Below, piece after piece: positions 1-64,000 of a stretch of 64,000 nt of DNA. Origin of the DNA: Collinsella sp. TM10-22 (lineage in GTDB: Bacteria > Actinomycetota > Coriobacteriia > Coriobacteriales > Coriobacteriaceae). The DNA lies in the NCBI RefSeq assembly GCF_003466125.1, contig NZ_QSOC01000002.1, positions 186,001 through 250,000 of the forward strand. The letters run 5' to 3'. The notes under the pieces are model-generated. The model made no database searches. It was not told the origin of the DNA and saw only the letters and a list, made by a program, of their open reading frames with translations. Every line of letters starts with the position of its first letter. The first letter of the stretch is position 1. The translations under genes were made by a program, and so were the position numbers.

Positions 1-1896
1 GACCACCCCAGCTTTGGTATGGCCATCATCAGCCGCGTACTCGACGCGCATGGCTACAAGGTGGGCATCATCTGCCAGCCCGACTGGACCGATCCCGCCA
101 GCATCACCGTGCTCGGCGAGCCGCGCCTGGGCTTTCTCGTCAGTGCCGGCAACATGGACTCCATGGTCAACCACTATTCGGTGACCAAGCACCGCCGCCA
201 CACCGACGCCTATACCCCCGGTGGCGAGGAGGGTCACCGCCCCAACCGTGCCGTTACGGTCTACGGCAACCTCATCCGCCAGACGTTCAAGGACGCCCCC
301 ATCATCATCGGCGGCATCGAGGCGAGTCTGCGCCGCCTGGCCCACTACGACTACTGGCAGGACAAGCTCAAGCGCTCGGTACTGCTCGACTCGGGCGCCG
401 ACATCCTCATCTACGGCATGGGCGAGCACGCGATCGTCGAGATCGCCGACGCGCTCGACGCAGGACTGCCCGTCGACCAGATTACCTATATCAATGGCAC
501 CGTCTACCGCACCAGCTCGCTCGACGAGGTCTACGACTACGACCTGCTGCCCAGCTGGGACGACCTTACCGCCGACAAGCTCAACTACGCGCGCAGCTTT
601 AACGTGCAGCAGCAGAATATGGACCCCATCACCGGACATCGCCTGGTAGAGCCCTACCCCAACAGCGTCTATGTGGTGCAGAACCCGCCTTCGGCGACGC
701 TCACCACTGACGAGATGGACGAGGTGGCAGAGCTCCCCTACGCACGCGATTGGCATCCCGACTACGACGCGGCAGGCGGCGTGCCTGCCTTTGCCGAGAT
801 CAAGTTTTCCATCAGCTCTAACCGCGGCTGCTTTGGCGAGTGCTCGTTTTGCGCGCTCACCTTCCACCAGGGCCGCGTGCTGCAGATGCGCAGCCACGAT
901 TCGATCATGCGCGAGGCCGAGCTGCTCACGCGCGACCCCGAGTTTAAGGGCTACATCAACGACGTGGGCGGACCGACGGCCAACTTTAGCCGTCCTGCCT
1001 GCGACAAACAGCTCAAGCACGGCGTGTGCAAGAACAAGCGCTGTCTGTGGCCGAGCGTATGCAAGAACATGGTGGTCGACGAGAGCGGCTACACGCAGCT
1101 GCTGCGCGACCTGCGCCAGCTTCCCGGCGTCAAGAAGGTCTTCGTCCGCAGCGGCATCCGCTTTGACTACACCATGGCCGACACCTCGGACGAGTTTTTG
1201 CGCGAGCTGCTGGAACATCACGTCTCGGGCCAGCTGCGTGTAGCGCCCGAGCACGTGAGCGATGCGGTGCTGAGTGTGATGGGCAAGCCGAGCCGCGCCG
1301 TCTACGATGCGTTCTGCCGTAAATTTGAACGCCTGAACCGCGAATACGGACTCAAGCAGTATGTGGTGCCGTACCTGATCTCGAGCCACCCCGGTTCAAC
1401 CATGAAGGAAGCCGTGGCCCTTGCCGAGGCTGTGCGCGACATGGGCTATATGCCCGAGCAGGTGCAGGACTTCTACCCCACGCCGTCCACCATGTCGACG
1501 TGCATGTACTACACCGGCGTTGACCCGCGCACCATGGGGCCAATCTATGTGGCGCGCGACCCGCACGAGAAGGCCATGCAACGCGCACTCATCCAGTATC
1601 GCAAGCCCGAGAACTACAAGCTGGTGCGCGAGGCGCTGGAAAAGGCCGGGCGTCGTGACCTGATCGGCTACACCAAGCATTGCCTAATCCGTCCCGTGCC
1701 GCCGCGCCCGGGCGAGACGTCTGCTAGCGGCGGACACGGCACCGGCAAGAAGGGCGGCAAGGCCCACGGTGGCGCCGGCAAGGGCCCCAAGGGCAGCAAG
1801 GGGCACGGCGGCATGTCGCGTGCGCAGAACACCGCCGGCCGCAACCGTGCAGCTCAGGGGCGTCAGGGCGCCAACGGAGGCGGACGCCGCAATTAG
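1..1896 (+). CDS. YgiQ family radical SAM protein, 5' partial
   Basis: The reading frame is open from base 1 (Asp-His-Pro-Ser-Phe-Gly before the first Met), so the true start lies outside the window. The radical SAM cluster motif is visible as GCFGECSFC (CxxxCxxC) at about 830-855. The upstream half has the family's conserved GGIEASLRR segment. The last 60 residues are a Gly/Lys/Arg-rich basic tail of low complexity. The family (UPF0313) is a 4Fe-4S radical SAM enzyme of unknown substrate. The stop overlaps the convergent CPBP gene by three bases. Confidence 0.93.
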   Translation, partial: DHPSFGMAIISRVLDAHGYKVGIICQPDWTDPASITVLGEPRLGFLVSAGNMDSMVNHYSVTKHRRHTDAYTPGGEEGHRPNRAVTVYGNLIRQTFKDAPIIIGGIEASLRRLAHYDYWQDKLKRSVLLDSGADILIYGMGEHAIVEIADALDAGLPVDQITYINGTVYRTSSLDEVYDYDLLPSWDDLTADKLNYARSFNVQQQNMDPITGHRLVEPYPNSVYVVQNPPSATLTTDEMDEVAELPYARDWHPDYDAAGGVPAFAEIKFSISSNRGCFGECSFCALTFHQGRVLQMRSHDSIMREAELLTRDPEFKGYINDVGGPTANFSRPACDKQLKHGVCKNKRCLWPSVCKNMVVDESGYTQLLRDLRQLPGVKKVFVRSGIRFDYTMADTSDEFLRELLEHHVSGQLRVAPEHVSDAVLSVMGKPSRAVYDAFCRKFERLNREYGLKQYVVPYLISSHPGSTMKEAVALAEAVRDMGYMPEQVQDFYPTPSTMSTCMYYTGVDPRTMGPIYVARDPHEKAMQRALIQYRKPENYKLVREALEKAGRRDLIGYTKHCLIRPVPPRPGETSASGGHGTGKKGGKAHGGAGKGPKGSKGHGGMSRAQNTAGRNRAAQGRQGANGGGRRN

Positions 1897-2813
1897 TGCA
1901 GGAATGCGGTAGATGTGGTCGCAGTGCTCTGCTGGCACGCTTGGCGCAGCGAGTGCATTGCCTCCACCAGGATCACGCCGGCGATCGCGACCGTGATTAT
2001 CACGTCGAACGGCGTGTTCACAAACCAGAGCAACGTCATGAGATACGACCCGGCGTTAAAGGCAAAATGCAGCAGGATCGTGTAGCGGAGCTTTCCGGTC
2101 GTCACGAGCACCGAGCCAAAAATGAGGCCGGCAGCGCCCGCATAGCAGCCCTGCACCCAGTTCAGGTGCATAAAACCGAAGATCGCCGCCTGCAGCACGA
2201 CCGCCGCGGCGATACCCCACGTGCTCGGGGCCGCCCAGGGCACCATAGCGCCGTCCTGCGCACCCGCACGACGCCGGCGCTTCCAAAGTGGGCGGCACTG
2301 CGGATTAAACGATCGGAGCGAAAACTCAAAAATGATACCGCGCACCAGCAGCTCCTCGCAAAACGGAGCGCCGAGCACCGTGGTCAGGACGGCCGGATAG
2401 CTCGTGTCACCCATGCCCGTCTCCTCGACAAGTTCGCTGTAGTCGGCCGCGGCCTCCGGTAACAGCGACAGCACGGCGTCGGTCACGTAGCCAACGACCA
2501 CCTGCAGTGCCAAGCCGATCACGATAACGCAGGCAATGCGCCTCCATGCTTTGCCTGCTCCCCCGCCAAGCGGGCGCTCGCCCTGCCAGCGCGCCATAAA
2601 CGAGCGCGGCCACAGATAACGCCACCACAGCAGCGCCATCAAAAACGACGCCGTCTGCGCGGCAGCCTGAAGCAATTGAATATCGAGGTCGTCAATCGAA
2701 AAGCCCATGAACACCGATGCGACGCCCAGAGCGGAGAACAAAACCACACTCAGGGCAATATCTGCCGCGACAACGCCAAAACAGGCAAGCGCCCAAATCA
2801 TCGCATTGAGCAT
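1893..2813 (-). CDS. CPBP family intramembrane glutamic endopeptidase
   Basis: This is a multi-pass membrane protein of about 306 residues with the CAAX-protease/CPBP (Abi) signature. Motif 1 is EELLVRGIIFEF (EExxxR), motif 2 is FMHLNW and motif 3 is LHFAFN; these carry the catalytic Glu and His residues. The ATG at 2813 was chosen because GAGGAGG lies six bases upstream. The longer GTG start at 2837 falls inside a palindromic repeat and has no ribosome site. Family members cleave membrane or prenylated substrates and some protect against bacteriocins. The substrate here cannot be deduced. Confidence 0.88.
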   Translation of the reverse strand: MLNAMIWALACFGVVAADIALSVVLFSALGVASVFMGFSIDDLDIQLLQAAAQTASFLMALLWWRYLWPRSFMARWQGERPLGGGAGKAWRRIACVIVIGLALQVVVGYVTDAVLSLLPEAAADYSELVEETGMGDTSYPAVLTTVLGAPFCEELLVRGIIFEFSLRSFNPQCRPLWKRRRRAGAQDGAMVPWAAPSTWGIAAAVVLQAAIFGFMHLNWVQGCYAGAAGLIFGSVLVTTGKLRYTILLHFAFNAGSYLMTLLWFVNTPFDVIITVAIAGVILVEAMHSLRQACQQSTATTSTAFLH

Positions 2814-2830
2814 GCCAACCTCCTCAAAAC

Positions 2831-2888
2831 CCGGCACTTAGGGACGTTCCTTAACTGCCGGCAGAAAAGGAACGTCCCCAAGTGCCGG
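2831..2888. repeat. GGGACGTTCC-type palindromic repeat
   Basis: Two 22-base arms (2831-2852 and 2867-2888) are inverted copies with one mismatch around a 14-base loop. The core GGGACGTTCCTT and the flanking TGCCGGC recur near 8352, 22899 and 63307, so this is a dispersed REP-like intergenic element. It lies between the CPBP gene start and the RelB-like gene, both on the minus strand. Confidence 0.8.
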
Positions 2889-2901
2889 CAGTTTGGGACA
2901 G

Positions 2902-3105
2902 TCATTGTTGATGAGAATCGGGCGCAGTGCCAAAAGCCCCGTTGGGCGAGATGTCGAACGGGAAGGTGCCGCAGCGATTGAACGCAGCGATAAACATGCG
3001 AATGGCGTTGGACGGCGTGGTGCCCACGAGCTGGGTTGCCGCCGCGAAGGCCGCCTTTTCCTCGGGCAAGACCTTCGCGACAACCGGGGTCATGTGTTCT
3101 GCCAT
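2902..3105 (-). CDS. RelB/DinJ family antitoxin-like protein (orphan)
   Basis: This 67-residue protein begins MAEHM and contains TTPSNAIRMFIAAFNRCG followed by FPFDI, the ribbon-helix-helix signature of the RelB/DinJ antitoxins. Start at 3105: AAAGGAAG sits about five bases upstream of ATG. Family members bind DNA as dimers and neutralise RelE/YafQ-type RNases. No RelE-like reading frame follows before the repeat at 2831-2888, so the toxin is missing. The C-terminal toxin-binding segment is short, ending SPNGAFGTAPDSHQQ. It may be a solitary regulator or a remnant. Confidence 0.75.
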   Translation of the reverse strand: MAEHMTPVVAKVLPEEKAAFAAATQLVGTTPSNAIRMFIAAFNRCGTFPFDISPNGAFGTAPDSHQQ

Positions 3106-3218
3106 GGCGCTTCCTTTTTGAAACGACGGTGGTGCGGATAGATGCGGGCCACGCGGCTGGGCGACGGGTTGTGAAGGCAACCCGATTGGCCCGCATCTGG
3201 AGTTTGTTTCTACGGCGT

Positions 3219-3269
3219 TGGTATTACTTGGTATTCCAAAGTATTACCCCGCAGATAGAATACCATACC
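3219..3269 (-). promoter_or_regulatory. Candidate promoter/operator of the RelB-like gene
   Basis: About 115-165 bases upstream of the RelB-like start there are four copies of a GGTATT/AATACC motif in both orientations (3220, 3230, 3243 and 3259), including the palindrome CTTGG-TATT-CCAAAG. RelB proteins autorepress through palindromic operators, so this is a plausible operator. The link is an inference from position. Confidence 0.4.
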
Positions 3270-3321
3270 CGACCCCATGGGGACGGAGAAAAAACGGATC
3301 ATTTTGTTGCTGAGTAAGTAT

Positions 3322-3540
3322 TTAGAGCGTGATGATATCCGAGATATTGAGGGCCTGAGCGTCGACGGCATCGTGCGTGGCAAGCAACAGGATGCGACCG
3401 TCGAGCAAGTCGAGCATGACCTCGGCGCATGCGTCGCGCGCAGCGGTATCTAGACCGGTAAAGGGCTCGTCCAGAATCACCGCGTCGCCTGGGCACAGCA
3501 GGGCTCGGGCAATCTCGATGCGACGGCGCTGCCCACCCCC
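3322..3540 (-). pseudogene. ABC transporter ATPase, C-terminal fragment
   Basis: Reading the minus strand from about 3537 gives GGQRRRIEIARALL (ABC signature), then DAVILDEPF (Walker B with catalytic Glu), a D-loop (TGLDTAA) and ATHDAVDA (H-loop His), ending at TAA 3322-3324. The frame has no start codon and everything upstream of the signature, including Walker A, is missing. The alternative reading frame across this stretch has no recognisable homology. It is the 3' third of an ABC ATPase resembling the nitrate/taurine or ABC-2 type, left after a deletion next to the PTS operon. Confidence 0.8.
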
Positions 3541-3565
3541 ATATCAACCCTTTGCGCAAAACGGC

Positions 3566-3601
3566 AATGCCCCGTCCGCGCAAACACGCGAACAGGGCAT
3601 T
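3566..3601 (-). terminator. Probable terminator of the alpha-glucoside PTS operon
   Basis: AATGCCC (3566-3572) pairs with GGGCATT (3595-3601), and CGCG pairs with CGCG inside. It lies about 50 bases after the last gene of the operon. The T-run after it on the minus strand is weak (GCCGTTTT), so efficiency is uncertain. Confidence 0.5.
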
Positions 3602-3650
3602 GATCAAGTTTTACGGTCAGCGGCTCTTTTGTGCCAGAGACCTTCTGTCT

Positions 3651-5033
3651 TTAGCGAAGCTCGGGCCAGTAACCCTTGTTGGCCTCGATCATGTCGTCGA
3701 GAACCTCCTTGGCGACCTTCATCGAAGGCACGGTCTTGTTGAGCGTAAAGGCCTTGAGCGCCTTCTCGTACGAACCCTCGATCGTAGCCTCGACGATGAG
3801 CTTCTCGGAGTTCAGCTGCTGCATCATAAGACCCTGCTGGAACAGCGGGATGTTGTCGCGGCTGATGACCTCGGGGCCGTTCTTGCCAATGTAGGCAGGC
3901 AGCTCGACCATGGCGTCGTAGGGCATGTTGGGGATAGCGCCCTTGTTCTCGCAAATGACCAGGAAGCGCTGCTTGGTATCGTTCTTCAGAGCGATGGCCA
4001 GATCGGCAATCCAGTCGCCGTGGCTGCCCGCATAGAACGTGCTCTCGTCGATCTCGCCCGTCTTCTCGTAATGGTCGATGCCATCAAAGAGGTTCTTCTC
4101 GCGCGTCTCCTCGACCTCGTTTGCACGGGTGCGCTCGGGGTTGGAATGCTCGACGAACTCCTTCTGCTGCAGGTAGTAGTTCAGATACGTGTTGGGCAGG
4201 TACTCCGGGAAGCACTCCATGATCTCGTACTCGCCCTTCCAGACGTAGTACCAGCTGCCCTTGGTGTGGCGGTTCTGCTCGGGATGCTCGTCGGTGGCCT
4301 CCTCGGGCTTCTTGGACATCAGCGAGCTCATGCCCTTGAGGTAAGAATCGGGCAGCAGAATCTCGTGCTCCTTGATGTACTCGCGCAGCTGCGGGAGCAC
4401 CTCCTCGCCCTTGTGGCGGATCGAGGTGAACCAACCAAAGTGGTTGAGGCCAAAGTAGTCGTACTCGACGTCCTTCTTGTCGATATCGAGCGCGGCGCAA
4501 ACCACGTCGATGATCGCAATCGGCATGTCGCAGATGTTGATGATGCGAGCGTTGGGGCGCAGGACGCGGCAGCCCTCGGAGACGATGGCGGCAGGGTTGG
4601 AGTAGTTGAGAATCCAGTAGTCCTTCTTGGCGTACTTCTCAACGTCGTCAATCAGCTCGACCATGGGGAAGATGGTACGCATGCCGTAGGCAAGGCCGCC
4701 GCAGCCGCAGGTCTCCTGGCCCACGCAGCCGTGACGCAGCGGAATCTTCTCGTCCTGCTCGCGCATGGCATAGCCGCCCACGCGCATCTGGGCAAACACG
4801 AAGCTCGCGTCGTTAAAAGCCGTCTTTTTGTCGGTGGTCACCGTGAGCTTGATGTCCAGGCCAAGGTCCTCGTGCAAAATCCAGTCCACGAGCACGCCAA
4901 TCTTGCGCTGGCGCTCCTCGTTGATGTCGTACAGACGAATCTCGTCAACGTCGAGCTCGTCCTTGCGCAGAGCGATGGACTTGACGATGCCGGGGGTAAA
5001 GGTGGATCCGCCACCACACAGAGTAATGATCAT
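3651..5033 (-). CDS. malH: GH4 6-phospho-alpha-glucosidase (maltose-6'-phosphate glucosidase)
   Basis: This 460-residue protein has the GH4 N-terminal NAD-binding motif GGGSTFTPG (residues 7-15), VGQETCG at 104-110, the metal-binding CDMP motif at 168-171 and NHFGW at 197-201. In GH4, CDMP distinguishes 6-phospho-alpha- from 6-phospho-beta-glucosidases, which carry CN(V/I)P. The sequence aligns by eye with GlvA/MalH along its whole length. The enzyme hydrolyses phosphorylated alpha-glucosides such as maltose-6'-phosphate in the cytoplasm using NAD+ and a divalent metal. It is the last gene of the operon, three bases after the EIICB stop, and so acts on that transporter's product. Confidence 0.93.
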   Translation of the reverse strand: MIITLCGGGSTFTPGIVKSIALRKDELDVDEIRLYDINEERQRKIGVLVDWILHEDLGLDIKLTVTTDKKTAFNDASFVFAQMRVGGYAMREQDEKIPLRHGCVGQETCGCGGLAYGMRTIFPMVELIDDVEKYAKKDYWILNYSNPAAIVSEGCRVLRPNARIINICDMPIAIIDVVCAALDIDKKDVEYDYFGLNHFGWFTSIRHKGEEVLPQLREYIKEHEILLPDSYLKGMSSLMSKKPEEATDEHPEQNRHTKGSWYYVWKGEYEIMECFPEYLPNTYLNYYLQQKEFVEHSNPERTRANEVEETREKNLFDGIDHYEKTGEIDESTFYAGSHGDWIADLAIALKNDTKQRFLVICENKGAIPNMPYDAMVELPAYIGKNGPEVISRDNIPLFQQGLMMQQLNSEKLIVEATIEGSYEKALKAFTLNKTVPSMKVAKEVLDDMIEANKGYWPELR

Positions 5034-5036
5034 TGT

Positions 5037-6653
5037 TTACTGCTCCTTCTCAATTGCGTTTTCGACCTTGTCGCGCATCTCGGCGACCTTCATGCCAAAG
5101 ATGATCTGGATATTATTGCCGTTGCGGTTGATGCCGCTGTTGGGCACGTGGTTGATGAGGTTCTCATCGATGAGATCCGGGTTCTTAACGTTCACGCGGA
5201 GACGCGTAAAGCAGTTCTCGAGCTCCTCGATGTTGTCCTTGCCGCCAAGACCTGCGACCAGATCGGCAATGCCCGCATCGACGCCCTCTGCGGGAGCCGC
5301 GGCAACAGCGCCCTGCTTCACCGCGACAGACGCGGCGGCCTCGCCCTCGGCGACGGACTCGGCGAGCTCGGACTCCTCCTCGCGACCAGGCGTGTGGAGG
5401 TTGAGCTTCTTAATAAGGAAGGTGAAGAGGAAGAAGTACAGAGCGGCGTTGAGAACTCCAAGCACCAGCATGACCGGCCAGTTGGTCTTATCGACACCAA
5501 GGACCAGGTTGGAAACAACGATGTTGATGATGCCGCCTGCAGTCGAAGCGGGCACGGAGAGAACCTTAAGAAGAACCAGGAAGACGCCGGAAAGAATCGA
5601 GTGGACGACAAAGAGCACAGGGGCAGCAAAGACAAAGAGGAAGTCCATGGGCTCGGTCACGCAGGAAAGCACGGCGGTGATGATCAGCGGGATGATGACA
5701 GCCCTGGTCTTGTCCTTGTTCTGCTTGTAGGCGGTGAAGATAAAGGCGAGACCGATGCCGATGTAGGGCCACAGGTTGTTGAAGGCGTAGCTGTTGAAAT
5801 ACGTGCTATCGGAGAAGGGCTGGCCCGTCATTGCCATCTCGGCGACACGGATGGGATAGGCGCCGGCGATAACCTGATCGCCCAGCGTAAGGGTGCCACC
5901 CACATCGGAGAACTGGAACGGGGTGTAGATGAGGTGGTGCAGACCGGTGGGAACGAGCAGCTTGTTGAGCATGCCGTAGATAAACAGACCGATGTTGCCC
6001 GACTCATTAATGATGCCGGCAACGGAGGAGATGGCACCCTGAACCGGAGGCCAAACGATGCAGAAGCCAGCGCCCATGATCCAGGAAATGATGATCATGA
6101 TCAGGAACGGAAAGCGAACGCCCGAGAACATCGAAAGGGCAATGGGGAACTGCTTGTTCGAGTACTTGTTGAACACGGCACCGGTGATGCAACCAAGAAT
6201 GATGCCACCAAACACGCCGGTATCGAGCACCTGGATGCCCATAACGGTGCTCTGGCCGGTTCCGGTAAGGCCGAGCATGCCGCTCGTTTCGGCAAGAGAA
6301 CCGGTGGCGTTGAGCACGATGTTATTGGCCTGAAGGAACAGGAAGAACGACATCAGGGCGATAAGCGAAGCATGGCCCTTGTTCTTCTTTGCCATGGCGC
6401 CGGCGATGCCCACGCAGAACAGAATCGAGAGGTTGTTGATGATAAACATCAGCGACTGATAGACAACGGTGCCCACAAGCTGGAACGGGCCGGAGCCCAG
6501 CACGGGGACCACGGCGCAGATGGTCTTGTTGGTCAGAATGATGCCCACGATGAGCAGGATGCCGGCAACCGAGAGATACATCATCGGCTGAACGATCGAC
6601 TTCGCGAACACCTCCAACGGCGCTTTGAAATTGAACTTCTTTTTTGCGGTCAT
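5037..6653 (-). CDS. PTS alpha-glucoside transporter, EIICB component
   Basis: This protein of about 538 residues has an N-terminal EIIC domain with multiple membrane segments (roughly 25-430), an Ala/Glu-rich linker and a C-terminal EIIB domain. The EIIB phosphorylation site is NCFTRLR, with Cys near residue 481. The length and order resemble MalX/GlvC. Start at 6653 is preceded by AAAGGGGAG; an upstream in-frame Met at 6680 has no such site. It takes up and phosphorylates alpha-glucosides with the EIIA encoded upstream. About 100 bases separate it from the antiterminator gene and contain a GACAAG/CTTGTC hairpin near 6692-6719. Confidence 0.93.
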   Translation of the reverse strand: MTAKKKFNFKAPLEVFAKSIVQPMMYLSVAGILLIVGIILTNKTICAVVPVLGSGPFQLVGTVVYQSLMFIINNLSILFCVGIAGAMAKKNKGHASLIALMSFFLFLQANNIVLNATGSLAETSGMLGLTGTGQSTVMGIQVLDTGVFGGIILGCITGAVFNKYSNKQFPIALSMFSGVRFPFLIMIIISWIMGAGFCIVWPPVQGAISSVAGIINESGNIGLFIYGMLNKLLVPTGLHHLIYTPFQFSDVGGTLTLGDQVIAGAYPIRVAEMAMTGQPFSDSTYFNSYAFNNLWPYIGIGLAFIFTAYKQNKDKTRAVIIPLIITAVLSCVTEPMDFLFVFAAPVLFVVHSILSGVFLVLLKVLSVPASTAGGIINIVVSNLVLGVDKTNWPVMLVLGVLNAALYFFLFTFLIKKLNLHTPGREEESELAESVAEGEAAASVAVKQGAVAAAPAEGVDAGIADLVAGLGGKDNIEELENCFTRLRVNVKNPDLIDENLINHVPNSGINRNGNNIQIIFGMKVAEMRDKVENAIEKEQ

Positions 6654-6752
6654 AGCGATACTCCCCTTTCTTTTCCGCAAATTAAGACAGGTGTGCCCTG
6701 GACAAGACCATGAGCCTTGTCTTATATCAATCGATGTGCGGACACGTTATGC

Positions 6753-7619
6753 CTAGAGACCAGATTCTCCAAGCAGGTTAACAATGTGATATGCGAGATA
6801 ACTCTTCTCGGCATTGGTAACGACAACGTTATAGGTAGACGCTAAGCGGTCGGCAATTGACTCCGCGCACGAGAACGCCCTCGGATACACCGTTTCATCG
6901 ATACGGAGCAGCGCGTCGCCATTGACCTGCCCCGCCGCGGGATCGAGCGCTCGCTGCGCAAAAAACTGCAGATGGCGAACGAAACGCTCGTACGGTAACG
7001 AGGCGACGTCAAGGGTCGTGGCATAGTGCTCGGAAACAATCGCGAGCACGTCGCGAACAAGCTGGACCGAAACGATCAGACGGTCAGAGCGCTGCGGCAT
7101 GGTAGCGTTGACGATATGCAAGGTGATGAAGCCCTGCTCCTCCTCGCTCATCTCGATGCCCAGGTAATCCTTGATAATCTGAAGGGCACGGCCCGCAAGC
7201 GCATACTCCTTGCGATAGAACTGCTGGATCTCGAGCAGCAACGGGTTCTCGCACGGAATGCCCTTGCGCTCGCGATCAAGGGCGAGGCTAATATGATCTG
7301 CGAGAGCAATGAGAATCTTGTCATTGATATCAACATTGAGCTCTCGACGAAGCATCTGAACAATGTCCTCGGAAATCACGAGGTTAACGGTGGGGATGGA
7401 CTCCAAAAGATGTGCCAAGCGGTCAATCGTACGAGAATCCTGGGAGGTACCCTCCTGCAGCGCATAGGTCTTTTCGACCGACGCCTCGTCGATGATATCA
7501 CCGGCATGGCGGCCAAAGCAGAGGCCTCGGCCGATGACGATGAGCTCGGAGCCATCGTCCGAAGTGACCATTGCGACGTTATTGTTGAAAACTCGCTTGA
7601 TAACCACGGTACCCACCAC
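6753..7619 (-). CDS. LicT/BglG family PRD transcription antiterminator
   Basis: This 288-residue protein begins with an RNA-binding CAT domain (IKRVFNNNVAMV, GRGLCFG), followed by two PTS regulation domains at roughly 70-170 and 175-285. The PRDs carry conserved His residues (for example LADHISLAL, GFITLHIVN and SEHYATTL). Such proteins bind a ribonucleic antiterminator hairpin when dephosphorylated at the inhibitory His, allowing transcription through a leader terminator when substrate is present. The start is GTG at 7619, six bases after the EIIA stop, so translation is probably coupled. The likely target RNA is the hairpin at 8219-8250. Confidence 0.92.
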   Translation of the reverse strand: MVGTVVIKRVFNNNVAMVTSDDGSELIVIGRGLCFGRHAGDIIDEASVEKTYALQEGTSQDSRTIDRLAHLLESIPTVNLVISEDIVQMLRRELNVDINDKILIALADHISLALDRERKGIPCENPLLLEIQQFYRKEYALAGRALQIIKDYLGIEMSEEEQGFITLHIVNATMPQRSDRLIVSVQLVRDVLAIVSEHYATTLDVASLPYERFVRHLQFFAQRALDPAAGQVNGDALLRIDETVYPRAFSCAESIADRLASTYNVVVTNAEKSYLAYHIVNLLGESGL

Positions 7620-7625
7620 AAGAAT

Positions 7626-8138
7626 TTACTCGGAAAGCCAGACGACAGGCTCTTTAACAGCAACAGGGCCGGAAGCACGCTCACGAAGAGTCGAGTTCTC
7701 CGAGCGCTCGCACACGATAACGAAGACCGTGGGGTCGAAGCCAGCGGCGCGAACCGCGTCGAAATCGACCTCGACGAGGGGCTGGCCCGCGTCGACATGG
7801 TCACCCTGAGCAACGAGCGCATGGAAGCCCTTGCCCTCAAGTTTAACAGTGTCGATTCCGATATGCAGCATCACCTGAGCAGAGCTGTCGTCGGACATGA
7901 TGCCCAGCGCGTGCTCAGTCGGAAACAACGCCGCGACGGTGCCGGAAACAGGAGCGCACACCGCTCCCTCTTGGGGAACCACGGCAACGCCATCGCCCAC
8001 CGCGCGGCTGCTAAAAGCAGGGTCATTGGTATTTTCTAGATGAACAAGCTCGCCGGAAACGGGAGCGAGGATTTCGAACTCGGAAGCTGCAGTCTTCTGC
8101 TCATCCGAACCGCCCATCAGGCGAGAAAAGAAACCCAT
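7626..8138 (-). CDS. PTS glucose-type EIIA component
   Basis: This 170-residue protein matches the IIA-Glc fold. The phosphoryl-accepting His is His92 in VMLHIGIDTVKLEGKGF, and the second active-site His is His76 in EHALGI. N-terminal EILAPVSGE is typical. Start at 8138: GAAGGGAC lies eight bases upstream. It is the first gene of the operon and transfers phosphate from HPr to the EIICB encoded downstream. Being separate from EIICB, it could also serve other PTS permeases that lack their own EIIA, such as the MurP-type EIIBC at 36025-37455. Confidence 0.92.
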   Translation of the reverse strand: MGFFSRLMGGSDEQKTAASEFEILAPVSGELVHLENTNDPAFSSRAVGDGVAVVPQEGAVCAPVSGTVAALFPTEHALGIMSDDSSAQVMLHIGIDTVKLEGKGFHALVAQGDHVDAGQPLVEVDFDAVRAAGFDPTVFVIVCERSENSTLRERASGPVAVKEPVVWLSE

Positions 8139-8218
8139 GGCGGCATGTCCCTTCATAAATATAGCCCAACCAAAATCAAGCGAATGCATCCATAGAGACA
8201 CATCCGTTCAAAGACTTT

Positions 8219-8250
8219 GGTTAGGCCCACGTCCGAGGGACTCGGTAACC
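8219..8250 (-). promoter_or_regulatory. RAT-like antiterminator hairpin in the PTS operon leader
   Basis: On the minus strand the leader contains GGTTA and TAACC as a perfect outer stem, with an inner CCGAG-TCC-CTCGG stem and an asymmetric internal loop. It starts about 80 bases upstream of the EIIA gene. LicT/BglG targets are short hairpins with GG/CC ends and asymmetric internal loops, so this is a good candidate. CCTAACCAAA overlapping its 3' arm could instead pair with TTTGGTTGGG at 8163-8173, giving a competing structure. A T-run typical of a terminator was not seen. Confidence 0.45.
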
Positions 8251-8351
8251 TTCCGCATTTCTTTTTACGAAAGCTATTGTAGACAAGCCCAAAGCAGAAT
8301 AATCATTATGACCGGTGAACGGTATTTATTCTCCGATAAACGGTAGCTATG

Positions 8352-8383
8352 CGGCACTTAGGGACGTTCCTTTTCTGCCGGCA
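8352..8383. repeat. GGGACGTTCC-type repeat, partial copy
   Basis: CGGCACTTAGGGACGTTCC followed by TTTTCTGCCGGCA matches the left arm and loop of the palindrome at 2831-2888 and the copy near 22920. The right arm is replaced by a diverged GGGACACTCC segment. It lies between the PTS operon promoter region and the helicase terminator. Confidence 0.7.
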
Positions 8384-8421
8384 CCCAGGGACACTCCTTG
8401 CTCTGACCCCTTTGCACCAAA

Positions 8422-8453
8422 AAGGGCCCCGAGCGTAGTTGCTCGGGGCCCTT
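8422..8453 (-). terminator. Rho-independent terminator of the DEAD-box helicase gene
   Basis: A perfect 13-base stem (AAGGGCCCCGAGC and its complement) encloses a six-base loop. On the minus strand it is followed by a run of five T, and it lies 33 bases after the helicase stop codon. Confidence 0.9.
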
Positions 8454-8485
8454 AGCTTGTCTCACGCTAGCGTGCGATGCGTATG

Positions 8486-10735
<2,250 letters not shown>

Positions 10736-11005
10736 ATGTTGTTGTTCCTTATCTGCACGCGCAATGGGCACGGCATGCGGCCGCGCGGGCGTGCTTGGTA
10801 GTGCGCTAATACATACAAAAATAGGTGCGCACAGAGAGGACGTTGCTCAGCACGCTGGCGATCGCTTTGGCAGCCCTATCACGCGCCGTCCAGACGCAGC
10901 AGCTCTAAGCGATGGAGCAGATTCGCCGCGGTTAGTATACCCGTGCTTCGCATGCCCCCACGTAAACCACAGATGACGAGGCGGACGGGCGAGTCTGGGC
11001 CGATT

Positions 11006-11143
11006 GTCTCAATCAGTAACATCTACAGGGCAAATCTTCCTCTACGTGTTACAGATCGAGACAAACGGTCGACACGGCCCACAAACGTCTCAATCTGTAA
11101 CAGTTACGCAGCAAAATCGGTCCCAATTGTTACAGATCAAGAC
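11006..11143. repeat. Palindrome cluster A: two 57 bp units (GTCTCRATCTGTAACA family)
   Basis: Units lie at 11006-11062 and 11087-11143, each a 16-base arm, a 25-base loop and an inverted 16-base arm, separated by 24 bases. The outer strand reads GTCTCAATC(A/T)GTAACA and the inner arm TGTTACAGATC(G/A)AGAC. They occupy the gap between the divergent helicase and FHA genes. Confidence 0.95.
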
Positions 11144-11189
11144 AGAGGGGAATTTCCGTCCAGTCCAAACCAAATCTCTCAGTCTTCCT

Positions 11190-11323
11190 GCAATTTCGAA
11201 CATGTGGTCTATAATGTTGCTTTGGTTACGCCATATATTGCGCAGCCCTTTAATACGTGGCCCACCGGGGGGGCATTAATTCCTATCGCCATATTGGCTA
11301 GGAAGCAATCAAAGGAGGTATCC
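11190..11323 (+). promoter_or_regulatory. Candidate promoter of the FHA gene
   Basis: A consensus -10 TATAAT lies at 11209-11214, about 110 bases upstream of the GTG start. A -35 such as CTGCAA sits 16 bases further up. The AAAGGAGG ribosome site at 11311-11318 is strong. The remaining leader has no recognised element. Confidence 0.5.
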
Positions 11324-12286
11324 GTGGCAGCAGAGACGCCTTGCTCGGTCCTCTATAACGATATTCGCTCGTTCGGCGGTCTTAAGCATCTCGAAATCGC
11401 CCGAATGCTTATCAATGGAAACTCCTATCTCGGCAGCACCTTGCTCGAGAAATGCTCTTCCAACCGCTCGTATCTCACCCGTTACATCGTCCATCGCGAG
11501 CCCGACCAGTACGCACCCGCCATCTACAGCGACTTTACCGTCACCACGCTCAACATTTCCGCGGCAATCTGCAGCAAGCTCGGCGGCGGCGAGTCCGCCT
11601 ATCAGGCAATCGCCGAGCACTATCGTGGTCCGGCAGCCAACGAAATGATGTCAGCTCTCGCCAGCTACAAGCTGGACAGCCGCCTATATGCAAATGCCCT
11701 CAATCACATCGACAACTTTGACGGCAATACCGTGCGCGAGAAGGGCACGCTTTACCTTATGCTCTTTGTGGCAACGGGGGCGCTCGCTGACCCCATCCAA
11801 GGCGTGGCCACCGTCGAGCGCTTTTGCGACAGCAAGACAGGCGGGCACTTTGGCACCACCGAAACTACCGTCGGACGTGGCTTTATGAGCAGCCTGGAGC
11901 AGCCGCGCACTGTCGCCCCCAACCTCGGTCTGCTCAGAACCCATGCCGACAACTGCGCCGACATGCAAATCCATCCCCTCACACGCGATCCGCGCGGCAC
12001 GGTAATTGGGTCCTTGCCCAAAACCTCGCCCAGCATCACCGATGTAGGCGCTGATGCATCGCGCGAGCATCTCCGCATTTGGCTCGAGGGCGGGCACTGG
12101 TACGCCCAGGGCCTTGGGTCGACCAACGGCACAGTGCTCGAATCGGGCGCGGGCGACGGCGATATTGTGATTGAGCCGCCCCGCGACCAACGAGAGCCCG
12201 GCAAAGTCTATCCCCCGGTGGAAATCGAAAACAGCGACAGGCTCCATCTGGGCCTCTACACGACATTCCTTGTCATTGTGGACTAG
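11324..12286 (+). CDS. FHA domain protein
   Basis: The GTG start at 11324 follows AAAGGAGG by five bases; the open frame further upstream runs through the palindromes and is not coding. The 320-residue product has an N-terminal part (about 1-200) without a recognised domain. A forkhead-associated domain follows at about 225-320, with RGTVIG, SREHLRIW and GSTNGTVL. FHA domains bind phosphothreonine. The gene precedes, in the same direction, a membrane Ser/Thr kinase, which suggests a phospho-signalling pair. The N-terminal region may be a regulated effector; its role is unknown. Confidence 0.85.
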   Translation: MAAETPCSVLYNDIRSFGGLKHLEIARMLINGNSYLGSTLLEKCSSNRSYLTRYIVHREPDQYAPAIYSDFTVTTLNISAAICSKLGGGESAYQAIAEHYRGPAANEMMSALASYKLDSRLYANALNHIDNFDGNTVREKGTLYLMLFVATGALADPIQGVATVERFCDSKTGGHFGTTETTVGRGFMSSLEQPRTVAPNLGLLRTHADNCADMQIHPLTRDPRGTVIGSLPKTSPSITDVGADASREHLRIWLEGGHWYAQGLGSTNGTVLESGAGDGDIVIEPPRDQREPGKVYPPVEIENSDRLHLGLYTTFLVIVD

Positions 12287-12287
12287 C

Positions 12288-12329
12288 GCGGAAAGGCGGA
12301 CGGCGACCAATCGTCCTCCGCCTTTCCGC
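12288..12329 (+). terminator. Terminator-like hairpin after the FHA gene
   Basis: A perfect 13-base stem (GCGGAAAGGCGGA at 12288-12300 pairing with 12317-12329) with a 16-base loop starts two bases after the FHA stop codon. The T-run is short (CGTTTG), so it may only attenuate transcription into the kinase gene. Confidence 0.6.
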
Positions 12330-12464
12330 CGTTTGCGTCGTGCTGCACGCAATAATTGCGACAATGAACATTCACTTTTCATCAGAGCCGTCTATCATAG
12401 GTTCTATCGATGTCCGTACTTTTAGTATGAGCATACGGCCAACCCCTATAAACAAAGGAACGTT

Positions 12465-14549
12465 GTGAACACTATGGATCCCGTTCGTGGCAGCAAACTC
12501 ATCCGTCTCGACACATTCGACACCGCCGTGGCGGTCAATCCGAGCGCGGAAGACGATGCCAAGCGCCGTTTCATGACGCTTATCCTCCAAACGCCCTATC
12601 GCAGCGACGGCAATATCGGACAGGTACTGCGCGCGACCAACACGAGCGGCGAGGTCTTTGCCGTCAAGCTGCTCAAGGACAACGCCATCCTTTCCGACCA
12701 GATGCCCGATCGCTCCGCCGAGCAAGCAGCTGCGCACCTGGCCAACACCGCCGCGCTGTTCGAGGAGTACCGTCATCTGTGTACCGTCTCGCACCTGCGC
12801 GGATTTCCGCGCGTCTATGGCTACGGATCGTGCGAGGATGACCCGCTCATCCTCATGGAGTGGGTCGAGGGCACCTCGCTCAAGCAGGCGCTGCCCCTGC
12901 TTCCGCACGACGCCTCGGGCGGGCTGACCACCCAGATGGTGGCTGCCGTTGGAAACGCCGTGCTTCGCGCACTCCTGATGACCCAAGGGCTCGTTAACCC
13001 GGTCGTCCATCGCGACCTGTCGCCCTCCAATATCATGTTCTGCACCACCAGTCGAACGCTCGAGCAACAGATCGCCGATTGCTCCTTTGACCCCTGTCTC
13101 ATCGACATGGGCTCCGCGACCATGGCCCTCGGCGACGACACGATCACCCGGCGCGCCGACATCTGGCGCTTTGCCACGCCCGCATACGCCGCGCCCGAGA
13201 TGCTCACGCAGGATATCGAAGGCATCGCGGCCCTTCGCCGCTCGCCCGCCATCGACGTCTATGCGCTATCGAGCATTCTGTACCAGCTCTACAGCGGTCG
13301 CAAGCCGTTCGATGTCGAGTCGACGGGTGCCGCGGCAACCGGCTCGTTCTACCTCATAAAGACCAAGACCAAGCCAGCGCCGCTCGAGCCGCGATGCAAT
13401 GACGACGAAGCGCTCGTCCAGATCATTATGAAAGGCATCTCAGTCGAGCAGTGCGATCGTCCCACCGAGCAGCAGATGCTCGAGGTGCTCTCGTCCTACC
13501 TCCCCACCGCCGAATCCAAAGACAGCGAAGGCATGGGCAACGAGACCGCGGTCGATATCGATGCCGGCACCCATCTTACAGTCGACGTCGCCGCTGAACG
13601 CGCACAAGAAATCCTGGAGCAGGCTCAACGCGACACCATGACCCGCCGGCGCTTTATCATCGGCGGCGTTGCCGCTGCCGTCGCGGGACTCGGCGTCATC
13701 GGCGCCGCCACTCATGGCTTTGGCATTCCCGACTACCTCGACGGCATCCGCAGCTCACTTGACGACTACACCTGGGATCAGCTGCAGGAGATTTCGCTCA
13801 AGATCAAGACGGCGAAGAGCAACGCCGAAGCTCGCAAGATTGCCAAGCGCTATCATCTGCTCGACGACGACGGCCATATTCCCTACCCGAGTGCCAAGCG
13901 CGTTACGCTCACCAACGGGCTGGAGGTCGGGGCGCAACTCGTGGGCATTCTTCACGACGACCTGGCGGATACCAACGGCAAGGCCGGTCTGTCATTTATC
14001 TTTGACGCAGGTATTGCCGAGCGCGATGCCTCAGAGCACCCGCTCAACGGTGGCTGGAAAGACTGCGAGCTACGCACATGGCTCGATGAGGACGGCATTA
14101 AGCTGCTTCCCAAGGAACTGCAATCGGTTATCAGTCCGGTCAAGAAGATCTCGAACAACGTCGGCGCCGCCAACAGTGCATCGTGTCTGAGCGAGTTGCC
14201 CGCAACCCTTTGGCTGCCCGCCATGGTCGAGCTCTGCGGCAATCAGCCACCCGAGTCATTTACCGAGGACTTTCACTACCTGGCAGATATCTACAACGGC
14301 GAGGGCAAGGAGTATCAGCTCTTCCGCGAGCTCAAGGTAAGCCCGTATTCCACGAACGAGACGATGGTCCGCCAGTGGAAGGGCAAGGACACCTGTTGGT
14401 GGGAGCGCACGGTGAGCCCCGACACATCGGAGAGCGAAGGCACGCTCTATATGAACCGCGTGGGGCACGACGGCGACGTCTTTACGTACGCAACGCCTGC
14501 GGAAAAGCCAAACAAGCGAACCTGCGTGATTCCCGGATTCTGCATCTAG
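12465..14549 (+). CDS. Membrane Ser/Thr protein kinase with DUF6273-like C-terminal domain
   Basis: The GTG start at 12465 follows AAAGGAAC. The kinase domain spans about 40-345: AVKLL (VAIK Lys), VHRDLSPSNIMF (catalytic loop HRDxxxxN), LIDMGSA in the DFG position (Asp kept) and TPAYAAPEML (activation segment). One membrane segment (FIIGGVAAAVAGLGVIGAA) follows near residue 393. The outer part has an Ala/Lys-rich linker and a domain with GLEVGAQLVGI, LRTWL, ATLWLP and WWERT, resembling DUF6273. Most Gram-positive kinases of this layout carry PASTA repeats outside instead. The FHA protein upstream is a likely partner. Confidence 0.88.
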   Translation: MNTMDPVRGSKLIRLDTFDTAVAVNPSAEDDAKRRFMTLILQTPYRSDGNIGQVLRATNTSGEVFAVKLLKDNAILSDQMPDRSAEQAAAHLANTAALFEEYRHLCTVSHLRGFPRVYGYGSCEDDPLILMEWVEGTSLKQALPLLPHDASGGLTTQMVAAVGNAVLRALLMTQGLVNPVVHRDLSPSNIMFCTTSRTLEQQIADCSFDPCLIDMGSATMALGDDTITRRADIWRFATPAYAAPEMLTQDIEGIAALRRSPAIDVYALSSILYQLYSGRKPFDVESTGAAATGSFYLIKTKTKPAPLEPRCNDDEALVQIIMKGISVEQCDRPTEQQMLEVLSSYLPTAESKDSEGMGNETAVDIDAGTHLTVDVAAERAQEILEQAQRDTMTRRRFIIGGVAAAVAGLGVIGAATHGFGIPDYLDGIRSSLDDYTWDQLQEISLKIKTAKSNAEARKIAKRYHLLDDDGHIPYPSAKRVTLTNGLEVGAQLVGILHDDLADTNGKAGLSFIFDAGIAERDASEHPLNGGWKDCELRTWLDEDGIKLLPKELQSVISPVKKISNNVGAANSASCLSELPATLWLPAMVELCGNQPPESFTEDFHYLADIYNGEGKEYQLFRELKVSPYSTNETMVRQWKGKDTCWWERTVSPDTSESEGTLYMNRVGHDGDVFTYATPAEKPNKRTCVIPGFCI

Positions 14550-14591
14550 GCAGCGGGCGCCTTGCCGCGGCGGGGCCCCTCCCCGGCAATT

Positions 14592-14889
14592 GTCTCAATC
14601 TGTAACATTAGCTCGGCAGATACAGGTCTAGATGTTACAGAACGAGACAAACCCCAGCCCCGCGAGACAACATCTCAATCTGTAACAGTAAGGGGTCAAA
14701 AACCTCTCTTGATGTTACAGATCAAGACATTTGAGTTGGCCGCGGGCGATCTGTCTCGATCTGTAACATCTATCAGAAAAAACGGTCCTTAGGTGTTACA
14801 GATTGAGACGTTAAGCTGTGGCTCGATGCAATGTCTCGATCTGTAACAGTTACTCGACAAAAACGGGTCTAGTTGTTACAGATTGAGAC
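14592..14889. repeat. Palindrome cluster B: four 57 bp units
   Basis: Units at 14592-14648, 14672-14728, 14753-14809 and 14833-14889 each have 16-base arms and a 25-base loop, with gaps of 23-24 bases. Arm starts fall at 14592, 14633, 14672, 14713, 14753, 14794, 14833 and 14874, so alternately oriented arms are spaced 39-41 bases. Loops share a weak core (ACAAAAACGGTCT-like). The array fills the gap between the kinase gene and the copper promoter. Confidence 0.96.
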
Positions 14890-14964
14890 ATTAGACCGGC
14901 TACGGTCCGCCGACCTGGCTATCACCTCGACCAATACCAGAATGTCATACATTTCAATCTCCAG

Positions 14965-14995
14965 TGGACACCCCCAGGGGGTATGGGTGTATAGT
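14965..14995 (+). promoter_or_regulatory. Copper-responsive promoter with CsoR-type operator
   Basis: A -35 TGGACA (14965-14970) and a -10 TATAGT (14990-14995) flank ACACCCCCAGGGGGTAT (14968-14984). CsoR operators are C-rich/G-rich palindromes of this type, and csoR is encoded 2.8 kb downstream in the same cluster. The 19-base spacer is longer than the usual 17. Confidence 0.72.
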
Positions 14996-15042
14996 ATCTC
15001 TAGGTTAACATTCATGACACTACGTCACAGAAAGGAGAAGCC

Positions 15043-17379
15043 ATGGCTCAAGATAAGTTCGATGTGGGCGGCATGACCTGCGCCGCCTGCCAGGCGCATG
15101 TGGACCGCGCCGTAAGCAAGCTCGGCGGCGTCCAGAGCGTCGCGGTCAATCTGCTCGCCGGCTCCATGTTGGTCGACTACGACCCCGCACAGGTCGCCCC
15201 CGACGATATCTGCACCGCTGTCGATCGCGCAGGGTACTCGGCCTCGCCCGTCGACGCGGGCGACGCCGGCCCAAGCGGCAGCGCACAAGCCAGGACCGGC
15301 GCCGCCCATATGGAGTCGCCCACCAAAAAGCTAGAGGCCACTGCCTCCGCCATGCGCACCCGCCTCATCATCTCGATCATCTTCCTTATCCCGCTGTTCT
15401 ACATAGGCATGGGGCACATGCTCGGCTGGCCTCTGCCCGGCATTTTCACCGACCATACCCACAGCATGACGCTCGCCCTCACCGAGCTCGTCCTGCTCAT
15501 CCCCATCGTCTACGTCAACGACGCATACTTTATCAACGGGTTTAAATCGCTCGCGCACGGCGCGCCAACCATGGATGCCCTTATCGCCGTTGGCGCCACC
15601 GCGTCCATCGCCTGGTCGCTCTACGCCATGTTCATCATGGCCGACCAGCTGGCCGCGGGTCAGGTCCACGAGGCCATGATGACGGGCATGGACAACCTGT
15701 ATTTTGAGAGTGCGGGCACGATCCTGTCGCTCGTCACCGTGGGCAAATACCTCGAGGCACGCAGCAAATCCAAAACCGGCGGCGCCATCGAGGCGCTCAT
15801 CGACTTGGCACCCAAGACCGCGACCGTCGTTGCCGATGACGGCACCGAAACCACCGTCGACGTCGACAGCATCCTTCCCGGCCAGGTCCTGCGCGTGCGC
15901 CCCGGCGAGTCCATCCCCGTCGACGGCGTGGTGCTCGAGGGCAGCTCGGCCGTGGACGAGAGCGCGCTCACCGGCGAGTCCATCCCCGTGGAGAAGACCG
16001 CCGGCGACACCGTCAACGCCGCCACCGTCAACCGCACGGGCTCGTTTACCTTCCGCGCCACGCGTGTGGGCGCCGACACGTCGCTCGCCAAAATCATCAA
16101 GCTCGTTGAGGACGCCAACGCCACCAAGGCGCCCATCGCCCGTATGGCCGATAAGGTCGCCGGCGTGTTCGTGCCCGTGATGTTTGTGATCTCGGCCGCG
16201 ACCTTTGCGGCGTGGATGGCACTGACCGGCAGCGTGAACGAAGCGCTCACCTCCGCCGTGGCCGTGCTGGTGATCAGCTGTCCGTGTGCACTGGGCCTGG
16301 CCACGCCTGTCGCCATTATGGTGGGCACCGGCAAGGGCGCCGAGATGGGCATTCTGTTCAAGAGCGCCGAGGCGCTGGAGAACCTGCGCAGCGTGGGCAC
16401 CGTGGCGCTCGATAAGACGGGCACGGTCACCCGCGGCAAGCCTGCCGTGACCGATATCGTGGTAGCCACGCGCGCTGACGGGTCACCCGCGGCGAGTGAG
16501 AAGGCGCTGCTGAAGCTTGCCGCTGCGCTGGAACGCCAGAGCGAGCACCCGCTGGCAGAGTCGATTATGGCCGAGTGCGAGACACGCGGCATTGTCGCTC
16601 GCGCGGTTGAGGACTTTACCGCTGCGCCCGGTCGCGGCGTTACGGCACGCGAGGGGCAAAACGCCATCGCCGCCGGCAATATGCGCCTGATGGACGAGTT
16701 GGGCGTTACCGTGCCCGCCGGTCTTGCCGAGCAGTTCGCTGCCGAGGGCAAGACGCCGCTGTTCTTTGCCAAGAACGGCGAGCTCGTTGGTACCATCGCC
16801 GTGGCGGACGAGGTCAAAGAAACGAGTGCCGAGGCCATCGCCGCGCTCCGCAAGCTCGGCGTCGACGTGCGCATGCTCACCGGCGACAACCGCGTGACGG
16901 CCGAGGCCATCGCCCGCCGCGTGGGGCTGAGCAGCGAACAGGTCATTGCCGACGTCCTCCCCGCCGACAAGGAACGCCACGTGCGCGAACTGCAGGACGC
17001 GAGCAGCATGGTGGCCATGGTGGGCGACGGTATCAATGACTCCCCCGCCCTGGTGCGCGCCGACGTGGGCCTTGCCATCGGCACCGGCGCCGACATCGCC
17101 AAGGAGGGCGCCGACGTGGTACTCATGCGCAGCGACCTCATGGACGTCGCCCGCGCCATCGAGCTTTCGCGCGCCACGATCCGCAACATCAAGCAGGACC
17201 TGTTCTGGGCACTGTTCTACAACGGTATCGGCATTCCGCTCGCCGCGGGCGTGTTCTTCCCGCTCACCGGGTGGCAGCTCTCGCCGATGTTTGGCGCCGC
17301 GGCCATGAGCCTGTCGAGCGTATGTGTCGTAAGCAACGCGCTGCGCCTGAAATCCTTTAAGCCCAAAGTGGCAAAATAG
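15043..17379 (+). CDS. copA: Copper-translocating P1B-type ATPase CopA
   Basis: This 778-residue protein begins with one heavy-metal-associated domain ([13 protein letters not shown], residues 6-18). Membrane helices follow, with the transport motif [10 protein letters not shown] near residue 413. DKTGTVT (phosphorylated Asp near 457), the TGES-type segment [16 protein letters not shown] and [10 protein letters not shown] near 660 complete the P-type core. The CPC motif and operon with copZ and csoR indicate Cu(I) export from the cytoplasm. AAAGGAGAAG precedes the ATG. Transcription is probably derepressed by copper. Confidence 0.96.
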
Positions 17380-17417
17380 GATCACTATTACGTCCATTTA
17401 GAACGGGTTTTCCGGGT

Positions 17418-17493
17418 GCCCGAGATTGACCTGAAAGAGGAGCGACGCGTACTTTGGTACGCGAGCGACGGCTTGAAGGTCAAGGTCGGGTGC
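17418..17493. other. Long imperfect hairpin between copA and copZ
   Basis: GCCCGAGATTGACCT (17418-17432) pairs with AGGTCAAGGTCGGGTGC (17477-17493) with small bulges, and CGCGTAC/GTACGCG pairs in the centre. It sits in the 147-base copA-copZ gap. It might attenuate or stabilise the operon mRNA; no known RNA family was recognised. Confidence 0.5.
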
Positions 17494-17526
17494 CTGGGAA
17501 AGCCGACACAACAGAGAGGAATATCC

Positions 17527-17748
17527 ATGCGTTACAAAATTAAGACTTCCGGCCTTATGTGCGGCCACTGCGACGCCACTGTCGAGACGGCACTGCTCAA
17601 CGTGGCAAGCGTGACCGACGCCGACGCCGACCACGAGACTCAGACCGTACAGGTGGAGTGCGCCGACACCGTGACCGCCGAGCAGCTCGCTGCCGCCGTC
17701 GAGGGCGCCGGCGAGAAGTTCCACGCCCTTTCGGTGACCGCCGCGTAA
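17527..17748 (+). CDS. copZ: Copper chaperone CopZ (HMA domain)
   Basis: This 73-residue single heavy-metal-associated domain carries the metal site LMCGHCDATVE, the MxCxxC motif that binds Cu(I). ATG at 17527 follows AGAGGA; the longer in-frame start at 17416 lies in the hairpin region and is not supported. It delivers Cu(I) to CopA or to CsoR. It lies between copA and csoR in one direction, consistent with one copper regulon. Confidence 0.92.
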   Translation: MRYKIKTSGLMCGHCDATVETALLNVASVTDADADHETQTVQVECADTVTAEQLAAAVEGAGEKFHALSVTAA

Positions 17749-17789
17749 CGACCCGCACGTACCCCCCCGACCAGAAACGAGGACCCGCC

Positions 17790-18062
17790 ATGATGGCAGA
17801 CCATAAATCGGTGACCCGCATGCTCAAGACGGCGCGCGGCCAGATTGATGGCATCCTGCGGATGGTCGAGGAGGACCGCTATTGCGTCGATATCTCCACG
17901 CAGCTCATGGCCACACAGGCGCTCCTCGCGCGCATTAACGCCGACGTGCTCAAGGCGCATATTGAGGGCTGCGTGACTTCGGCAATCGAATCGGGCGACG
18001 AAGACCTCAAAGCCGCTAAGCTCGCCGAGATCGAACGCGTCGTCGACAAGCTCGCCAAGTAA
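17790..18062 (+). CDS. csoR: Copper-sensing transcriptional repressor CsoR
   Basis: This 90-residue all-helical protein has the CsoR/RcnR (DUF156) layout: RMLKTARGQIDGILRMVEEDRYCVDI with the first Cys ligand, then LKAHIEGCVTSAI with the His and second Cys. These three form the Cu(I) site. Copper binding releases the repressor from its GC-rich operator; a fitting operator lies before copA at 14968-14984. ATG at 17790 or 17793 are both possible. Confidence 0.93.
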   Translation: MMADHKSVTRMLKTARGQIDGILRMVEEDRYCVDISTQLMATQALLARINADVLKAHIEGCVTSAIESGDEDLKAAKLAEIERVVDKLAK

Positions 18063-18070
18063 CTGATGCA

Positions 18071-18156
18071 AAGGGGACAGGTTGCATTACACCATCATGG
18101 TGCATCAGGGACGGGTACGTCTGCGCCACATTGGCGCAGATTAACCTGTCCCCCTT
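18071..18156. repeat. Cloverleaf-like palindrome with GGGGACAGG ends
   Basis: AAGGGGACAGGTT (18071-18083) pairs with AACCTGTCCCCCTT (18143-18156). Inside are two smaller hairpins, ACCAT-ATGGT at 18091-18101 and CTGCGCCA-CAT-TGGCGCAG at 18121-18139. The result is a three-way junction of 86 bases just after csoR. It could terminate csoR, although no T-run follows, and its GGGGAC ends resemble other dispersed palindromes in the window. Confidence 0.65.
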
Positions 18157-18208
18157 GCTCTAAATCGGGTATAAAGGCGTGCAGCATATCGAACGAAAGG
18201 CAATTTGC

Positions 18209-18682
18209 ATGAATGACTTTATGAAGGGTCGCAATGGTGCTGACGAGCTCACCATCGTGATGGGTTTTGCCGGCATCGTCATCGCGATGATCGGATCGAT
18301 GGCCCGCATCCAGTGGCTCAGCTGGATCGCCATCGCTGTGATCGTGCTCGGCGTGCTGCGCGGCCTGTCCAAAAACATCGACGCGCGCCGCAAGGAGAAC
18401 GCGGCCTTTGTCGCCGTGACCGCAAACGTCCCCGGCCTAGGCAAGTTCGTCGCCAGTTTGGGCGGCGGCACCTCAGCGACAGGCGCCTCGCGTGCAGCCG
18501 GAACGAGCAAGGAAGACTTTGAGCGCGCCAAGCGCACGGCCAAGAAGATGTGGAAGGGTCGCAAGACCACGGCATACCTCAAGTGCCCCAACTGCGGCCA
18601 GATGCTCTCCGTCCCCAAGGGCAAGGGCAAAATCCGCGTCACCTGCCCCAAGTGCCACGCCAAGATGGAAACGCGCTCCTAG
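18209..18682 (+). CDS. Membrane-anchored zinc-ribbon protein
   Basis: This 157-residue protein starts MNDFMKGRNG at 18209, after CGAAAGG. Two membrane segments lie at about 15-55 (IVMGFAGIVIAMIGSMA and WLSWIAIAVIVLGVL). A cytoplasmic linker follows, then a C-terminal zinc ribbon, CPNCGQML...CPKCHAKM, with four Cys in CxxC pairs. No enzyme motif was seen. Similar small proteins are common in Coriobacteriia and Firmicutes with unknown roles. It is followed by a strong terminator. Confidence 0.75.
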   Translation: MNDFMKGRNGADELTIVMGFAGIVIAMIGSMARIQWLSWIAIAVIVLGVLRGLSKNIDARRKENAAFVAVTANVPGLGKFVASLGGGTSATGASRAAGTSKEDFERAKRTAKKMWKGRKTTAYLKCPNCGQMLSVPKGKGKIRVTCPKCHAKMETRS

Positions 18683-18744
18683 CGCCCGCACGCGGGACAA
18701 ATTAATCAGGTTTGTTTGTCCCAAATCTTAAGTATTTGTTCGAT

Positions 18745-18782
18745 AAAAAAGCCGAGGCCTCGTGTTGAGACCTCGGCTTTTT
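18745..18782. terminator. Bidirectional rho-independent terminator
   Basis: GCCGAGG-CTC pairs with GAG-CCTCGGC, flanked by A and T runs on both sides. It separates the convergent zinc-ribbon and amidohydrolase genes and can serve both. Confidence 0.9.
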
Positions 18783-18815
18783 GCATGCGGCAACGGAGCT
18801 GCCCCTTTGTCACAC

Positions 18816-20186
18816 CTATGCCACGCCGTCGCGGGCGAGCTCCTCGGCCAGTGCCTCGGACGGCATGGCCATAATCGTGTCGAGCTCGGCGTCCACCTCG
18901 GGAATACGCTTCACCTTGAGTTTGCGCACCAGATCACCACGGCACATCACGTACGCCGGCTCACGCAGTTCGCACAGGTCATCGAGCGGGTTCTTGCGCG
19001 TCACCAGGATATCGGCGGCCTTGCCGCACTCGATTGTGCCGGTCTCGCCGCCCAGCCCCAGCAGCTCGGCATTGACCTGCGTGGCCGTATGCAGCGCGAA
19101 GGCGTTACTCACACCCACGTACTTGGCAAAATAGGCCACCTCACGCCACATGTCGTACTGCGTCACGAACGGGCAGCTCGAGTCCGTGCCAAGGCCCACC
19201 TTAACGCCAGCTTCCAGCGCGGCACGGGCGCTCTCGATGATGCCCGAGCACACGATGTCGCCGTTCTTCTTTTGTGTATCGGTCGAATGGGTCTTTTCCG
19301 GGTCGAGCAATACAAACGGCAGCGCCGGGCTGATCGTGCAGGTCACGCTCGGCGCGCGTCCCTCGAGCTGTGTGCCCGCGGCGCCGCGATACAGCTCCAG
19401 GATCTCGGGCGTCATCGGGGCACCGTGCTCGATCGTGTCGACCCCGGCCTCAAGCGCGGCCTTCACGCCCTCGGTGCTCTCGACATGAGCCATAACCGGC
19501 AGGCCCACCTCGTGCGCCGCCTTGCACGCCGCCGCGGCAACATCGATCGGCATGCGCAGCACGCCCGGCTCGCCAACTTCGGTCGCGTCGAACACGCCAC
19601 CCGTCACGAACAACTTGATGACGTCGGCACCACGCGCGTACAAGTCGCGCACCTGTTCTGCCGCCTCGTCGGGCGTATTGGCGACCTGCGCGAACAGCCC
19701 CGCGCCGTGGCCACCCGGCACTGTAACGCCCGTTCCCGGCGCTACCAGACGCGGACCCTGATACTTGCCGGCATCGATAGCATCGCGCACGGCGATGTCG
19801 GCAAACAGCGGGTCACCCGCACCGCGCACCGTAGTCACGCCGCTTGCCAGCTGCTGCTGGGCGCTGCCTTTGAGGATGTGGCGAACGATGGCGCGGCCCA
19901 CGGGATTGTCGAGCTTCTTCATCAGCGCTCCCGCATCGCCGGCCGAGACCGGTTTGCCCGAGCCGCACAGGTGCACGTGCATATTGATGAGACCGGGCAT
20001 GAGATACGCACCACCCAGGTCGATGACCTCGGCACCCGCGGGCGCCTGCGCCACAGCACTCGGCCCCATCCAGGTGATGACGCCGCGCTCAACAGTCACG
20101 GCCATATCGGGTTGCGACTCCATATGTTCCGAACCATCCAGGACGGTCGCATTGATAAACAACGTGGAACGATCGGCAGACGCCAT
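18816..20186 (-). CDS. Metal-dependent amidohydrolase family protein
   Basis: This 456-residue protein has the amidohydrolase superfamily layout: a small beta domain, then MPGLINMHVHLCGSG (HxH metal motif), metal-ligand candidates in MAHVES and TIEHGAPM, and GLGTDSSCPFV with the catalytic Asp. A start at 20186 is favoured by GGGAGGAG upstream; earlier in-frame Mets run into a palindrome. Relatives include imidazolonepropionase-like and Xaa-Pro/aryldialkyl hydrolases, so the substrate cannot be assigned. It appears to be a single gene. Confidence 0.88.
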   Translation of the reverse strand: MASADRSTLFINATVLDGSEHMESQPDMAVTVERGVITWMGPSAVAQAPAGAEVIDLGGAYLMPGLINMHVHLCGSGKPVSAGDAGALMKKLDNPVGRAIVRHILKGSAQQQLASGVTTVRGAGDPLFADIAVRDAIDAGKYQGPRLVAPGTGVTVPGGHGAGLFAQVANTPDEAAEQVRDLYARGADVIKLFVTGGVFDATEVGEPGVLRMPIDVAAAACKAAHEVGLPVMAHVESTEGVKAALEAGVDTIEHGAPMTPEILELYRGAAGTQLEGRAPSVTCTISPALPFVLLDPEKTHSTDTQKKNGDIVCSGIIESARAALEAGVKVGLGTDSSCPFVTQYDMWREVAYFAKYVGVSNAFALHTATQVNAELLGLGGETGTIECGKAADILVTRKNPLDDLCELREPAYVMCRGDLVRKLKVKRIPEVDAELDTIMAMPSEALAEELARDGVA

Positions 20187-20336
20187 ATCGAGCTCCTCCC
20201 TCACGATTAACTTGAACATTTGTCCATTATCGCCCAAGGCGACGGAGATGCAGCCGATGTATCGGTTAACGGAGAAAAGGGAGGATGCGAGGATAGAGAG
20301 GCCAGCGCGGCGATGTCCCAGCCGTGCGTGCCGGAC

Positions 20337-20394
20337 GTCTCGATCTGCAACAGTAAACCCGGATTTTGGGCCACTAGATGTTACAGATCGAGAC
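20337..20394. repeat. Single 58 bp palindrome unit
   Basis: Arms at 20337-20352 (GTCTCGATCTGCAACA) and 20379-20394 flank a 26-base loop, one base longer than in the other units. The left arm carries a T-to-C change at position 12. It lies just downstream of the DUF559-like gene, between it and the amidohydrolase. Confidence 0.93.
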
Positions 20395-20435
20395 AAACTC
20401 GGCAGGAACAACCACATTCGCGTCAGTTGCACCCC

Positions 20436-21506
20436 TTAGCACCCATACCACTGGCGTCTCCATTCCTCAGCCAGATCGGCCCGCTGTTGAATTCCCGCCA
20501 GTCTCATCTTTTCAGCCAGTTTCCCCGGGTTCTTGAGTTCATCAAACGTAAACCGAAGCACCTTGTGCCCGAGCATCGTCAGATGAGACTCTCGCTGACG
20601 TTCTGCCACGAATGGGTCGATCGACTCCCGATCCCCACCATCCTGCAGGGTATACTTTCCCTTCCCGTCGAGCTCGCCGATGACACATGTCCCGTCCTCG
20701 AGCTTCCAGAAATAATCAACCCGAAACACCTGGCTCGGATCGAGCGGGTCGCGAAACTCCACCTGCAGCTCCGGAACCGGAAAGCCGTACGCAATAAAGA
20801 ACGCTCGGAACCGCGACTCGCCGCCGTTTTCGGACAGCCCGTCCGCATACGACGCGATCACCTGTGCCCTGCGATACCCTCGCCTGCCCTCGCAATCGGC
20901 GCGGAGGCGCTCGCACAAATCCCCACGTGATACACTTTTCGCCCGCAGTGCAGAATCGGCAATCGCCAACCCGTAGGAGAACGGCGCACGCAGCAAGCAA
21001 TCCTCCACCGTGCGCCAAAACGACGTCACCCGCACGCCATCAACACGCTCGAGCGTGCCCGCCACCTGTGGACGCAACAACCTGCACCCGCTGCTCAACG
21101 TCACTGAACAACCCGTCTTAACAAGAAAACGCGGCCCGAGCAGATCATTCGGCACCTCCAAACCCCACAAAAGTGCCGCGTCATAACCCCAAAACACCCA
21201 ATCTGGATGAAACTTCGCAAGCCCTTTGATGGTACGCAGCGCTCGCTCCGCCGGTGTCAACGTATCCCAATCATGTTGAAAACAGAACAGATACGACTCG
21301 GGTTCCGCGATATCGTCGGTTCCAACATGGCGTCGCAGCCACATGAGCTCGGCATTGTCATGCGTTGCGAGCAGTGCACCTTGCTCGGTCGCCTCCGTGA
21401 GCCGCGCGAGCATCCTGTTCCGTGCCAACGTGTTGCGAGTCGTATGCTTGTGTTTGAAAACGGTATTAGACACTTCCATCACCACCACGTCAGACAAATG
21501 GACCAT
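20436..21506 (-). CDS. AbiEi-like/DUF559-type PD-(D/E)XK domain protein
   Basis: This protein of about 356 residues has an N-terminal part resembling AbiEi-type winged-helix proteins of Actinobacteria (FWGYDAALLWGLEVP, RVTSFWRTVEDCLL, IADSALR). The C-terminal part resembles DUF559/Vsr-like nucleases: ESRFRAFF, then VDYFW, then GELDGKGKY, giving the E...D...ExK pattern of a PD-(D/E)XK site, and HLTMLGHKVLRFTFDEL. The ATG at 21506 has GGAGG eleven bases upstream. The gene is enclosed by a single palindrome at 20337 and a four-unit palindrome cluster at 21533, which begins 27 bases before the start codon. Activity is inferred only. Confidence 0.72.
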   Translation of the reverse strand: MVHLSDVVVMEVSNTVFKHKHTTRNTLARNRMLARLTEATEQGALLATHDNAELMWLRRHVGTDDIAEPESYLFCFQHDWDTLTPAERALRTIKGLAKFHPDWVFWGYDAALLWGLEVPNDLLGPRFLVKTGCSVTLSSGCRLLRPQVAGTLERVDGVRVTSFWRTVEDCLLRAPFSYGLAIADSALRAKSVSRGDLCERLRADCEGRRGYRRAQVIASYADGLSENGGESRFRAFFIAYGFPVPELQVEFRDPLDPSQVFRVDYFWKLEDGTCVIGELDGKGKYTLQDGGDRESIDPFVAERQRESHLTMLGHKVLRFTFDELKNPGKLAEKMRLAGIQQRADLAEEWRRQWYGC

Positions 21507-21532
21507 CGTCACCGTTGCCTCCGCTGACAAAT

Positions 21533-21829
21533 GTCTTGATCTGTAACAGGAAGACAGTCTTTGAGCCTCTAGTTGTTACAGATCGAGATTTTCAGTCGTG
21601 CGTCCAACCTTTGTCTCAATCTGTAACAGTAAGGTCGACTTTCAGCCTGTAGATGTTACAGATTGAGACATTCCCCCAGCCAGGTGCCAAACGTCTCGAT
21701 CTGTAACAGTTAGACGTTCTCCAGGCCCCTAAACGTTACAGATTTAGACAAACCAGCGGCGCCCAAGCATTCGTCTCGATCTGTAACAGGTAGACCGGTT
21801 TTTTGTCCCTAAACGTTACTGATCGAGAC
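21533..21829. repeat. Palindrome cluster C: four 57 bp units
   Basis: Units at 21533-21589, 21613-21669, 21693-21749 and 21773-21829 have 25-base loops and uniform 23-base gaps, so the repeat period is 80 bases exactly. The last two right arms begin CGTTAC instead of TGTTAC. The cluster fills the gap between a hypothetical gene and the DUF559-like gene, both on the minus strand. Confidence 0.96.
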
Positions 21830-21869
21830 ATAAAGACAGAGGGCAAGGCAGGCGACAGCTGCCCATCCC

Positions 21870-22577
21870 CTACTCCCACTCTTGCTCGTAGATGTTGAGG
21901 GACTTTACGTACCGCCCCTGGGCGCCCATGATGTCGCGGACCAGACGCAAGAAGAAGCTGATGCACGAGGTGTCAAAGCCGTCCTGCAGATCCTCGGGAT
22001 GCACCGCACCCGGCCCGTCGACCGCCGTGTCGTTCAGGCGCGCGATGTCATATAGGTAGAGCTGTCCCACCGCAAGCCAGACATCGTCAACGCACGCGAT
22101 GCGCACCGCGATCGCGCCGTCATTCCAATGCTCCTTTTGCACGATATGGGGATTGTAGACATCAAAGCGATGGTCGGTGCGTGTGTCCTTCAGCGCGACC
22201 ATGCCGGACGCAGGATCCTTATCCAAAATGCCAAAGCGAGAGAAGTACTGCGTGTCGCGCACCTGCTCGAGCCGCTTGAGCGAGGCTGGCAAAATCGATG
22301 CTGGCGGCTCATCCACATATAGCTCGAGCAGCGTCTCGCCATGGCGATAGGGGCGCTCAAACAGCAGCCAATCGGTAAACGCCATGTTGTAGGCCATGAT
22401 TTCGTTTTGAGAAGGTTCGGTGCAATAGCTGAGCCACGGATCGACAATGATCTCGAACTGTTCGCGCGCCGACTCCAAAAACTGGAACTTCCGCAGCATC
22501 CAAAAGTGAGCCATGTCGGCAATATCGTTGCCGACGGCTTCGGCCAGCTCTGCTCGGTCAAAAACTTGGTCAGTCAT
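21870..22577 (-). CDS. Hypothetical protein
   Basis: This 235-residue soluble acidic protein has GAGGAGG six bases before the ATG at 22577. It contains MAYNMAFTDWLLFERP, YVDEPPASILPASLKRLEQ and AVRIACVDDVWLAVGQLYLYD, but no catalytic motif or membrane segment was recognised. The composition is typical of coding sequence here. It is not obviously cotranscribed: the palindrome cluster C follows it and a 415-base gap precedes it. Confidence 0.7.
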   Translation of the reverse strand: MTDQVFDRAELAEAVGNDIADMAHFWMLRKFQFLESAREQFEIIVDPWLSYCTEPSQNEIMAYNMAFTDWLLFERPYRHGETLLELYVDEPPASILPASLKRLEQVRDTQYFSRFGILDKDPASGMVALKDTRTDHRFDVYNPHIVQKEHWNDGAIAVRIACVDDVWLAVGQLYLYDIARLNDTAVDGPGAVHPEDLQDGFDTSCISFFLRLVRDIMGAQGRYVKSLNIYEQEWE

Positions 22578-22898
22578 GGCATCCTCCTCAAACTGATGGA
22601 CCTCAATTTGAGCTTACGAGGAGGGCGAGCAACCGAGGCAAGCGCGGGCAAAATAGGCCTCCGGCTGCAAACCAGATGCTGACCAAACACTTGACGAAAA
22701 GCTTGACCGAATGAGCGCACCGCAAAGAAACCGCAGGTAGACATAGACAGCCAACCCGACCTTTTGAGCCAGATGCCCGCAGCCACCACAGAAACAACAG
22801 GTGACCACAGCCCAAAAAGTCGACAAATGAACACCCGTACGTCGACAAACGAGCAAATCGCTCGCAAATCCGCAAGGAGTGTCCCCGAATGCCGACAG

Positions 22899-22960
22899 AA
22901 AAGGAACGTCCCCAACTGCCGGCACTTAGGGACGTTCCTTTTGTGCCGGCAGTTGGGGAC
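22899..22960. repeat. GGGACGTTCC-type palindrome with two alternative pairings
   Basis: GTCCCCAACTGCCGGCAC (22908-22925) pairs perfectly with 22943-22960. AAAAGGAACGTCCC (22899-22912) can instead pair with GGGACGTTCCTTTT (22929-22942). The two structures exclude each other. The wider gap 22578-22992 holds no gene I can support; the short open frames in it have no homology. A GTCGACAAA direct repeat occurs near 22820 and 22843. Confidence 0.8.
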
Positions 22961-22992
22961 AGCCCTTGTTGATTCGATTGTGGGCGACTACC

Positions 22993-24474
22993 TTACAGCT
23001 CCAGCGCGTCTGCAACTTCGGCAGCACAGGCCAGGGCGTCGGCCATGGCGTTCACCACGAGCGAGCTGCCGTTGCGGGCGTCGCCGGCAACAAACACCGG
23101 CGCGGCATCCGCAGCAACGCCATCCACGCGAGCTGCACGATGCGAACCCTCGGCAGCCATTACGGGCAGAGGTCGCCCGGCCGTGGCAACAGGCACGCCG
23201 ACAGCTTCGAACACGCTGTGCTCCGGACCCGTAAAGCCGCAGGCGATGAGCACCAGCTGCGCCGGCACCTCGTGCTCGGAGCCCGCGATGTGCTCGGGCT
23301 TTCCCGCCGACCAATCCAGATCGACCACGCGCAGGCCCGCAGCCGCACCCTTCTTGTCCAGCAGCACCTCGAGCGTATCCACGCCCCAGGCACGCATCTC
23401 GCCACCCATCGCAGCGATAGCCTCCTGCTGGCCGTAGTCGGTCTTCTTAACGTTGGGCCACTGCGGCCAGGGGTTGCTCGCCGCGCGCTTATCGGGCGCG
23501 GCCGGCAAAAACTCAAACTGGCGCACACTGCGCGCACCCTGGCGCACGGCGGTACCCACGCAGTCGTTGCCGGTATCGCCGCCGCCAATGACCACGACGT
23601 CCAGACCGCGAGCGTCCACCGCGAGCTCGCCACCATCGAGCAGCGAGACGGTCGAAGCCGTCAGGTAGTCCACGGCATACACCACGCCGGGCACTTCGAT
23701 GTTCGCAGCCGAAAGCCCGCGCGGGGCACGGGCACCAGCAGCCACCACGACAGCGTCAAAGCCATCGAGCTTGGCTGCCACCGCAGGGTCCGTCACATCG
23801 GCGCTCAGCTCAAACACAATGCCCAACTCACGCATGAGCGCCACGCGACGCTCGACCACGGACTTCTCGAGCTTCATGTTGGGAATGCCATACATGAGCA
23901 GACCGCCCGGGCGGTCATCGCGCTCAAACACCGTCACACGGGCGCCGCGACGCGCAAGCTCCCATGCAGCCACCAGACCAGCCGGTCCAGAACCAACCAC
24001 GGCGACCGTGGGCGCATCCTCCCCCGCCGGCTCAAAGCGTCGCGGACCGCCGTTGGCCCACTCATGGTCGCTAATCGCGCGCTCGTTATCGTGAATCGTC
24101 GTGGGCTGGCCGTCGACCGAACCCAGGTTGCACGCGGCCTCGCACAGCGCCGGGCACACGCGGCTCGTGAACTCGGGCATGGGCGAGGTGAGTGACAGAC
24201 GCTCGGCAGCCTCGTTCCAGCGGCCGCGATACACTAGCTCGTTCCACTCGGGAATCAGATTGTGCAGTGGGCAGCCACTCGGACGCGCCTTGCCAAAGCT
24301 CGCGCCCATCTGACAAAACGCCACACCGCACATCATGCAGCGGCTCGCTTGGGCGCGACGCGCATCGTCGTCGAACTCCACGTACAGCGGATCGAAATCA
24401 TGGCTGCGCTCCTCCACGGGGCGAAGCTCGTGGGTCACGCGATCGATATCAAGAAAAGCACCGGGCTTACCCAT
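22993..24474 (-). CDS. gltD: Glutamate synthase small subunit (NADPH)
   Basis: This 493-residue protein has the N-terminal Cys-rich Fe-S region (CMMCGVAFCQ, CPLHN, CPALCEAACN). The first FAD/NAD dinucleotide fold is VAVVGSGPAGLVAAWELARRG, and a second NADPH fold is VVVIGGGDTGNDC. FVAGDARNGSSLVV is the C-terminal FAD motif. It passes electrons from NADPH to the large subunit. It starts five bases after the gltB stop, with GGAGG in the overlap, so the two are translated together. Confidence 0.96.
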   Translation of the reverse strand: MGKPGAFLDIDRVTHELRPVEERSHDFDPLYVEFDDDARRAQASRCMMCGVAFCQMGASFGKARPSGCPLHNLIPEWNELVYRGRWNEAAERLSLTSPMPEFTSRVCPALCEAACNLGSVDGQPTTIHDNERAISDHEWANGGPRRFEPAGEDAPTVAVVGSGPAGLVAAWELARRGARVTVFERDDRPGGLLMYGIPNMKLEKSVVERRVALMRELGIVFELSADVTDPAVAAKLDGFDAVVVAAGARAPRGLSAANIEVPGVVYAVDYLTASTVSLLDGGELAVDARGLDVVVIGGGDTGNDCVGTAVRQGARSVRQFEFLPAAPDKRAASNPWPQWPNVKKTDYGQQEAIAAMGGEMRAWGVDTLEVLLDKKGAAAGLRVVDLDWSAGKPEHIAGSEHEVPAQLVLIACGFTGPEHSVFEAVGVPVATAGRPLPVMAAEGSHRAARVDGVAADAAPVFVAGDARNGSSLVVNAMADALACAAEVADALEL

Positions 24475-24479
24475 GGCAC

Positions 24480-27400
24480 TTACGCCTCCTTCTTGGTCGA
24501 AGCAACAGAGCTGGCAGCCACGGACGCAGCGCCCGCAGCATCGCCCGCAGCATCGAAGCGAGCAACATCCGCGGCACTCGCGCGACCGGTCACGATGTCA
24601 AACGCCAGCTCCTCGGCCTGAGCATGCGTCTTCCCGGCAGCCTCGCCCGCGGCGACAATCGCCAGCACGCGCTCGTACTCGGTCGGAATGACCTTCACAA
24701 AATGCTTGCTCATCGTCTCAAAGCTGTAGAGCAGCTTGATGCCGCGCGGACTCTGCGTCGCGTCCACGTGCTCCTGGATGAGCGCGCGAATCTGCGCCAG
24801 CTCGCCGGCCGTCGGGGCCTTGAGCTCAACGCTCTCGTGGTTCACACGGGCATCGAGCGTGCCGTACTGGTCAAAGACATAGGCCACGCCACCTGTCATG
24901 CCGGCGGCGAAGTTCTGCCCGACCTCGCCCAGGATGAGCGCCAGGCCGCCCGTCATGTACTCGCAGCCGTGGTTGCCGCAGCCCTCGACCACCACAGTAG
25001 CACCGGAGTTGCGCACGCCAAAGCGCTGGCCGGCCAGACCGTTAATGAAGCCGCGGCCGCTCGTAGCGCCAAAGAACGCAACGTTGCCCACGATGATGTT
25101 CTCGTCGAACTTGAAGGTCGCATGCGGGTTGGGGCGCACCGACACCTCGCCGCCCGAAAGGCCCTTGCCAAAGTAGTCATTGGCGTCACCGCACACGTTG
25201 AGCGTAATGCCGCGCGGCAGGAACGCGCCAAAGCTCTGACCAGCCGATCCATCGCAATCGATGGTGATGGAGCCGGCGGGCAGGCCCTCGGGATGCGCCT
25301 TGGTCACCGCGTTGCCCAGAATGGTGCCAACGCAGCGGTTGACGTTTGCGATATCGGCGCGGAAGCGAATCGGACGCAGGTGCGCACGAGCATCGGCCGT
25401 GTAGGGCACAAACAGCGTGGAGTCGAGCGTCTTGTCGAGCTCACTGTCGGCAGCCATCTGCGGCAGGAAGTGACGACCGTCGGCACCCGGAATGTGGGCA
25501 CCGAACTCGCAGGTCGCGCTCGCCAGCACGGGCGACAGATCGAGCAGGTTGGCCTTGCGGTTGCCCGGGACCTCGATCTGGCGCAGGCACTCGGGATGGC
25601 CGACCATCTCGTCGACGGTGCGGAAGCCCAGGCTCGCCATGACCTCGCGCAGCTGCTCGGCAACAAAGAGCATAAAGTGCTCGACGTGCTCGGGCTTGCC
25701 GCGGAAGCCACGACGCAGGCGGCAGTTTTGCGTGGCGATGCCGGCCGGGCAGGTATCCTGCTGGCAGTCGCGCTGCATGAGGCAGCCCATCGAGATGAGC
25801 GGCATGGTCGCAAAACCAAACTCCTCGGCACCCAGCAAGCAGGCGACGGCGACATCGGTGCCGTCCATGAGTTTGCCGTCGGCCTCGAGCACCACGCGCG
25901 AGCGCAGGCCGTTTTGCAGCAGCGTCTGCTGGGCCTCGGCAAGGCCAAGCTCCAGCGGCAGACCCGCATGCCAGATAGAGTCGCGCGCAGCGGCACCCGA
26001 GCCGCCATTGTGGCCGCTGATCAAGATCTTGTCGGCAGCACCCTTGGCCACACCGGTGGCGATGGTACCGACGCCGGCCTCGCTGACCAGCTTGACCGAC
26101 ACGCGCGCGCCGGGGTTGGCGTTCTTAAGGTCAAAGATCAGCTCTGCCAGGTCCTCGATGGAGTAGATGTCGTGGTGCGGCGGAGGCGAGATCAGGCCGA
26201 TGCCGGGCGTGGACTGACGGACCTCGGCGATCCAGGGATAGACCTTCTTGCCGGGCAGGTGGCCGCCCTCTCCGGGCTTGGCGCCCTGGGCCATCTTAAT
26301 TTGAATCTCGAAGGCACTGCACAGGTAGCGGCTCGTCACGCCAAAGCGCGCACTTGCCACCTGCTTGATCGCGGAGTTCTTGGAGTCGCCGTTGGCCAGC
26401 GGGGTCTCGCGACGCGGATCCTCGCCACCCTCGCCCGAGTTGGAGCGGCCGTGCAGGCGGTTCATGGCAATGGCCATGCACTCGTGTGCCTCTTTGCTGA
26501 TGGAACCGTACGACATGGCGCCGGTGTTAAAGCGGCGGACGATGTTGAGCGCGGGCTCCACCTCGTCGAGCGAAATCGGCGTGCGGCCGCTGGCATTAAA
26601 GTCGAGCAGGTCGCGTAGGCGCACGGCACGACCGGTGCGGTGCAGGCGGGCGCTGTACTCCTTAAAGGTGTCGTAGCTGTCCTCACGGCAGGCGGTCTGC
26701 AGCAGGTAGACGGCCTGAGGGTCGATCAGGTGATCCTCACCACCGAACGGGCGCCACTTGGTCAGGCCCAGTGTGGGCAGCTGATCGGGAGCCGGGCTCT
26801 TAAGGATGGCAAGCGCGGCATCATAGCGCTCATTCTGCTCGCGCTCGACGTCCTCGACACCCATACCGCCCACACGGCTCACCGTGCCGGCGAAATACGC
26901 GTTGACGAACTCCGGCGTAAAGCCCACGGCCTCGAAGATTTGCGCGGAATGATAGCTCTGCACCGTGGAGATGCCCATCTTGGACATGATGGAGACGATG
27001 CCGGCGGTCGCAGCCTTGTTGTAATTGGCGATGCCCTGCTCGGCCGTCATGTCCAGGTCGCCGCGTGCCGCCAGATCGCGGATGCACACATGTGCGTTGT
27101 ACGGATAGATGCCGCTCGCGGAGTAGCCCACCAGTGCCGCAAAGTCGTGCGGAGACACGGCATCGCCGCACTCCACCACGATGTCGGCAAAGGTGCGCAC
27201 GCCGGCGCGGATCAGGTGGTTGTGCACGCAGCCCACGGCGAGCAGCGACGGCACGGGCACCTCGCCCGCAGCGGCACGATCACTCAGCACCACGATGTTC
27301 ACGCCGTCGCGGACCGCAGCCTCAACGTCCTCGGCAAGCTGCTTGAGCGCAGCCTGCAGTGCGCCCTCGCCGGCGTCGCGGCGGTAGACGGCACGGAAGC

Positions 27401-29177
27401 GGCGAGTCTTAAAGCCCACGCGGTCGATGGCGCAGATGCGGTCAAACTCCTCCTCGCTCAGCAGCGGACGCTCCAGGCGCACCAGCTGACAGGCCGTACG
27501 GGAGTCCTCGAGCAGGTTGCCGTGGTTGCCCAGGTAGAGCGTGGTCGAGGTGACCATATGCTCGCGCAGGGCGTCGATGGGTGGGTTCGTGACCTGAGCG
27601 AATAGTTGATAGAAGTAGTCAAAGAACGAGCGCGTCTTCTTGGACAGGCAGGCCAGCGGCGCATCGATACCCATTGAGGCGAGCGGCGCCTTGCCCTGCT
27701 GGGCCATGGGGCGCACGACCTCGTCAACATCATCCCAGTGATACCCGAGCTTGGCCATGCGCACGGCGGCGGGCACCTCGGCGTCCTCGGCGGGCGCGGG
27801 CGCGGCGGGCTTGTCGAGTGCGTCGACGGTCAGCGTCTCCTCGTCGATCCAGTCGCGATAGGGCTTTTCCTTGGCGTAACGGGCGCGCAGCTCGTCGTTG
27901 TAGATGACGCGGCCGCGGGCAAAATCGACCTCGAGCATCTGGCCCGGTCCCAGACAGCCGCTCGTCAGGATGTTCTCGGGGCTCACCTCGATGGTGCCCA
28001 CCTCGCTCGCCAGCATAAAGCGGCCGTCGCGCGTCACGTAGTAGCGGGCGGGGCGCAGGCCGTTGCGGTCGAGGGCGGCACCCAGCGTGCGACCGTCGGT
28101 AAAGGCGATGGCGGCCGGGCCGTCCCAGGGCTCCATGAGCATGGACTGGTAGGCGTCGTAGGCGCGACGTTCCTCGCTCAGGCTGTCGTTGTGGTCCCAC
28201 GGCTCGGGCAACAGCATGGATGCGGCACGCGTAAGCGGGCGACCGTTCATAACCAAAAACTCGAGAACGTTGTCCAGAATCGCGGAGTCGGAACCCTCGC
28301 GGTTGATGATGGGCATCACGCGCTCAAGATCGTGCTGCAGCACGGGGCTGTACAGGTTGGGCTCGCGGGCGCGAATCCAGTTGACGTTGCCCTTAAGGGT
28401 GTTGATCTCGCCGTTGTGAATGATAAAACGGTTGGGGTGCGCACGCTCCCAGCTGGGCGTGGTGTTGGTGGAGTAGCGCGAGTGGACGAGCGCCACAGCC
28501 GTTTTGACGGCGGCATCGTTGAGGTCGATGAAGAAGCGACGCATCTGCGTGGCGACCAGCATGCCCTTGTACACGATGGTGCGCGAGCTCATGGAGCACA
28601 CGTAGAAGATCTTGTCACGCAGAGCGAACTCAGCGTCGGCCTTCTTCTCGATGGTACGGCGGCACACGTACAGGCGGCGCTCGAAGGCATCGCCGGCGGG
28701 CGTGTCGTCCGGACGGCGCAGGAAGGCCTGCAAGATAGTAGGCATGCAGGCGCGGGCCGTCTCGCCCAGGTCGTGCGGGTCGACCGGTACCTCGCGCCAA
28801 AAGAGCAGCGGCACGCCGGCCTCGGCGCAGCCCTCCTCAAACACGCGGCGGGCATCCTCTACGCCCTTGTCGTCCTGCGGGAAGAACAGCATGGCCACGC
28901 CATAGTCGCCCTCTGTCGGCAGAATCTGGCCGCACTTTTGGGCCTCTTTTCGAAAAAAGTGATGCGGAACCTGGAACAGGATGCCGGCACCGTCGCCGGT
29001 GTTCTTCTCGAGTCCCGTGCCGCCGCGGTGCTCCAAGTTAACCAAAATGGACAGCGCGTCGTCCAGAATCTGGTGATGGCGCTCGCCGTTGATATCGGCA
29101 AGCGCGCCGATGCCGCATGCATCGTGGTCGAATTCGGGGCGATAAAGGCCCTGCTGCTGAGCGGAATCTGCCTGCAT
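24480..29177 (-). CDS. gltB: Glutamate synthase large subunit
   Basis: This 1565-residue protein starts at 29177 after GGGGAGGA. The N-terminal class II glutaminase domain begins after a short propeptide with Cys21 (HDACGIG) as nucleophile. The central domain, FMN/synthase barrel (GHNGGSGAA, GAEEFGFAT), 3Fe-4S site (CLMQRDCQQDTCPAGIATQ) and C-terminal beta-helix (GxxxG-rich repeats) follow in order. It converts glutamine and 2-oxoglutarate to two glutamates. With gltD it makes the complete enzyme; citrate synthase at 60949 may feed 2-oxoglutarate supply. Confidence 0.97.
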   Translation of the reverse strand: MQADSAQQQGLYRPEFDHDACGIGALADINGERHHQILDDALSILVNLEHRGGTGLEKNTGDGAGILFQVPHHFFRKEAQKCGQILPTEGDYGVAMLFFPQDDKGVEDARRVFEEGCAEAGVPLLFWREVPVDPHDLGETARACMPTILQAFLRRPDDTPAGDAFERRLYVCRRTIEKKADAEFALRDKIFYVCSMSSRTIVYKGMLVATQMRRFFIDLNDAAVKTAVALVHSRYSTNTTPSWERAHPNRFIIHNGEINTLKGNVNWIRAREPNLYSPVLQHDLERVMPIINREGSDSAILDNVLEFLVMNGRPLTRAASMLLPEPWDHNDSLSEERRAYDAYQSMLMEPWDGPAAIAFTDGRTLGAALDRNGLRPARYYVTRDGRFMLASEVGTIEVSPENILTSGCLGPGQMLEVDFARGRVIYNDELRARYAKEKPYRDWIDEETLTVDALDKPAAPAPAEDAEVPAAVRMAKLGYHWDDVDEVVRPMAQQGKAPLASMGIDAPLACLSKKTRSFFDYFYQLFAQVTNPPIDALREHMVTSTTLYLGNHGNLLEDSRTACQLVRLERPLLSEEEFDRICAIDRVGFKTRRFRAVYRRDAGEGALQAALKQLAEDVEAAVRDGVNIVVLSDRAAAGEVPVPSLLAVGCVHNHLIRAGVRTFADIVVECGDAVSPHDFAALVGYSASGIYPYNAHVCIRDLAARGDLDMTAEQGIANYNKAATAGIVSIMSKMGISTVQSYHSAQIFEAVGFTPEFVNAYFAGTVSRVGGMGVEDVEREQNERYDAALAILKSPAPDQLPTLGLTKWRPFGGEDHLIDPQAVYLLQTACREDSYDTFKEYSARLHRTGRAVRLRDLLDFNASGRTPISLDEVEPALNIVRRFNTGAMSYGSISKEAHECMAIAMNRLHGRSNSGEGGEDPRRETPLANGDSKNSAIKQVASARFGVTSRYLCSAFEIQIKMAQGAKPGEGGHLPGKKVYPWIAEVRQSTPGIGLISPPPHHDIYSIEDLAELIFDLKNANPGARVSVKLVSEAGVGTIATGVAKGAADKILISGHNGGSGAAARDSIWHAGLPLELGLAEAQQTLLQNGLRSRVVLEADGKLMDGTDVAVACLLGAEEFGFATMPLISMGCLMQRDCQQDTCPAGIATQNCRLRRGFRGKPEHVEHFMLFVAEQLREVMASLGFRTVDEMVGHPECLRQIEVPGNRKANLLDLSPVLASATCEFGAHIPGADGRHFLPQMAADSELDKTLDSTLFVPYTADARAHLRPIRFRADIANVNRCVGTILGNAVTKAHPEGLPAGSITIDCDGSAGQSFGAFLPRGITLNVCGDANDYFGKGLSGGEVSVRPNPHATFKFDENIIVGNVAFFGATSGRGFINGLAGQRFGVRNSGATVVVEGCGNHGCEYMTGGLALILGEVGQNFAAGMTGGVAYVFDQYGTLDARVNHESVELKAPTAGELAQIRALIQEHVDATQSPRGIKLLYSFETMSKHFVKVIPTEYERVLAIVAAGEAAGKTHAQAEELAFDIVTGRASAADVARFDAAGDAAGAASVAASSVASTKKEA

Positions 29178-29360
29178 CGCGATCCTCCCCTAGATATAAG
29201 ACAGTCAGTTGAATAGGCATACTAGGAGCATCGCCGGCCCGCTGTGTTTCCCGCCCGTTTCGAAACAATCGCGTAACGCACGCCCTACGAGTGGACACCG
29301 CCGACCTCAAGGGCGACAACAAGGGCCCCAAGTTCGGCCTGTAAGCTCACCGCTTCAAAC

Positions 29361-29577
29361 ATCTCAATCTGTAACAGGAAGACCCAATTTCGACGACTTA
29401 CTGTTACAGATTGAGATGTTTTCGAGAGACAATTCCGAACATCTCAATCTGTAACACGAAGGGCCGGCTTTGGCGGTCAGCTGTTACAGGTCGAGATTTT
29501 CCATAGGACCATTTCTTCCTGTCTCGATCTGTAACACCTAGGCCCAATTTCCATCCCCAGTTGTTACAGATCAAGAC
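29361..29577. repeat. Palindrome cluster D: three 57 bp units
   Basis: Units at 29361-29417, 29441-29497 and 29521-29577 have 25-base loops and 23-base gaps. The first unit starts and ends ATCTC...GAGAT, a matching change on both arms that keeps the stem perfect. The cluster lies between the divergent gltB and Nramp genes. The adjoining 29200-29345 stretch holds a short open tail ending KGPKFGL and TAA that may be a gene remnant. Confidence 0.95.
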
Positions 29578-29634
29578 ATTTCGGCAGCCCCCTTTCACTA
29601 TCCTATTCAAATACGGCAATTTTGTTAGTCTTTG

Positions 29635-29663
29635 TTAACTTTCGAGCCTAAAACGGGTATACT
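29635..29663 (+). promoter_or_regulatory. Promoter of the Nramp transporter gene
   Basis: TTAACT (-35, 29635-29640) and TATACT (-10, 29658-29663) are 17 bases apart and about 36 bases before the ATG. Confidence 0.65.
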
Positions 29664-29699
29664 TTGTGGCGTCAAACAAACGGCACGCAGGAGCGCGCC

Positions 29700-30956
29700 A
29701 TGCTCAACCATCTCAAACATCACTTTGGCTCCCCGCGCACCGGTGGTCACGGAGGCCTAGACATTGCGCGGCATATCGGTCCCGGGCTGCTCGTGACCGT
29801 CGGCTTTATCGACCCGGGCAACTGGGCCTCCAATATGGCCGCGGGCTCGCAGTTTGGCTACGCGCTGCTGTGGATCGTCACGCTGTCCACGATTATGCTC
29901 ATTGTGCTGCAGCACAACGCGGCACACCTGGGTATCGCCACGGGCGTCTGTCTTGCCGAGGCCACGACACGCTACCTCCCCCGCATCGTGGGACGCGCGG
30001 TGCTCGGCAGCGCCTATCTCGCGACCATCGCCACCGCCATGGCCGAGGTCCTGGGCGGCGCAATCGCCCTTCAAATGCTCTTTGGGCTGCCCGTGCGTGC
30101 GGGCTGCGTCATCGTGGCGGCAGTATCGATGGCGATGCTGATGACGAACTCCTACAAGCGTGCCGAACGCTGGATCATCGCCTTCGTAGGCGTGGTAGGA
30201 CTCTCGTTTTTGGCCGAGCTTGCGCTGGTCAAGGTCGACTGGCCGCAAGCCGCCGCAAGCTGGATCACGCCCAGTATGCCCACTGGCTCGGTAGCGATTA
30301 TCGTAAGTGTCCTAGGCGCGGTCGTTATGCCACACAATCTCTTCCTGCACTCCGAGGTCATCCAATCCATGCACTTCGAAGGCCAAGGCGAGCAGGTTAT
30401 CGAAGAGCGTCTGCGCTACGAGCTCTTCGACACGCTCTTTTCGATGGGCGTGGGCTGGGCAATCAACTCGGCCATGGTCATCCTGGCCGCAACGACCTTC
30501 TTTGCGCACGGCATTGTCGTAGACGACATCGCCGTCGCAGCGGCCACGCTCTCCCCCATTCTGGGCCCGGCAAGCTCGACCATCTTTGCGGTGGCACTGC
30601 TGTTTGCAGGCCTCTCGAGTAGTGTGACGGCAGGCATGGCGGCGGGAACCATCACCGCGGGCATGTTCGACGAGGAATACGACATCCACGACCGACATTC
30701 CTCGATCGGGGTGGCGACCTGTTTCGCCGGCGCAGTGGCGGCGTGTCTGGTCGTCCCAAATCCTTTTGAAGGTCTCATCTGGAGTCAGGCATTGTTGTCG
30801 CTTCAGCTGCCGATTACGGTCTTTGTGCTCATACGGCTCACCAGCTCACGCCGCGTCATGGGCAAATACGCCAACTCGCGCCCGCTCAACGCGCTGCTCG
30901 TAGGGATCGGTGCCATCGTGACGATTCTCGACATCGTGCTGCTAACGGGAATGTAA
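29700..30956 (+). CDS. mntH: Nramp family divalent metal (Mn2+/Fe2+) transporter
   Basis: This 418-residue protein has about 11 membrane segments. The metal-binding TM1 motif is GFIDPGNWASNM (DPGN) and the TM6 motif is VMPHNLFLHSE (MPHN), both diagnostic of proton-coupled Nramp transporters. ATG at 29700 follows AGGAG. It imports manganese or iron across the cell membrane. The gene is monocistronic, followed by a bidirectional terminator. MntR control is usual for the family but no confident operator was seen. Confidence 0.95.
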   Translation: MLNHLKHHFGSPRTGGHGGLDIARHIGPGLLVTVGFIDPGNWASNMAAGSQFGYALLWIVTLSTIMLIVLQHNAAHLGIATGVCLAEATTRYLPRIVGRAVLGSAYLATIATAMAEVLGGAIALQMLFGLPVRAGCVIVAAVSMAMLMTNSYKRAERWIIAFVGVVGLSFLAELALVKVDWPQAAASWITPSMPTGSVAIIVSVLGAVVMPHNLFLHSEVIQSMHFEGQGEQVIEERLRYELFDTLFSMGVGWAINSAMVILAATTFFAHGIVVDDIAVAAATLSPILGPASSTIFAVALLFAGLSSSVTAGMAAGTITAGMFDEEYDIHDRHSSIGVATCFAGAVAACLVVPNPFEGLIWSQALLSLQLPITVFVLIRLTSSRRVMGKYANSRPLNALLVGIGAIVTILDIVLLTGM

Positions 30957-30985
30957 TTGAGATGGCGTGACTGTCCAGATATAAC

Positions 30986-31001
30986 GTCTTAATCTGTAAC
31001 A
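30986..31001. repeat. Solitary half palindrome (one arm)
   Basis: GTCTTAATCTGTAACA matches a left arm of the 57 bp family. The expected right arm 25 bases later is degenerate and overlaps the terminator that follows. Confidence 0.8.
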
Positions 31002-31032
31002 CGTGAGACCGTTTTAAACCGTCAGATAAATC

Positions 31033-31068
31033 AAAAGGGCCCCGGCCGAGAATTCGACCGGGGCCCTT
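31033..31068. terminator. Bidirectional terminator between mntH and rubredoxin gene
   Basis: AAGGGCCCCGG pairs with CCGGGGCCCTT around a short A/T-rich loop. It follows mntH on the plus strand. Read on the minus strand, after the rubredoxin gene, it is followed by TTTTG. Confidence 0.85.
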
Positions 31069-31108
31069 GGACAGAGCTATGTGTTACTGCAAGCCGTGTG
31101 TCTACGAG

Positions 31109-31252
31109 CTACTCCTCGACAAGCTCGAACTGATCGGGACCGACGCCACAGACCGGGCACACGTAGTCCTCGGGCAGTTCGGGCGTGTCGACCTCTACCT
31201 CATAACCGCAAACGGTGCATACGAACTTATACGTCTTCTTCTCCTCAGCCAT
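31109..31252 (-). CDS. Rubredoxin-like protein
   Basis: This 47-residue protein starts [17 protein letters not shown] and carries CTVCGY and CPVCGVG, the two CxxCG pairs that hold one iron in rubredoxins. GAGAGGAG precedes the ATG at 31252. It is an electron carrier for oxygen or peroxide detoxification, or feeds a redox partner. The adjacent flavin reductase on the same strand is a likely partner. Slightly shorter than classic rubredoxin. Confidence 0.9.
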
Positions 31253-31341
31253 GATGTTCTCCTCTCGAACGTGACTGCTGGTGTACTTCATTTATCAGTA
31301 TATGTTCTCAATAATATAATGCAAGTACTTTCGAAACATTT

Positions 31342-31845
31342 CTAGCCTTGATACGAAGAAGCCTTGGGCGGCGTCTTACCTTTCAGAACCTTGTGGTAGT
31401 AGTCATAGGTCAACGGAGTCTCGTCGCTCAAGCGCTCGGCATCCTCAACCTCGCCAATAAAGAGCAGGTGCGTGCCCACATCCACGGTGTCAATCAAACG
31501 GCAGCTAAACAGCGCCGCCGCATGCTCGGGAACATAAGGCATGCCCAGTGCGGTCTCGCGCGTCTCGTACTTGGCAAATTTGTCATAGTCGCTGCTGGTA
31601 CGGAAGCCAAAGTTGCCAACGTAGAGCATATCAGCCGTCTGGTCGATCACCGTCAGTGCAAAGGCCTTGGCAGACGCGATAACGCCAGACGTAACGTTAT
31701 CCTTGTTCACGGCAACCGAGATGCGTGGCGGCGCGGACGTCACCTGCACTGCTGTGTTGATGACGCAGCCGGCGCGCAGCCCGTCTGCCGCGGCGCTCAC
31801 CACGTACAGTCCGCTCGGCATGGTAAAGAACGCAGTTTTGTCCAT
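31342..31845 (-). CDS. Flavin reductase family protein (flavoredoxin-like)
   Basis: This 167-residue protein begins MDKTAFFTMPSGLYVVSAA, with TSAPPRISVAVNKDN and the conserved GTHLLFIGEVEDAE, all typical of the FMN-binding split-barrel flavin reductases (PF01613). GGGGAG precedes ATG at 31845; the longer open frame upstream runs through a terminator. It binds FMN and exchanges electrons, possibly with the rubredoxin encoded 89 bases downstream in the same direction. Confidence 0.88.
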   Translation of the reverse strand: MDKTAFFTMPSGLYVVSAAADGLRAGCVINTAVQVTSAPPRISVAVNKDNVTSGVIASAKAFALTVIDQTADMLYVGNFGFRTSSDYDKFAKYETRETALGMPYVPEHAAALFSCRLIDTVDVGTHLLFIGEVEDAERLSDETPLTYDYYHKVLKGKTPPKASSYQG

Positions 31846-31896
31846 AACAATCACTCCCCTAACCCGGGATCGAACCTCACGGTTGTATGTACCCAC

Positions 31897-31930
31897 AAAA
31901 AAGGCGCCGCCCATAACGGACGCCGCCTTT
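31897..31930 (-). terminator. Rho-independent terminator of the smpB operon
   Basis: On the minus strand AAAGGCGGCGTCC pairs with GGGCGGCGCCTTT (two mismatches) and six T follow. It lies about 70 bases after the smpB stop. Confidence 0.88.
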
Positions 31931-32000
31931 GAGGCAAATGTGTCAAAAAAGTTAGGAAGACGGGACGGGCACAGCAGGGCAGCTCCCCGCAAATTCGTTC

Positions 32001-32471
32001 CTAGCGATTACGCTCCTTAAGCGCGCGATCGATTTCACGCTGAACGTCACGCTTGGCCATATCCTCGCGCTTGTCGTAGAGCTTCTTGCCGCGGCCCAGA
32101 CCCAGCAGCAGTTTTACGCGACCGTCGGTATTAAAGTAGAGCTCCAACGGAACCAGCGCATAACCACGGTTGCGAAGTTTGCCGTCAAGAAAGTCGATCT
32201 CCTTGCGGTGCAGCAGCAGACGACGCCGACGGTCGGGATCGCGATTCCACACGCCACCATGGCTATAAGGGTGGATATGCAGGCCGACGAGCCAGCACTC
32301 CCCGCCGCGGATCAGCGCGAAGGTATCGGTGATCTGGCAGGCGCGCTCGCGAATCGACTTGACCTCGGTGCCGCTCAGTTCAATGCCGCACTCAAACGTC
32401 TCATCGATAAAGTACTCGTGATGCGCCGAGCGATTCTTGGAAATGAGCTTGCGCTCGCGCTTACTGGGCAT
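32001..32471 (-). CDS. smpB: SsrA-binding protein SmpB
   Basis: This 156-residue protein starts MPSKRERKLISKNR and shows the SmpB signature GIELSGTEVKSIRERACQITDTF, followed by HIHPYSHGG and a basic tail with GRGKKLYDKRE. It binds tmRNA and brings it to stalled ribosomes. ATG at 32471 overlaps the end of the upstream TPR gene by eleven bases, so translation is coupled. No ssrA gene was recognised in the window. Confidence 0.96.
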   Translation of the reverse strand: MPSKRERKLISKNRSAHHEYFIDETFECGIELSGTEVKSIRERACQITDTFALIRGGECWLVGLHIHPYSHGGVWNRDPDRRRRLLLHRKEIDFLDGKLRNRGYALVPLELYFNTDGRVKLLLGLGRGKKLYDKREDMAKRDVQREIDRALKERNR

Positions 32472-33378
32472 CGCCGGCCTCCTTGACGTCGTCGGCGTTT
32501 GAGCCCGCAGCCTCGCGCTTTGCCTTGCGCTCGGCGTTAAGCTCGGCATCGCTCTCGCGCACCAGCTTAATGATCGCCGCGCATGCCTCCTCGCCCACCA
32601 GGTCGCGGGCACGGACCGTCAGGCGCGTAGCCTCCTGCTTGTCGCCGTCGCTCGCAGCGTCGGTCGCACACATGATCAGGCAGATGGCGATCTCGGCCGA
32701 AGGTGAGGTCGGCACGCCCTGCAGGGCGAGCTCACCCATCACGTGGTCGTCGCTCTCATCGGCGGCATCCGGATAGGTGGTATGGATCTTATTGAGCAGG
32801 CGCGTCGTATGCGCATCATTGGGCGCCAGGCGCAGCGCCAGACGCGCGCAGCCCACGGCAGCCGAAATGTTCTCGGTCTCGGGCTCCAAGAAGTACTGAC
32901 CCAAGTTGGTGTAGGCGCGTGCGGCGCACTTACCGTCGCTCGCGCGCTCCAGCACCGAGAACGAGAGCGATGCCCACTCCTGCTTGTCCTCGAGCGCACG
33001 GAACAGCTCGGCCAAGTCCAAGCGATAGTTGCAGTTCATGGGATCCCAACGCACGGCCTGCATCAGGGCATTCCGAGCACTCACATAATCCTGCTGGCGG
33101 ATGTAGGCAAACGCCATGTCGGAGTACAGGCGGTCAAAGGGAACCTCGACCTGCACCAGCTCGCGCGGATCCTTCTCCACGCGGCGATAGGCCAGACGCT
33201 CAAACTTACTATCGAAGCTAAAGTACTGGCGCTTCTCCTCCGTCTTGCACTCAGCGTCGATATACTCCTCGGCGAGCTCAACCAGACGCTCCAGCAGCGG
33301 CGTCGCCGTAGCCAGGTCGCCCTGCGCCAGATAGTTCTCGGCATACGTGATATCTTCCAAGCTGATAGGCAGGTCCAT
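32461..33378 (-). CDS. TPR-repeat protein
   Basis: This 305-residue helical protein contains two or three recognisable TPR-like helix pairs: LYSDMAFAYIRQQDYVSARNALMQAVRWDP, ARAYTNLGQYFLEPETENISAAVGCARLALRLAP. The C-terminus is rich in Ala, Lys and Glu. GAGGAG precedes ATG at 33378. It overlaps smpB and probably forms an operon with it, which hints at a role around translation or stress, but nothing in the sequence proves it. Confidence 0.8.
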   Translation of the reverse strand: MDLPISLEDITYAENYLAQGDLATATPLLERLVELAEEYIDAECKTEEKRQYFSFDSKFERLAYRRVEKDPRELVQVEVPFDRLYSDMAFAYIRQQDYVSARNALMQAVRWDPMNCNYRLDLAELFRALEDKQEWASLSFSVLERASDGKCAARAYTNLGQYFLEPETENISAAVGCARLALRLAPNDAHTTRLLNKIHTTYPDAADESDDHVMGELALQGVPTSPSAEIAICLIMCATDAASDGDKQEATRLTVRARDLVGEEACAAIIKLVRESDAELNAERKAKREAAGSNADDVKEAGDAQ

Positions 33379-33436
33379 GACAACTCCTCGGTCCGGGCGG
33401 CAGACTCAACGCGCGCCTTAAATATCGGTCAATACA

Positions 33437-33466
33437 CAAAACCCGGGTCTCTTACGAGGCCCGGGC
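33437..33466 (-). terminator. Terminator of the tRNA operon
   Basis: CCCGGG at both ends with an inner CTC/GAG pairs on the minus strand, followed by TTTTG, about ten bases after the tRNA-Glu CCA end. Confidence 0.85.
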
Positions 33467-33475
33467 GTTCAATTT

Positions 33476-33552
33476 TGGTAGCCCGTACCAGATTCGAACT
33501 GGTGATCTCCGCCTTGAGAGGGCGGCGTCCTAAACCGCTAGACGAACGGGCC
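33476..33552 (-). tRNA. tRNA-Glu (CTC anticodon)
   Basis: The minus strand gives a 77-base cloverleaf: acceptor GGCCCGT pairing with ACGGGCT (one G-U), anticodon stem CCGCC/GGCGG with loop CTCTCAA (anticodon CTC), T-arm GTTCGAATC, discriminator A and an encoded CCA. Confidence 0.95.
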
Positions 33553-33569
33553 ATATGTAGCAAATGCAA

Positions 33570-33643
33570 TGGCTGGGATGGAGGGAGTCGAACCCCCATT
33601 GACGGAACCAGAATCCGCTGTCCTGCCATTAGACGACATCCCA
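33570..33643 (-). tRNA. tRNA-Gln (CTG anticodon)
   Basis: The minus strand gives a 74-base cloverleaf: acceptor TGGGATG pairing with CATCCCA, anticodon loop TTCTGGT (anticodon CTG), T-arm GTTCGACTC, discriminator G and encoded CCA. It lies 17 bases before tRNA-Glu and is cotranscribed with it. Confidence 0.95.
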
Positions 33644-33687
33644 ATGACTGCATCGCTGCGCTCGGCTGTGCCTTTGCGCAAGAAAGA

Positions 33688-33716
33688 AATATACGGGAAG
33701 TACCGCCGTGACGCAA
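33688..33716 (-). promoter_or_regulatory. Promoter of the tRNA-Gln/tRNA-Glu operon
   Basis: Reading the minus strand, TTGCGT and TATATT are separated by 17 bases and lie 45 bases before tRNA-Gln. The rest of the gap to 33919 shows no other feature. Confidence 0.7.
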
Positions 33717-33919
33717 GCCCCAATTTTGACTTTTTTAAAATTCAGCCAAATTGGCCTACTTTAGTCCAACCCGTGAAGGACCTGTGAAGCCGACCGCTGT
33801 ACACGAAGGGCAAAACGCCGCGAGCGGTAGCCGTCAACCGTTGGCAGATTCTACCGCGAAAACGATAGCACCAGGCAACACAATCGAAGTATCAATGATC
33901 GCGTAGATATCGAGGCGCC

Positions 33920-34330
33920 GTGGACGAAGAGCTTGATTACCTATGGGAGACCCTGGGCCTCGAGATCACTGCTGACCTTTGGCCCGAACGGGACAAGATC
34001 CATCCCACACTGCGCCCCGCCATCACGGTGATGCAGGCAAACTACCGCCGCGCCTCATTTTTGATCATGCGGATGTCATGGCACGCGGGACTCCCCGACC
34101 TTAAGCGAATCCAGGCAAGCCTCGTCGAGCTGTCCGGTATGCCGACCGTCATATCCGAGGCGCACCTGGAGCAGCGCCAGCGCGAGCGACTGCAACAGCA
34201 GCGGATTCCCTTTATCTGCCCCGGCGTTCAGGCATATCTGCCCTTTATGGACGAGGAGTACTGGAGCGGCAAGCCCAACAAGCACGTAAAGGTCTACGAT
34301 CCGCACGAATGGGCACAGCTCGAGGATTGA
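33920..34330 (+). CDS. Hypothetical protein
   Basis: This 136-residue protein starts GTG at 33920 after GAGG. It has an acidic N-terminus (MDEELDYLWETLG) and helical middle (YRRASFLIMRMSWHAGLPDLKRIQASL). The C-terminus has CPGVQAYLPFMDEEYWSGKP, reminiscent of a short conserved motif but not assigned. There is no signal peptide or metal motif. It lies alone between the tRNA promoter and the convergent ArsC-like gene. The role is unknown. Confidence 0.6.
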   Translation: MDEELDYLWETLGLEITADLWPERDKIHPTLRPAITVMQANYRRASFLIMRMSWHAGLPDLKRIQASLVELSGMPTVISEAHLEQRQRERLQQQRIPFICPGVQAYLPFMDEEYWSGKPNKHVKVYDPHEWAQLED

Positions 34331-34402
34331 GCCGAGCGAGCCCGCCGATGGAAAACACGTCCCGCCCCGAGCGCTCAAAACGGGTCGCACTTTCCGCAGC
34401 CG

Positions 34403-34762
34403 CTACAGCAACGCCTCGGCCCAAGCCGCTTCCCTAAAGCCGGGAATCGCAAAGTCGTCGCCCACCAGCAGCGGACGCTTGACCAGCATGCCGTCGGTCG
34501 CCAGCAGCTCGTAGCACTCCCGATCCGTCATGCCTGCATCCAGACGCGCCTTCAGGCCCAGCTCTCGATATTTCATGCCCGACGAATTAAAGAAGCGCCG
34601 CACCGGCAGCCCCGAACGAGCAATCCAGGTCGCAAGCTCATCAGCCGTGGGATTGTCCAAAACGATATCGCGGTCGATATACTCTACCCCGTGTTCGTCC
34701 AGCCATGCCTTAGCCTTCTTACAGGTCGAGCACTTGGGATATTCAACAAACAGTACAGTCAT
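34403..34762 (-). CDS. Spx/ArsC family thioredoxin-fold protein
   Basis: This 119-residue protein starts MTVLFVEYPKCSTCKKAKAWL, with the CxxC motif of the Spx/ArsC-like family at residues 11-14. DIVLDNPTADEL and the conserved Arg of KRPLLVGDDF fit the YffB/Spx/ArsC fold. ATG at 34762 follows GGAGG. Members act as arsenate reductases or, like Spx and MgsR, bind RNA polymerase under redox stress. No ars genes are near, so an Spx-like regulator is as likely as a reductase. Confidence 0.85.
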   Translation of the reverse strand: MTVLFVEYPKCSTCKKAKAWLDEHGVEYIDRDIVLDNPTADELATWIARSGLPVRRFFNSSGMKYRELGLKARLDAGMTDRECYELLATDGMLVKRPLLVGDDFAIPGFREAAWAEALL

Positions 34763-34854
34763 GGGAATCCTCCGAATATAGATCGGCCAACGCAGGCACA
34801 CGCCACACGAGGCGCCTTCGCACGATGGCCCAATTGTAGCCCACGGGTCACACG

Positions 34855-35907
34855 CTAAACGAACCGTACCCCGAATCCGCGTTTGATGAACGGCAGCAGT
34901 TCCATTGCCTCGGGCGTGATATGGCCCGCAACGTTCATGCGCTCGTCACCGGGAAGATCGACCCGAGCAATCTCAAGCTCGCCTTCGTAGCGCCCATAGC
35001 CGCTATTGCTCACAGCGATCGACCCCGCCTTTCGCGGCAGGCCGGCTCCGGCATCTGTCGGCACGGAATCCGGCTTATGCGTCGTGCGCGACTCCTGAGA
35101 CCTAAAGATGAGGACGCTCGAATCGGGCCGGTCGTGATGAATCTGCCCACGTACATAGGCATAACTGGACTCAAGCTCGCATTGCAGGTCCACGTATCCG
35201 GCGGAAACTTGAGCAAACTGCGCCCAGCCCGCATCGGAAAGATCGGGGTCGCCGACCAACACAATGTCGCAATCGGCGCCATGTGCGAGCTCAAGCATGT
35301 TGAGGGCAACCTTTGACGCGCGACCGCGCTGCGCCTCAACCGTCGGCAGCCCCTCGAATACCGGCCCGCGAACGTTAGCATCACCCGGCACAAAAGCCAT
35401 GATTTCGAATCCAAGCGCCGCAAGACGAAGATTCACCCGAGCAATGTCCTCCAGAGCTAAGCCGGTATAAGGCTTGGGGTAAAAATTGTGGCAGGCGGCA
35501 AAACGAGTCACATCGGCACCGGCCTCACGCCACGATGCGATTTCATCAGAACTCACCGTCGATGCATTGACCACAATGCGAAATACACCGGACAGCTCCG
35601 CGACCCGCTGGGCGCTAAAGCCATAGTCCAAACGAAGGTATTCCAACCCCAGATCGCGCAGGTCCTCGATGCGCTCAAGCCCGAGCAAATCGCACGTGCG
35701 CGGCCCCACATCGGCAATGAGCGCAATGCCGCGGGCGGAAAGCAGCGACAGCACATGACGGACCTTATCGGCATACGCCGCTCCCCCATCCTCGGGAATA
35801 TGCAGTGAGGTAAACGCATAGCGCGCACCCGCCGCAGCACCACGCTCAATCGTCCGCTCAATATCCTGCAGAGGGCTGGAAAGATAAATCGAAATACCCG
35901 TTTTCAC
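34855..35907 (-). CDS. mupG: MupG-like 6-phospho-N-acetylmuramidase (DUF871)
   Basis: This 350-residue protein belongs to the DUF871/MupG TIM-barrel family: MKTGISIYLSS, FTSLHIPED, ASTVSSDEI, HNFYPKPYTGL and GDPDLSD. A C-terminal beta domain follows. MupG cleaves MurNAc-6-phosphate-GlcNAc delivered by the MurP PTS. The start is GTG at 35907 with AGGAG nine bases upstream. It is the last gene after murR, murQ and murP, but a terminator hairpin at 35924-35957 lies just in front of it, so its expression is probably reduced or separately controlled. Confidence 0.85.
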   Translation of the reverse strand: MKTGISIYLSSPLQDIERTIERGAAAGARYAFTSLHIPEDGGAAYADKVRHVLSLLSARGIALIADVGPRTCDLLGLERIEDLRDLGLEYLRLDYGFSAQRVAELSGVFRIVVNASTVSSDEIASWREAGADVTRFAACHNFYPKPYTGLALEDIARVNLRLAALGFEIMAFVPGDANVRGPVFEGLPTVEAQRGRASKVALNMLELAHGADCDIVLVGDPDLSDAGWAQFAQVSAGYVDLQCELESSYAYVRGQIHHDRPDSSVLIFRSQESRTTHKPDSVPTDAGAGLPRKAGSIAVSNSGYGRYEGELEIARVDLPGDERMNVAGHITPEAMELLPFIKRGFGVRFV

Positions 35908-35923
35908 GCTTCAACGCTCCTTT

Positions 35924-35957
35924 AAAAAAGGCCGGCGGAGCAGTTAGCCCCGCCGGC
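35924..35957 (-). terminator. Intraoperonic terminator between murP and mupG
   Basis: GCCGGCGG...CCGCCGGC forms a strong stem on the minus strand, followed by CTTTTTT, immediately before the mupG ribosome site. Confidence 0.82.
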
Positions 35958-36024
35958 ACAACCATAGCATCAAGAAATCTGCCGCGCGCCGCGAGCTCTG
36001 AGCAACACAGCTCGCGATATCAAA

Positions 36025-37455
36025 CTACTCGCCAAAGAACTCGTTGATCTTCTGCTCGTCGACGCCAAAGAACCACGTCAGGACAAAGCCGGCGGCATAG
36101 GCAAGCAGCATAGCGGCAACGTAGCCGAGCTGCTGGCCAGGAACGACGATCAGCAGGCCAAACAGACCGGAAACGCCCTGAGAAACCGTGCCGATGTGAA
36201 GCAGCGCCGCGAGCGCGCCACCAAATCCGGCACCCAGGCAGGCCGTCACAAACGGGCGAACGAGCGGCAGCGTAACAGCATACATCAGAGGCTCGCCCAC
36301 ACCCAGGATTCCAACGGGAATGGACTCGGCGACGTACTTCTTGAGTTTGGCGTTCTTGGTCTTAAAGTACAGCGCCAGACCGGCACCGACCTGGCCGCCG
36401 CCAGCCATCATAAGGATGGGCAGCAGGTAATTGATACCCTTGGTAGCGCCGTCGGGATCGTTGAGCATAGCGTGGATCGGCGTGAGCGCCTGATGCAGGC
36501 CGACGGACACCAGCGGCAAGAAGCCTGCCGACAGGATATAGCCGCCCAGGACGCCCAGCTTCTCGAAGATAAAGGTCAAAACGCTAAAGATGGCAGTCGT
36601 CAGCCATGCGCCAACCGGCTGGATGACGAGCATCAGAGCAAAGGCGCCGATGATGAGCACCAGCAGCGGGGACAGGAACGTGTCGAGTGCGTTGGGCATA
36701 ACCTTGCGAATCTGACGCTCCATCCAGGCAAAAAATGCACCAGCGATGAGAGCCGCGATCATGCCGCCCGCTGCGGGGTTGTACTGCGCATTAGTGAGCG
36801 GCAGCAGAATGGCAGCGGCAGGATCAGCCGCGCCAGGCGCAAGCAGGGGCATAGCACCGTTGGCGATACACATCATGCCGGCGATGCCGCCCAGCGCAGC
36901 GGAGCCACCAAACTCACGAGCCGCGTTATAGCCCACCAAGATGGGCAGATAGGCAAACAGGGCCCAGCCCATGGAACGAATGCCCTGGTACCACCACTCG
37001 CCTGCAAGCGCGCCTGCCGTCGAGACGTTAATGACGTTGCAGATACCGTTGATGAGGCCAGCCGCAATGATGCCGGGAAGCAGGGCGACGAAGACATTGG
37101 AAATCTTCTTGAGGAAGGCCTGAACCGGCTTGGACTCGTACTTGGCCTTCTGCGCGGCCTTGTTTGTGGCCGCAGCGTCAACCACGCTCTCGTCAGCAAC
37201 GCCTTTCGCAAGGCCGGTGAGCTTGGAGAACTCCTCGAGCACCTTATTCACCTTGCCCGGACCCAGCACGATCTGCATCGTGTCGTCCTCGACCAGGCCC
37301 ATCACGCCGTCGAGTGCCTTAATACCCTCCGTGTCGACGTTGCCCGTGTCTTTGACGGTCACGCGCAGGCGCGTCATGCACGCCGCGTTTGCGAGCACGT
37401 TGTCTTTACCGCCCAAAAGGTCCAGCAGCTTTTGAGCCAGCTCTTTGTTCGTCAT
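36025..37455 (-). CDS. murP: PTS EIIBC, MurNAc-type (MurP-like)
   Basis: This 476-residue protein has EIIB first (ACMTRLRVTV, Cys near residue 26) and then an EIIC domain with about ten membrane segments and GVGEPLMYAVTLPL. The BC order differs from the CB order of the alpha-glucoside transporter at 5037. Lacking an EIIA domain, it must borrow one, as MurP does with EIIA-Glc. The murQ/murR context points to MurNAc or MurNAc-containing disaccharides as substrate. AAGGAGGAG precedes the ATG. Confidence 0.85.
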   Translation of the reverse strand: MTNKELAQKLLDLLGGKDNVLANAACMTRLRVTVKDTGNVDTEGIKALDGVMGLVEDDTMQIVLGPGKVNKVLEEFSKLTGLAKGVADESVVDAAATNKAAQKAKYESKPVQAFLKKISNVFVALLPGIIAAGLINGICNVINVSTAGALAGEWWYQGIRSMGWALFAYLPILVGYNAAREFGGSAALGGIAGMMCIANGAMPLLAPGAADPAAAILLPLTNAQYNPAAGGMIAALIAGAFFAWMERQIRKVMPNALDTFLSPLLVLIIGAFALMLVIQPVGAWLTTAIFSVLTFIFEKLGVLGGYILSAGFLPLVSVGLHQALTPIHAMLNDPDGATKGINYLLPILMMAGGGQVGAGLALYFKTKNAKLKKYVAESIPVGILGVGEPLMYAVTLPLVRPFVTACLGAGFGGALAALLHIGTVSQGVSGLFGLLIVVPGQQLGYVAAMLLAYAAGFVLTWFFGVDEQKINEFFGE

Positions 37456-37512
37456 AACTCCTCCTTGTATTGGGTATCTCGTTTGGATGTCATATCAGCT
37501 CACGCCGCGCAC

Positions 37513-38436
<924 letters not shown>

Positions 38437-38446
38437 TTCATTCACC

Positions 38447-39298
38447 TCATCTTTCCTGTTTCTCGATGTAGTTTTGCTTAATGGCATGCGTCGCCCGTTC
38501 GTAGTCGCTGGCAACGTAAGCAGCGTACAGGGCGTCGACAACCATAAGCTGGGCCATACGCGAAGCCATGGCACCGCTGCGGACCAAGGGCTCACTCGCA
38601 GCGACGCCGAGCACGGCATCGGCCATGGTGGCAAGCTTGGATGATCCATCTACTTTGGTCACGGCCACAACGGGACAGTTGTGACGTTGGGCCTCGGCGG
38701 TGCAGTCCAGCACCTCTTGCGTCAAGCCCGAGTAGCTAAAGGCGATTGCCATATCGCCCTCATGCATGTTCTTGGCACACAAGAGCTGATCATGCCAGTC
38801 GTCGTACAGATGGCACTCTTTGTCGACACGCATGAGCTTTTGCGCCAGATCGTGTGCGACCAAACGAGAGGCACCGATACCGAACAGATTGACCGCACGT
38901 GCCCGCTTAAGATGGGCCGCACATCGCTCCAAGACGGTGTAATCGAGCGTTCGCGCCGTCGCCTCGATCGTGCGCACGTTGCTTTTCATCACCTTCCCCA
39001 CGATGCGTTCGACGCTGTCATCTATGGAGATGTCCTCGAGGGCAACGTCTTTCTTGTCACCCAAGAGCGCCAGCTCGGCAATCAGTTCGCGCTGGAACTC
39101 CTTGTAGCCCGCAAAACCCAAGCGCTTGCAAAAGCGCAAAATGCTCGAGGGCGAGGAGAACGTGGCATCGGCAAGACCGCGGACGGACAGCCCGACCACC
39201 TCGTGCGGATGAGCGCTTACATATGCGATGACATTGCGTTCCGCCGGGCTCGCGCTGAGCTCACGCTCGCGAAGCCGCAAAAGCAATCCGTTTGCCAT
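38447..39298 (-). CDS. murR: RpiR family regulator MurR
   Basis: This 283-residue protein has an N-terminal HTH (SVRGLADATFSSPSSILRFCKRLGFAGYKEFQREL) and a C-terminal SIS domain (VNLFGIGASRLVAHDL, IAFSYSGLTQEVLD). RpiR regulators sense sugar phosphates; next to murQ this is MurR, responding to MurNAc-6P. ATG at 39298 has GGAGG eight bases upstream. It leads the murR-murQ-murP-mupG operon and probably represses it. Confidence 0.93.
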   Translation of the reverse strand: MANGLLLRLRERELSASPAERNVIAYVSAHPHEVVGLSVRGLADATFSSPSSILRFCKRLGFAGYKEFQRELIAELALLGDKKDVALEDISIDDSVERIVGKVMKSNVRTIEATARTLDYTVLERCAAHLKRARAVNLFGIGASRLVAHDLAQKLMRVDKECHLYDDWHDQLLCAKNMHEGDMAIAFSYSGLTQEVLDCTAEAQRHNCPVVAVTKVDGSSKLATMADAVLGVAASEPLVRSGAMASRMAQLMVVDALYAAYVASDYERATHAIKQNYIEKQER

Positions 39299-39397
39299 CT
39301 CAAACACCTCCGTTGAGAAGAATTAAAGACCAACGAACGATTCGTACCGGATACAAACAGCTTTTACGGTACATTGTGCCGAATCGTGGCGCACAAA

Positions 39398-39421
39398 GGG
39401 CGAGCGTTCTACCGCTCGCCC
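39398..39421. terminator. Hairpin between murR promoter region and resolvase gene
   Basis: GGGCGAGCG pairs with CGCTCGCCC over a six-base loop. Read on the minus strand, after the resolvase gene, TTTG follows, so it may be a weak terminator. Confidence 0.6.
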
Positions 39422-39478
39422 CTCAAATCCGACCGCTCGGAAATACGCGCGACACAAAATGATTCAACGAGGTCGCAT

Positions 39479-39504
39479 TATCGGTAACAAGGCTGTTACC
39501 GATA
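39479..39504. promoter_or_regulatory. Perfect 11 bp palindrome, unknown binding site
   Basis: TATCGGTAACA and TGTTACCGATA are exact inverted copies around AGGC. The site lies 40 bases after the resolvase gene. Its GTAACA/TGTTAC core resembles the ends of the 57 bp palindrome arms, but the rest differs. Confidence 0.55.
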
Positions 39505-39543
39505 CCGCCTCGCGTGGGCGCCAATCGGACGTGCCGCAAACCC

Positions 39544-40149
39544 CTACCCCGACTCGCGCATCCAGCGATCGAACGTCCCCACGCACACGCCCAGGCGCTT
39601 TGCCGCCTGGCTGCGGGTAATATCGCCTGCCTCATAGCTATCGCGCACCAGCTCAAACTGAGGAGGGCACGGCTTGCGAGGTCGACCGAAACGGACCCCT
39701 CGCGCCCGTGCCGCTGCAATTCCCTCCGCCTGGCGCCGATGGATATTCTCGCGCTCCACCTGCGCCACGTAGCTCAGCAGTTGCAGCACTATATCGGCAA
39801 TCAGGGTGTTGGTCACATCCGGCGCGCCGCTGGCCCTGGCGCGCGTGTCAAGCAATGGCATGTCCAACACCACAATGGCAACTCCGAGCTCCTTGGTAAT
39901 GCGTCGCCATTCCTCAAGAATCTCGGAGTAATTACGACCAAGTCGGTCGATAGAAAGCACCACCAGCACGTCCCCGTCTCCCAGGACGTGCAGCAGCTCG
40001 CGATAACGCGGTCGATCGAAGTCCTTGCCGCTCGCATGGTCGGCATAAATATTCGCCGAGCCCACGCCATAGGCGCCCAGCGCATCCAGCTGCCGATTAA
40101 GATTCTGATCGCGCGAACTCACCCGCGCATAACCGTACACCGTCGCCAT
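39544..40149 (-). CDS. Serine recombinase (resolvase/invertase family)
   Basis: This 201-residue protein has the N-terminal catalytic domain MATVYGYARVSSRDQNLNRQL with the nucleophile Ser, then YADHASGKDFDRP and LSIDRLGRN, followed by RRQAEGIAAARARG and a C-terminal helix-turn-helix (DITRSQAAKRLGVCVGTFDRWM). It is full length for a resolvase/invertase. A palindrome overlaps its promoter region at 40167-40210. No inverted invertible segment or transposase was found nearby, so it may be a lone element remnant or a local site-specific recombinase. Confidence 0.9.
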   Translation of the reverse strand: MATVYGYARVSSRDQNLNRQLDALGAYGVGSANIYADHASGKDFDRPRYRELLHVLGDGDVLVVLSIDRLGRNYSEILEEWRRITKELGVAIVVLDMPLLDTRARASGAPDVTNTLIADIVLQLLSYVAQVERENIHRRQAEGIAAARARGVRFGRPRKPCPPQFELVRDSYEAGDITRSQAAKRLGVCVGTFDRWMRESG

Positions 40150-40166
40150 CTCATCCCCGCTTTCTT

Positions 40167-40210
40167 GTAAACCTGCCAAAAAGGGATAGGTTTATTTTGG
40201 TAGGTTTTAC
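40167..40210. repeat. CCAAAA/TTTTGG palindrome upstream of the resolvase
   Basis: GTAAACCTGCCAAAA (40167-40181) and TTTTGGTAGGTTTTAC (40195-40210) are inverted copies with one mismatch and one gap around a 13-base loop. The inner 30 bases recur nearly unchanged at 52331-52360, upstream of secA, so it is a dispersed repeat rather than a resolvase-only site. Confidence 0.75.
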
Positions 40211-40326
40211 CTCTCAAATAGCAGGTAAGCGGGCGGCCGAGCAGACGGCAAGGTAGCCACGATTCAAATGCGGAGGGCGGCCCCGAAAGACCGCCCTCCG
40301 CTCTCCCGCCACGAGTCGGGATTTAG

Positions 40327-42462
40327 CTAATGGATAAGCTTAAAGTCCAAGTGCCCGCGCGTGGTATTGACGCGCGAGACCTCGATGATCACGCGCTGCC
40401 CCAGCTCGTAACGAGCGCCCGTGTCGGCGCCCGTCAGCGTAAGCGCGTCCTCGTCGAACTCGAACCACTCGTTGCCCAGGCTCTTGATGGAAACCAATCC
40501 CTCAACCTGCGTGAGATCAAGACGCACAAAGAGACCCATGCTGCTAACCCACGAGACCGTTCCGGCATAGCGCTCGCCCAGGCGATCCTCGTAGTACTGG
40601 GCAATCTTGATCTTTTGCGTCGCGTGGCTGGCGGCGTCGGCCGCGCGCTCGGCATCGCTGCACGCACGGCATGTTTGCGGCAGAATGCGCGGAAGCGACT
40701 CCCGGCCTTTTCCGATCAGCCTGGGCGTACGCACTAAGGCGTCTTTCCCACCCAGCTGTTCGTATGCCAACTGCAGTTTGAGCACGCGGTGCACCACCAG
40801 ATCGGGGTAGCGACGGATGGGACTCGTAAAGTGACAGTAGCACGGCGCGGCGAGCGCAAAGTGGCCCTCGTTACGCGGTTTGTACAGCGCGCGCTGCATG
40901 CTGCGCAGAAGCAGCGTGTTGACGAGCGGTGCGTTGGCCGTACCGGCGGCAGCATCAACTGCAGCCTGTAGTTCATCGGGACTCCCCAGGGCAATACCGG
41001 CAGCACGGCGATCGTCGATGATGCCGAGCTGCGCCAGCGCAACGGCGGCACCGTGCAGGCTATCGGGGCTCGGATCCTCATGCACGCGATAGCAGGCCTC
41101 GATATCACGGTCTGCCAGCCACTCTGCAACGCACTCGTTGGCGAGCAGCATGGCTTCCTCGATAAGCGACGTAGCACACGAACGCTCACGCGCGACAATC
41201 TGCATGGGTACTCCGTCCTCATCCAATAGAGCGCGGATCTCGGCCGTGTCAAAATCGACTGAGCCGCGGGCGCGACGAATGCGACGGCGAAGTTCGGCGA
41301 GTTCGTTGGCGGCGACAAGGAAATCGCCGAGATCGACGTTGCAGCCGCGAGCGGCCTCCTCGCACGCAAGACCGCGCTCAAGCGCTTCCTCGCGCGAGGT
41401 CTCGGCAGCCGCAACATCCTCGGCCGCACCCTCCAGCACCGAATACTCAACCGCGCCGGCACGCACCAGCAGCGCCTCGGCGCCGTCATAATCCATGCGC
41501 ACACGCGAGCGAATCACGCTGGGGTACGGATCGTAATGGCGAACGTGGCCCTGCGCATCGAGCTCAATGTCAACGGTAAACGCCAGACGGTCCTCGTCAG
41601 GGCGAAGCGAGCACAGGTCACAGGACAGGCGTTCGGGCAGCATGGGAAGCACGCGATCGGCCAGATACACCGATGTCGTACGATGGCGAGCCTCAAGATC
41701 GATATGCCCGTTCCAAGCCACATAGTGAGAAACGTCAGCGATATGCACACCCAGTTTGTAGCCGCCCCCGGGTGTGCGCTCCAGCGAAATGGCATCGTCA
41801 AAGTCACGCGCGTCGACCGGGTCGATCGTGATGACAAAGCGGTCGCGCAGGTCGCGGCGAAGCGGATCTTTAAGCGCCGCGGTCACATCGAGCGAAAGTC
41901 CCTCGGCCTCGTCCAGCGCGGCCTCGGGATAGCTATCGGTATAGCCGTAACGCGCCATCACATATTGAACGCCCAAATCGGGCGCGCCATCTCCGCCAAT
42001 GCGGCGCTCGATCGTCACGGTGCCCGATTCCAGGCGCGTCGGGTAGGTCAAAATGCGCGCGACAACGGCATCACCCGGGTGGACGCCCAGACAATCCGCC
42101 GAGGTATCCTCGGGCAGAATGAAGAAGTCGGCCTTCAGACGCGAATCGAGCGGCTCGATCACACCGAGCGGACCGGCGGTCTGGTACGTGCCCACCACGC
42201 TTATGGCTGCGCGCTCAACCACGCCTTCGATCACGGCGCGCCGTTCACCGTGTGGGCTGTTCTTAATGCTCACGGCAACGGTATCTCCATCCATGATCTC
42301 GCGCTTACCGCGACCCATGACCTTGTAGTCGCCGTTTTCGGTTACAACGTAGGCGCTATGCTCATGGAGCTGCACGCGTCCGGTCAGGCTCGGACGGCGT
42401 TCGCTGCGCACCGGCCCGCGCTTATTGCGAGCTCCACGCTTATGCTTATTATTGCGCCCCAT
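40327..42462 (-). CDS. rnr: Ribonuclease R (RNB-domain exoribonuclease)
   Basis: This 711-residue protein has a basic N-terminus, OB-fold cold-shock-like domains (about 25-190), the RNB catalytic domain with DPVDARDFDDAIS (metal-binding Asp residues) and HIADVSHYV, and a C-terminal S1 domain (ERYAGTVSWVSSMGLFVRLD). It degrades structured RNA 3' to 5', and in other bacteria acts with SmpB and tmRNA. AGGAGG precedes ATG at 42462. It appears to be transcribed alone. Confidence 0.94.
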   Translation of the reverse strand: MGRNNKHKRGARNKRGPVRSERRPSLTGRVQLHEHSAYVVTENGDYKVMGRGKREIMDGDTVAVSIKNSPHGERRAVIEGVVERAAISVVGTYQTAGPLGVIEPLDSRLKADFFILPEDTSADCLGVHPGDAVVARILTYPTRLESGTVTIERRIGGDGAPDLGVQYVMARYGYTDSYPEAALDEAEGLSLDVTAALKDPLRRDLRDRFVITIDPVDARDFDDAISLERTPGGGYKLGVHIADVSHYVAWNGHIDLEARHRTTSVYLADRVLPMLPERLSCDLCSLRPDEDRLAFTVDIELDAQGHVRHYDPYPSVIRSRVRMDYDGAEALLVRAGAVEYSVLEGAAEDVAAAETSREEALERGLACEEAARGCNVDLGDFLVAANELAELRRRIRRARGSVDFDTAEIRALLDEDGVPMQIVARERSCATSLIEEAMLLANECVAEWLADRDIEACYRVHEDPSPDSLHGAAVALAQLGIIDDRRAAGIALGSPDELQAAVDAAAGTANAPLVNTLLLRSMQRALYKPRNEGHFALAAPCYCHFTSPIRRYPDLVVHRVLKLQLAYEQLGGKDALVRTPRLIGKGRESLPRILPQTCRACSDAERAADAASHATQKIKIAQYYEDRLGERYAGTVSWVSSMGLFVRLDLTQVEGLVSIKSLGNEWFEFDEDALTLTGADTGARYELGQRVIIEVSRVNTTRGHLDFKLIH

Positions 42463-42595
42463 GGCGCCTCCTAACTATCGATGGTCGTTTACACCCCAAG
42501 AGTCTACCCAAATGGTCCTTAGGGGGCGGAGGAAAACGGTCACATAGATAGACCAGCGCCACGATGATCCGCAATCCTGCCGTTCCCTAGGGATC

Positions 42596-42629
42596 AAAAA
42601 ACGGGCCGCCCCATAAGAGACGACCCGTT
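42596..42629 (-). terminator. Terminator of ftsEX
   Basis: On the minus strand AACGGGTCG pairs with CGGCCCGTT with a longer imperfect stem, followed by a T run, 25 bases after the ftsX stop. Confidence 0.85.
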
Positions 42630-42653
42630 GGAAGGGGTGAATTCCAGGCATGC

Positions 42654-43574
42654 CTACACGCGCAGGTAGCGGCGCATGGCGATGGCAGAACCAAAGAGAC
42701 CGATAATCACGCCGACCAGAATCAGCGCAGCATAGGTCACCAGGTAGTACTGCATCGGCAGGGCAAACGACATCCAGCCGATGCTCTCCTGCAGACGCGG
42801 AATCATCAGATTACGCAGCAGCTCCAGAACACCGATGGAAAGCAGCGAGCCCAAAATGGCCTGCAGTACGCCCTCGGTGATAAACGGGCCACGAATGAAG
42901 CCGTTGCTGGCGCCGACCAGACGCATAATCGCAATCTCACGACGACGCGCCGTGATGGACAGGCGAATCGTGTTGTTGATGAAGATGAATGCGATAAAGG
43001 TCAGAAGGCCAACGAGCACCACGGCGGCGATGCGGATGTAGTTGGTCACCTGGAACAGGCGGCTCACTTCCTCCTGGCCGTACAGCACGCTCGCGTTGAC
43101 GTCGCCGTCATCCGCGATCTTCTGGAAATCGGCATTCTTCTTGAGCTTCTTGGCCGTGCTTTCGACCTGAGACGGATCGTCCATCTCAATCGCGAACGAG
43201 GCCGGAAGCGGGTTCTGGCCGTCGAGCGCACTCATGGTGGCATCGGCGTTGCCCGACATCTTGCTCGTATACTCGGCCAGCGCGTCGTCCTTATCCTTAT
43301 AGGTCACGGACTTGACGTTACTCCACGTCTTGAGCTCGGCCTCAAAGGCCTGGACGTCCGCCTGGTCGGCATCATCGCTGATGAATGCGTTGATAACAAC
43401 CTGATCCTCGACGGTGCCGATCACGGAGTTCAGCATCGCGGAGCCCATAATGAACAGACCGATGATAAACAGCGAAAGGAAGATCGTGATGACGGCGCCG
43501 AGCGAGGTAGTCCAGTTACGGAAGAAGTGGCTGATTGCCTCTTTGAAGGAGTAGCCCACGTTAGTTGGTGCCAT
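42654..43574 (-). CDS. ftsX: Cell division protein FtsX
   Basis: This 306-residue protein has the FtsX layout: cytoplasmic start (YSFKEAISHFFRNWTTS), TM1 (about 27-48), a large outer domain (about 50-180) and three C-terminal membrane segments. RLSITARRREIAIMRLVGAS is the conserved cytoplasmic coupling motif. It works with FtsE to activate peptidoglycan hydrolases during division. Its start overlaps the end of ftsE by 14 bases. Confidence 0.95.
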   Translation of the reverse strand: MAPTNVGYSFKEAISHFFRNWTTSLGAVITIFLSLFIIGLFIMGSAMLNSVIGTVEDQVVINAFISDDADQADVQAFEAELKTWSNVKSVTYKDKDDALAEYTSKMSGNADATMSALDGQNPLPASFAIEMDDPSQVESTAKKLKKNADFQKIADDGDVNASVLYGQEEVSRLFQVTNYIRIAAVVLVGLLTFIAFIFINNTIRLSITARRREIAIMRLVGASNGFIRGPFITEGVLQAILGSLLSIGVLELLRNLMIPRLQESIGWMSFALPMQYYLVTYAALILVGVIIGLFGSAIAMRRYLRV

Positions 43575-44781
43575 AGTTGCCGTAACCTCCCCTCTCCTGG
43601 TCGCGGATAACGTGGCCGCCCTCGAGGGCGATCACGCGACGGTGCATGCTATCGACCATCTCGCGGTCGTGCGTGGCGACGATCACGGTGGTGCCGGTGC
43701 GGTTAATACGCTCGAGCAGCTTCATGATGCCCAGCGAGATCGCCGGGTCGAGGTTACCCGTGGGCTCGTCGCAGATCAGCAGCGGCGGACGGTTGACCAT
43801 AGCGCGGGCGACGGCAACGCGCTGCTGCTCGCCACCGGAAAGCTGGTCGGGCAGCGAGTCCATCTGATCGGCAAGACCGACCAGACGCAGCACCTCGGGC
43901 ACCTGGCTGCGAATGACGCCCTTGGGCTTGCCGATGCACTGCAGGGCAAACGCCACGTTTTCGTAGGCGGTCTTTTGCGGCAGAAGCTTAAAGTCCTGGA
44001 ACACGGCGCCAATCTGGCGGCGCAGGAACGGAACCTTGCGGTTCTTGATCTTCATGAGGTCCTGACCGGCAACCAGGATGCGGCCACTCGTCGGCTTGAC
44101 GTCGCGGTTGAGCGTCGATAGCAGCGTGGTCTTACCCGAGCCGGAGTGACCGACCAGGAAGACGAACTCGCCCGGATAGATCTCGATGTTGATATCGTCG
44201 AGCGCGGGCTTGTTGGGCTGTGCCGGATAGATCTTGGTGACATGCTCCATAAGGATGACGGGCTCGACACCGGCCTGCTTGGCCATCTTCTTGCGGCTGG
44301 CCTGCGGATCGATGGGCGCAAACACCGACGTAAAATCGGGATTGTTGAGCGCGTTATCGAGGCTTGCGACCTCGGCTGCCTGATCGCTCTTGACCACCGG
44401 GGCAGCAGGCTGCGTGGGGTCGGGAATAGCGGCAAAGAGGCCGGACTGCGCAGGCTGAGGAACCGGCGTCGCAGGGGCCATGGGGTCGGGAATGCCGGCC
44501 ATGGTAGGCTGCGGCGTGGCGGCGCCAGCCTGAGACTGCTCCACGCGAGCGGTCACGGCCTGAACGGGCTCAAAACCCGCCGTGCCGGAAAGCGCGACAT
44601 CGCTGGTGGGATTGTAGGCAAAGGGATCGGATGCCGGCTGTGCCTGATCTGCCGGCTGAGCGGGGGCCTGAGCAACAGGCTGGCCCTCTGAATCCGGAGT
44701 GGCGAAACGACTGCCCTGGACGCCTGTCTGCGTCTTGGGGGCATCATCGCCCGCACCGGAGGTACGGAAGTGGTTACCCAC
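43561..44781 (-). CDS. ftsE: Cell division ATPase FtsE with long N-terminal extension
   Basis: The ATPase domain (about 173-406) has GHSGSGKTT (Walker A, residues 211-219), LSGGEQQRVAVARAM (signature), LLICDEPTGNLDP (Walker B) and ATHDREMVDS (H-loop), matching FtsE. The first 170 residues are a Pro/Ala/Gln-rich low-complexity extension with repeated IPDP, absent from the usual 220-230-residue FtsE. The start is GTG at 44781 with AAGGAG upstream, and the extension keeps coding-like composition. An internal start at Met166 (44286) is the alternative. FtsE energises FtsX. Confidence 0.9.
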   Translation of the reverse strand: MGNHFRTSGAGDDAPKTQTGVQGSRFATPDSEGQPVAQAPAQPADQAQPASDPFAYNPTSDVALSGTAGFEPVQAVTARVEQSQAGAATPQPTMAGIPDPMAPATPVPQPAQSGLFAAIPDPTQPAAPVVKSDQAAEVASLDNALNNPDFTSVFAPIDPQASRKKMAKQAGVEPVILMEHVTKIYPAQPNKPALDDINIEIYPGEFVFLVGHSGSGKTTLLSTLNRDVKPTSGRILVAGQDLMKIKNRKVPFLRRQIGAVFQDFKLLPQKTAYENVAFALQCIGKPKGVIRSQVPEVLRLVGLADQMDSLPDQLSGGEQQRVAVARAMVNRPPLLICDEPTGNLDPAISLGIMKLLERINRTGTTVIVATHDREMVDSMHRRVIALEGGHVIRDQERGGYGNYGTN

Positions 44782-44883
44782 TGGTGCTCCTTATCGTCGT
44801 GCGTTTAAACTACATGAGCGCTTTGTATTTTAGCAGCATTAGCTTTGCTGCACATAAGAAGCATGGCGGGGTTTGGTCTCACC

Positions 44884-45006
44884 GGCCGCGCGCAGGGTTA
44901 CCTCCCAAATCGTCCTCGGACATGTCGGAGCCCCCGCTGCGCACTACGTGCGGCGGGGGCTCCTCCGTCCTGCGGAAAGATTTGGGAGGTAACCCTGCGC
45001 GCGGCC
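44884..45006. other. Large nested palindrome with 28 bp perfect arms
   Basis: Arms at 44884-44911 and 44979-45006 are exact 28-base inverted copies. Inside, GAGCCCCCGC (about 44928-44937) pairs with GCGGGGGCTC (44952-44961). The whole 123 bases could form a very stable cruciform or RNA hairpin in the 367-base gap between ftsE and the transketolase terminator. No coding frame fits. Confidence 0.9.
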
Positions 45007-45148
45007 TGCGGCTACTAAGGGGCCGCCGCGTTTATCTTACGGTGCTGCATATACAAAGTTGGAAGGGTCTGAATTGCACTTTGCTGGTCTGGGCCCGTTT
45101 CCCGGAGAAAGCCCTTGCTTGGTGCGGGCCTAATTTGTTTGTTGCCGA

Positions 45149-45184
45149 CAAAAAACAGGGGCGTCCTCTTTGAGGACGCCCCTG
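45149..45184 (-). terminator. Terminator of the transketolase operon
   Basis: CAGGGGCGTCCTC pairs with GAGGACGCCCCTG around TTT; on the minus strand TTTTTT follows, about 48 bases after the stop. Confidence 0.92.
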
Positions 45185-45232
45185 CTATGGATTGCATACG
45201 GTTGCTGAAGCGATACTTTGCCTCGTCTTGTC

Positions 45233-46174
45233 CTAGGCCAAGAACTCCTTGGTGGTCGCCACGATGTTGGCGGCGTCCAGGCCGTACTTGTGCAGGAGCT
45301 CTGCACCCGGGCCGGACTCGCCAAAGGTGTCGTTAACGCCAATCTTCTTGAGCGGCGTCGGGCACTGCTCGCACAGGACATCGGCAACGGCGCTGCCCAG
45401 ACCACCGATCACGGAGTGCTCCTCGACGGTCACGACGTGGCCGGTCTTGGTAGCGCTCTTGACGATCAGGTCGGCGTCGATGGGCTTGATGGTGTGCATG
45501 TTGATGACCTCGGCGTCGATACCCTCGGCAGCAAGCTGCTCGGCGGCCTCGAGGGCCTCGCCGACCATCAGACCACAGGCAATGATGGTAACGTCGGCGC
45601 CCTCGCGCATAACGATGCCCTTGCCCAACTCGAACTTATAGTTCTCGGGGTCGTTGATAACCGGCGAGGCCAGACGGGCAAAGCGCATGTACACAGGGCC
45701 GTCGCACTCGTAGGCGGCGCGCGTCACGGCGCGGGCCTCGACGTCGTCGGCGGGAACGATAACGGTCATGCCAGGGATAACGCGCATGAGGGCGATATCC
45801 TCGCAGCACTGGTGCGTGGCGCCGTCCTCGCCCACCGAGATACCGGCATGCGTGGCGCCAATCTTAACGTTGAGATGCGGATAGCCGATGGAGTTGCGGA
45901 CCTGCTCAAAGGCGCGGCCGGCGGCGAACATGGCAAAGGTGCTCGCAAAGGCAACGCGGCCGGTGGTCGCGATACCGGCGGCAACACCCATCAGGTTGCT
46001 CTCGGCGATACCCACATCGAAGAAACGATCGGGGCAGGCGGCCTTAAACTTGCCGGTCTGCGTGGCGGCGGCCAGGTCGGCGTCGAGGACCACAAAGTCG
46101 TCGTGCTCGTTGGCGAGCTCGACGAGGGCCTCGCCGTAGCTTACGCGCGTGGCGATTTTCTTGACGTCTGCCAT
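45233..46174 (-). CDS. Transketolase, C-terminal subunit
   Basis: This 313-residue protein has the transketolase pyrimidine-binding and C-terminal domains: DADLAAATQTGKF, DVGIAESNLMGVAAG, THAGISVGEDGATHQ and the C-terminal FGESG. It pairs with the N-terminal subunit encoded upstream to make a split transketolase for the non-oxidative pentose phosphate pathway. ATG at 46174 is one base after the N-subunit stop, so the two are translated together. Confidence 0.94.
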   Translation of the reverse strand: MADVKKIATRVSYGEALVELANEHDDFVVLDADLAAATQTGKFKAACPDRFFDVGIAESNLMGVAAGIATTGRVAFASTFAMFAAGRAFEQVRNSIGYPHLNVKIGATHAGISVGEDGATHQCCEDIALMRVIPGMTVIVPADDVEARAVTRAAYECDGPVYMRFARLASPVINDPENYKFELGKGIVMREGADVTIIACGLMVGEALEAAEQLAAEGIDAEVINMHTIKPIDADLIVKSATKTGHVVTVEEHSVIGGLGSAVADVLCEQCPTPLKKIGVNDTFGESGPGAELLHKYGLDAANIVATTKEFLA

Positions 46175-46175
46175 C

Positions 46176-47006
46176 CTAGAGCTCCTCTCCGGCGGCCGTG
46201 AGCTCTGCCATGGCCTGCTCAAACTGTTCATCGTTGGGGGCCTTGCCGTGCCAACCCACCTGGTTCTCCATAAAGGAAACGCCCTTGCCCTTCATGGTCT
46301 CGGCGATAATGGCGGTCGGCTGGCCCTTGGTGGCGCGGGCCTCGGCAAAGGCGGCGCGGATCTGATCGAAATCGTTGCCGTCGGCAAGCTCCACCACGTG
46401 GAACTTAAAGGCGCGGAACTTGTCTGCCAGCGGCATGGGGTCGTTGACCTCCTCGACGGGACCATCGATTTGCAGGCCGTTGTGGTCAACGATCACGCAA
46501 AGGTTATCGAGCTGCTGGTTGCCGGCAAACATGGCGGCCTCCCAGACCTGGCCTTCCTCGCTCTCGCCATCACCCAGCAGGGCGTAGGTGCGATAGTCAT
46601 CGCCCCAGTGCTTGGCGGCAACCGCCATGCCCACGGCGGCGGAGATGCCCTGGCCCAGCGAGCCGGTGGACATATCGACGCCCGGGGTGTCGTTCATGTT
46701 GGGGTGGCCCTGCAGGTGGCTACCGATATGGCGCAGCGTCTCGAGATCCTCCTTGGGGAAGAACCCACGCTCGGCGAGCACGGCGTACAGACCCGGAGCA
46801 CAGTGGCCCTTGGAGAGCACAAAGCGATCGCGGTCGGCCTTGTGGGGATCAGCCGGGTCGACGTTCATTTCCTCAAAGTACAGATAGGTCATGATGTCGG
46901 CAGCGCCGAGCGAACCGCCCGGATGGCCGGACTTGGCAGCGTGCACGCCGGTGACGATGCCCTTCCTAACCTCGTTGGCAACCTTTTTGAGCTCTTCGTC
47001 GCTCAT
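46176..47006 (-). CDS. Transketolase, N-terminal (TPP-binding) subunit
   Basis: This 276-residue protein has SGHPGGSLGAADI, STGSLGQGISAAVGMA and the thiamine diphosphate motif LLGDGESEEGQVWEA...NNG-like DHNGLQIDG, marking the N-terminal half of transketolase. It starts at 47006 after GGAAGG. Split transketolases of this type are common in Firmicutes and Actinobacteria. No feature was recognised in the 207 bases upstream. Confidence 0.94.
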   Translation of the reverse strand: MSDEELKKVANEVRKGIVTGVHAAKSGHPGGSLGAADIMTYLYFEEMNVDPADPHKADRDRFVLSKGHCAPGLYAVLAERGFFPKEDLETLRHIGSHLQGHPNMNDTPGVDMSTGSLGQGISAAVGMAVAAKHWGDDYRTYALLGDGESEEGQVWEAAMFAGNQQLDNLCVIVDHNGLQIDGPVEEVNDPMPLADKFRAFKFHVVELADGNDFDQIRAAFAEARATKGQPTAIIAETMKGKGVSFMENQVGWHGKAPNDEQFEQAMAELTAAGEEL

Positions 47007-47213
47007 TGTGCCTTCCTTTCATCCTCATTAGACAAAATGCGCACGGCACAGAAGGTAATCCCAACACAGCCGCAATGCACGTACGTCATTCATTATGCTG
47101 GAAACTGATGGCTTTACCAGACTTTTTATCATTATTTGAGCAATTTAGCAGGCAGACCCGCTGATGAAACGGTTTATCAATGTGAACGTCTTTTGGATGG
47201 GGCGCAGCCTGCC

Positions 47214-48104
47214 CTACGCGTTAATGTCCTTGAATCCCTCGCCAAAGGTTTCCGTAACATCGGCAACCGTCACAATGGCGTGAGGATCGCGCTCGCGCAC
47301 GATCGTCTTCAGGGTGTTGAGCTCTCGACGGCTCACGATGACCATAATCACCGGCTTCTCGGCGCCCGAATACATACCGGTCGCCTTTAACTTGGTGCAG
47401 CCGCGGCCCAGGCCATACATGATGTCGGCCGCGATATCGGGGAAGTTGTCCGAGATGATGAGCACCATACGACGCTTGTTGCCGCCATCGACCACAGCAT
47501 CGATCACGTAGCCGCTGATCACCATCGAAAGACCTGCATACAGCGCGTTTTCGACCGAAAAGACCGGGGCCGACAGCGCGCACACGGCAACATCGATCGC
47601 CATGACGGTGGAGCCCACCGGTAGCGACGTATTGCGCGAGATGATCTGGCCGATCGTGTCGGAGCCGCCGGTGTTGGCACCGGCGCGCAGCACCATGCCG
47701 TAGCCGATGCCCGTGATAATGCCGCCCCACATAGCGGGCAGCATCAGATCGGCATGTGCCAACGGCGCCACAAACGGAGCGAACAGGTCGGTGAAAAAGC
47801 CCAGCAGCACAAAGCCCGTCGCGGTCTGCACCACATAGAACATGCCGCCCTCGCGCATAACGACCAGCAGCAGCAAGGCATTCATCACGATGGTCTGGAT
47901 ACCGACGGGAAGCGATATGCCATGCGAGGCGCCGACCGCCTGGATAATGGTGGCAAGGCCCGTAACGCCACCGGCAGCAAGGCCGTTGGGAATCAAAAAC
48001 AGGTCGGTCGCAATAGCGGCCAGAGCGCACCCCAACATAATCTGGGGCAGATCGCGAAAGAAGTTCATCGAAAGAATGCGCTTGATGTCCAGACGATATG
48101 CCAT
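47214..48104 (-). CDS. YitT family membrane protein
   Basis: This 296-residue protein has five N-terminal membrane segments (about 15-195) with AAGGVTGLATII and GANTGGSDTIGQI, and a C-terminal soluble DUF2179 domain (KATGMYSG, VIMVIVSRREL). This is the YitT/DUF161 architecture. The family is of unproven function, perhaps small-molecule transport. GGGAGG precedes ATG at 48104. It stands alone, after the prfB terminator. Confidence 0.9.
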   Translation of the reverse strand: MAYRLDIKRILSMNFFRDLPQIMLGCALAAIATDLFLIPNGLAAGGVTGLATIIQAVGASHGISLPVGIQTIVMNALLLLVVMREGGMFYVVQTATGFVLLGFFTDLFAPFVAPLAHADLMLPAMWGGIITGIGYGMVLRAGANTGGSDTIGQIISRNTSLPVGSTVMAIDVAVCALSAPVFSVENALYAGLSMVISGYVIDAVVDGGNKRRMVLIISDNFPDIAADIMYGLGRGCTKLKATGMYSGAEKPVIMVIVSRRELNTLKTIVRERDPHAIVTVADVTETFGEGFKDINA

Positions 48105-48116
48105 GCTGCCTCCCTC

Positions 48117-48143
48117 AAAAAAGCGCACCCAAACGGATGCGCT
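48117..48143 (-). terminator. Terminator of secA-prfB
   Basis: AAGCGCA pairs with TGCGCTT on the minus strand, followed by six T, about 100 bases after the prfB stop. Its hairpin core is shared with the rpmE terminator at 52470-52510. Confidence 0.85.
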
Positions 48144-48245
48144 TTGAGCTTCTTCTTGTATTCGATTTTACCGATTCGCCGACCAAATACCACCCCCGCT
48201 CAGGGTCCGTATTGGCCACATCTGCCCAAAGCCAACCCTATGGGT

Positions 48246-49393
48246 TTAGACAGACGGGGCCTCCGCATCGGCGTTGCCGGTTGCCCAGCGATGGTAGCCG
48301 ATCACAAACGGATCCAGATCGCCATCGTCGAGAACGGCCTCGACGTTGCTGGTCTCCACACCCGAGCGCAGGTCCTTGACCATCTGATACGGGTAGAGCA
48401 CGTAGCTGCGAATCTGGTTACCAAAACCGATCGTGGTCTTGGGTCCACGAATCTCGTCGAGCGCCTCGGCGCGCTTCTCGAGCTCGATCTCGTACAGACG
48501 GGCCTTGAGAATCTGCATGCACGCGGCCTTGTTTTGAATCTGGCTGCGCTCGTTTTGGCAAGTGACAACGATGCCGCTGGGAAAATGCGTCACGCGTACG
48601 GCGGAGTCGGTGGTGTTGACGCCCTGTCCGCCCGGGCCGCTCGCGTGATACACGTCCACGCGGATATCGTCGGGACTGATCTCGATGTCGATATCGTCAG
48701 GCAGCACGGGGATGACCTCGACGCCGGCAAACGTGGTCTGGCGGCGCTTCTTGTCGTCGGTGGGGCTAATGCGCACCAGACGGTGGACGCCGGCCTCGGC
48801 GCGCAGCATGCCAAACGCGTCCTTGCCCTCGACAGTAAAGGTCGCACGGTCGATGCCGATGACCTCGGCTGCGGGGCAGTCGTTAATGGTGACCTTCCAG
48901 CCGCGACGCTGGCAGTACTTCATGTACATCTTGAAGAGCATGAAGGTCCAGTCCTGCGCCTCCAGGCCGCCCTGTCCGGGTTTGATGGTCACAATCGCGT
49001 CGCCGTGATCGAACTCACCGGTAAACCAGCTCGAAAGCTCGAGCTCGTCGATAGCGCGGGCCAGGCGTTCTGCCGTAGCGGCAGCCTCCTCGCGCAATGC
49101 GGCGGCATCGGGGTCGTCGCCCATCTCCTCGGCAAGCTCCAGCGCCGCGCGGGCGTCAGATAGCTCGCCGCGCGCGGTATCCACGGCAGCGATATCTTCC
49201 TTGGCGCGAGCGATCTCCTCCATGGTGGCGCGAGCGGCGTCGGCGTCATCCCAAAAGCCGGGGGCCACGCTTTTGGTCTCGAGCTCGGTCACGCGCGTGC
49301 GCTTCTCGTCCAAATGAAGATACGACTCGACCTCGCCGAGCCGGTCCGCAAACGCGTCCAGCTCGGCGGGCGTTACCTCTAAAGCCTCGGCCA

Positions 49394-49394
<1 letters not shown>
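48246..49394 (-). CDS. prfB: Peptide chain release factor 2 with atypical SPT motif
   Basis: This 382-residue protein aligns with RF2: GFWDD, KPGQGGLEAQDW, SGPGGQGVN (the GGQ peptidyl-tRNA hydrolysis motif) and the final HRWATGN. The codon-reading tripeptide, normally Ser-Pro-Phe in RF2, is Ser-Pro-Thr here (RISPTDDKKRR; codons at 48759-48767). No internal frameshift signal is present; the frame is open throughout. The start overlaps the secA stop as TAATG. It releases peptides at UAA and UGA in other bacteria. Confidence 0.9.
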
Positions 49395-52201
<2,807 letters not shown>

Positions 52202-52330
52202 GTGGTTTTCCTTTTTGGCCATCGCCCGTGGCATAAAACCTTGGACGAGTTAAACACAGATATTTGTACTTTAGCCAAACAAGGCGCCGCCTATGCGGTC
52301 GACACGCTCGACCACGTAATAACTACGACA

Positions 52331-52366
52331 GCCTGCCAAAAAGGGACTGGTTTATTTTGGCGGCTT
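52331..52366. repeat. CCAAAA/TTTTGG repeat upstream of secA
   Basis: The inner segment from CCTGCCAAAAAGGGA to GGTTTATTTTGG nearly matches 40171-40200. The arms AGCC-GCCAAAA and TTTTGGC-GGCT are imperfect. It lies 130 bases upstream of the secA start. Confidence 0.7.
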
Positions 52367-52400
52367 TTATCTGGGAAACCGCTGCCTCTCTCTCTGCCAT

Positions 52401-52467
52401 TTGGTGCAAGCTAGCCCGTCCCCTTCGCACCAACCTGGCGCAATGGGGACGGGCTAGCTTGCACCAA
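52401..52467. repeat. Palindrome with 23 bp perfect arms
   Basis: TTGGTGCAAGCTAGCCCGTC begins a 23-base arm (52401-52423) matched exactly in reverse at 52445-52467; a 21-base loop lies between. It sits between the secA promoter region and the rpmE terminator. The GGGGACGG core resembles the other dispersed palindromes. Confidence 0.85.
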
Positions 52468-52469
52468 TA

Positions 52470-52510
52470 AAAAGAAAAGGGCCGCGCACCCAAACGGATG
52501 CGCGGCCCTT
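52470..52510 (-). terminator. Terminator of rpmE
   Basis: AAGGGCCGCGCA pairs with TGCGCGGCCCTT; on the minus strand TTTTCTTTTT follows, about 36 bases after the rpmE stop. Confidence 0.92.
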
Positions 52511-52545
52511 ATGCCATGAATGCGAGTGTTTCCGCGGCGAGCTAC

Positions 52546-52971
52546 TTACTCAGCAGCCTCGGTGGTCTCGGCCTCGGCAGCGGCCTCCTCGACGGGAGCC
52601 TCTGCGGGAGCCTCGGCGGCCTGCTTGGCAGCCTCCTCGGCAAACTTAGCGGCACGCTTAGCCTTCTCGGCAGCCTTAGCCTCAGCGGCGGCCTTGCGAG
52701 CGGCCTCGGCCTCAGCAGCCTTGGCGGCCTTGGCAGCCTTGGCCTCCTCGGCCTTCTTGAGCTGAGCGGCAGCGGCGCCACCGAACTTGTCGGCGAAGCG
52801 CTGGACGCGTCCACCGGTGTCGACGAACTTCTGCTGGCCGGTGTAGAACGGGTGGCACTCGTTGCAAAGCTCGACCTTCATCTCGGACACGGTAGCGTGC
52901 GTCTTGAAGGTGTTGCCGCAGGAGCACGTCACCGTGCACTCGACATACTGGGGATGGATACCCTGCTTCAT
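52546..52971 (-). CDS. rpmE: 50S ribosomal protein L31 with long C-terminal extension
   Basis: The first 70 residues are zinc-type L31: CSCGNTF and [12 protein letters not shown] supply the four Cys, followed by GRVQRF. The remaining 70 residues are an Ala/Lys/Glu-rich helical stretch ending in [10 protein letters not shown]. Standard L31 is about 70 residues, so the protein is doubled in length. AAGGAG precedes ATG at 52971. The extension may be surface exposed on the ribosome; its role is unknown. Confidence 0.94.
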
Positions 52972-53170
52972 GGTAGGACTCCTTATTGGTCAGGCGCTGG
53001 TTACCGATCAGCGCATAAGGCGTCTTGGTTTCCGACCAAGACAACAAACTCGGCTATGGTACCACGGCGCCGCGTGTCCCACAAAAGGTTCACGGTCTTT
53101 TCGGCACAACGCGAGGAAAAATGACCCACGGATTACCGACAAATGGTCCCATGAATTACCTTCAAAACGA

Positions 53171-53219
53171 CCCACGCACTGGTAGAACGTTGCAAATTTC
53201 AACGTTCTGGAATCGTGGG
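53171..53219. other. Palindrome at the edge of the accessory island
   Basis: CCCACG at 53171 and CGTGGG at 53214 flank an inner AGAACGTTG-CAAATTT-CAACGTTCT hairpin (53184-53208). GACCCACG also occurs as a direct repeat at about 53120 and 53169. It adjoins the decayed BrnT gene and could be a mobile-element end or attachment site. Confidence 0.5.
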
Positions 53220-53320
53220 TGCTGACGGTTTGCCATTGCGAGAGGCATGGCGGCTCGACCATCAGGATAATCTCGGCGAGAAAATCGACGAGGACAGAGG
53301 GACGGCAGTATTGGAGCTAT
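53219..53320 (+). pseudogene. BrnT toxin, C-terminal remnant
   Basis: The frame from 53219 reads VCHCERHGGSTIRIISARKSTRTEGRQYW, matching the C-terminal IRIISAR end of BrnT toxins. The N-terminal catalytic part is missing. BrnT is a RelE-like ribonuclease. Confidence 0.7.
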
Positions 53321-53555
53321 CGAAACGAATGGCAAGGACGAGATTATGGAGATGCCCGCCGAGGTCGACTTCTCCGACAGCGTTCCGAACCCCTACATCG
53401 GGAAGGTGCGCCGCCGCGTCACTATGAACATCGACGGCTAGAACATCGACTACTTCAAGGCGGAGTCCGCCCGTACAGTGGTGCCGTATCAAGTCATCAT
53501 CAGCATGTACCTGGCCGAGTGCCGCGGGCGGAGGAAGCGTCTGACGTTCGCGAAC
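53313..53555 (+). pseudogene. BrnA antitoxin gene with in-frame TAG
   Basis: The frame reads NGKDEIMEMPAEVDFSDS, then PNPYIGKVRRRVTMNIDG, TAG (53439-53441), and NIDYFKAESARTVVPYQVII. Apart from the stop this matches BrnA (DUF4415), the ribbon-helix-helix antitoxin of BrnT. With the truncated toxin upstream in the usual order, this is a decayed toxin-antitoxin module. Confidence 0.75.
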
Positions 53556-53591
53556 TGCAGTGGTGAGCATTCCCGCTTGGGCAGTAAAAGG

Positions 53592-53622
53592 AAGAGGGGG
53601 CTGGCAAGGCCAGTCCCCTCTT
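53592..53622 (-). terminator. Terminator of the bacteriocin-like operon
   Basis: GAGGGGGCTGGC pairs with GCCAGTCCCCTC around AAG, just after the last gene of the minus-strand operon at 53646. Confidence 0.85.
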
Positions 53623-53645
53623 CTCTCATGACACTCGATTTGCAT

Positions 53646-54071
53646 TTACGGCACGACGAAAGCCGGGCCGCTGGTTACCTTGTCAAATTCGAGCACCGAC
53701 GTTCCGGTGTTCAAATAAAGGCTTCCTTGGTTTCCGTCTGCGGAGGCGTAAGCCAGGTGGACAAATCCGTAATCATCTCCTGATTGGTCGGCCAACATGA
53801 AGATGTTCGGATCGCCGGTTGTCTCAAATGAACCGTCGGTCACATTTCCATTGCTGTCGACGATTTGCCACCTGTTTTCGTCTTCCCCAAGGAAGGAGAG
53901 CTGGGTTAAGCCGGTCTCGTGGTCTCGGTACACTCCGTCTAGGCGGAACCCTTCGGAAATGCCATGTTTCAAGGTGTTCGCATCTTTTATGGATACGGCA
54001 GAGACTGCGATTGCGGCTATCGCGACCAATAACGCCAGCGCAATGGGTATTTTGGCGGAGCCGGTCTTCAT
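53646..54071 (-). CDS. Exported hypothetical protein
   Basis: This 141-residue protein has an N-terminal hydrophobic signal/anchor (IPIALALLVAIAAIAVSAVS) and an outer domain with no recognised motif (GVYRDHETGLTQLSFLG, FMLADQSGDDYGFVHLAY). It starts two bases before the stop of the preceding secreted protein gene and is the last of a run of minus-strand genes with an ABC exporter. The beta-rich outer part might be an accessory or immunity factor; this is a guess from context. Confidence 0.7.
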   Translation of the reverse strand: MKTGSAKIPIALALLVAIAAIAVSAVSIKDANTLKHGISEGFRLDGVYRDHETGLTQLSFLGEDENRWQIVDSNGNVTDGSFETTGDPNIFMLADQSGDDYGFVHLAYASADGNQGSLYLNTGTSVLEFDKVTSGPAFVVP

Positions 54072-54072
54072 G

Positions 54073-54732
54073 TCAGCCTACTTTGCGCTTGCCGAGAGCC
54101 ATGCTGTAGAACGTGTTGGTGGCCATCTTTGCGTAGACCCTGCGTACCCCGTTCGTCGTCTCATAGACGACGTAGGGTTGAATCTTGTGGGTCACGTTCG
54201 CCGTCGCCTTGTAGAAGCCCGATCCGGAAATGTTGACCGCGTACCCCGTCACGCTGAGGGAGCGATTTGCCTTCGGGATGGAAACGCTCACGCTGCCAAC
54301 TCCTCCGGGAAGGGATACCGACACACCGACCGATCCGCCGCCGGAAGGTGATACGAAGATAGAGCCACCTCCCGATATCTGCACGCCGCCCGCCGGCTGT
54401 CCGGCGACGTCATGCCATCCAGTGCTCTTGTTTACCACGCTGCCGTATACCGTGTCGTAGGTCGGACGTCCCCCGGCTCGTGCGTCGCCATCGTACCCGG
54501 CGAGGGCTTGCTCGATGATTTGCGCAGCTTCTTCCTCCGCGCGTTCGCGGAGCATCGCGTCAAACTGGTTTTCAGTGAGGTCGGGGCGAACGAAGTAGTC
54601 GATTCGATTCTGATCAAGTGTTTGAAATTCCGCCGCTAACACCCCTTTTGGCATCAGTAGGGAGATTCCTCCAACCGCCGCTGCGGCGATAGCGGCTCGC
54701 CTGGTGATCCCGGTTTCGACGATTTTCTTCAT
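54073..54732 (-). CDS. Putative Tat-exported protein, Gly/Ser-rich
   Basis: This 219-residue protein begins with TRRAAIAAAAVGGISLLMPKGVLAAEF, a twin-arginine-type signal. After a helical segment (about 40-80) comes a Gly/Ser/Val-rich middle (SGGGSIFVSPSGGG, SVGVSVSLPGG) and a C-terminal part with KIQPYVVYETTNGVRRVYAKM. No known family was recognised. It is followed one base later by the exported protein gene and preceded by a small membrane protein gene, so it belongs to the same operon. Confidence 0.7.
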   Translation of the reverse strand: MKKIVETGITRRAAIAAAAVGGISLLMPKGVLAAEFQTLDQNRIDYFVRPDLTENQFDAMLRERAEEEAAQIIEQALAGYDGDARAGGRPTYDTVYGSVVNKSTGWHDVAGQPAGGVQISGGGSIFVSPSGGGSVGVSVSLPGGVGSVSVSIPKANRSLSVTGYAVNISGSGFYKATANVTHKIQPYVVYETTNGVRRVYAKMATNTFYSMALGKRKVG

Positions 54733-54741
54733 TGTGTCCTC

Positions 54742-55011
54742 CTAACGGACGTCTTGGATAGAAAACATCTCCTTTCTCAAAATTGCCCCTGATAACGTGA
54801 TGATTCCTCGCTCGTTCATATTGCCGTTGGCTTGGGTTGCGCGCGTATTGAATGCGTCGACAAAGCTCTGCATGCCCTGCTTCATAAAGAAGGGGCCGAA
54901 GATGGGTGAATTGAACGCGATGGGGACGGAGAAGGCTGCGGCAAGAACGAGCGTAGAGATCCATACGGCCCTGTCTCTTAGGATTAGTTTGAGAAGAAGT
55001 CGACAGTACAT
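54742..55011 (-). CDS. Small membrane protein
   Basis: This 89-residue protein has one clear hydrophobic segment (WISTLVLAAAFSVPIAFN) after a basic start (MYCRLLLKLILRDRAV). It resembles the N-terminus of an ABC-2 permease, as if truncated, but the stop is followed closely by the next gene and no frameshift was found. It may be an operon component or a fragment. The gap 55012-55165 shows no gene. Confidence 0.55.
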   Translation of the reverse strand: MYCRLLLKLILRDRAVWISTLVLAAAFSVPIAFNSPIFGPFFMKQGMQSFVDAFNTRATQANGNMNERGIITLSGAILRKEMFSIQDVR

Positions 55012-55165
55012 TTAGAAGCACCTACATTTCTCAAAGCATCGTTAGTTTAATTAATGACAGACCGAATGAAGATACGTGCGACGGGGGCGAGGCAAATGGC
55101 TGAGCGGTATTGATACGCGGGTTCAACGGTATCATATTGACCACATAGATTTTTAACTTGCATTT

Positions 55166-55906
55166 CTACCCGCCCTTTTCGTAGAGTCGCCGATACGTGC
55201 TTAGCGCACCCTCGGCGCGTCCGGCAGGCTTTGCGAAATGGGATCCACGAGACTTCGGCGCAGTATCATCTTGCGGGATGCTTCTAATGAGCCTCCCATC
55301 CTTCAAAAACAGAATCTCATCGCACTGCCTATCGACCGAATCCAAGATGTGGGATGACATGATGATGCACGTACCAGAATCGGCCAGCTTCCTGAGGATC
55401 TCTGAATGCAAGTCCACCCTGCTGGGGTCGAGCGCGTTCATGGGCTCATCTAATAGAAGGTACCGCGCACCCGTCGCATACGCAATCGCCAGGGTAAGCT
55501 GCTGCTTCATGCCCTGGCTCAGAGTACGGATCCTCATCTTCGCGAACTCGCCTATCTGCGTTTGTTCCACTATCACTTCGATATCGCGAGCATGTGGCCA
55601 CATATCGCAAACCATCTTGAGGTGATCTTCCGCACGCAATCCGGGATACAGCAGCGTCCCCTCACCAGGTGCGTAGAAGATCATAGAACGGACCTCTCTT
55701 GTACCCGTGCCCTGCGCCTCATCCAGAACGATGCTCCCGTCCACGCGAGGACCCGGCAAACCTGCCATCGCCCGCAGCAACGTCGTCTTTCCATGCCCGT
55801 TCGGAGCGACGAGACCGTAGACCGTACCCGGGGCAAACTCAGCGTCCACCGAATCTACGAGTACCTTCTTTCCATAAGAGATCGTCAGCGTTTGAAGGCC
55901 AATCAT
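55166..55906 (-). CDS. ABC transporter ATP-binding protein
   Basis: This protein of about 246 residues has PNGHGKTTLL (Walker A with His where Ser/Ala is common), LSQGMKQQLTLAIA (signature), LLLDEPMNALDP (Walker B) and SSHILDSVD (H-loop). A start at 55906 is favoured, with AGGGG nine bases upstream. The ATG at 55915 overlaps the permease TGA but leaves no room for a ribosome site. It energises the 740-residue permease encoded just upstream. Confidence 0.92.
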   Translation of the reverse strand: MIGLQTLTISYGKKVLVDSVDAEFAPGTVYGLVAPNGHGKTTLLRAMAGLPGPRVDGSIVLDEAQGTGTREVRSMIFYAPGEGTLLYPGLRAEDHLKMVCDMWPHARDIEVIVEQTQIGEFAKMRIRTLSQGMKQQLTLAIAYATGARYLLLDEPMNALDPSRVDLHSEILRKLADSGTCIIMSSHILDSVDRQCDEILFLKDGRLIRSIPQDDTAPKSRGSHFAKPAGRAEGALSTYRRLYEKGG

Positions 55907-55911
55907 CGAGA

Positions 55912-58134
55912 TCATCCCCTTTCGATCTTTGGAACACTCAGGCGCACCATCAACGGAGATACGGCGCCCAAGACCACCAGCAGAGCGACCGATGCGCCGA
56001 CGACCTCTCCAAAAGGCATCGCGTTCGTCCCTCGCCCAAGGAACCCAATCGTCCCCACCTGGGAAGCGGGATCAAACGAGGCGAATGGAGCCAGCAGCGC
56101 GACGCCCATGCCCGCGCTTTCAACATGAGCGCTCAACGAACCCAACACCAAGAGAACCGCGCAAACCACTCCGGTGACAACGGGGTTGCGGCTAATCGCT
56201 GCTGTCAACGCAGCGACGACGGAAATCACGCCGTATGCCATGACCAGCAACGGAATACTGCACAACACCGCCTCCCCCACCATGGACGTTGTCGAAGCTC
56301 CCGCCCGAATGAGAGCGACGGGATACTCCGATCCACCCGCACCGTTCTTAATCAAGGACACAACCGCAGCGGGAACCATCGACACCAAAAGCAGCGCCAA
56401 GCCAAGCAGGAGAGACAGCGCAACAGCCGTCAGAAAACGCACATGCGCTGTTGCGGGGACTTGGAAAACCAGAAGGGAACGGCACCGCAGGTAGGTGCAC
56501 GCAAGCGATGTGACAACCACGGGCAACAGCCAAAACAAGGAAGGAAGCGCTGCCTGGAGATAGGAAAGGAGGATTAATGGGGGCATCTTCGTACTTAACT
56601 CGTAAACCTTGGGGTCCGGCAAGCTCGCGATCGACTCGAGCAGAAGGGCGCGCGCCTCCGCACGAGAAGGAGTCTCCGGCTCGATTCCGATCGATTGCAG
56701 GAGGGTCGCATCTGCCGCGCCCAGCTCGCCTCGAGCGCGCTCGTACGTCGCAAGGCTTCGAAACCCCTCCGCAGGCGTGGGCGCGTACACGAAACCCGAA
56801 AGAGCATCTCGCATGCCTTCCAGGGCCGCTTTGCCCTCGACGTCCATATTCGCAACGTCCTGCTCTAGATACCGATCTATTGAACGGAGCTCCCCATCCC
56901 TATACCGAACAGCGGAAACGTCACCAGCGTCAGGAAACACCTCGACCAGAGCCGGGGCCAGCATCGCCGTCGACATTGCAATCGCGCATACGGCGAGGGC
57001 AGGAGAATGCAGGAGCAGCTTCCCCATCGTTCTTACGTATGCAACGGCGGAGGTACAAGCGCTCGAACGGGCTGTCGTTCTCGATGCGGTGAAGGAACCT
57101 CTCTCAAGACAAATCGGGGACATCGGGCGCGCGCAGCCGCTCTTTCCAGCAACGCAAAGCAGGCTAATTGCCAGCACCTCGATCCCGATTGCGCATACGA
57201 GGGTAATCGCGCCACGCTCGAAGCAAAGTCCAGGCAGATTCACTATCTGCGTTGTCGGGTACGGGCTATAGGCGCCGACGGTCAACTCAGTGTTCGCATA
57301 CGTAAGGGGATTCAACAGGGCGAACTCACGTAAAGCGATGGATCTTCCGTAATACCCGGGAACCATCGTCGCCCCCATCAGGGCACATACGAACACGATT
57401 CCAAGCGTAGGGTTATTGGCAATCTTCACGGCAAGGTGAACGACGAGCGAGATGAACGCCGCCACCAAGAATTGCAAGATGGCCGTCTGTGCGAACACCA
57501 GCCAAGCCGGTTTGATAACCGGAGTCGCATATTGAACGTAGCCTATCGGATAGAACAGCGAGCCCGGGCCATTCTTCACAAGTGCGGCGATTATCCCTGG
57601 AAGATTGACGGCGAAGACGGCAAGCATCGCAAAAACACTCGCCCATACGCTCGATGCAACAAGCCTGCCCAGCTCACCCATCGGTGCCTGGATGATGAGT
57701 TTTTCACGTTTGTTAAGACGCGCGGCAAGGAACGAGACGGCAACGGCCGTTGCGGCCCATAGCAAGTACTCCTTCGATCCGTCATAAAAGGAGTACGCTC
57801 CATCCGATACCTGCAGAAACGGAAGCAGAGGAGAGAGCGGCGCCAAGACAAGACGCCCCGCGGCAAGAGGGTACAGAAGCGCGGGCATGCTTGATGAAGA
57901 GGTATAGACGCCCTCCTCCCCCGCATTCACAAGCGCATCCGCATAGGATGCTGACAATTCCTGCTCAACACGGGTTATTCCCGACTCGAGGTATTCAACC
58001 CGTCCGTCGATGCCAGCCGCGCTCCTGAAGACGGGCAGAGCACAAAGAACCATCAACGCAACAACGGCAACACAGAGCGACCTGGAGGAGAGGAGCGACC
58101 TAAAGATTGCCTTCGAGATTTTGAGCATATTCAT
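55912..58134 (-). CDS. Large ABC-2-like permease, duplicated halves
   Basis: This 740-residue membrane protein has two similar halves. Each begins with one membrane segment, an outer loop, then about five membrane segments; NGPGSLFYPIGYVQYA in the first half matches NGAGGSEYPVALIRAG in the second. This resembles bacteriocin-associated integral membrane permeases, though the assignment is from layout only. ATG at 58134 (or 58128) follows AAGG. It couples with the ATPase downstream and lies directly after the secreted-peptide gene. Confidence 0.8.
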   Translation of the reverse strand: MNMLKISKAIFRSLLSSRSLCVAVVALMVLCALPVFRSAAGIDGRVEYLESGITRVEQELSASYADALVNAGEEGVYTSSSSMPALLYPLAAGRLVLAPLSPLLPFLQVSDGAYSFYDGSKEYLLWAATAVAVSFLAARLNKREKLIIQAPMGELGRLVASSVWASVFAMLAVFAVNLPGIIAALVKNGPGSLFYPIGYVQYATPVIKPAWLVFAQTAILQFLVAAFISLVVHLAVKIANNPTLGIVFVCALMGATMVPGYYGRSIALREFALLNPLTYANTELTVGAYSPYPTTQIVNLPGLCFERGAITLVCAIGIEVLAISLLCVAGKSGCARPMSPICLERGSFTASRTTARSSACTSAVAYVRTMGKLLLHSPALAVCAIAMSTAMLAPALVEVFPDAGDVSAVRYRDGELRSIDRYLEQDVANMDVEGKAALEGMRDALSGFVYAPTPAEGFRSLATYERARGELGAADATLLQSIGIEPETPSRAEARALLLESIASLPDPKVYELSTKMPPLILLSYLQAALPSLFWLLPVVVTSLACTYLRCRSLLVFQVPATAHVRFLTAVALSLLLGLALLLVSMVPAAVVSLIKNGAGGSEYPVALIRAGASTTSMVGEAVLCSIPLLVMAYGVISVVAALTAAISRNPVVTGVVCAVLLVLGSLSAHVESAGMGVALLAPFASFDPASQVGTIGFLGRGTNAMPFGEVVGASVALLVVLGAVSPLMVRLSVPKIERG

Positions 58135-58200
58135 CGCCAACCTTAACCTCATCCAGTCGGAACAGAGGGGCCGAACAAAATGCTCGGCCCCTTCTCGCAT

Positions 58201-58566
58201 CTAGTAGGTGCTATAGACAAATTGCCATTTATCAGTTGTGCCAAGAACACCACAGGAACACATTGCAGCGAGGCGGGATTCCCTATGATGCGCGGATCGG
58301 CGATAGCCATTTCGGTAGGAGATCGTCTTGTAAGAGATGTTGAACATCGAGATGCTGTGCCCGCTCACGCCGCGAGGACAGCTGTAGCTCCAGTAGGTAT
58401 CGACGACGTCGTCCGTATACCCGAGGGGCTCAACGAGGGCACACTGGCTGCTCTCCTGGGAAGGAGGCATCGGGGTATCCGCAAAAGCGGGGGCTCCCGG
58501 CAGCAACAGACAAAGAGCGAGGCCGAGGAAAACCAAGAGCTTACACGACTTAACAGTACTGAACAT
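58201..58566 (-). CDS. Secreted peptide, lactococcin-972-like (tentative)
   Basis: This 121-residue precursor has a Sec signal (LLVFLGLALCLLLPGAPAFA, cut near residue 30). The mature part (about 90 residues) contains YWSYSCP, GHSISMFNISYK, RRSAHHRES and AAMCSCG, ending VYSTY. The Trp-Ser-Tyr, Ser-x-Tyr and His-rich pattern recalls lactococcin-972-type bacteriocins, which are encoded beside a large permease and ABC ATPase exactly as here. ATG at 58566 follows GGAGAGG. The family call is uncertain; it could also be another secreted peptide. Confidence 0.55.
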   Translation of the reverse strand: MFSTVKSCKLLVFLGLALCLLLPGAPAFADTPMPPSQESSQCALVEPLGYTDDVVDTYWSYSCPRGVSGHSISMFNISYKTISYRNGYRRSAHHRESRLAAMCSCGVLGTTDKWQFVYSTY

Positions 58567-58614
58567 AATCCTCTCCAATCTAGAGGGGTTTCGGTTGCAG
58601 CATGCTGTGATTAC

Positions 58615-58649
58615 TTGTCGGCAAAATCAATTTAACATAAACTGTTAAA
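58615..58649 (+). promoter_or_regulatory. Divergent-gap promoter with palindromic operator
   Basis: TTGTCG (-35, 58615) and TAAACT (-10, 58638) are 17 bases apart, upstream of the DUF2975 gene. TTTAACA-TAAAC-TGTTAAA (58631-58649) is a perfect palindrome over the -10, a candidate operator for the HTH protein encoded downstream. The minus-strand peptide operon starts just beyond it. Confidence 0.5.
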
Positions 58650-58686
58650 AAGTAACCTGAGGTTTTTAAATTCTTCGGAGGTTATT

Positions 58687-59199
58687 ATGAGTTACGACAA
58701 TCGCACTCCCCGGCTTCATTCCTTCCGCATCGCATGTGCGATAGCCTCTGCGGCCCTTTGCGTCACCGCCATCGCACAAGTGGCGTTCTCCTTAAAGCCA
58801 GCAATCGAAGTGCTCGACAACCCTGTAATTGCAGACTCCCCCGCGTATCCAGCCCTTGCGATCTCGACATTGGCCCCTGCCGTCATCGGTATCGCCACGA
58901 CCATCCTCAGCGCCGTTCTCGTGTGGACGATCAAGAGCGGAGACCCCTTCAAGAAAGGGTCTGCGACATGCTTGAAGGTGCTCGGCATTCTCTTCGTTGT
59001 TCAAGCTGCCACCAGCTTCTACGCCGGCTCACTCGAAACCTCCGTTTCGATGTTTGGCGGCGAGGGGGCCGTCGGCGCCCAAGAGATCGCTTCATCATTC
59101 GACTGGACCTCTCTGGTTCTCGGCATCGTCTTGCTCATGCTTTCCCAGCTCTTCTTGTACGCCCGAGAGCTGTACCTCGACTCCGACGAGATTGCGTAA
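58687..59199 (+). CDS. DUF2975 family membrane protein
   Basis: This 170-residue protein has four membrane segments (about 12-33, 50-75, 95-115, 140-160) and the typical order of DUF2975 proteins. CGGAGG precedes the ATG. The family is regularly encoded beside a small XRE-type HTH regulator, as it is here nine bases downstream, and its role is unknown. It faces away from the bacteriocin-like operon across a palindromic promoter, so it may be co-regulated with that operon. Confidence 0.85.
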   Translation: MSYDNRTPRLHSFRIACAIASAALCVTAIAQVAFSLKPAIEVLDNPVIADSPAYPALAISTLAPAVIGIATTILSAVLVWTIKSGDPFKKGSATCLKVLGILFVVQAATSFYAGSLETSVSMFGGEGAVGAQEIASSFDWTSLVLGIVLLMLSQLFLYARELYLDSDEIA

Positions 59200-59208
59200 G
59201 GAAACGCC

Positions 59209-59460
59209 ATGCCCGTAATTGTTCGCCTCGACAAGATCATGGCCGAGCGAAAGATTTCCTCGAACGAACTTGCCGAAAGGATTGGAACCACGCCCGTGAA
59301 CCTGTCCCGTATAAAAAAAGGGCATATTCGCGGCATTCGCTTCAACACACTCGAGCAGCTATGCCTCGCCCTTCGTTGCCAACCCGGAGACCTTCTCGAA
59401 GTCATGAGCGAAGAGGATGCCCGAAAGGAGTTCGGACTCGATTGGTCCGCCGAGGATTAG
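59209..59460 (+). CDS. XRE-family HTH regulator (YozG-like)
   Basis: This 83-residue protein has ISSNELAERIGTTPVNLSRIKKGHIRGIRFNTLEQLCLAL, a complete Cro/CI helix-turn-helix, and CQPGDLLEV at the end. It is the usual partner of DUF2975 proteins. AAGGAAACGCC precedes ATG at 59209. It may bind the palindrome at 58631-58649. The stop at 59458-59460 directly abuts the integrase fragment. Confidence 0.9.
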   Translation: MPVIVRLDKIMAERKISSNELAERIGTTPVNLSRIKKGHIRGIRFNTLEQLCLALRCQPGDLLEVMSEEDARKEFGLDWSAED

Positions 59461-60294
59461 GGGGCGGTCGTACTCGCCCTGCACACGGGGATGCGAATCG
59501 GCGAGGTCTGCGGCCTTCGGTGGTGCGATGTGGATTTCGAGACGGGCCTGATCTCGATCAGGCACTCGGTGGCGTACGCGAAGGGGATGGGTTCGTTCAT
59601 CAAGGACACCAAGACCCATGACGCCAGGGGCATCCCCATCGACCCGGTCGGCCTGCTCCCCTTCCTGAAGGAGATCCACGAGATCGACCGCGGGAAGCTG
59701 CGCTCGCGCAACCTTACCGGGGCGGTCGAGATCGGGAACTGCTACATCCTGTCGGAGCCGGGCGCGGCCTTCGCGACGGCGAGCTATATCCGCAGGGCGT
59801 TCAAGACGTTCTCGGAGACCAACGGCCTCATGGGCACCAACGACGAGCTGATCACGTTCCACGGCCTGCGCCACACGTTCGCCACGCAGTGGATCCGCCA
59901 GGGCGGCGATATCAAGGCGCTCCAATCGATCCTCGGGCACAAGGACGCCATGGCGACGCTCAACGTCTACGCCGACATCGAGCCAATCTCCAAAATCCAT
60001 AACATGCTGCGTGTCTCGCCGTGCCTCTGGCGCGGGTACCTCGGGCCGAGGGTCGATCCGGGACCCATGTTCCAGCAGAGAATCCAGGAGTCCATCGAGA
60101 CGCTCCAGGCGTTCGGCTACGGCGTCACCGAGCCGGACGACCAAAATATCGTCATACGCGACGTGAAGACGATCAGTCGGCTCTACCCCACCGAGTACGC
60201 CGCGGTGCTGGGCCCATCCCAACTGAGGTCACGGTGGTCCGATAGGGGCGCCGCCCGCGGCATGCGCCGCGGAGCGGTATCCCCCACCGAATAG
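59461..60294 (+). pseudogene. Tyrosine integrase, 5'-truncated
   Basis: Starting right after the HTH stop codon, the frame reads GAVVLALHTGMRIGEVCGLRW (first catalytic Arg), ITFHGLRHTFATQW (HxxR), LGHKDAMATLNVYADI (His and catalytic Tyr). The N-terminal core-binding and arm-binding domains are missing and no start codon or ribosome site serves the frame. The tail after the Tyr continues for about 100 residues without recognised homology. It is a phage- or ICE-type integrase remnant marking the edge of the island. Confidence 0.85.
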
Positions 60295-60302
60295 TGGGGG
60301 AT
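60279..60302. terminator. Hairpin at the end of the integrase fragment
   Basis: ATCCCCCAC pairs with GTGGGGGAT around CGAATA. On the plus strand CCCCCCGTTTT follows, so it may terminate transcription. The stretch to 60583 holds GTTCGGCTGA twice (60342, 60379) and a TACAAT-like -10 near 60518, but no gene. Confidence 0.6.
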
Positions 60303-60583
60303 GCCCCCCGTTTTCAGTTTGGAATCAGCGGTCGGAGGCGTTCGGCTGACTGCGGGAACGGCCTATCCGCTCGATGTGTTCGGCTGAGTTCGGAAATCAA
60401 CCCAACACGAGCTGGACGCGCGCCAGACGGCTCTTCCCCATGCGGCCTGCCCCCTCACGCTCATGTTGCAGACATGTAACGCCGCAGCAAAGGTGCCCCT
60501 TTTGGCGCCAGACAGGTACAATGATGAACACTGTACCGTAGCGGAGCGCCCCCGCGCGCCGCAACCACGCGAAAGGGTTTCCC

Positions 60584-60871
60584 ATGGCCGAGATCTCGTC
60601 CTCCCGCATCGTCATCACCGTCCTTGGCAAGAACCGCCCCGGCATCGTCGCCGGCGTCACCCGTGTTCTGGGCGAGGCCAACGTCGACATCCGCGACATC
60701 ACGCAGTCCATTATCGAGGACATCTTCACCATGACCATGCTGGCCGACACCGCCGAGTCCAAGCTCGACTTCGCCGAGCTGCAGAAGGCCCTGGCCGAGG
60801 CAGGCGAGCTTTCGGGCGTCAACGTGTCCATCCAGCGCGAGGACGTCTTTAACTTTATGTACCGCCTGTAG
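60584..60871 (+). CDS. ACT domain protein (UPF0237)
   Basis: This 95-residue protein starts MAEISSSRIVITVLGKNRPGIVAGV and forms one or a double ACT fold (ANVDIRDITQSIIEDIFTMTML). The family binds small molecules, often amino acids, and is of unproven function. CGAAAGGG precedes the ATG. The gene lies 77 bases upstream of citrate synthase in the same direction and may be cotranscribed. Confidence 0.9.
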   Translation: MAEISSSRIVITVLGKNRPGIVAGVTRVLGEANVDIRDITQSIIEDIFTMTMLADTAESKLDFAELQKALAEAGELSGVNVSIQREDVFNFMYRL

Positions 60872-60948
60872 CGAACAAGCCGCTCGGGGCAGCCTGACGT
60901 CATATCGTCCAAGCGCGCCGCCCCAAAGCGGCCCGGAGAGGAGCGCGC

Positions 60949-62367
60949 ATGGCCTACGACGCCAAGAAAATCTATTACCGCTTCGATGACCACTTGAGCC
61001 GCCTGGTTCTGGATTACGAAGCAAGCCGCCAGATTTCGCCTGAGAGCGAAAACCTCTACCACGGCCTGCCGACCGACCCTTATGACGAGGGCCTGTTTGT
61101 CGAGCACAATGTCAAGCGCGGCCTGCGCAATGCCGACGGCTCGGGCGTGGTCGCGGGCCTCACTCGTATCTCGGATGTGCACGGCTACAACAAGGTCGAC
61201 GGAAAGGTCGTGCCCGATCAGGGCAAGCTCACGCTTCGCGGCTACAGCATCGAGGATCTGGTCAACAATGCCCAGGCCGAGAATCGCTACGGCTACGAGG
61301 AAGTCGCCTATCTGCTTATCACGGGTTCGCTGCCCAACAAGGAAGAGCTCGACGGCTTTTGCGAGCGCCTGGGCGCCTTTAGACATCTGAGTGACGAGTA
61401 CGTTAAAGAGTTCCCTATGACCACGGTGTCTTCGAGCATCATGAACGTGCTCCAGCGCGCCGTACTGTTGCTCTACGCCTTCGATGCCGAACCAGACGTG
61501 ATCACGCCCGAGCACGAAATCGACGTCGCCATTTCCATGCTTGCACGTCTCCCGCGCATCGCCGCCTTCGCACACATGGCCTCGGTCGCCAAGCTTCGCG
61601 GCTCCGAGGTTCACGTGCCACACCCCACGCCCGGCCTTTCCACCGCCGAGACCATCCTGCAGGTCCTGCGCGGCGGCATGGCGTTCACCCGCGATGAGGC
61701 GATGCTGCTCGACGTTATGCTCATGCTGCATGCCGAGCACGGCGGCGGCAACAACTCCACCTTCGCCTGCCGCGTGCTGTCGTCTTCGGCCACTGACCCG
61801 TATTCCGCCTACGCCGCGGCTATCGGATCGCTCAAGGGCCCGCGCCACGGCGGTGCCAATGCCAAGGTCGTGTCTATGCACGAGGACATCCGCGCGCATG
61901 TCTCCAACTGGGAGGACGAGGACGAGGTCGCGGCCTACCTGGGCAAGATCCTCGACAAGCAGGCCTTCGACGGCACGGGCCTCGTCTACGGCATGGGCCA
62001 CGCCGTCTATACGCTCAGCGACCCGCGCGCCGAGGTATGCCGCCGTTACGCGCGCGCACTTGCCGCCAAGAAGGACTTGGGCGAAGAGTTCGCACTCATC
62101 GAGCGCATCGAGCGCCTGGCACCGCAGGTGATGCGCGACCACGGTATGACCAAGCCCATCTGCGCCAACATCGACCTGTACACGGGCTTTATCTACAAGA
62201 TGCTCGGCGTGCCCGAGACGCTCTTTACGCCGCTGTTCGCCGTCGCCCGCATGGCAGGCTGGTCGGCGCACCGCATGGAAGAGCTCTTCTGCGCGCACCG
62301 TATTATTCGCCCGGCCTATCGTCCGGTGATCGAGCCGCTGGAGTACAAGCCACTCGCCGACCGCTAG
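60949..62367 (+). CDS. gltA: Citrate synthase
   Basis: This 472-residue protein has the citrate synthase catalytic residues: His in HAEHGGGNNSTF, His in YGMGHAVYT, and Asp in DLYTGFIYKMLG. GVVAGLTRISDVHGY and YSIEDL are typical. It condenses acetyl-CoA and oxaloacetate, and in an anaerobe probably feeds 2-oxoglutarate and glutamate synthesis (compare gltBD in this window). A close relative is 2-methylcitrate synthase; nothing excludes that substrate. Confidence 0.93.
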   Translation: MAYDAKKIYYRFDDHLSRLVLDYEASRQISPESENLYHGLPTDPYDEGLFVEHNVKRGLRNADGSGVVAGLTRISDVHGYNKVDGKVVPDQGKLTLRGYSIEDLVNNAQAENRYGYEEVAYLLITGSLPNKEELDGFCERLGAFRHLSDEYVKEFPMTTVSSSIMNVLQRAVLLLYAFDAEPDVITPEHEIDVAISMLARLPRIAAFAHMASVAKLRGSEVHVPHPTPGLSTAETILQVLRGGMAFTRDEAMLLDVMLMLHAEHGGGNNSTFACRVLSSSATDPYSAYAAAIGSLKGPRHGGANAKVVSMHEDIRAHVSNWEDEDEVAAYLGKILDKQAFDGTGLVYGMGHAVYTLSDPRAEVCRRYARALAAKKDLGEEFALIERIERLAPQVMRDHGMTKPICANIDLYTGFIYKMLGVPETLFTPLFAVARMAGWSAHRMEELFCAHRIIRPAYRPVIEPLEYKPLADR

Positions 62368-62390
62368 GACGCGGACCGTTATAGAGCTCG

Positions 62391-62429
62391 AGCGTGGCCA
62401 GGGCATCGCCGCCCTCGGCCACGCTTTTT
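62391..62429 (+). terminator. Terminator of the citrate synthase gene
   Basis: AGCGTGGCC pairs with GGCCACGCT and extends inward with GGG/CCC; TTTTT follows 24 bases after the stop. Confidence 0.93.
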
Positions 62430-62454
62430 ATGCCAGCAGAAAGGGCTGCATCAA

Positions 62455-63297
62455 ATGATTGTGTTTTCCGATATGGACGGAACGCTGCTGACGAGTGGTA
62501 AGCAGATGAGCGACGCCACCTGGGCGATGCTCGACGAGCTTGCGCGCCGCGGCATTGAGTTTGTGCCCTGCACGGGACGTCCACTGTCAGGCGTCTTTGA
62601 GCCCATCCTCGCCCATCCCGCCGTGCATTACGCGGTCTGCGCCAATGGTGCCAGCGTCTGGCAGCTCGACGACGATACGCCCACCGATGCCTCACGTGCT
62701 ACGCGCATTTTGAGCCGACCACTCGACCGCACCATCGCCCACCGCGTCCATAGCATTGCCGCCGGCCATGACGTCACCTTCGATATCTTCGCGGACGGGC
62801 AGTGCTTCCTCCCCCGCTCGCTCTACACGCGCCTGGACGAATTCTGCGGCGGCGACCCCCACATCGCGGCTTCGCTCAAGCGCACACGAACACCGATCGA
62901 CTTGGATGTCGACAGCAAGATCGACGAGGTCGAGACGCTCGAACGCATCGCCATGTACTGGCACGACCCGGCCGATCGCGACGCCATCGCGGCGGCGCTC
63001 GACACGCTCGAAGGCATCGAGGTCACGCGTTCGTACGCCATGAATATTGAGGTCATGGGCGAGGGCGCCACCAAGGGAACGGCCCTCACGTGGCTATGCG
63101 ACCATCTGGGCGAGTCTCTCGCCGACGTCTGGGCGTTCGGCGACAACATCAACGACATTCCCATGCTGCAGGCAGCGGGCCACGGCACGGCCATGATCAA
63201 CGCCGAGCCTGAGGACCGCGAGGCAGCCGGCGCCATCACCAAATACGACAACGACCACGACGGTGTCGCCCGCACCATCATGGACGCCCTCGCCTAG
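62455..63297 (+). CDS. Cof-type HAD phosphatase
   Basis: This 280-residue protein starts MIVFSDMDGTLLTSGK (HAD motif I, DxDGT) and has VPCTGRP (motif II) and AFGDNINDIPML (motif III/IV GDxxND). A C2-type cap lies between. Such enzymes hydrolyse sugar phosphates or flavin phosphates. AAAGGG precedes the ATG. A second family member is encoded convergently at the window end. Confidence 0.93.
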   Translation: MIVFSDMDGTLLTSGKQMSDATWAMLDELARRGIEFVPCTGRPLSGVFEPILAHPAVHYAVCANGASVWQLDDDTPTDASRATRILSRPLDRTIAHRVHSIAAGHDVTFDIFADGQCFLPRSLYTRLDEFCGGDPHIAASLKRTRTPIDLDVDSKIDEVETLERIAMYWHDPADRDAIAAALDTLEGIEVTRSYAMNIEVMGEGATKGTALTWLCDHLGESLADVWAFGDNINDIPMLQAAGHGTAMINAEPEDREAAGAITKYDNDHDGVARTIMDALA

Positions 63298-63306
63298 CAG
63301 CAGCAA

Positions 63307-63338
63307 CCCGGCAGCAAAGGAACGTCCCTAACTGCTGG
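63307..63338. repeat. GGGACGTTCC-type repeat, partial copy
   Basis: CGGCAGCAAAGGAACGTCCC followed by TAACTGCTGG resembles the inner part of the palindrome at 22899-22960, between two convergent HAD genes. Confidence 0.6.
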
Positions 63339-63339
63339 A

Positions 63340-64000
63340 TTAAGCAAGGCTCTCCAGAACACGGCGGAGTTCTTGCTGGACGGCGTGGTCGCGGTTACGA
63401 CCCACCACGCGATCGGCCACCGCCTTGAGCGCGGGGCGCGCGTTTTCCATCGCGCAACCCGTGCCGACAAAGCGAATGATCTCGTAGTCGTTCATAGAGT
63501 CGCCAAACGCCATAACCTCATCGCGCCCAATGCCGTAATGCTCCGCGAGCTGTGCGATGCCCGAAGCCTTCGACACACCGGGCTGCATGGCATCGATCCA
63601 CGCGTTGCCCGAAGGCGCAAAGGTAAAGAGCTGACCGAGTTCGCGCTGTAGCACGTACGCACTGTCCATAACGACACCGTCGTCGCAAAAGATACTCGCT
63701 TTGATGATATTTACGCCGGGATCGGGCAGCTCCCAAATGCGCTCGGCATTGGGGAGGTCCTTATCGACCTCGCGCACGAACTTGCTCTCGTCATCGAGCA
63801 GGAAGGACTTGGCTCGGTCAAAGAGCGCAAGATGCAAATTGGGAAACGTCCTAACGGCCTGGGCGAGTTTTCGAATCGCCAGGTGCGAATACACCTCGCG
63901 GTCTACCATTTTGCCGTCGGCGTAGACCTGGGCACCGTTAGCTGCGACAAAGTCCATCTTGTCGCGAACGGGCGCAAAGAACTCGCACAGGCGATCGTAT
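63340..64000 (-). CDS. Cof-type HAD phosphatase, 5' partial
   Basis: The minus-strand frame is open beyond the window edge and lacks motif I, so only the C-terminal 220 residues are present. FVAANGAQVY is the family's second-motif flank. KASGIAQLAEHYGI and AFGDSMNDYEII (GDxxND) are motifs III/IV. It is a second Cof/YidA-like HAD phosphatase, convergent with the one at 62455. Confidence 0.92.
   Translation of the reverse strand, partial: YDRLCEFFAPVRDKMDFVAANGAQVYADGKMVDREVYSHLAIRKLAQAVRTFPNLHLALFDRAKSFLLDDESKFVREVDKDLPNAERIWELPDPGVNIIKASIFCDDGVVMDSAYVLQRELGQLFTFAPSGNAWIDAMQPGVSKASGIAQLAEHYGIGRDEVMAFGDSMNDYEIIRFVGTGCAMENARPALKAVADRVVGRNRDHAVQQELRRVLESLA

Follow-up and report, generated by a model that had tools for sequence, protein, structure and literature searches.

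Regularly spaced arrays of inverted arm pairs in Collinsella as putative protein-docking sites

Intergenic arrays of paired, inverted 16-bp arms recur genome-wide in one Collinsella clade, and we propose, with moderate confidence, that they are arrays of inverted docking sites for a putative protein, probably architectural in role and also acting as recombination joints. The proposal draws on a rigid geometry, on arm sites conserved in place without covariation of their pairing, and on joints between arrays at which gene segments are missing.

Results

Units and arrays in the window

The window, a stretch of 64,000 nt from Collinsella sp. TM10-22 (GCF_003466125.1, NZ_QSOC01000002.1, positions 186,001–250,000, forward strand), was searched for the arm pattern GTCTCRATCTGTAACA with at most three mismatches, using 100 dinucleotide-preserving shuffles as the control. 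This search returned 29 arm matches, against a shuffle mean of 0.45 and a shuffle maximum of 3, and all 29 fall within 11006–31001 as 14 inverted pairs and a lone arm. An earlier note on this DNA had described 14 complete 57-bp units (2 + 4 + 1 + 4 + 3) plus one arm, all intergenic; the search recovered exactly these, with loops of 25 bp in 13 of the 14 units and 26 bp in the other, and purpose-made gene calling placed all six sites between genes. Within arrays, the step from unit to unit is 80 or 81 bp in 9/9 cases, a regularity that the note did not state. A slightly different pattern gave an extra isolated arm-like match at 58338, which was taken as chance.

Features of the window (strand given where one is assigned):
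11006–11062, array A1 unit 1, arms 11006–11021 and 11047–11062 with a 25-bp loop
11087–11143, array A1 unit 2, step of 81 bp from unit 1
11324–14549, plus strand, two-gene segment between A1 and A2: one gene for a 320-aa protein weakly similar to FHA, the other kinase-like
14592–14648, array A2 unit 1
14672–14728, array A2 unit 2, 80-bp step
14753–14809, array A2 unit 3, 81-bp step
14833–14889, array A2 unit 4, 80-bp step
20337–20394, single unit A3, the sole 26-bp loop in the window
20436–21506, minus strand, gene of a 356-aa protein between A3 and A4, for whose relative in genome G001 Pfam gives nothing at E 1e-8
21533–21589, array A4 unit 1
21613–21669, array A4 unit 2, 80-bp step
21693–21749, array A4 unit 3, 80-bp step
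21773–21829, array A4 unit 4, 80-bp step
29361–29417, array A5 unit 1
29441–29497, array A5 unit 2, 80-bp step
29521–29577, array A5 unit 3, 80-bp step
30986–31001, plus strand, lone arm A6

The lone arm appears to be left over from an array, because two units stand in its place in G001 and three in G004.

Distribution across genomes

Confinement to 20 kb, as claimed in the earlier note, holds inside the window but fails outside it, where a search of further genomes found a single family of elements spread genome-wide in one Collinsella clade. Among 65 same-family genomes, units number at least 27 in 22 and 1–2 in four, while 39 show none; the distribution over the clade is bimodal. Collinsella genomes free of units number 17. 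The pattern TCTNNATCTGTAACA, with the reversed pattern as control, matched 80 times in G003 (one contig) at about 19 places over 1.7 Mb and 64 times in G002 (three contigs) at about 16 places over 2.1 Mb, and the reversed pattern matched 0 times in either; among the matches listed, all G002 arms are on the first of its three contigs. Inspected by eye together with dnaA, the array positions in these two genomes show no clear ori/ter pattern, and a role as sites of a replication-terminus or origin domain was set aside on this basis. Arrays vary in number and size between strains, and at one locus compared in 22 carriers an array is present in 4, another insertion in 4 and an intact array-free junction in 14, so the array at this locus is not essential.

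At least 120 stretches are among the matches listed from a wider contig scan, a figure that is not a count of taxa. Four contigs outside Coriobacteriia (L049, L086, L103 and L124) and three of four viral contigs (L137–L139) were set aside as probably chance matches; three of them hold a full pair, with loops of 23 or 27. A version of the architecture with other arms was sought in non-carriers as recurrent inverted 11-mer pairs: 160 kb of G057 held none, and 180 kb of G025 yielded nine words that each occur twice. This search is weak, since the six words it gave in 80 kb of the carrier G002 did not include the arm.

No covariation of arm pairing

Across the whole set, the loop is 25 bp long in 438/446 units (438/443 once three off-clade matches are removed) and close neighbours are spaced at 79–81 bp in 274/275 cases, while the sequences of loop and spacer vary between units despite these fixed lengths. 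The earlier note had pointed out the stem that the arms form in RNA, and single units do fold, at about −19 to −29 kcal/mol in the six tested (the arm alone gives 0.0 kcal/mol in four variants folded), but the pairing shows no covariation. Over 356 units, orthologues included, the pairing observed at variable positions is 165 against 186 expected from independent columns for positions 1/57, 241 against 243 for 5/53 and 183 against 177 for 6/52. The covariation score of 38 diverse units is 0.092, compared to a shuffled mean of 0.091, and was reached by 223/500 shuffles; arm pairing also has no excess of G–U over A–C mismatches. The palindrome is therefore not kept as a hairpin, since its variable arm positions change independently, and on this lack of covariation in both sets of units an RNA hairpin was rejected as the maintained feature. 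The paired register outscores slid registers, as it would for any near-palindromic consensus.

Placement relative to genes and terminators

Arrays are intergenic in 172 of 174 distinct cases (one off-clade), in DNA that is 83% coding, and they lie closer to gene 3′ ends than to 5′ ends, at medians of 68 and 169 bp (p 3e-23, with orthologues not independent). A promoter-bound regulator is unsupported, given this distance from gene starts and the mixed functions of the flanking genes. Proximity to 3′ ends would suit an RNA-level element, either a bidirectional terminator or a 3′-end stabiliser made of tandem hairpins, as would the folding energies, the convergent orientation of 7/18 array junctions (9/77 without an array) and the 11 gene families in which the array begins <50 bp after the stop codon, 10 of which have no other terminator in the majority of their members. 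Against this, a terminator-like site already precedes the array in 21 of the 28 gene families where it lies ≥50 bp beyond the stop codon, and only 11/84 array strands (every fourth array of the set) contain such a site themselves. With a control rate of 42/114 at array-free 3′ ends, any enrichment of terminators before arrays is moderate at most. These counts come from an RNAfold-based detector, a first one (7/39 against a control of 17/114) having missed obvious terminators, and two of the 39 families stem from the off-clade contig L086, without which the counts are 21/37 overall and 20/26 with room. An RNA-level element also has no role for the rigid 80–81-bp step and, together with the missing covariation and G–U excess, this makes it highly improbable as the general explanation, while an RNA role may exist at some loci where the array closely follows a stop codon.

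Site-by-site constraint on the arms

Constraint was measured in 343 orthologous unit pairs from 17 loci, taken from arrays of equal length and 60–97% identity that share ≥70% of one outer flank, with L086, L137 and L138 left out; this comparison replaced a looser one, whose pairs had been picked by loop identity. Divergence is 1.4% at the 26 core arm sites, compared to 17% at the six free arm sites, 17% at non-A/T loop sites and 16% in the spacer. Free sites 5/6 and 52/53 interleave with core sites, and whole-arm homogenisation by gene conversion thus does not explain the pattern. What these alignments indicate instead is selection that acts site by site on double-stranded DNA, of the kind expected where a protein binds, and such sequence-specific constraint in place without pairing covariation is what an architectural binding-site array is expected to display. 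A/T steps outside the arms are phased near 10 bp (p 0.006 for non-arm columns, 0.048 with arms included), a weak signal because power at 14 bp is similar.

Array origin by recent tandem duplication was rejected because loops of the same array are rarely alike, with ≤5 mismatches in 1/39 same-array pairs in G003 and 1/35 in G002. Loops of different loci in G003 form six cross-locus pairs with ≤6 mismatches against 0.5 expected, an excess which suggests that units have been copied between loci, as mobile elements are.

Broken junctions and missing gene segments at arrays

Arrays are frequent at joints where sets of genes enter or leave. In the comparison of G003 with G002, the junction is broken in 13/18 cases with an array and in 9/51 gaps of ≥150 bp that have none (p 5e-5), a higher rate at arrays in these two strains. 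Both genes of the A1–A2 segment are missing from G002, which retains one two-unit array there, as is the 356-aa gene of A3–A4, where a single unit is left, joined within an arm; each joint falls within an arm or at its border and preserves the array register. At locus L150, 3–15 kb separate the array, whole or in part, from its left flank in 5/22 carriers.

Such joints could be the work of a site-specific recombinase that acts on the arms and swaps gene cassettes between arrays, and the broken junctions and the L150 segments agree with this. The arms are, however, more conserved than any other stretch, and ordinary homologous or microhomology recombination would therefore also produce joints in them; for the core of a tyrosine recombinase, moreover, a gap of 25 bp is long. 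A Pfam scan of 50 flanking proteins, from 82 flank families in all, found one transposase-like protein, in one genome, and no other recombinase gene beside the arrays. We regard dedicated recombination joints as very doubtful.

Precise array-free sites exist, and three of them (L149, L150 and L152, each against G002) were inspected for the direct target-site duplication of MITE/DDE elements. No duplication belonging to the array was seen: the 36–40 bp common to both flanks at L149 and L150 belong to another repeat, a hairpin present in inverted copies, and L152 showed no shared flank duplication. These empty sites bear on a further alternative, a REPIN- or MITE-like repeat that is mobile or replicative but non-autonomous and is copied by a putative transposase, with arms as transposase sites and arrays as nested copies. 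Array-free sites, strain-dependent array number and size, the loops common to several loci and the bimodal clade distribution all speak for it, as do Y1 transposase genes in 37/43 genomes, including all 23 with a strict pair. Yet all six Y1 genes in G002 and G003 are more than 110 kb away from any listed arm, the 5 kb around each of the two in G003 contain no arm, and neither of the two in G004 is on a contig with strict pairs among the pairs listed, which leaves a RAYT link unsupported in these three genomes. Insertion would also not predict the fixed 80–81-bp step, and the 26 core sites are kept in standing orthologous copies. With no array-own duplication and a single transposase-like flanking protein in addition, we consider a mobile repeat somewhat unlikely.

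No candidate was found for a protein cognate to the arms. The 356-aa A3–A4 protein has close orthologues (86–94% identity) in 19/22 main carriers, with the copy in G024 interrupted by a stop, and more distant homologues in non-carriers too; it was rejected because the carriers G002, G005 and G006 have no close orthologue.

Comparison with known systems

The earlier note did not recognise the family as a described element, and that assessment stands, with no match to an established REP, BIME or noncoding RNA family having appeared. At the gathering score, Rfam finds two tRNAs and one L31 leader in the whole window and nothing at the units; at E ≤1 over 10900–31100 it returns four microRNA models and one sRNA model, all far below threshold. 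We found no description of the repeats in open-licence papers.

Enterobacterial BIME-2, alternating REP arrays reported to bind DNA gyrase, resemble our arrays in being extragenic, regularly spaced, of alternating orientation, tandem with variable length and lineage-restricted (PMC2817692). Unlike REP and BIME elements, which are themselves imperfect palindromes with a short loop, Collinsella arms are not palindromes; they also show no compensatory change, follow a fixed 80–81-bp step and flank no RAYT gene where one was looked for. REPINs are inverted REP doublets, each arm a REP with its own palindrome and a link to RAYT, and share with our units an extragenic, inverted pair of conserved arms around a variable spacer (PMC3116915). 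The Collinsella loop differs in its fixed length of 25 bp, and in our tests the arm has neither a palindrome of its own nor a RAYT link; on the features tested, the family fails REP/REPIN membership. GTAG and CGTC palindromic repeats are short and interspersed, some with <100 copies, with stems of 5–13 bp and loops of 2–20 nt, and CGTC families are reported also without a linked transposase (PMC3733652). Our units have 16-bp arms, 25-bp loops and arrays at fixed steps, and CGTC begins only 201/1541 arms (duplicates included). Collinsella-1 RNA (RF01700), a candidate structured RNA of Collinsella in Rfam, is named in PMC2864571. It has no match in the window at the gathering score and none at E ≤1 over 10900–31100.

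Among chromosome-organising systems, matS and Noc-binding sites are single short palindromes, highly conserved in double-stranded DNA, lineage-restricted and present in tens of copies in one part of the chromosome. The Collinsella arms are likewise highly conserved double-strand sites, tens per chromosome and lineage-restricted, but are paired in arrays and show no clear ori/ter restriction.

Discussion

Under the docking-array reading, each arm would be an asymmetric site of about 16–20 bp that a sequence-specific protein reads in double-stranded DNA, and one docking unit would consist of two inverted arms whose starts are 41 bp apart. One to eight units in succession at 80–81 bp would form a regular scaffold, which the protein could occupy cooperatively, with the inter-arm DNA bent or wrapped. 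We infer an architectural role because arrays lie outside genes, away from gene starts and often at gene-module borders; an array may thus serve as a nucleoid or insulator-like node rather than in promoter regulation. Recombination between arrays would account for the two G002 cases, in which the intervening gene segment is absent and a well-formed array is left. Points against the docking-array reading are that no cognate protein was found, that arrays are polymorphic, that units are copied between loci, that no clear ori/ter pattern is seen by eye and that the 10-bp phasing is weak.

A further-reaching version, which we think unlikely, is a lineage-specific chromosome system in which a putative protein recognises the paired arms of the rigid 80-bp arrays and organises the chromosome, the arrays being 'sockets' for modules. 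If true, gene modules could be lost, gained and exchanged between arrays while adjacent transcription units stay undisturbed.

The genus Collinsella is common in the human gut, and docking arrays under lineage-wide selection, if confirmed as such, would point to a DNA-binding protein not yet described and perhaps to a system that organises the chromosome in this group. The arrays would also be a concrete example of repeats that mark entry and exit points of accessory gene modules, and the combination of covariation and in-place constraint tests could help to tell hairpin-type from protein-site-type repeats in other genomes.

Paired arms with a rigid geometry

The arms in the window are real, with 29 matches to the 16-bp site against 0.45 expected by chance. 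As the earlier note had described, these form 14 inverted pairs (units, grouped in arrays A1 to A5) and one lone arm; the loop is 25 bp in 13 of the 14 units and 26 bp in the other (20337–20394), and every site lies between called genes. A regularity absent from that note is the step from unit to unit inside arrays, which is 80 or 81 bp in all nine cases.

The same geometry was found in 140 sequences, where the loop measures 25 bp in 438 of 446 units (a count that includes overlapping loci; 363 are unique with flanks). The eight exceptions comprise three on off-clade contigs, four loops of 26 bp and one of 24 bp, and for 274 of 275 neighbouring pairs of units the spacing is 79–81 bp. In two compared genomes, G003 (80 matching arms) and G002 (64), nearly all arms lie inside arrays, and the isolated ones inspected are array remnants or belong to an array split by insertion. 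The extended half-site approximates WWY-RTCTCRATCTGTAACA-NNTAG and the unit centre is A/T-rich. Outside the arms, A/T steps recur with a period near 10 bp (P = 0.006; P = 0.048 with arms), with similar power at 14 bp, so the phasing lends weak support to bending.

Constraint on arm sites

Whole units can fold, as the earlier note's proposal of a long RNA stem implied (−19 to −29 kcal/mol in six tested; 0.0 for single arms), but their pairing lacks covariation. Among 356 units, positions 1/57, 5/53 and 6/52 were paired in 165, 241 and 183 cases versus 186, 243 and 177 expected from independence, and in 38 diverse units every covariation measure lay inside its shuffle range. Mismatches at these positions were no more commonly G-U (79, 24 and 81) than A-C (107, 24 and 90), so neither strand is favoured. 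The variable positions of the two arms are independent, and the unit is not a maintained hairpin.

Differences across 343 orthologous unit pairs from 17 loci (non-independent pairs, 135 of them from one locus) amounted to 1.4% at the 26 conserved, or core, arm sites, 17% at both the six free arm sites and the non-A/T loop sites, 16% in the spacer and 11% at loop A/T sites. Because free sites 5 and 6 are interspersed among core sites, whole-arm gene conversion is excluded as the cause. This constraint on core sites in place looks like that of a protein-binding site.

Placement relative to genes

Nearly all distinct arrays are intergenic (172 of 174, one of the 174 being off-clade), in surrounding DNA that is 83% coding. 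Arrays lie closer to gene 3′ ends (median 68 bp, n = 183) than to 5′ ends (median 169 bp, n = 146), and in G003, 7 of 18 gaps holding an array are convergent, compared with 9 of the 77 gaps that lack one and span 100 bp or more. Of 39 gene families with an array at the 3′ end, 22 have a terminator-like site ahead of it, and so do 21 of the 28 that leave at least 50 bp of room; at array-free 3′ ends the count is 42 of 114. Flanking proteins (Pfam on 50 of 82 families) have mixed functions, with a transposase-like protein once, in one genome. At loci L147, L207 and L208, arrays border adjacent related sugar-utilisation modules, with family-1 glycosidase and LacI-type regulators in the group; G002 has more of these modules than G003.

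Distribution among genomes

The nearest relative compared, G001, has 27 strict pairs. Scanning named genome contigs for the exact pair returned at least 120 stretches; among those listed, 116 were from Collinsella or Coriobacteriaceae and 4 from elsewhere. Strict pairs occur in 23 of 43 genomes of the genus (13–34 each, one genome having a single pair), and a reversed-pattern control over the same 43 genomes gave 0. A wider search of 65 genomes of the family used a sequence-only model from 38 diverse units and stricter filters. It gave 54–82 rows, or at least 27–41 units, in each of 22 genomes (carriers); rows count both strands and up to 82 candidates were scored per genome, making unit numbers lower bounds. 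Four genomes had 1–2 units each (G016, G029, G037 and G038), and at E 0.001 the model found no unit in the remaining 17 genus genomes or in any of the 22 that represent five other genera.

In G016 and G038 a lone unit, with one or two core bases altered, lies 5′ of the clpB start, where carriers have arrays too; the G016 clpB match is limited to the first 47 codons. G029 has one unit with a shortened loop and one broken unit. The single high-scoring unit of the otherwise unit-free G037 (C21:34741–34801, locus L192), near a contig end and adjoining an accessory gene, is possibly a recent transfer or contamination. Searched with array A2, a phage collection gave no match, and the sole match in a plasmid collection was a C. 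aerofaciens sequence of 899 kb. The exact-pair scan matched four viral contigs, of which L136 has two units at a locus common to G003 and the remaining three look like chance.

Comparison with known families

No Rfam family matched the repeats at gathering score anywhere in the window, consistent with the earlier note, which had recognised no described element; matches at that score were two tRNAs and an L31-Coriobacteria ribosomal protein leader (RF03128, 52979–53014), the latter barely over it. At E up to 1, positions 10900–31100 gave five matches, all far under family scores. Available passages of structured-RNA surveys naming Collinsella give a ribosomal leader candidate (PMC8040213) and Collinsella-1 (PMC2864571); Collinsella-1 had no match in the window at gathering score nor, at E up to 1, over 10900–31100. 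Four 15-letter arm forms were absent from open-licence literature, and among the matches listed there for Collinsella repeats or shorter arm forms, nothing concerned the arm family.

In layout the arrays come closest to BIME-2 arrays and REPINs, as those are presented in the available parts of three papers (PMC2817692, PMC3116915, PMC3733652). The defining features tested do not place them in a described REP or BIME family: the arms are not REP-type palindromes, the units show no REP-type complementary stem changes, and no RAYT flanked by the repeat was found in G002–G004 among the matches listed. A separate long palindrome at 22867–22974 carries GTTGGGGACA motifs resembling the ATTGGGGACA motifs that, in G003, adjoin a Y1-type transposase gene (L253), and is possibly a RAYT-linked REP.

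Joints, turnover and copying

Array size at a single locus ranges from 1 to 8 units across strains, changing in whole units. Where the window has the two-gene FHA/kinase segment together with A1 and A2 on its two sides (11003–14941), G002 has 188 bp with two units instead, and where it has the 356-aa gene together with A3 and A4 (20287–21851), G002 has 122 bp with one unit; by inspection, both G002 joints lie inside an arm or at an arm edge. Between G003 and G002, in stretches selected partly for their arrays and with controls from the same stretches, 13 of 18 junctions with an array are broken (one by insertion into a unit) versus 9 of 51 array-free junctions of at least 150 bp (Fisher P ~ 5 × 10−5); with the minimum length lowered to 40 bp, the array-free figure is 19 of 90. 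At L151 (5158–6575), a ~1.4-kb insertion with inverted ends (GCTTATAGGACAAAATGTGTGTCC), probably an insertion sequence, splits a unit inside its loop in G003; the array is unbroken in G002 (L210). Of the 28 length differences of 150 bp or more between the window and six genomes, 11 have an endpoint no further than 40 bp from an arm; some of these are mere array-size changes.

Presence is polymorphic among the 22 carriers. At L149, 4 have the array, split over two places in the flank tree, 14 an intact array-less junction and 4 ~1.6 kb of other DNA. At L150, 5 show a full-length match, 8 have an exact array-free site, 5 carry all or part of the array with 3–15 kb beside it, and 4 are cut by a contig end or differ. 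A second hairpin repeat (~CCACCACAAAGGTGCCTGTCCCCTTTGTGGTGG) adjoins several arrays (L149, L150, L140, L152, L154), flanking the array as inverted copies at L149 (5166–5187/5395–5416) and L150 (4920–4941/5254–5275), and remains where the array is absent.

Loop pairs from different loci with at most 6 mismatches number 6 versus 0.5 expected in G003 and 12 versus 1.05 in G002, several of the closest G002 pairs lying in neighbouring related sugar modules. This excess indicates copying between loci alongside vertical descent, and keeps alive the rather unlikely alternative that the arrays are a mobile element.

Interpretation

Three results are the firmest: unit geometry is rigid, the two arms vary independently, and core sites are constrained in standing copies. 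Together they point to arrays of paired inverted sites, putatively read in duplex DNA. The 356-aa protein encoded between A3 and A4 (20436–21506) was rejected as the arm-reading protein, as close orthologues occur in 19 of 22 carriers but not in G002, G005 and G006; it has many distant homologues in the genus. Placement far from gene starts, often past a terminator, argues for an architectural role of the arrays rather than promoter control, and their polymorphic presence shows that single arrays are dispensable.
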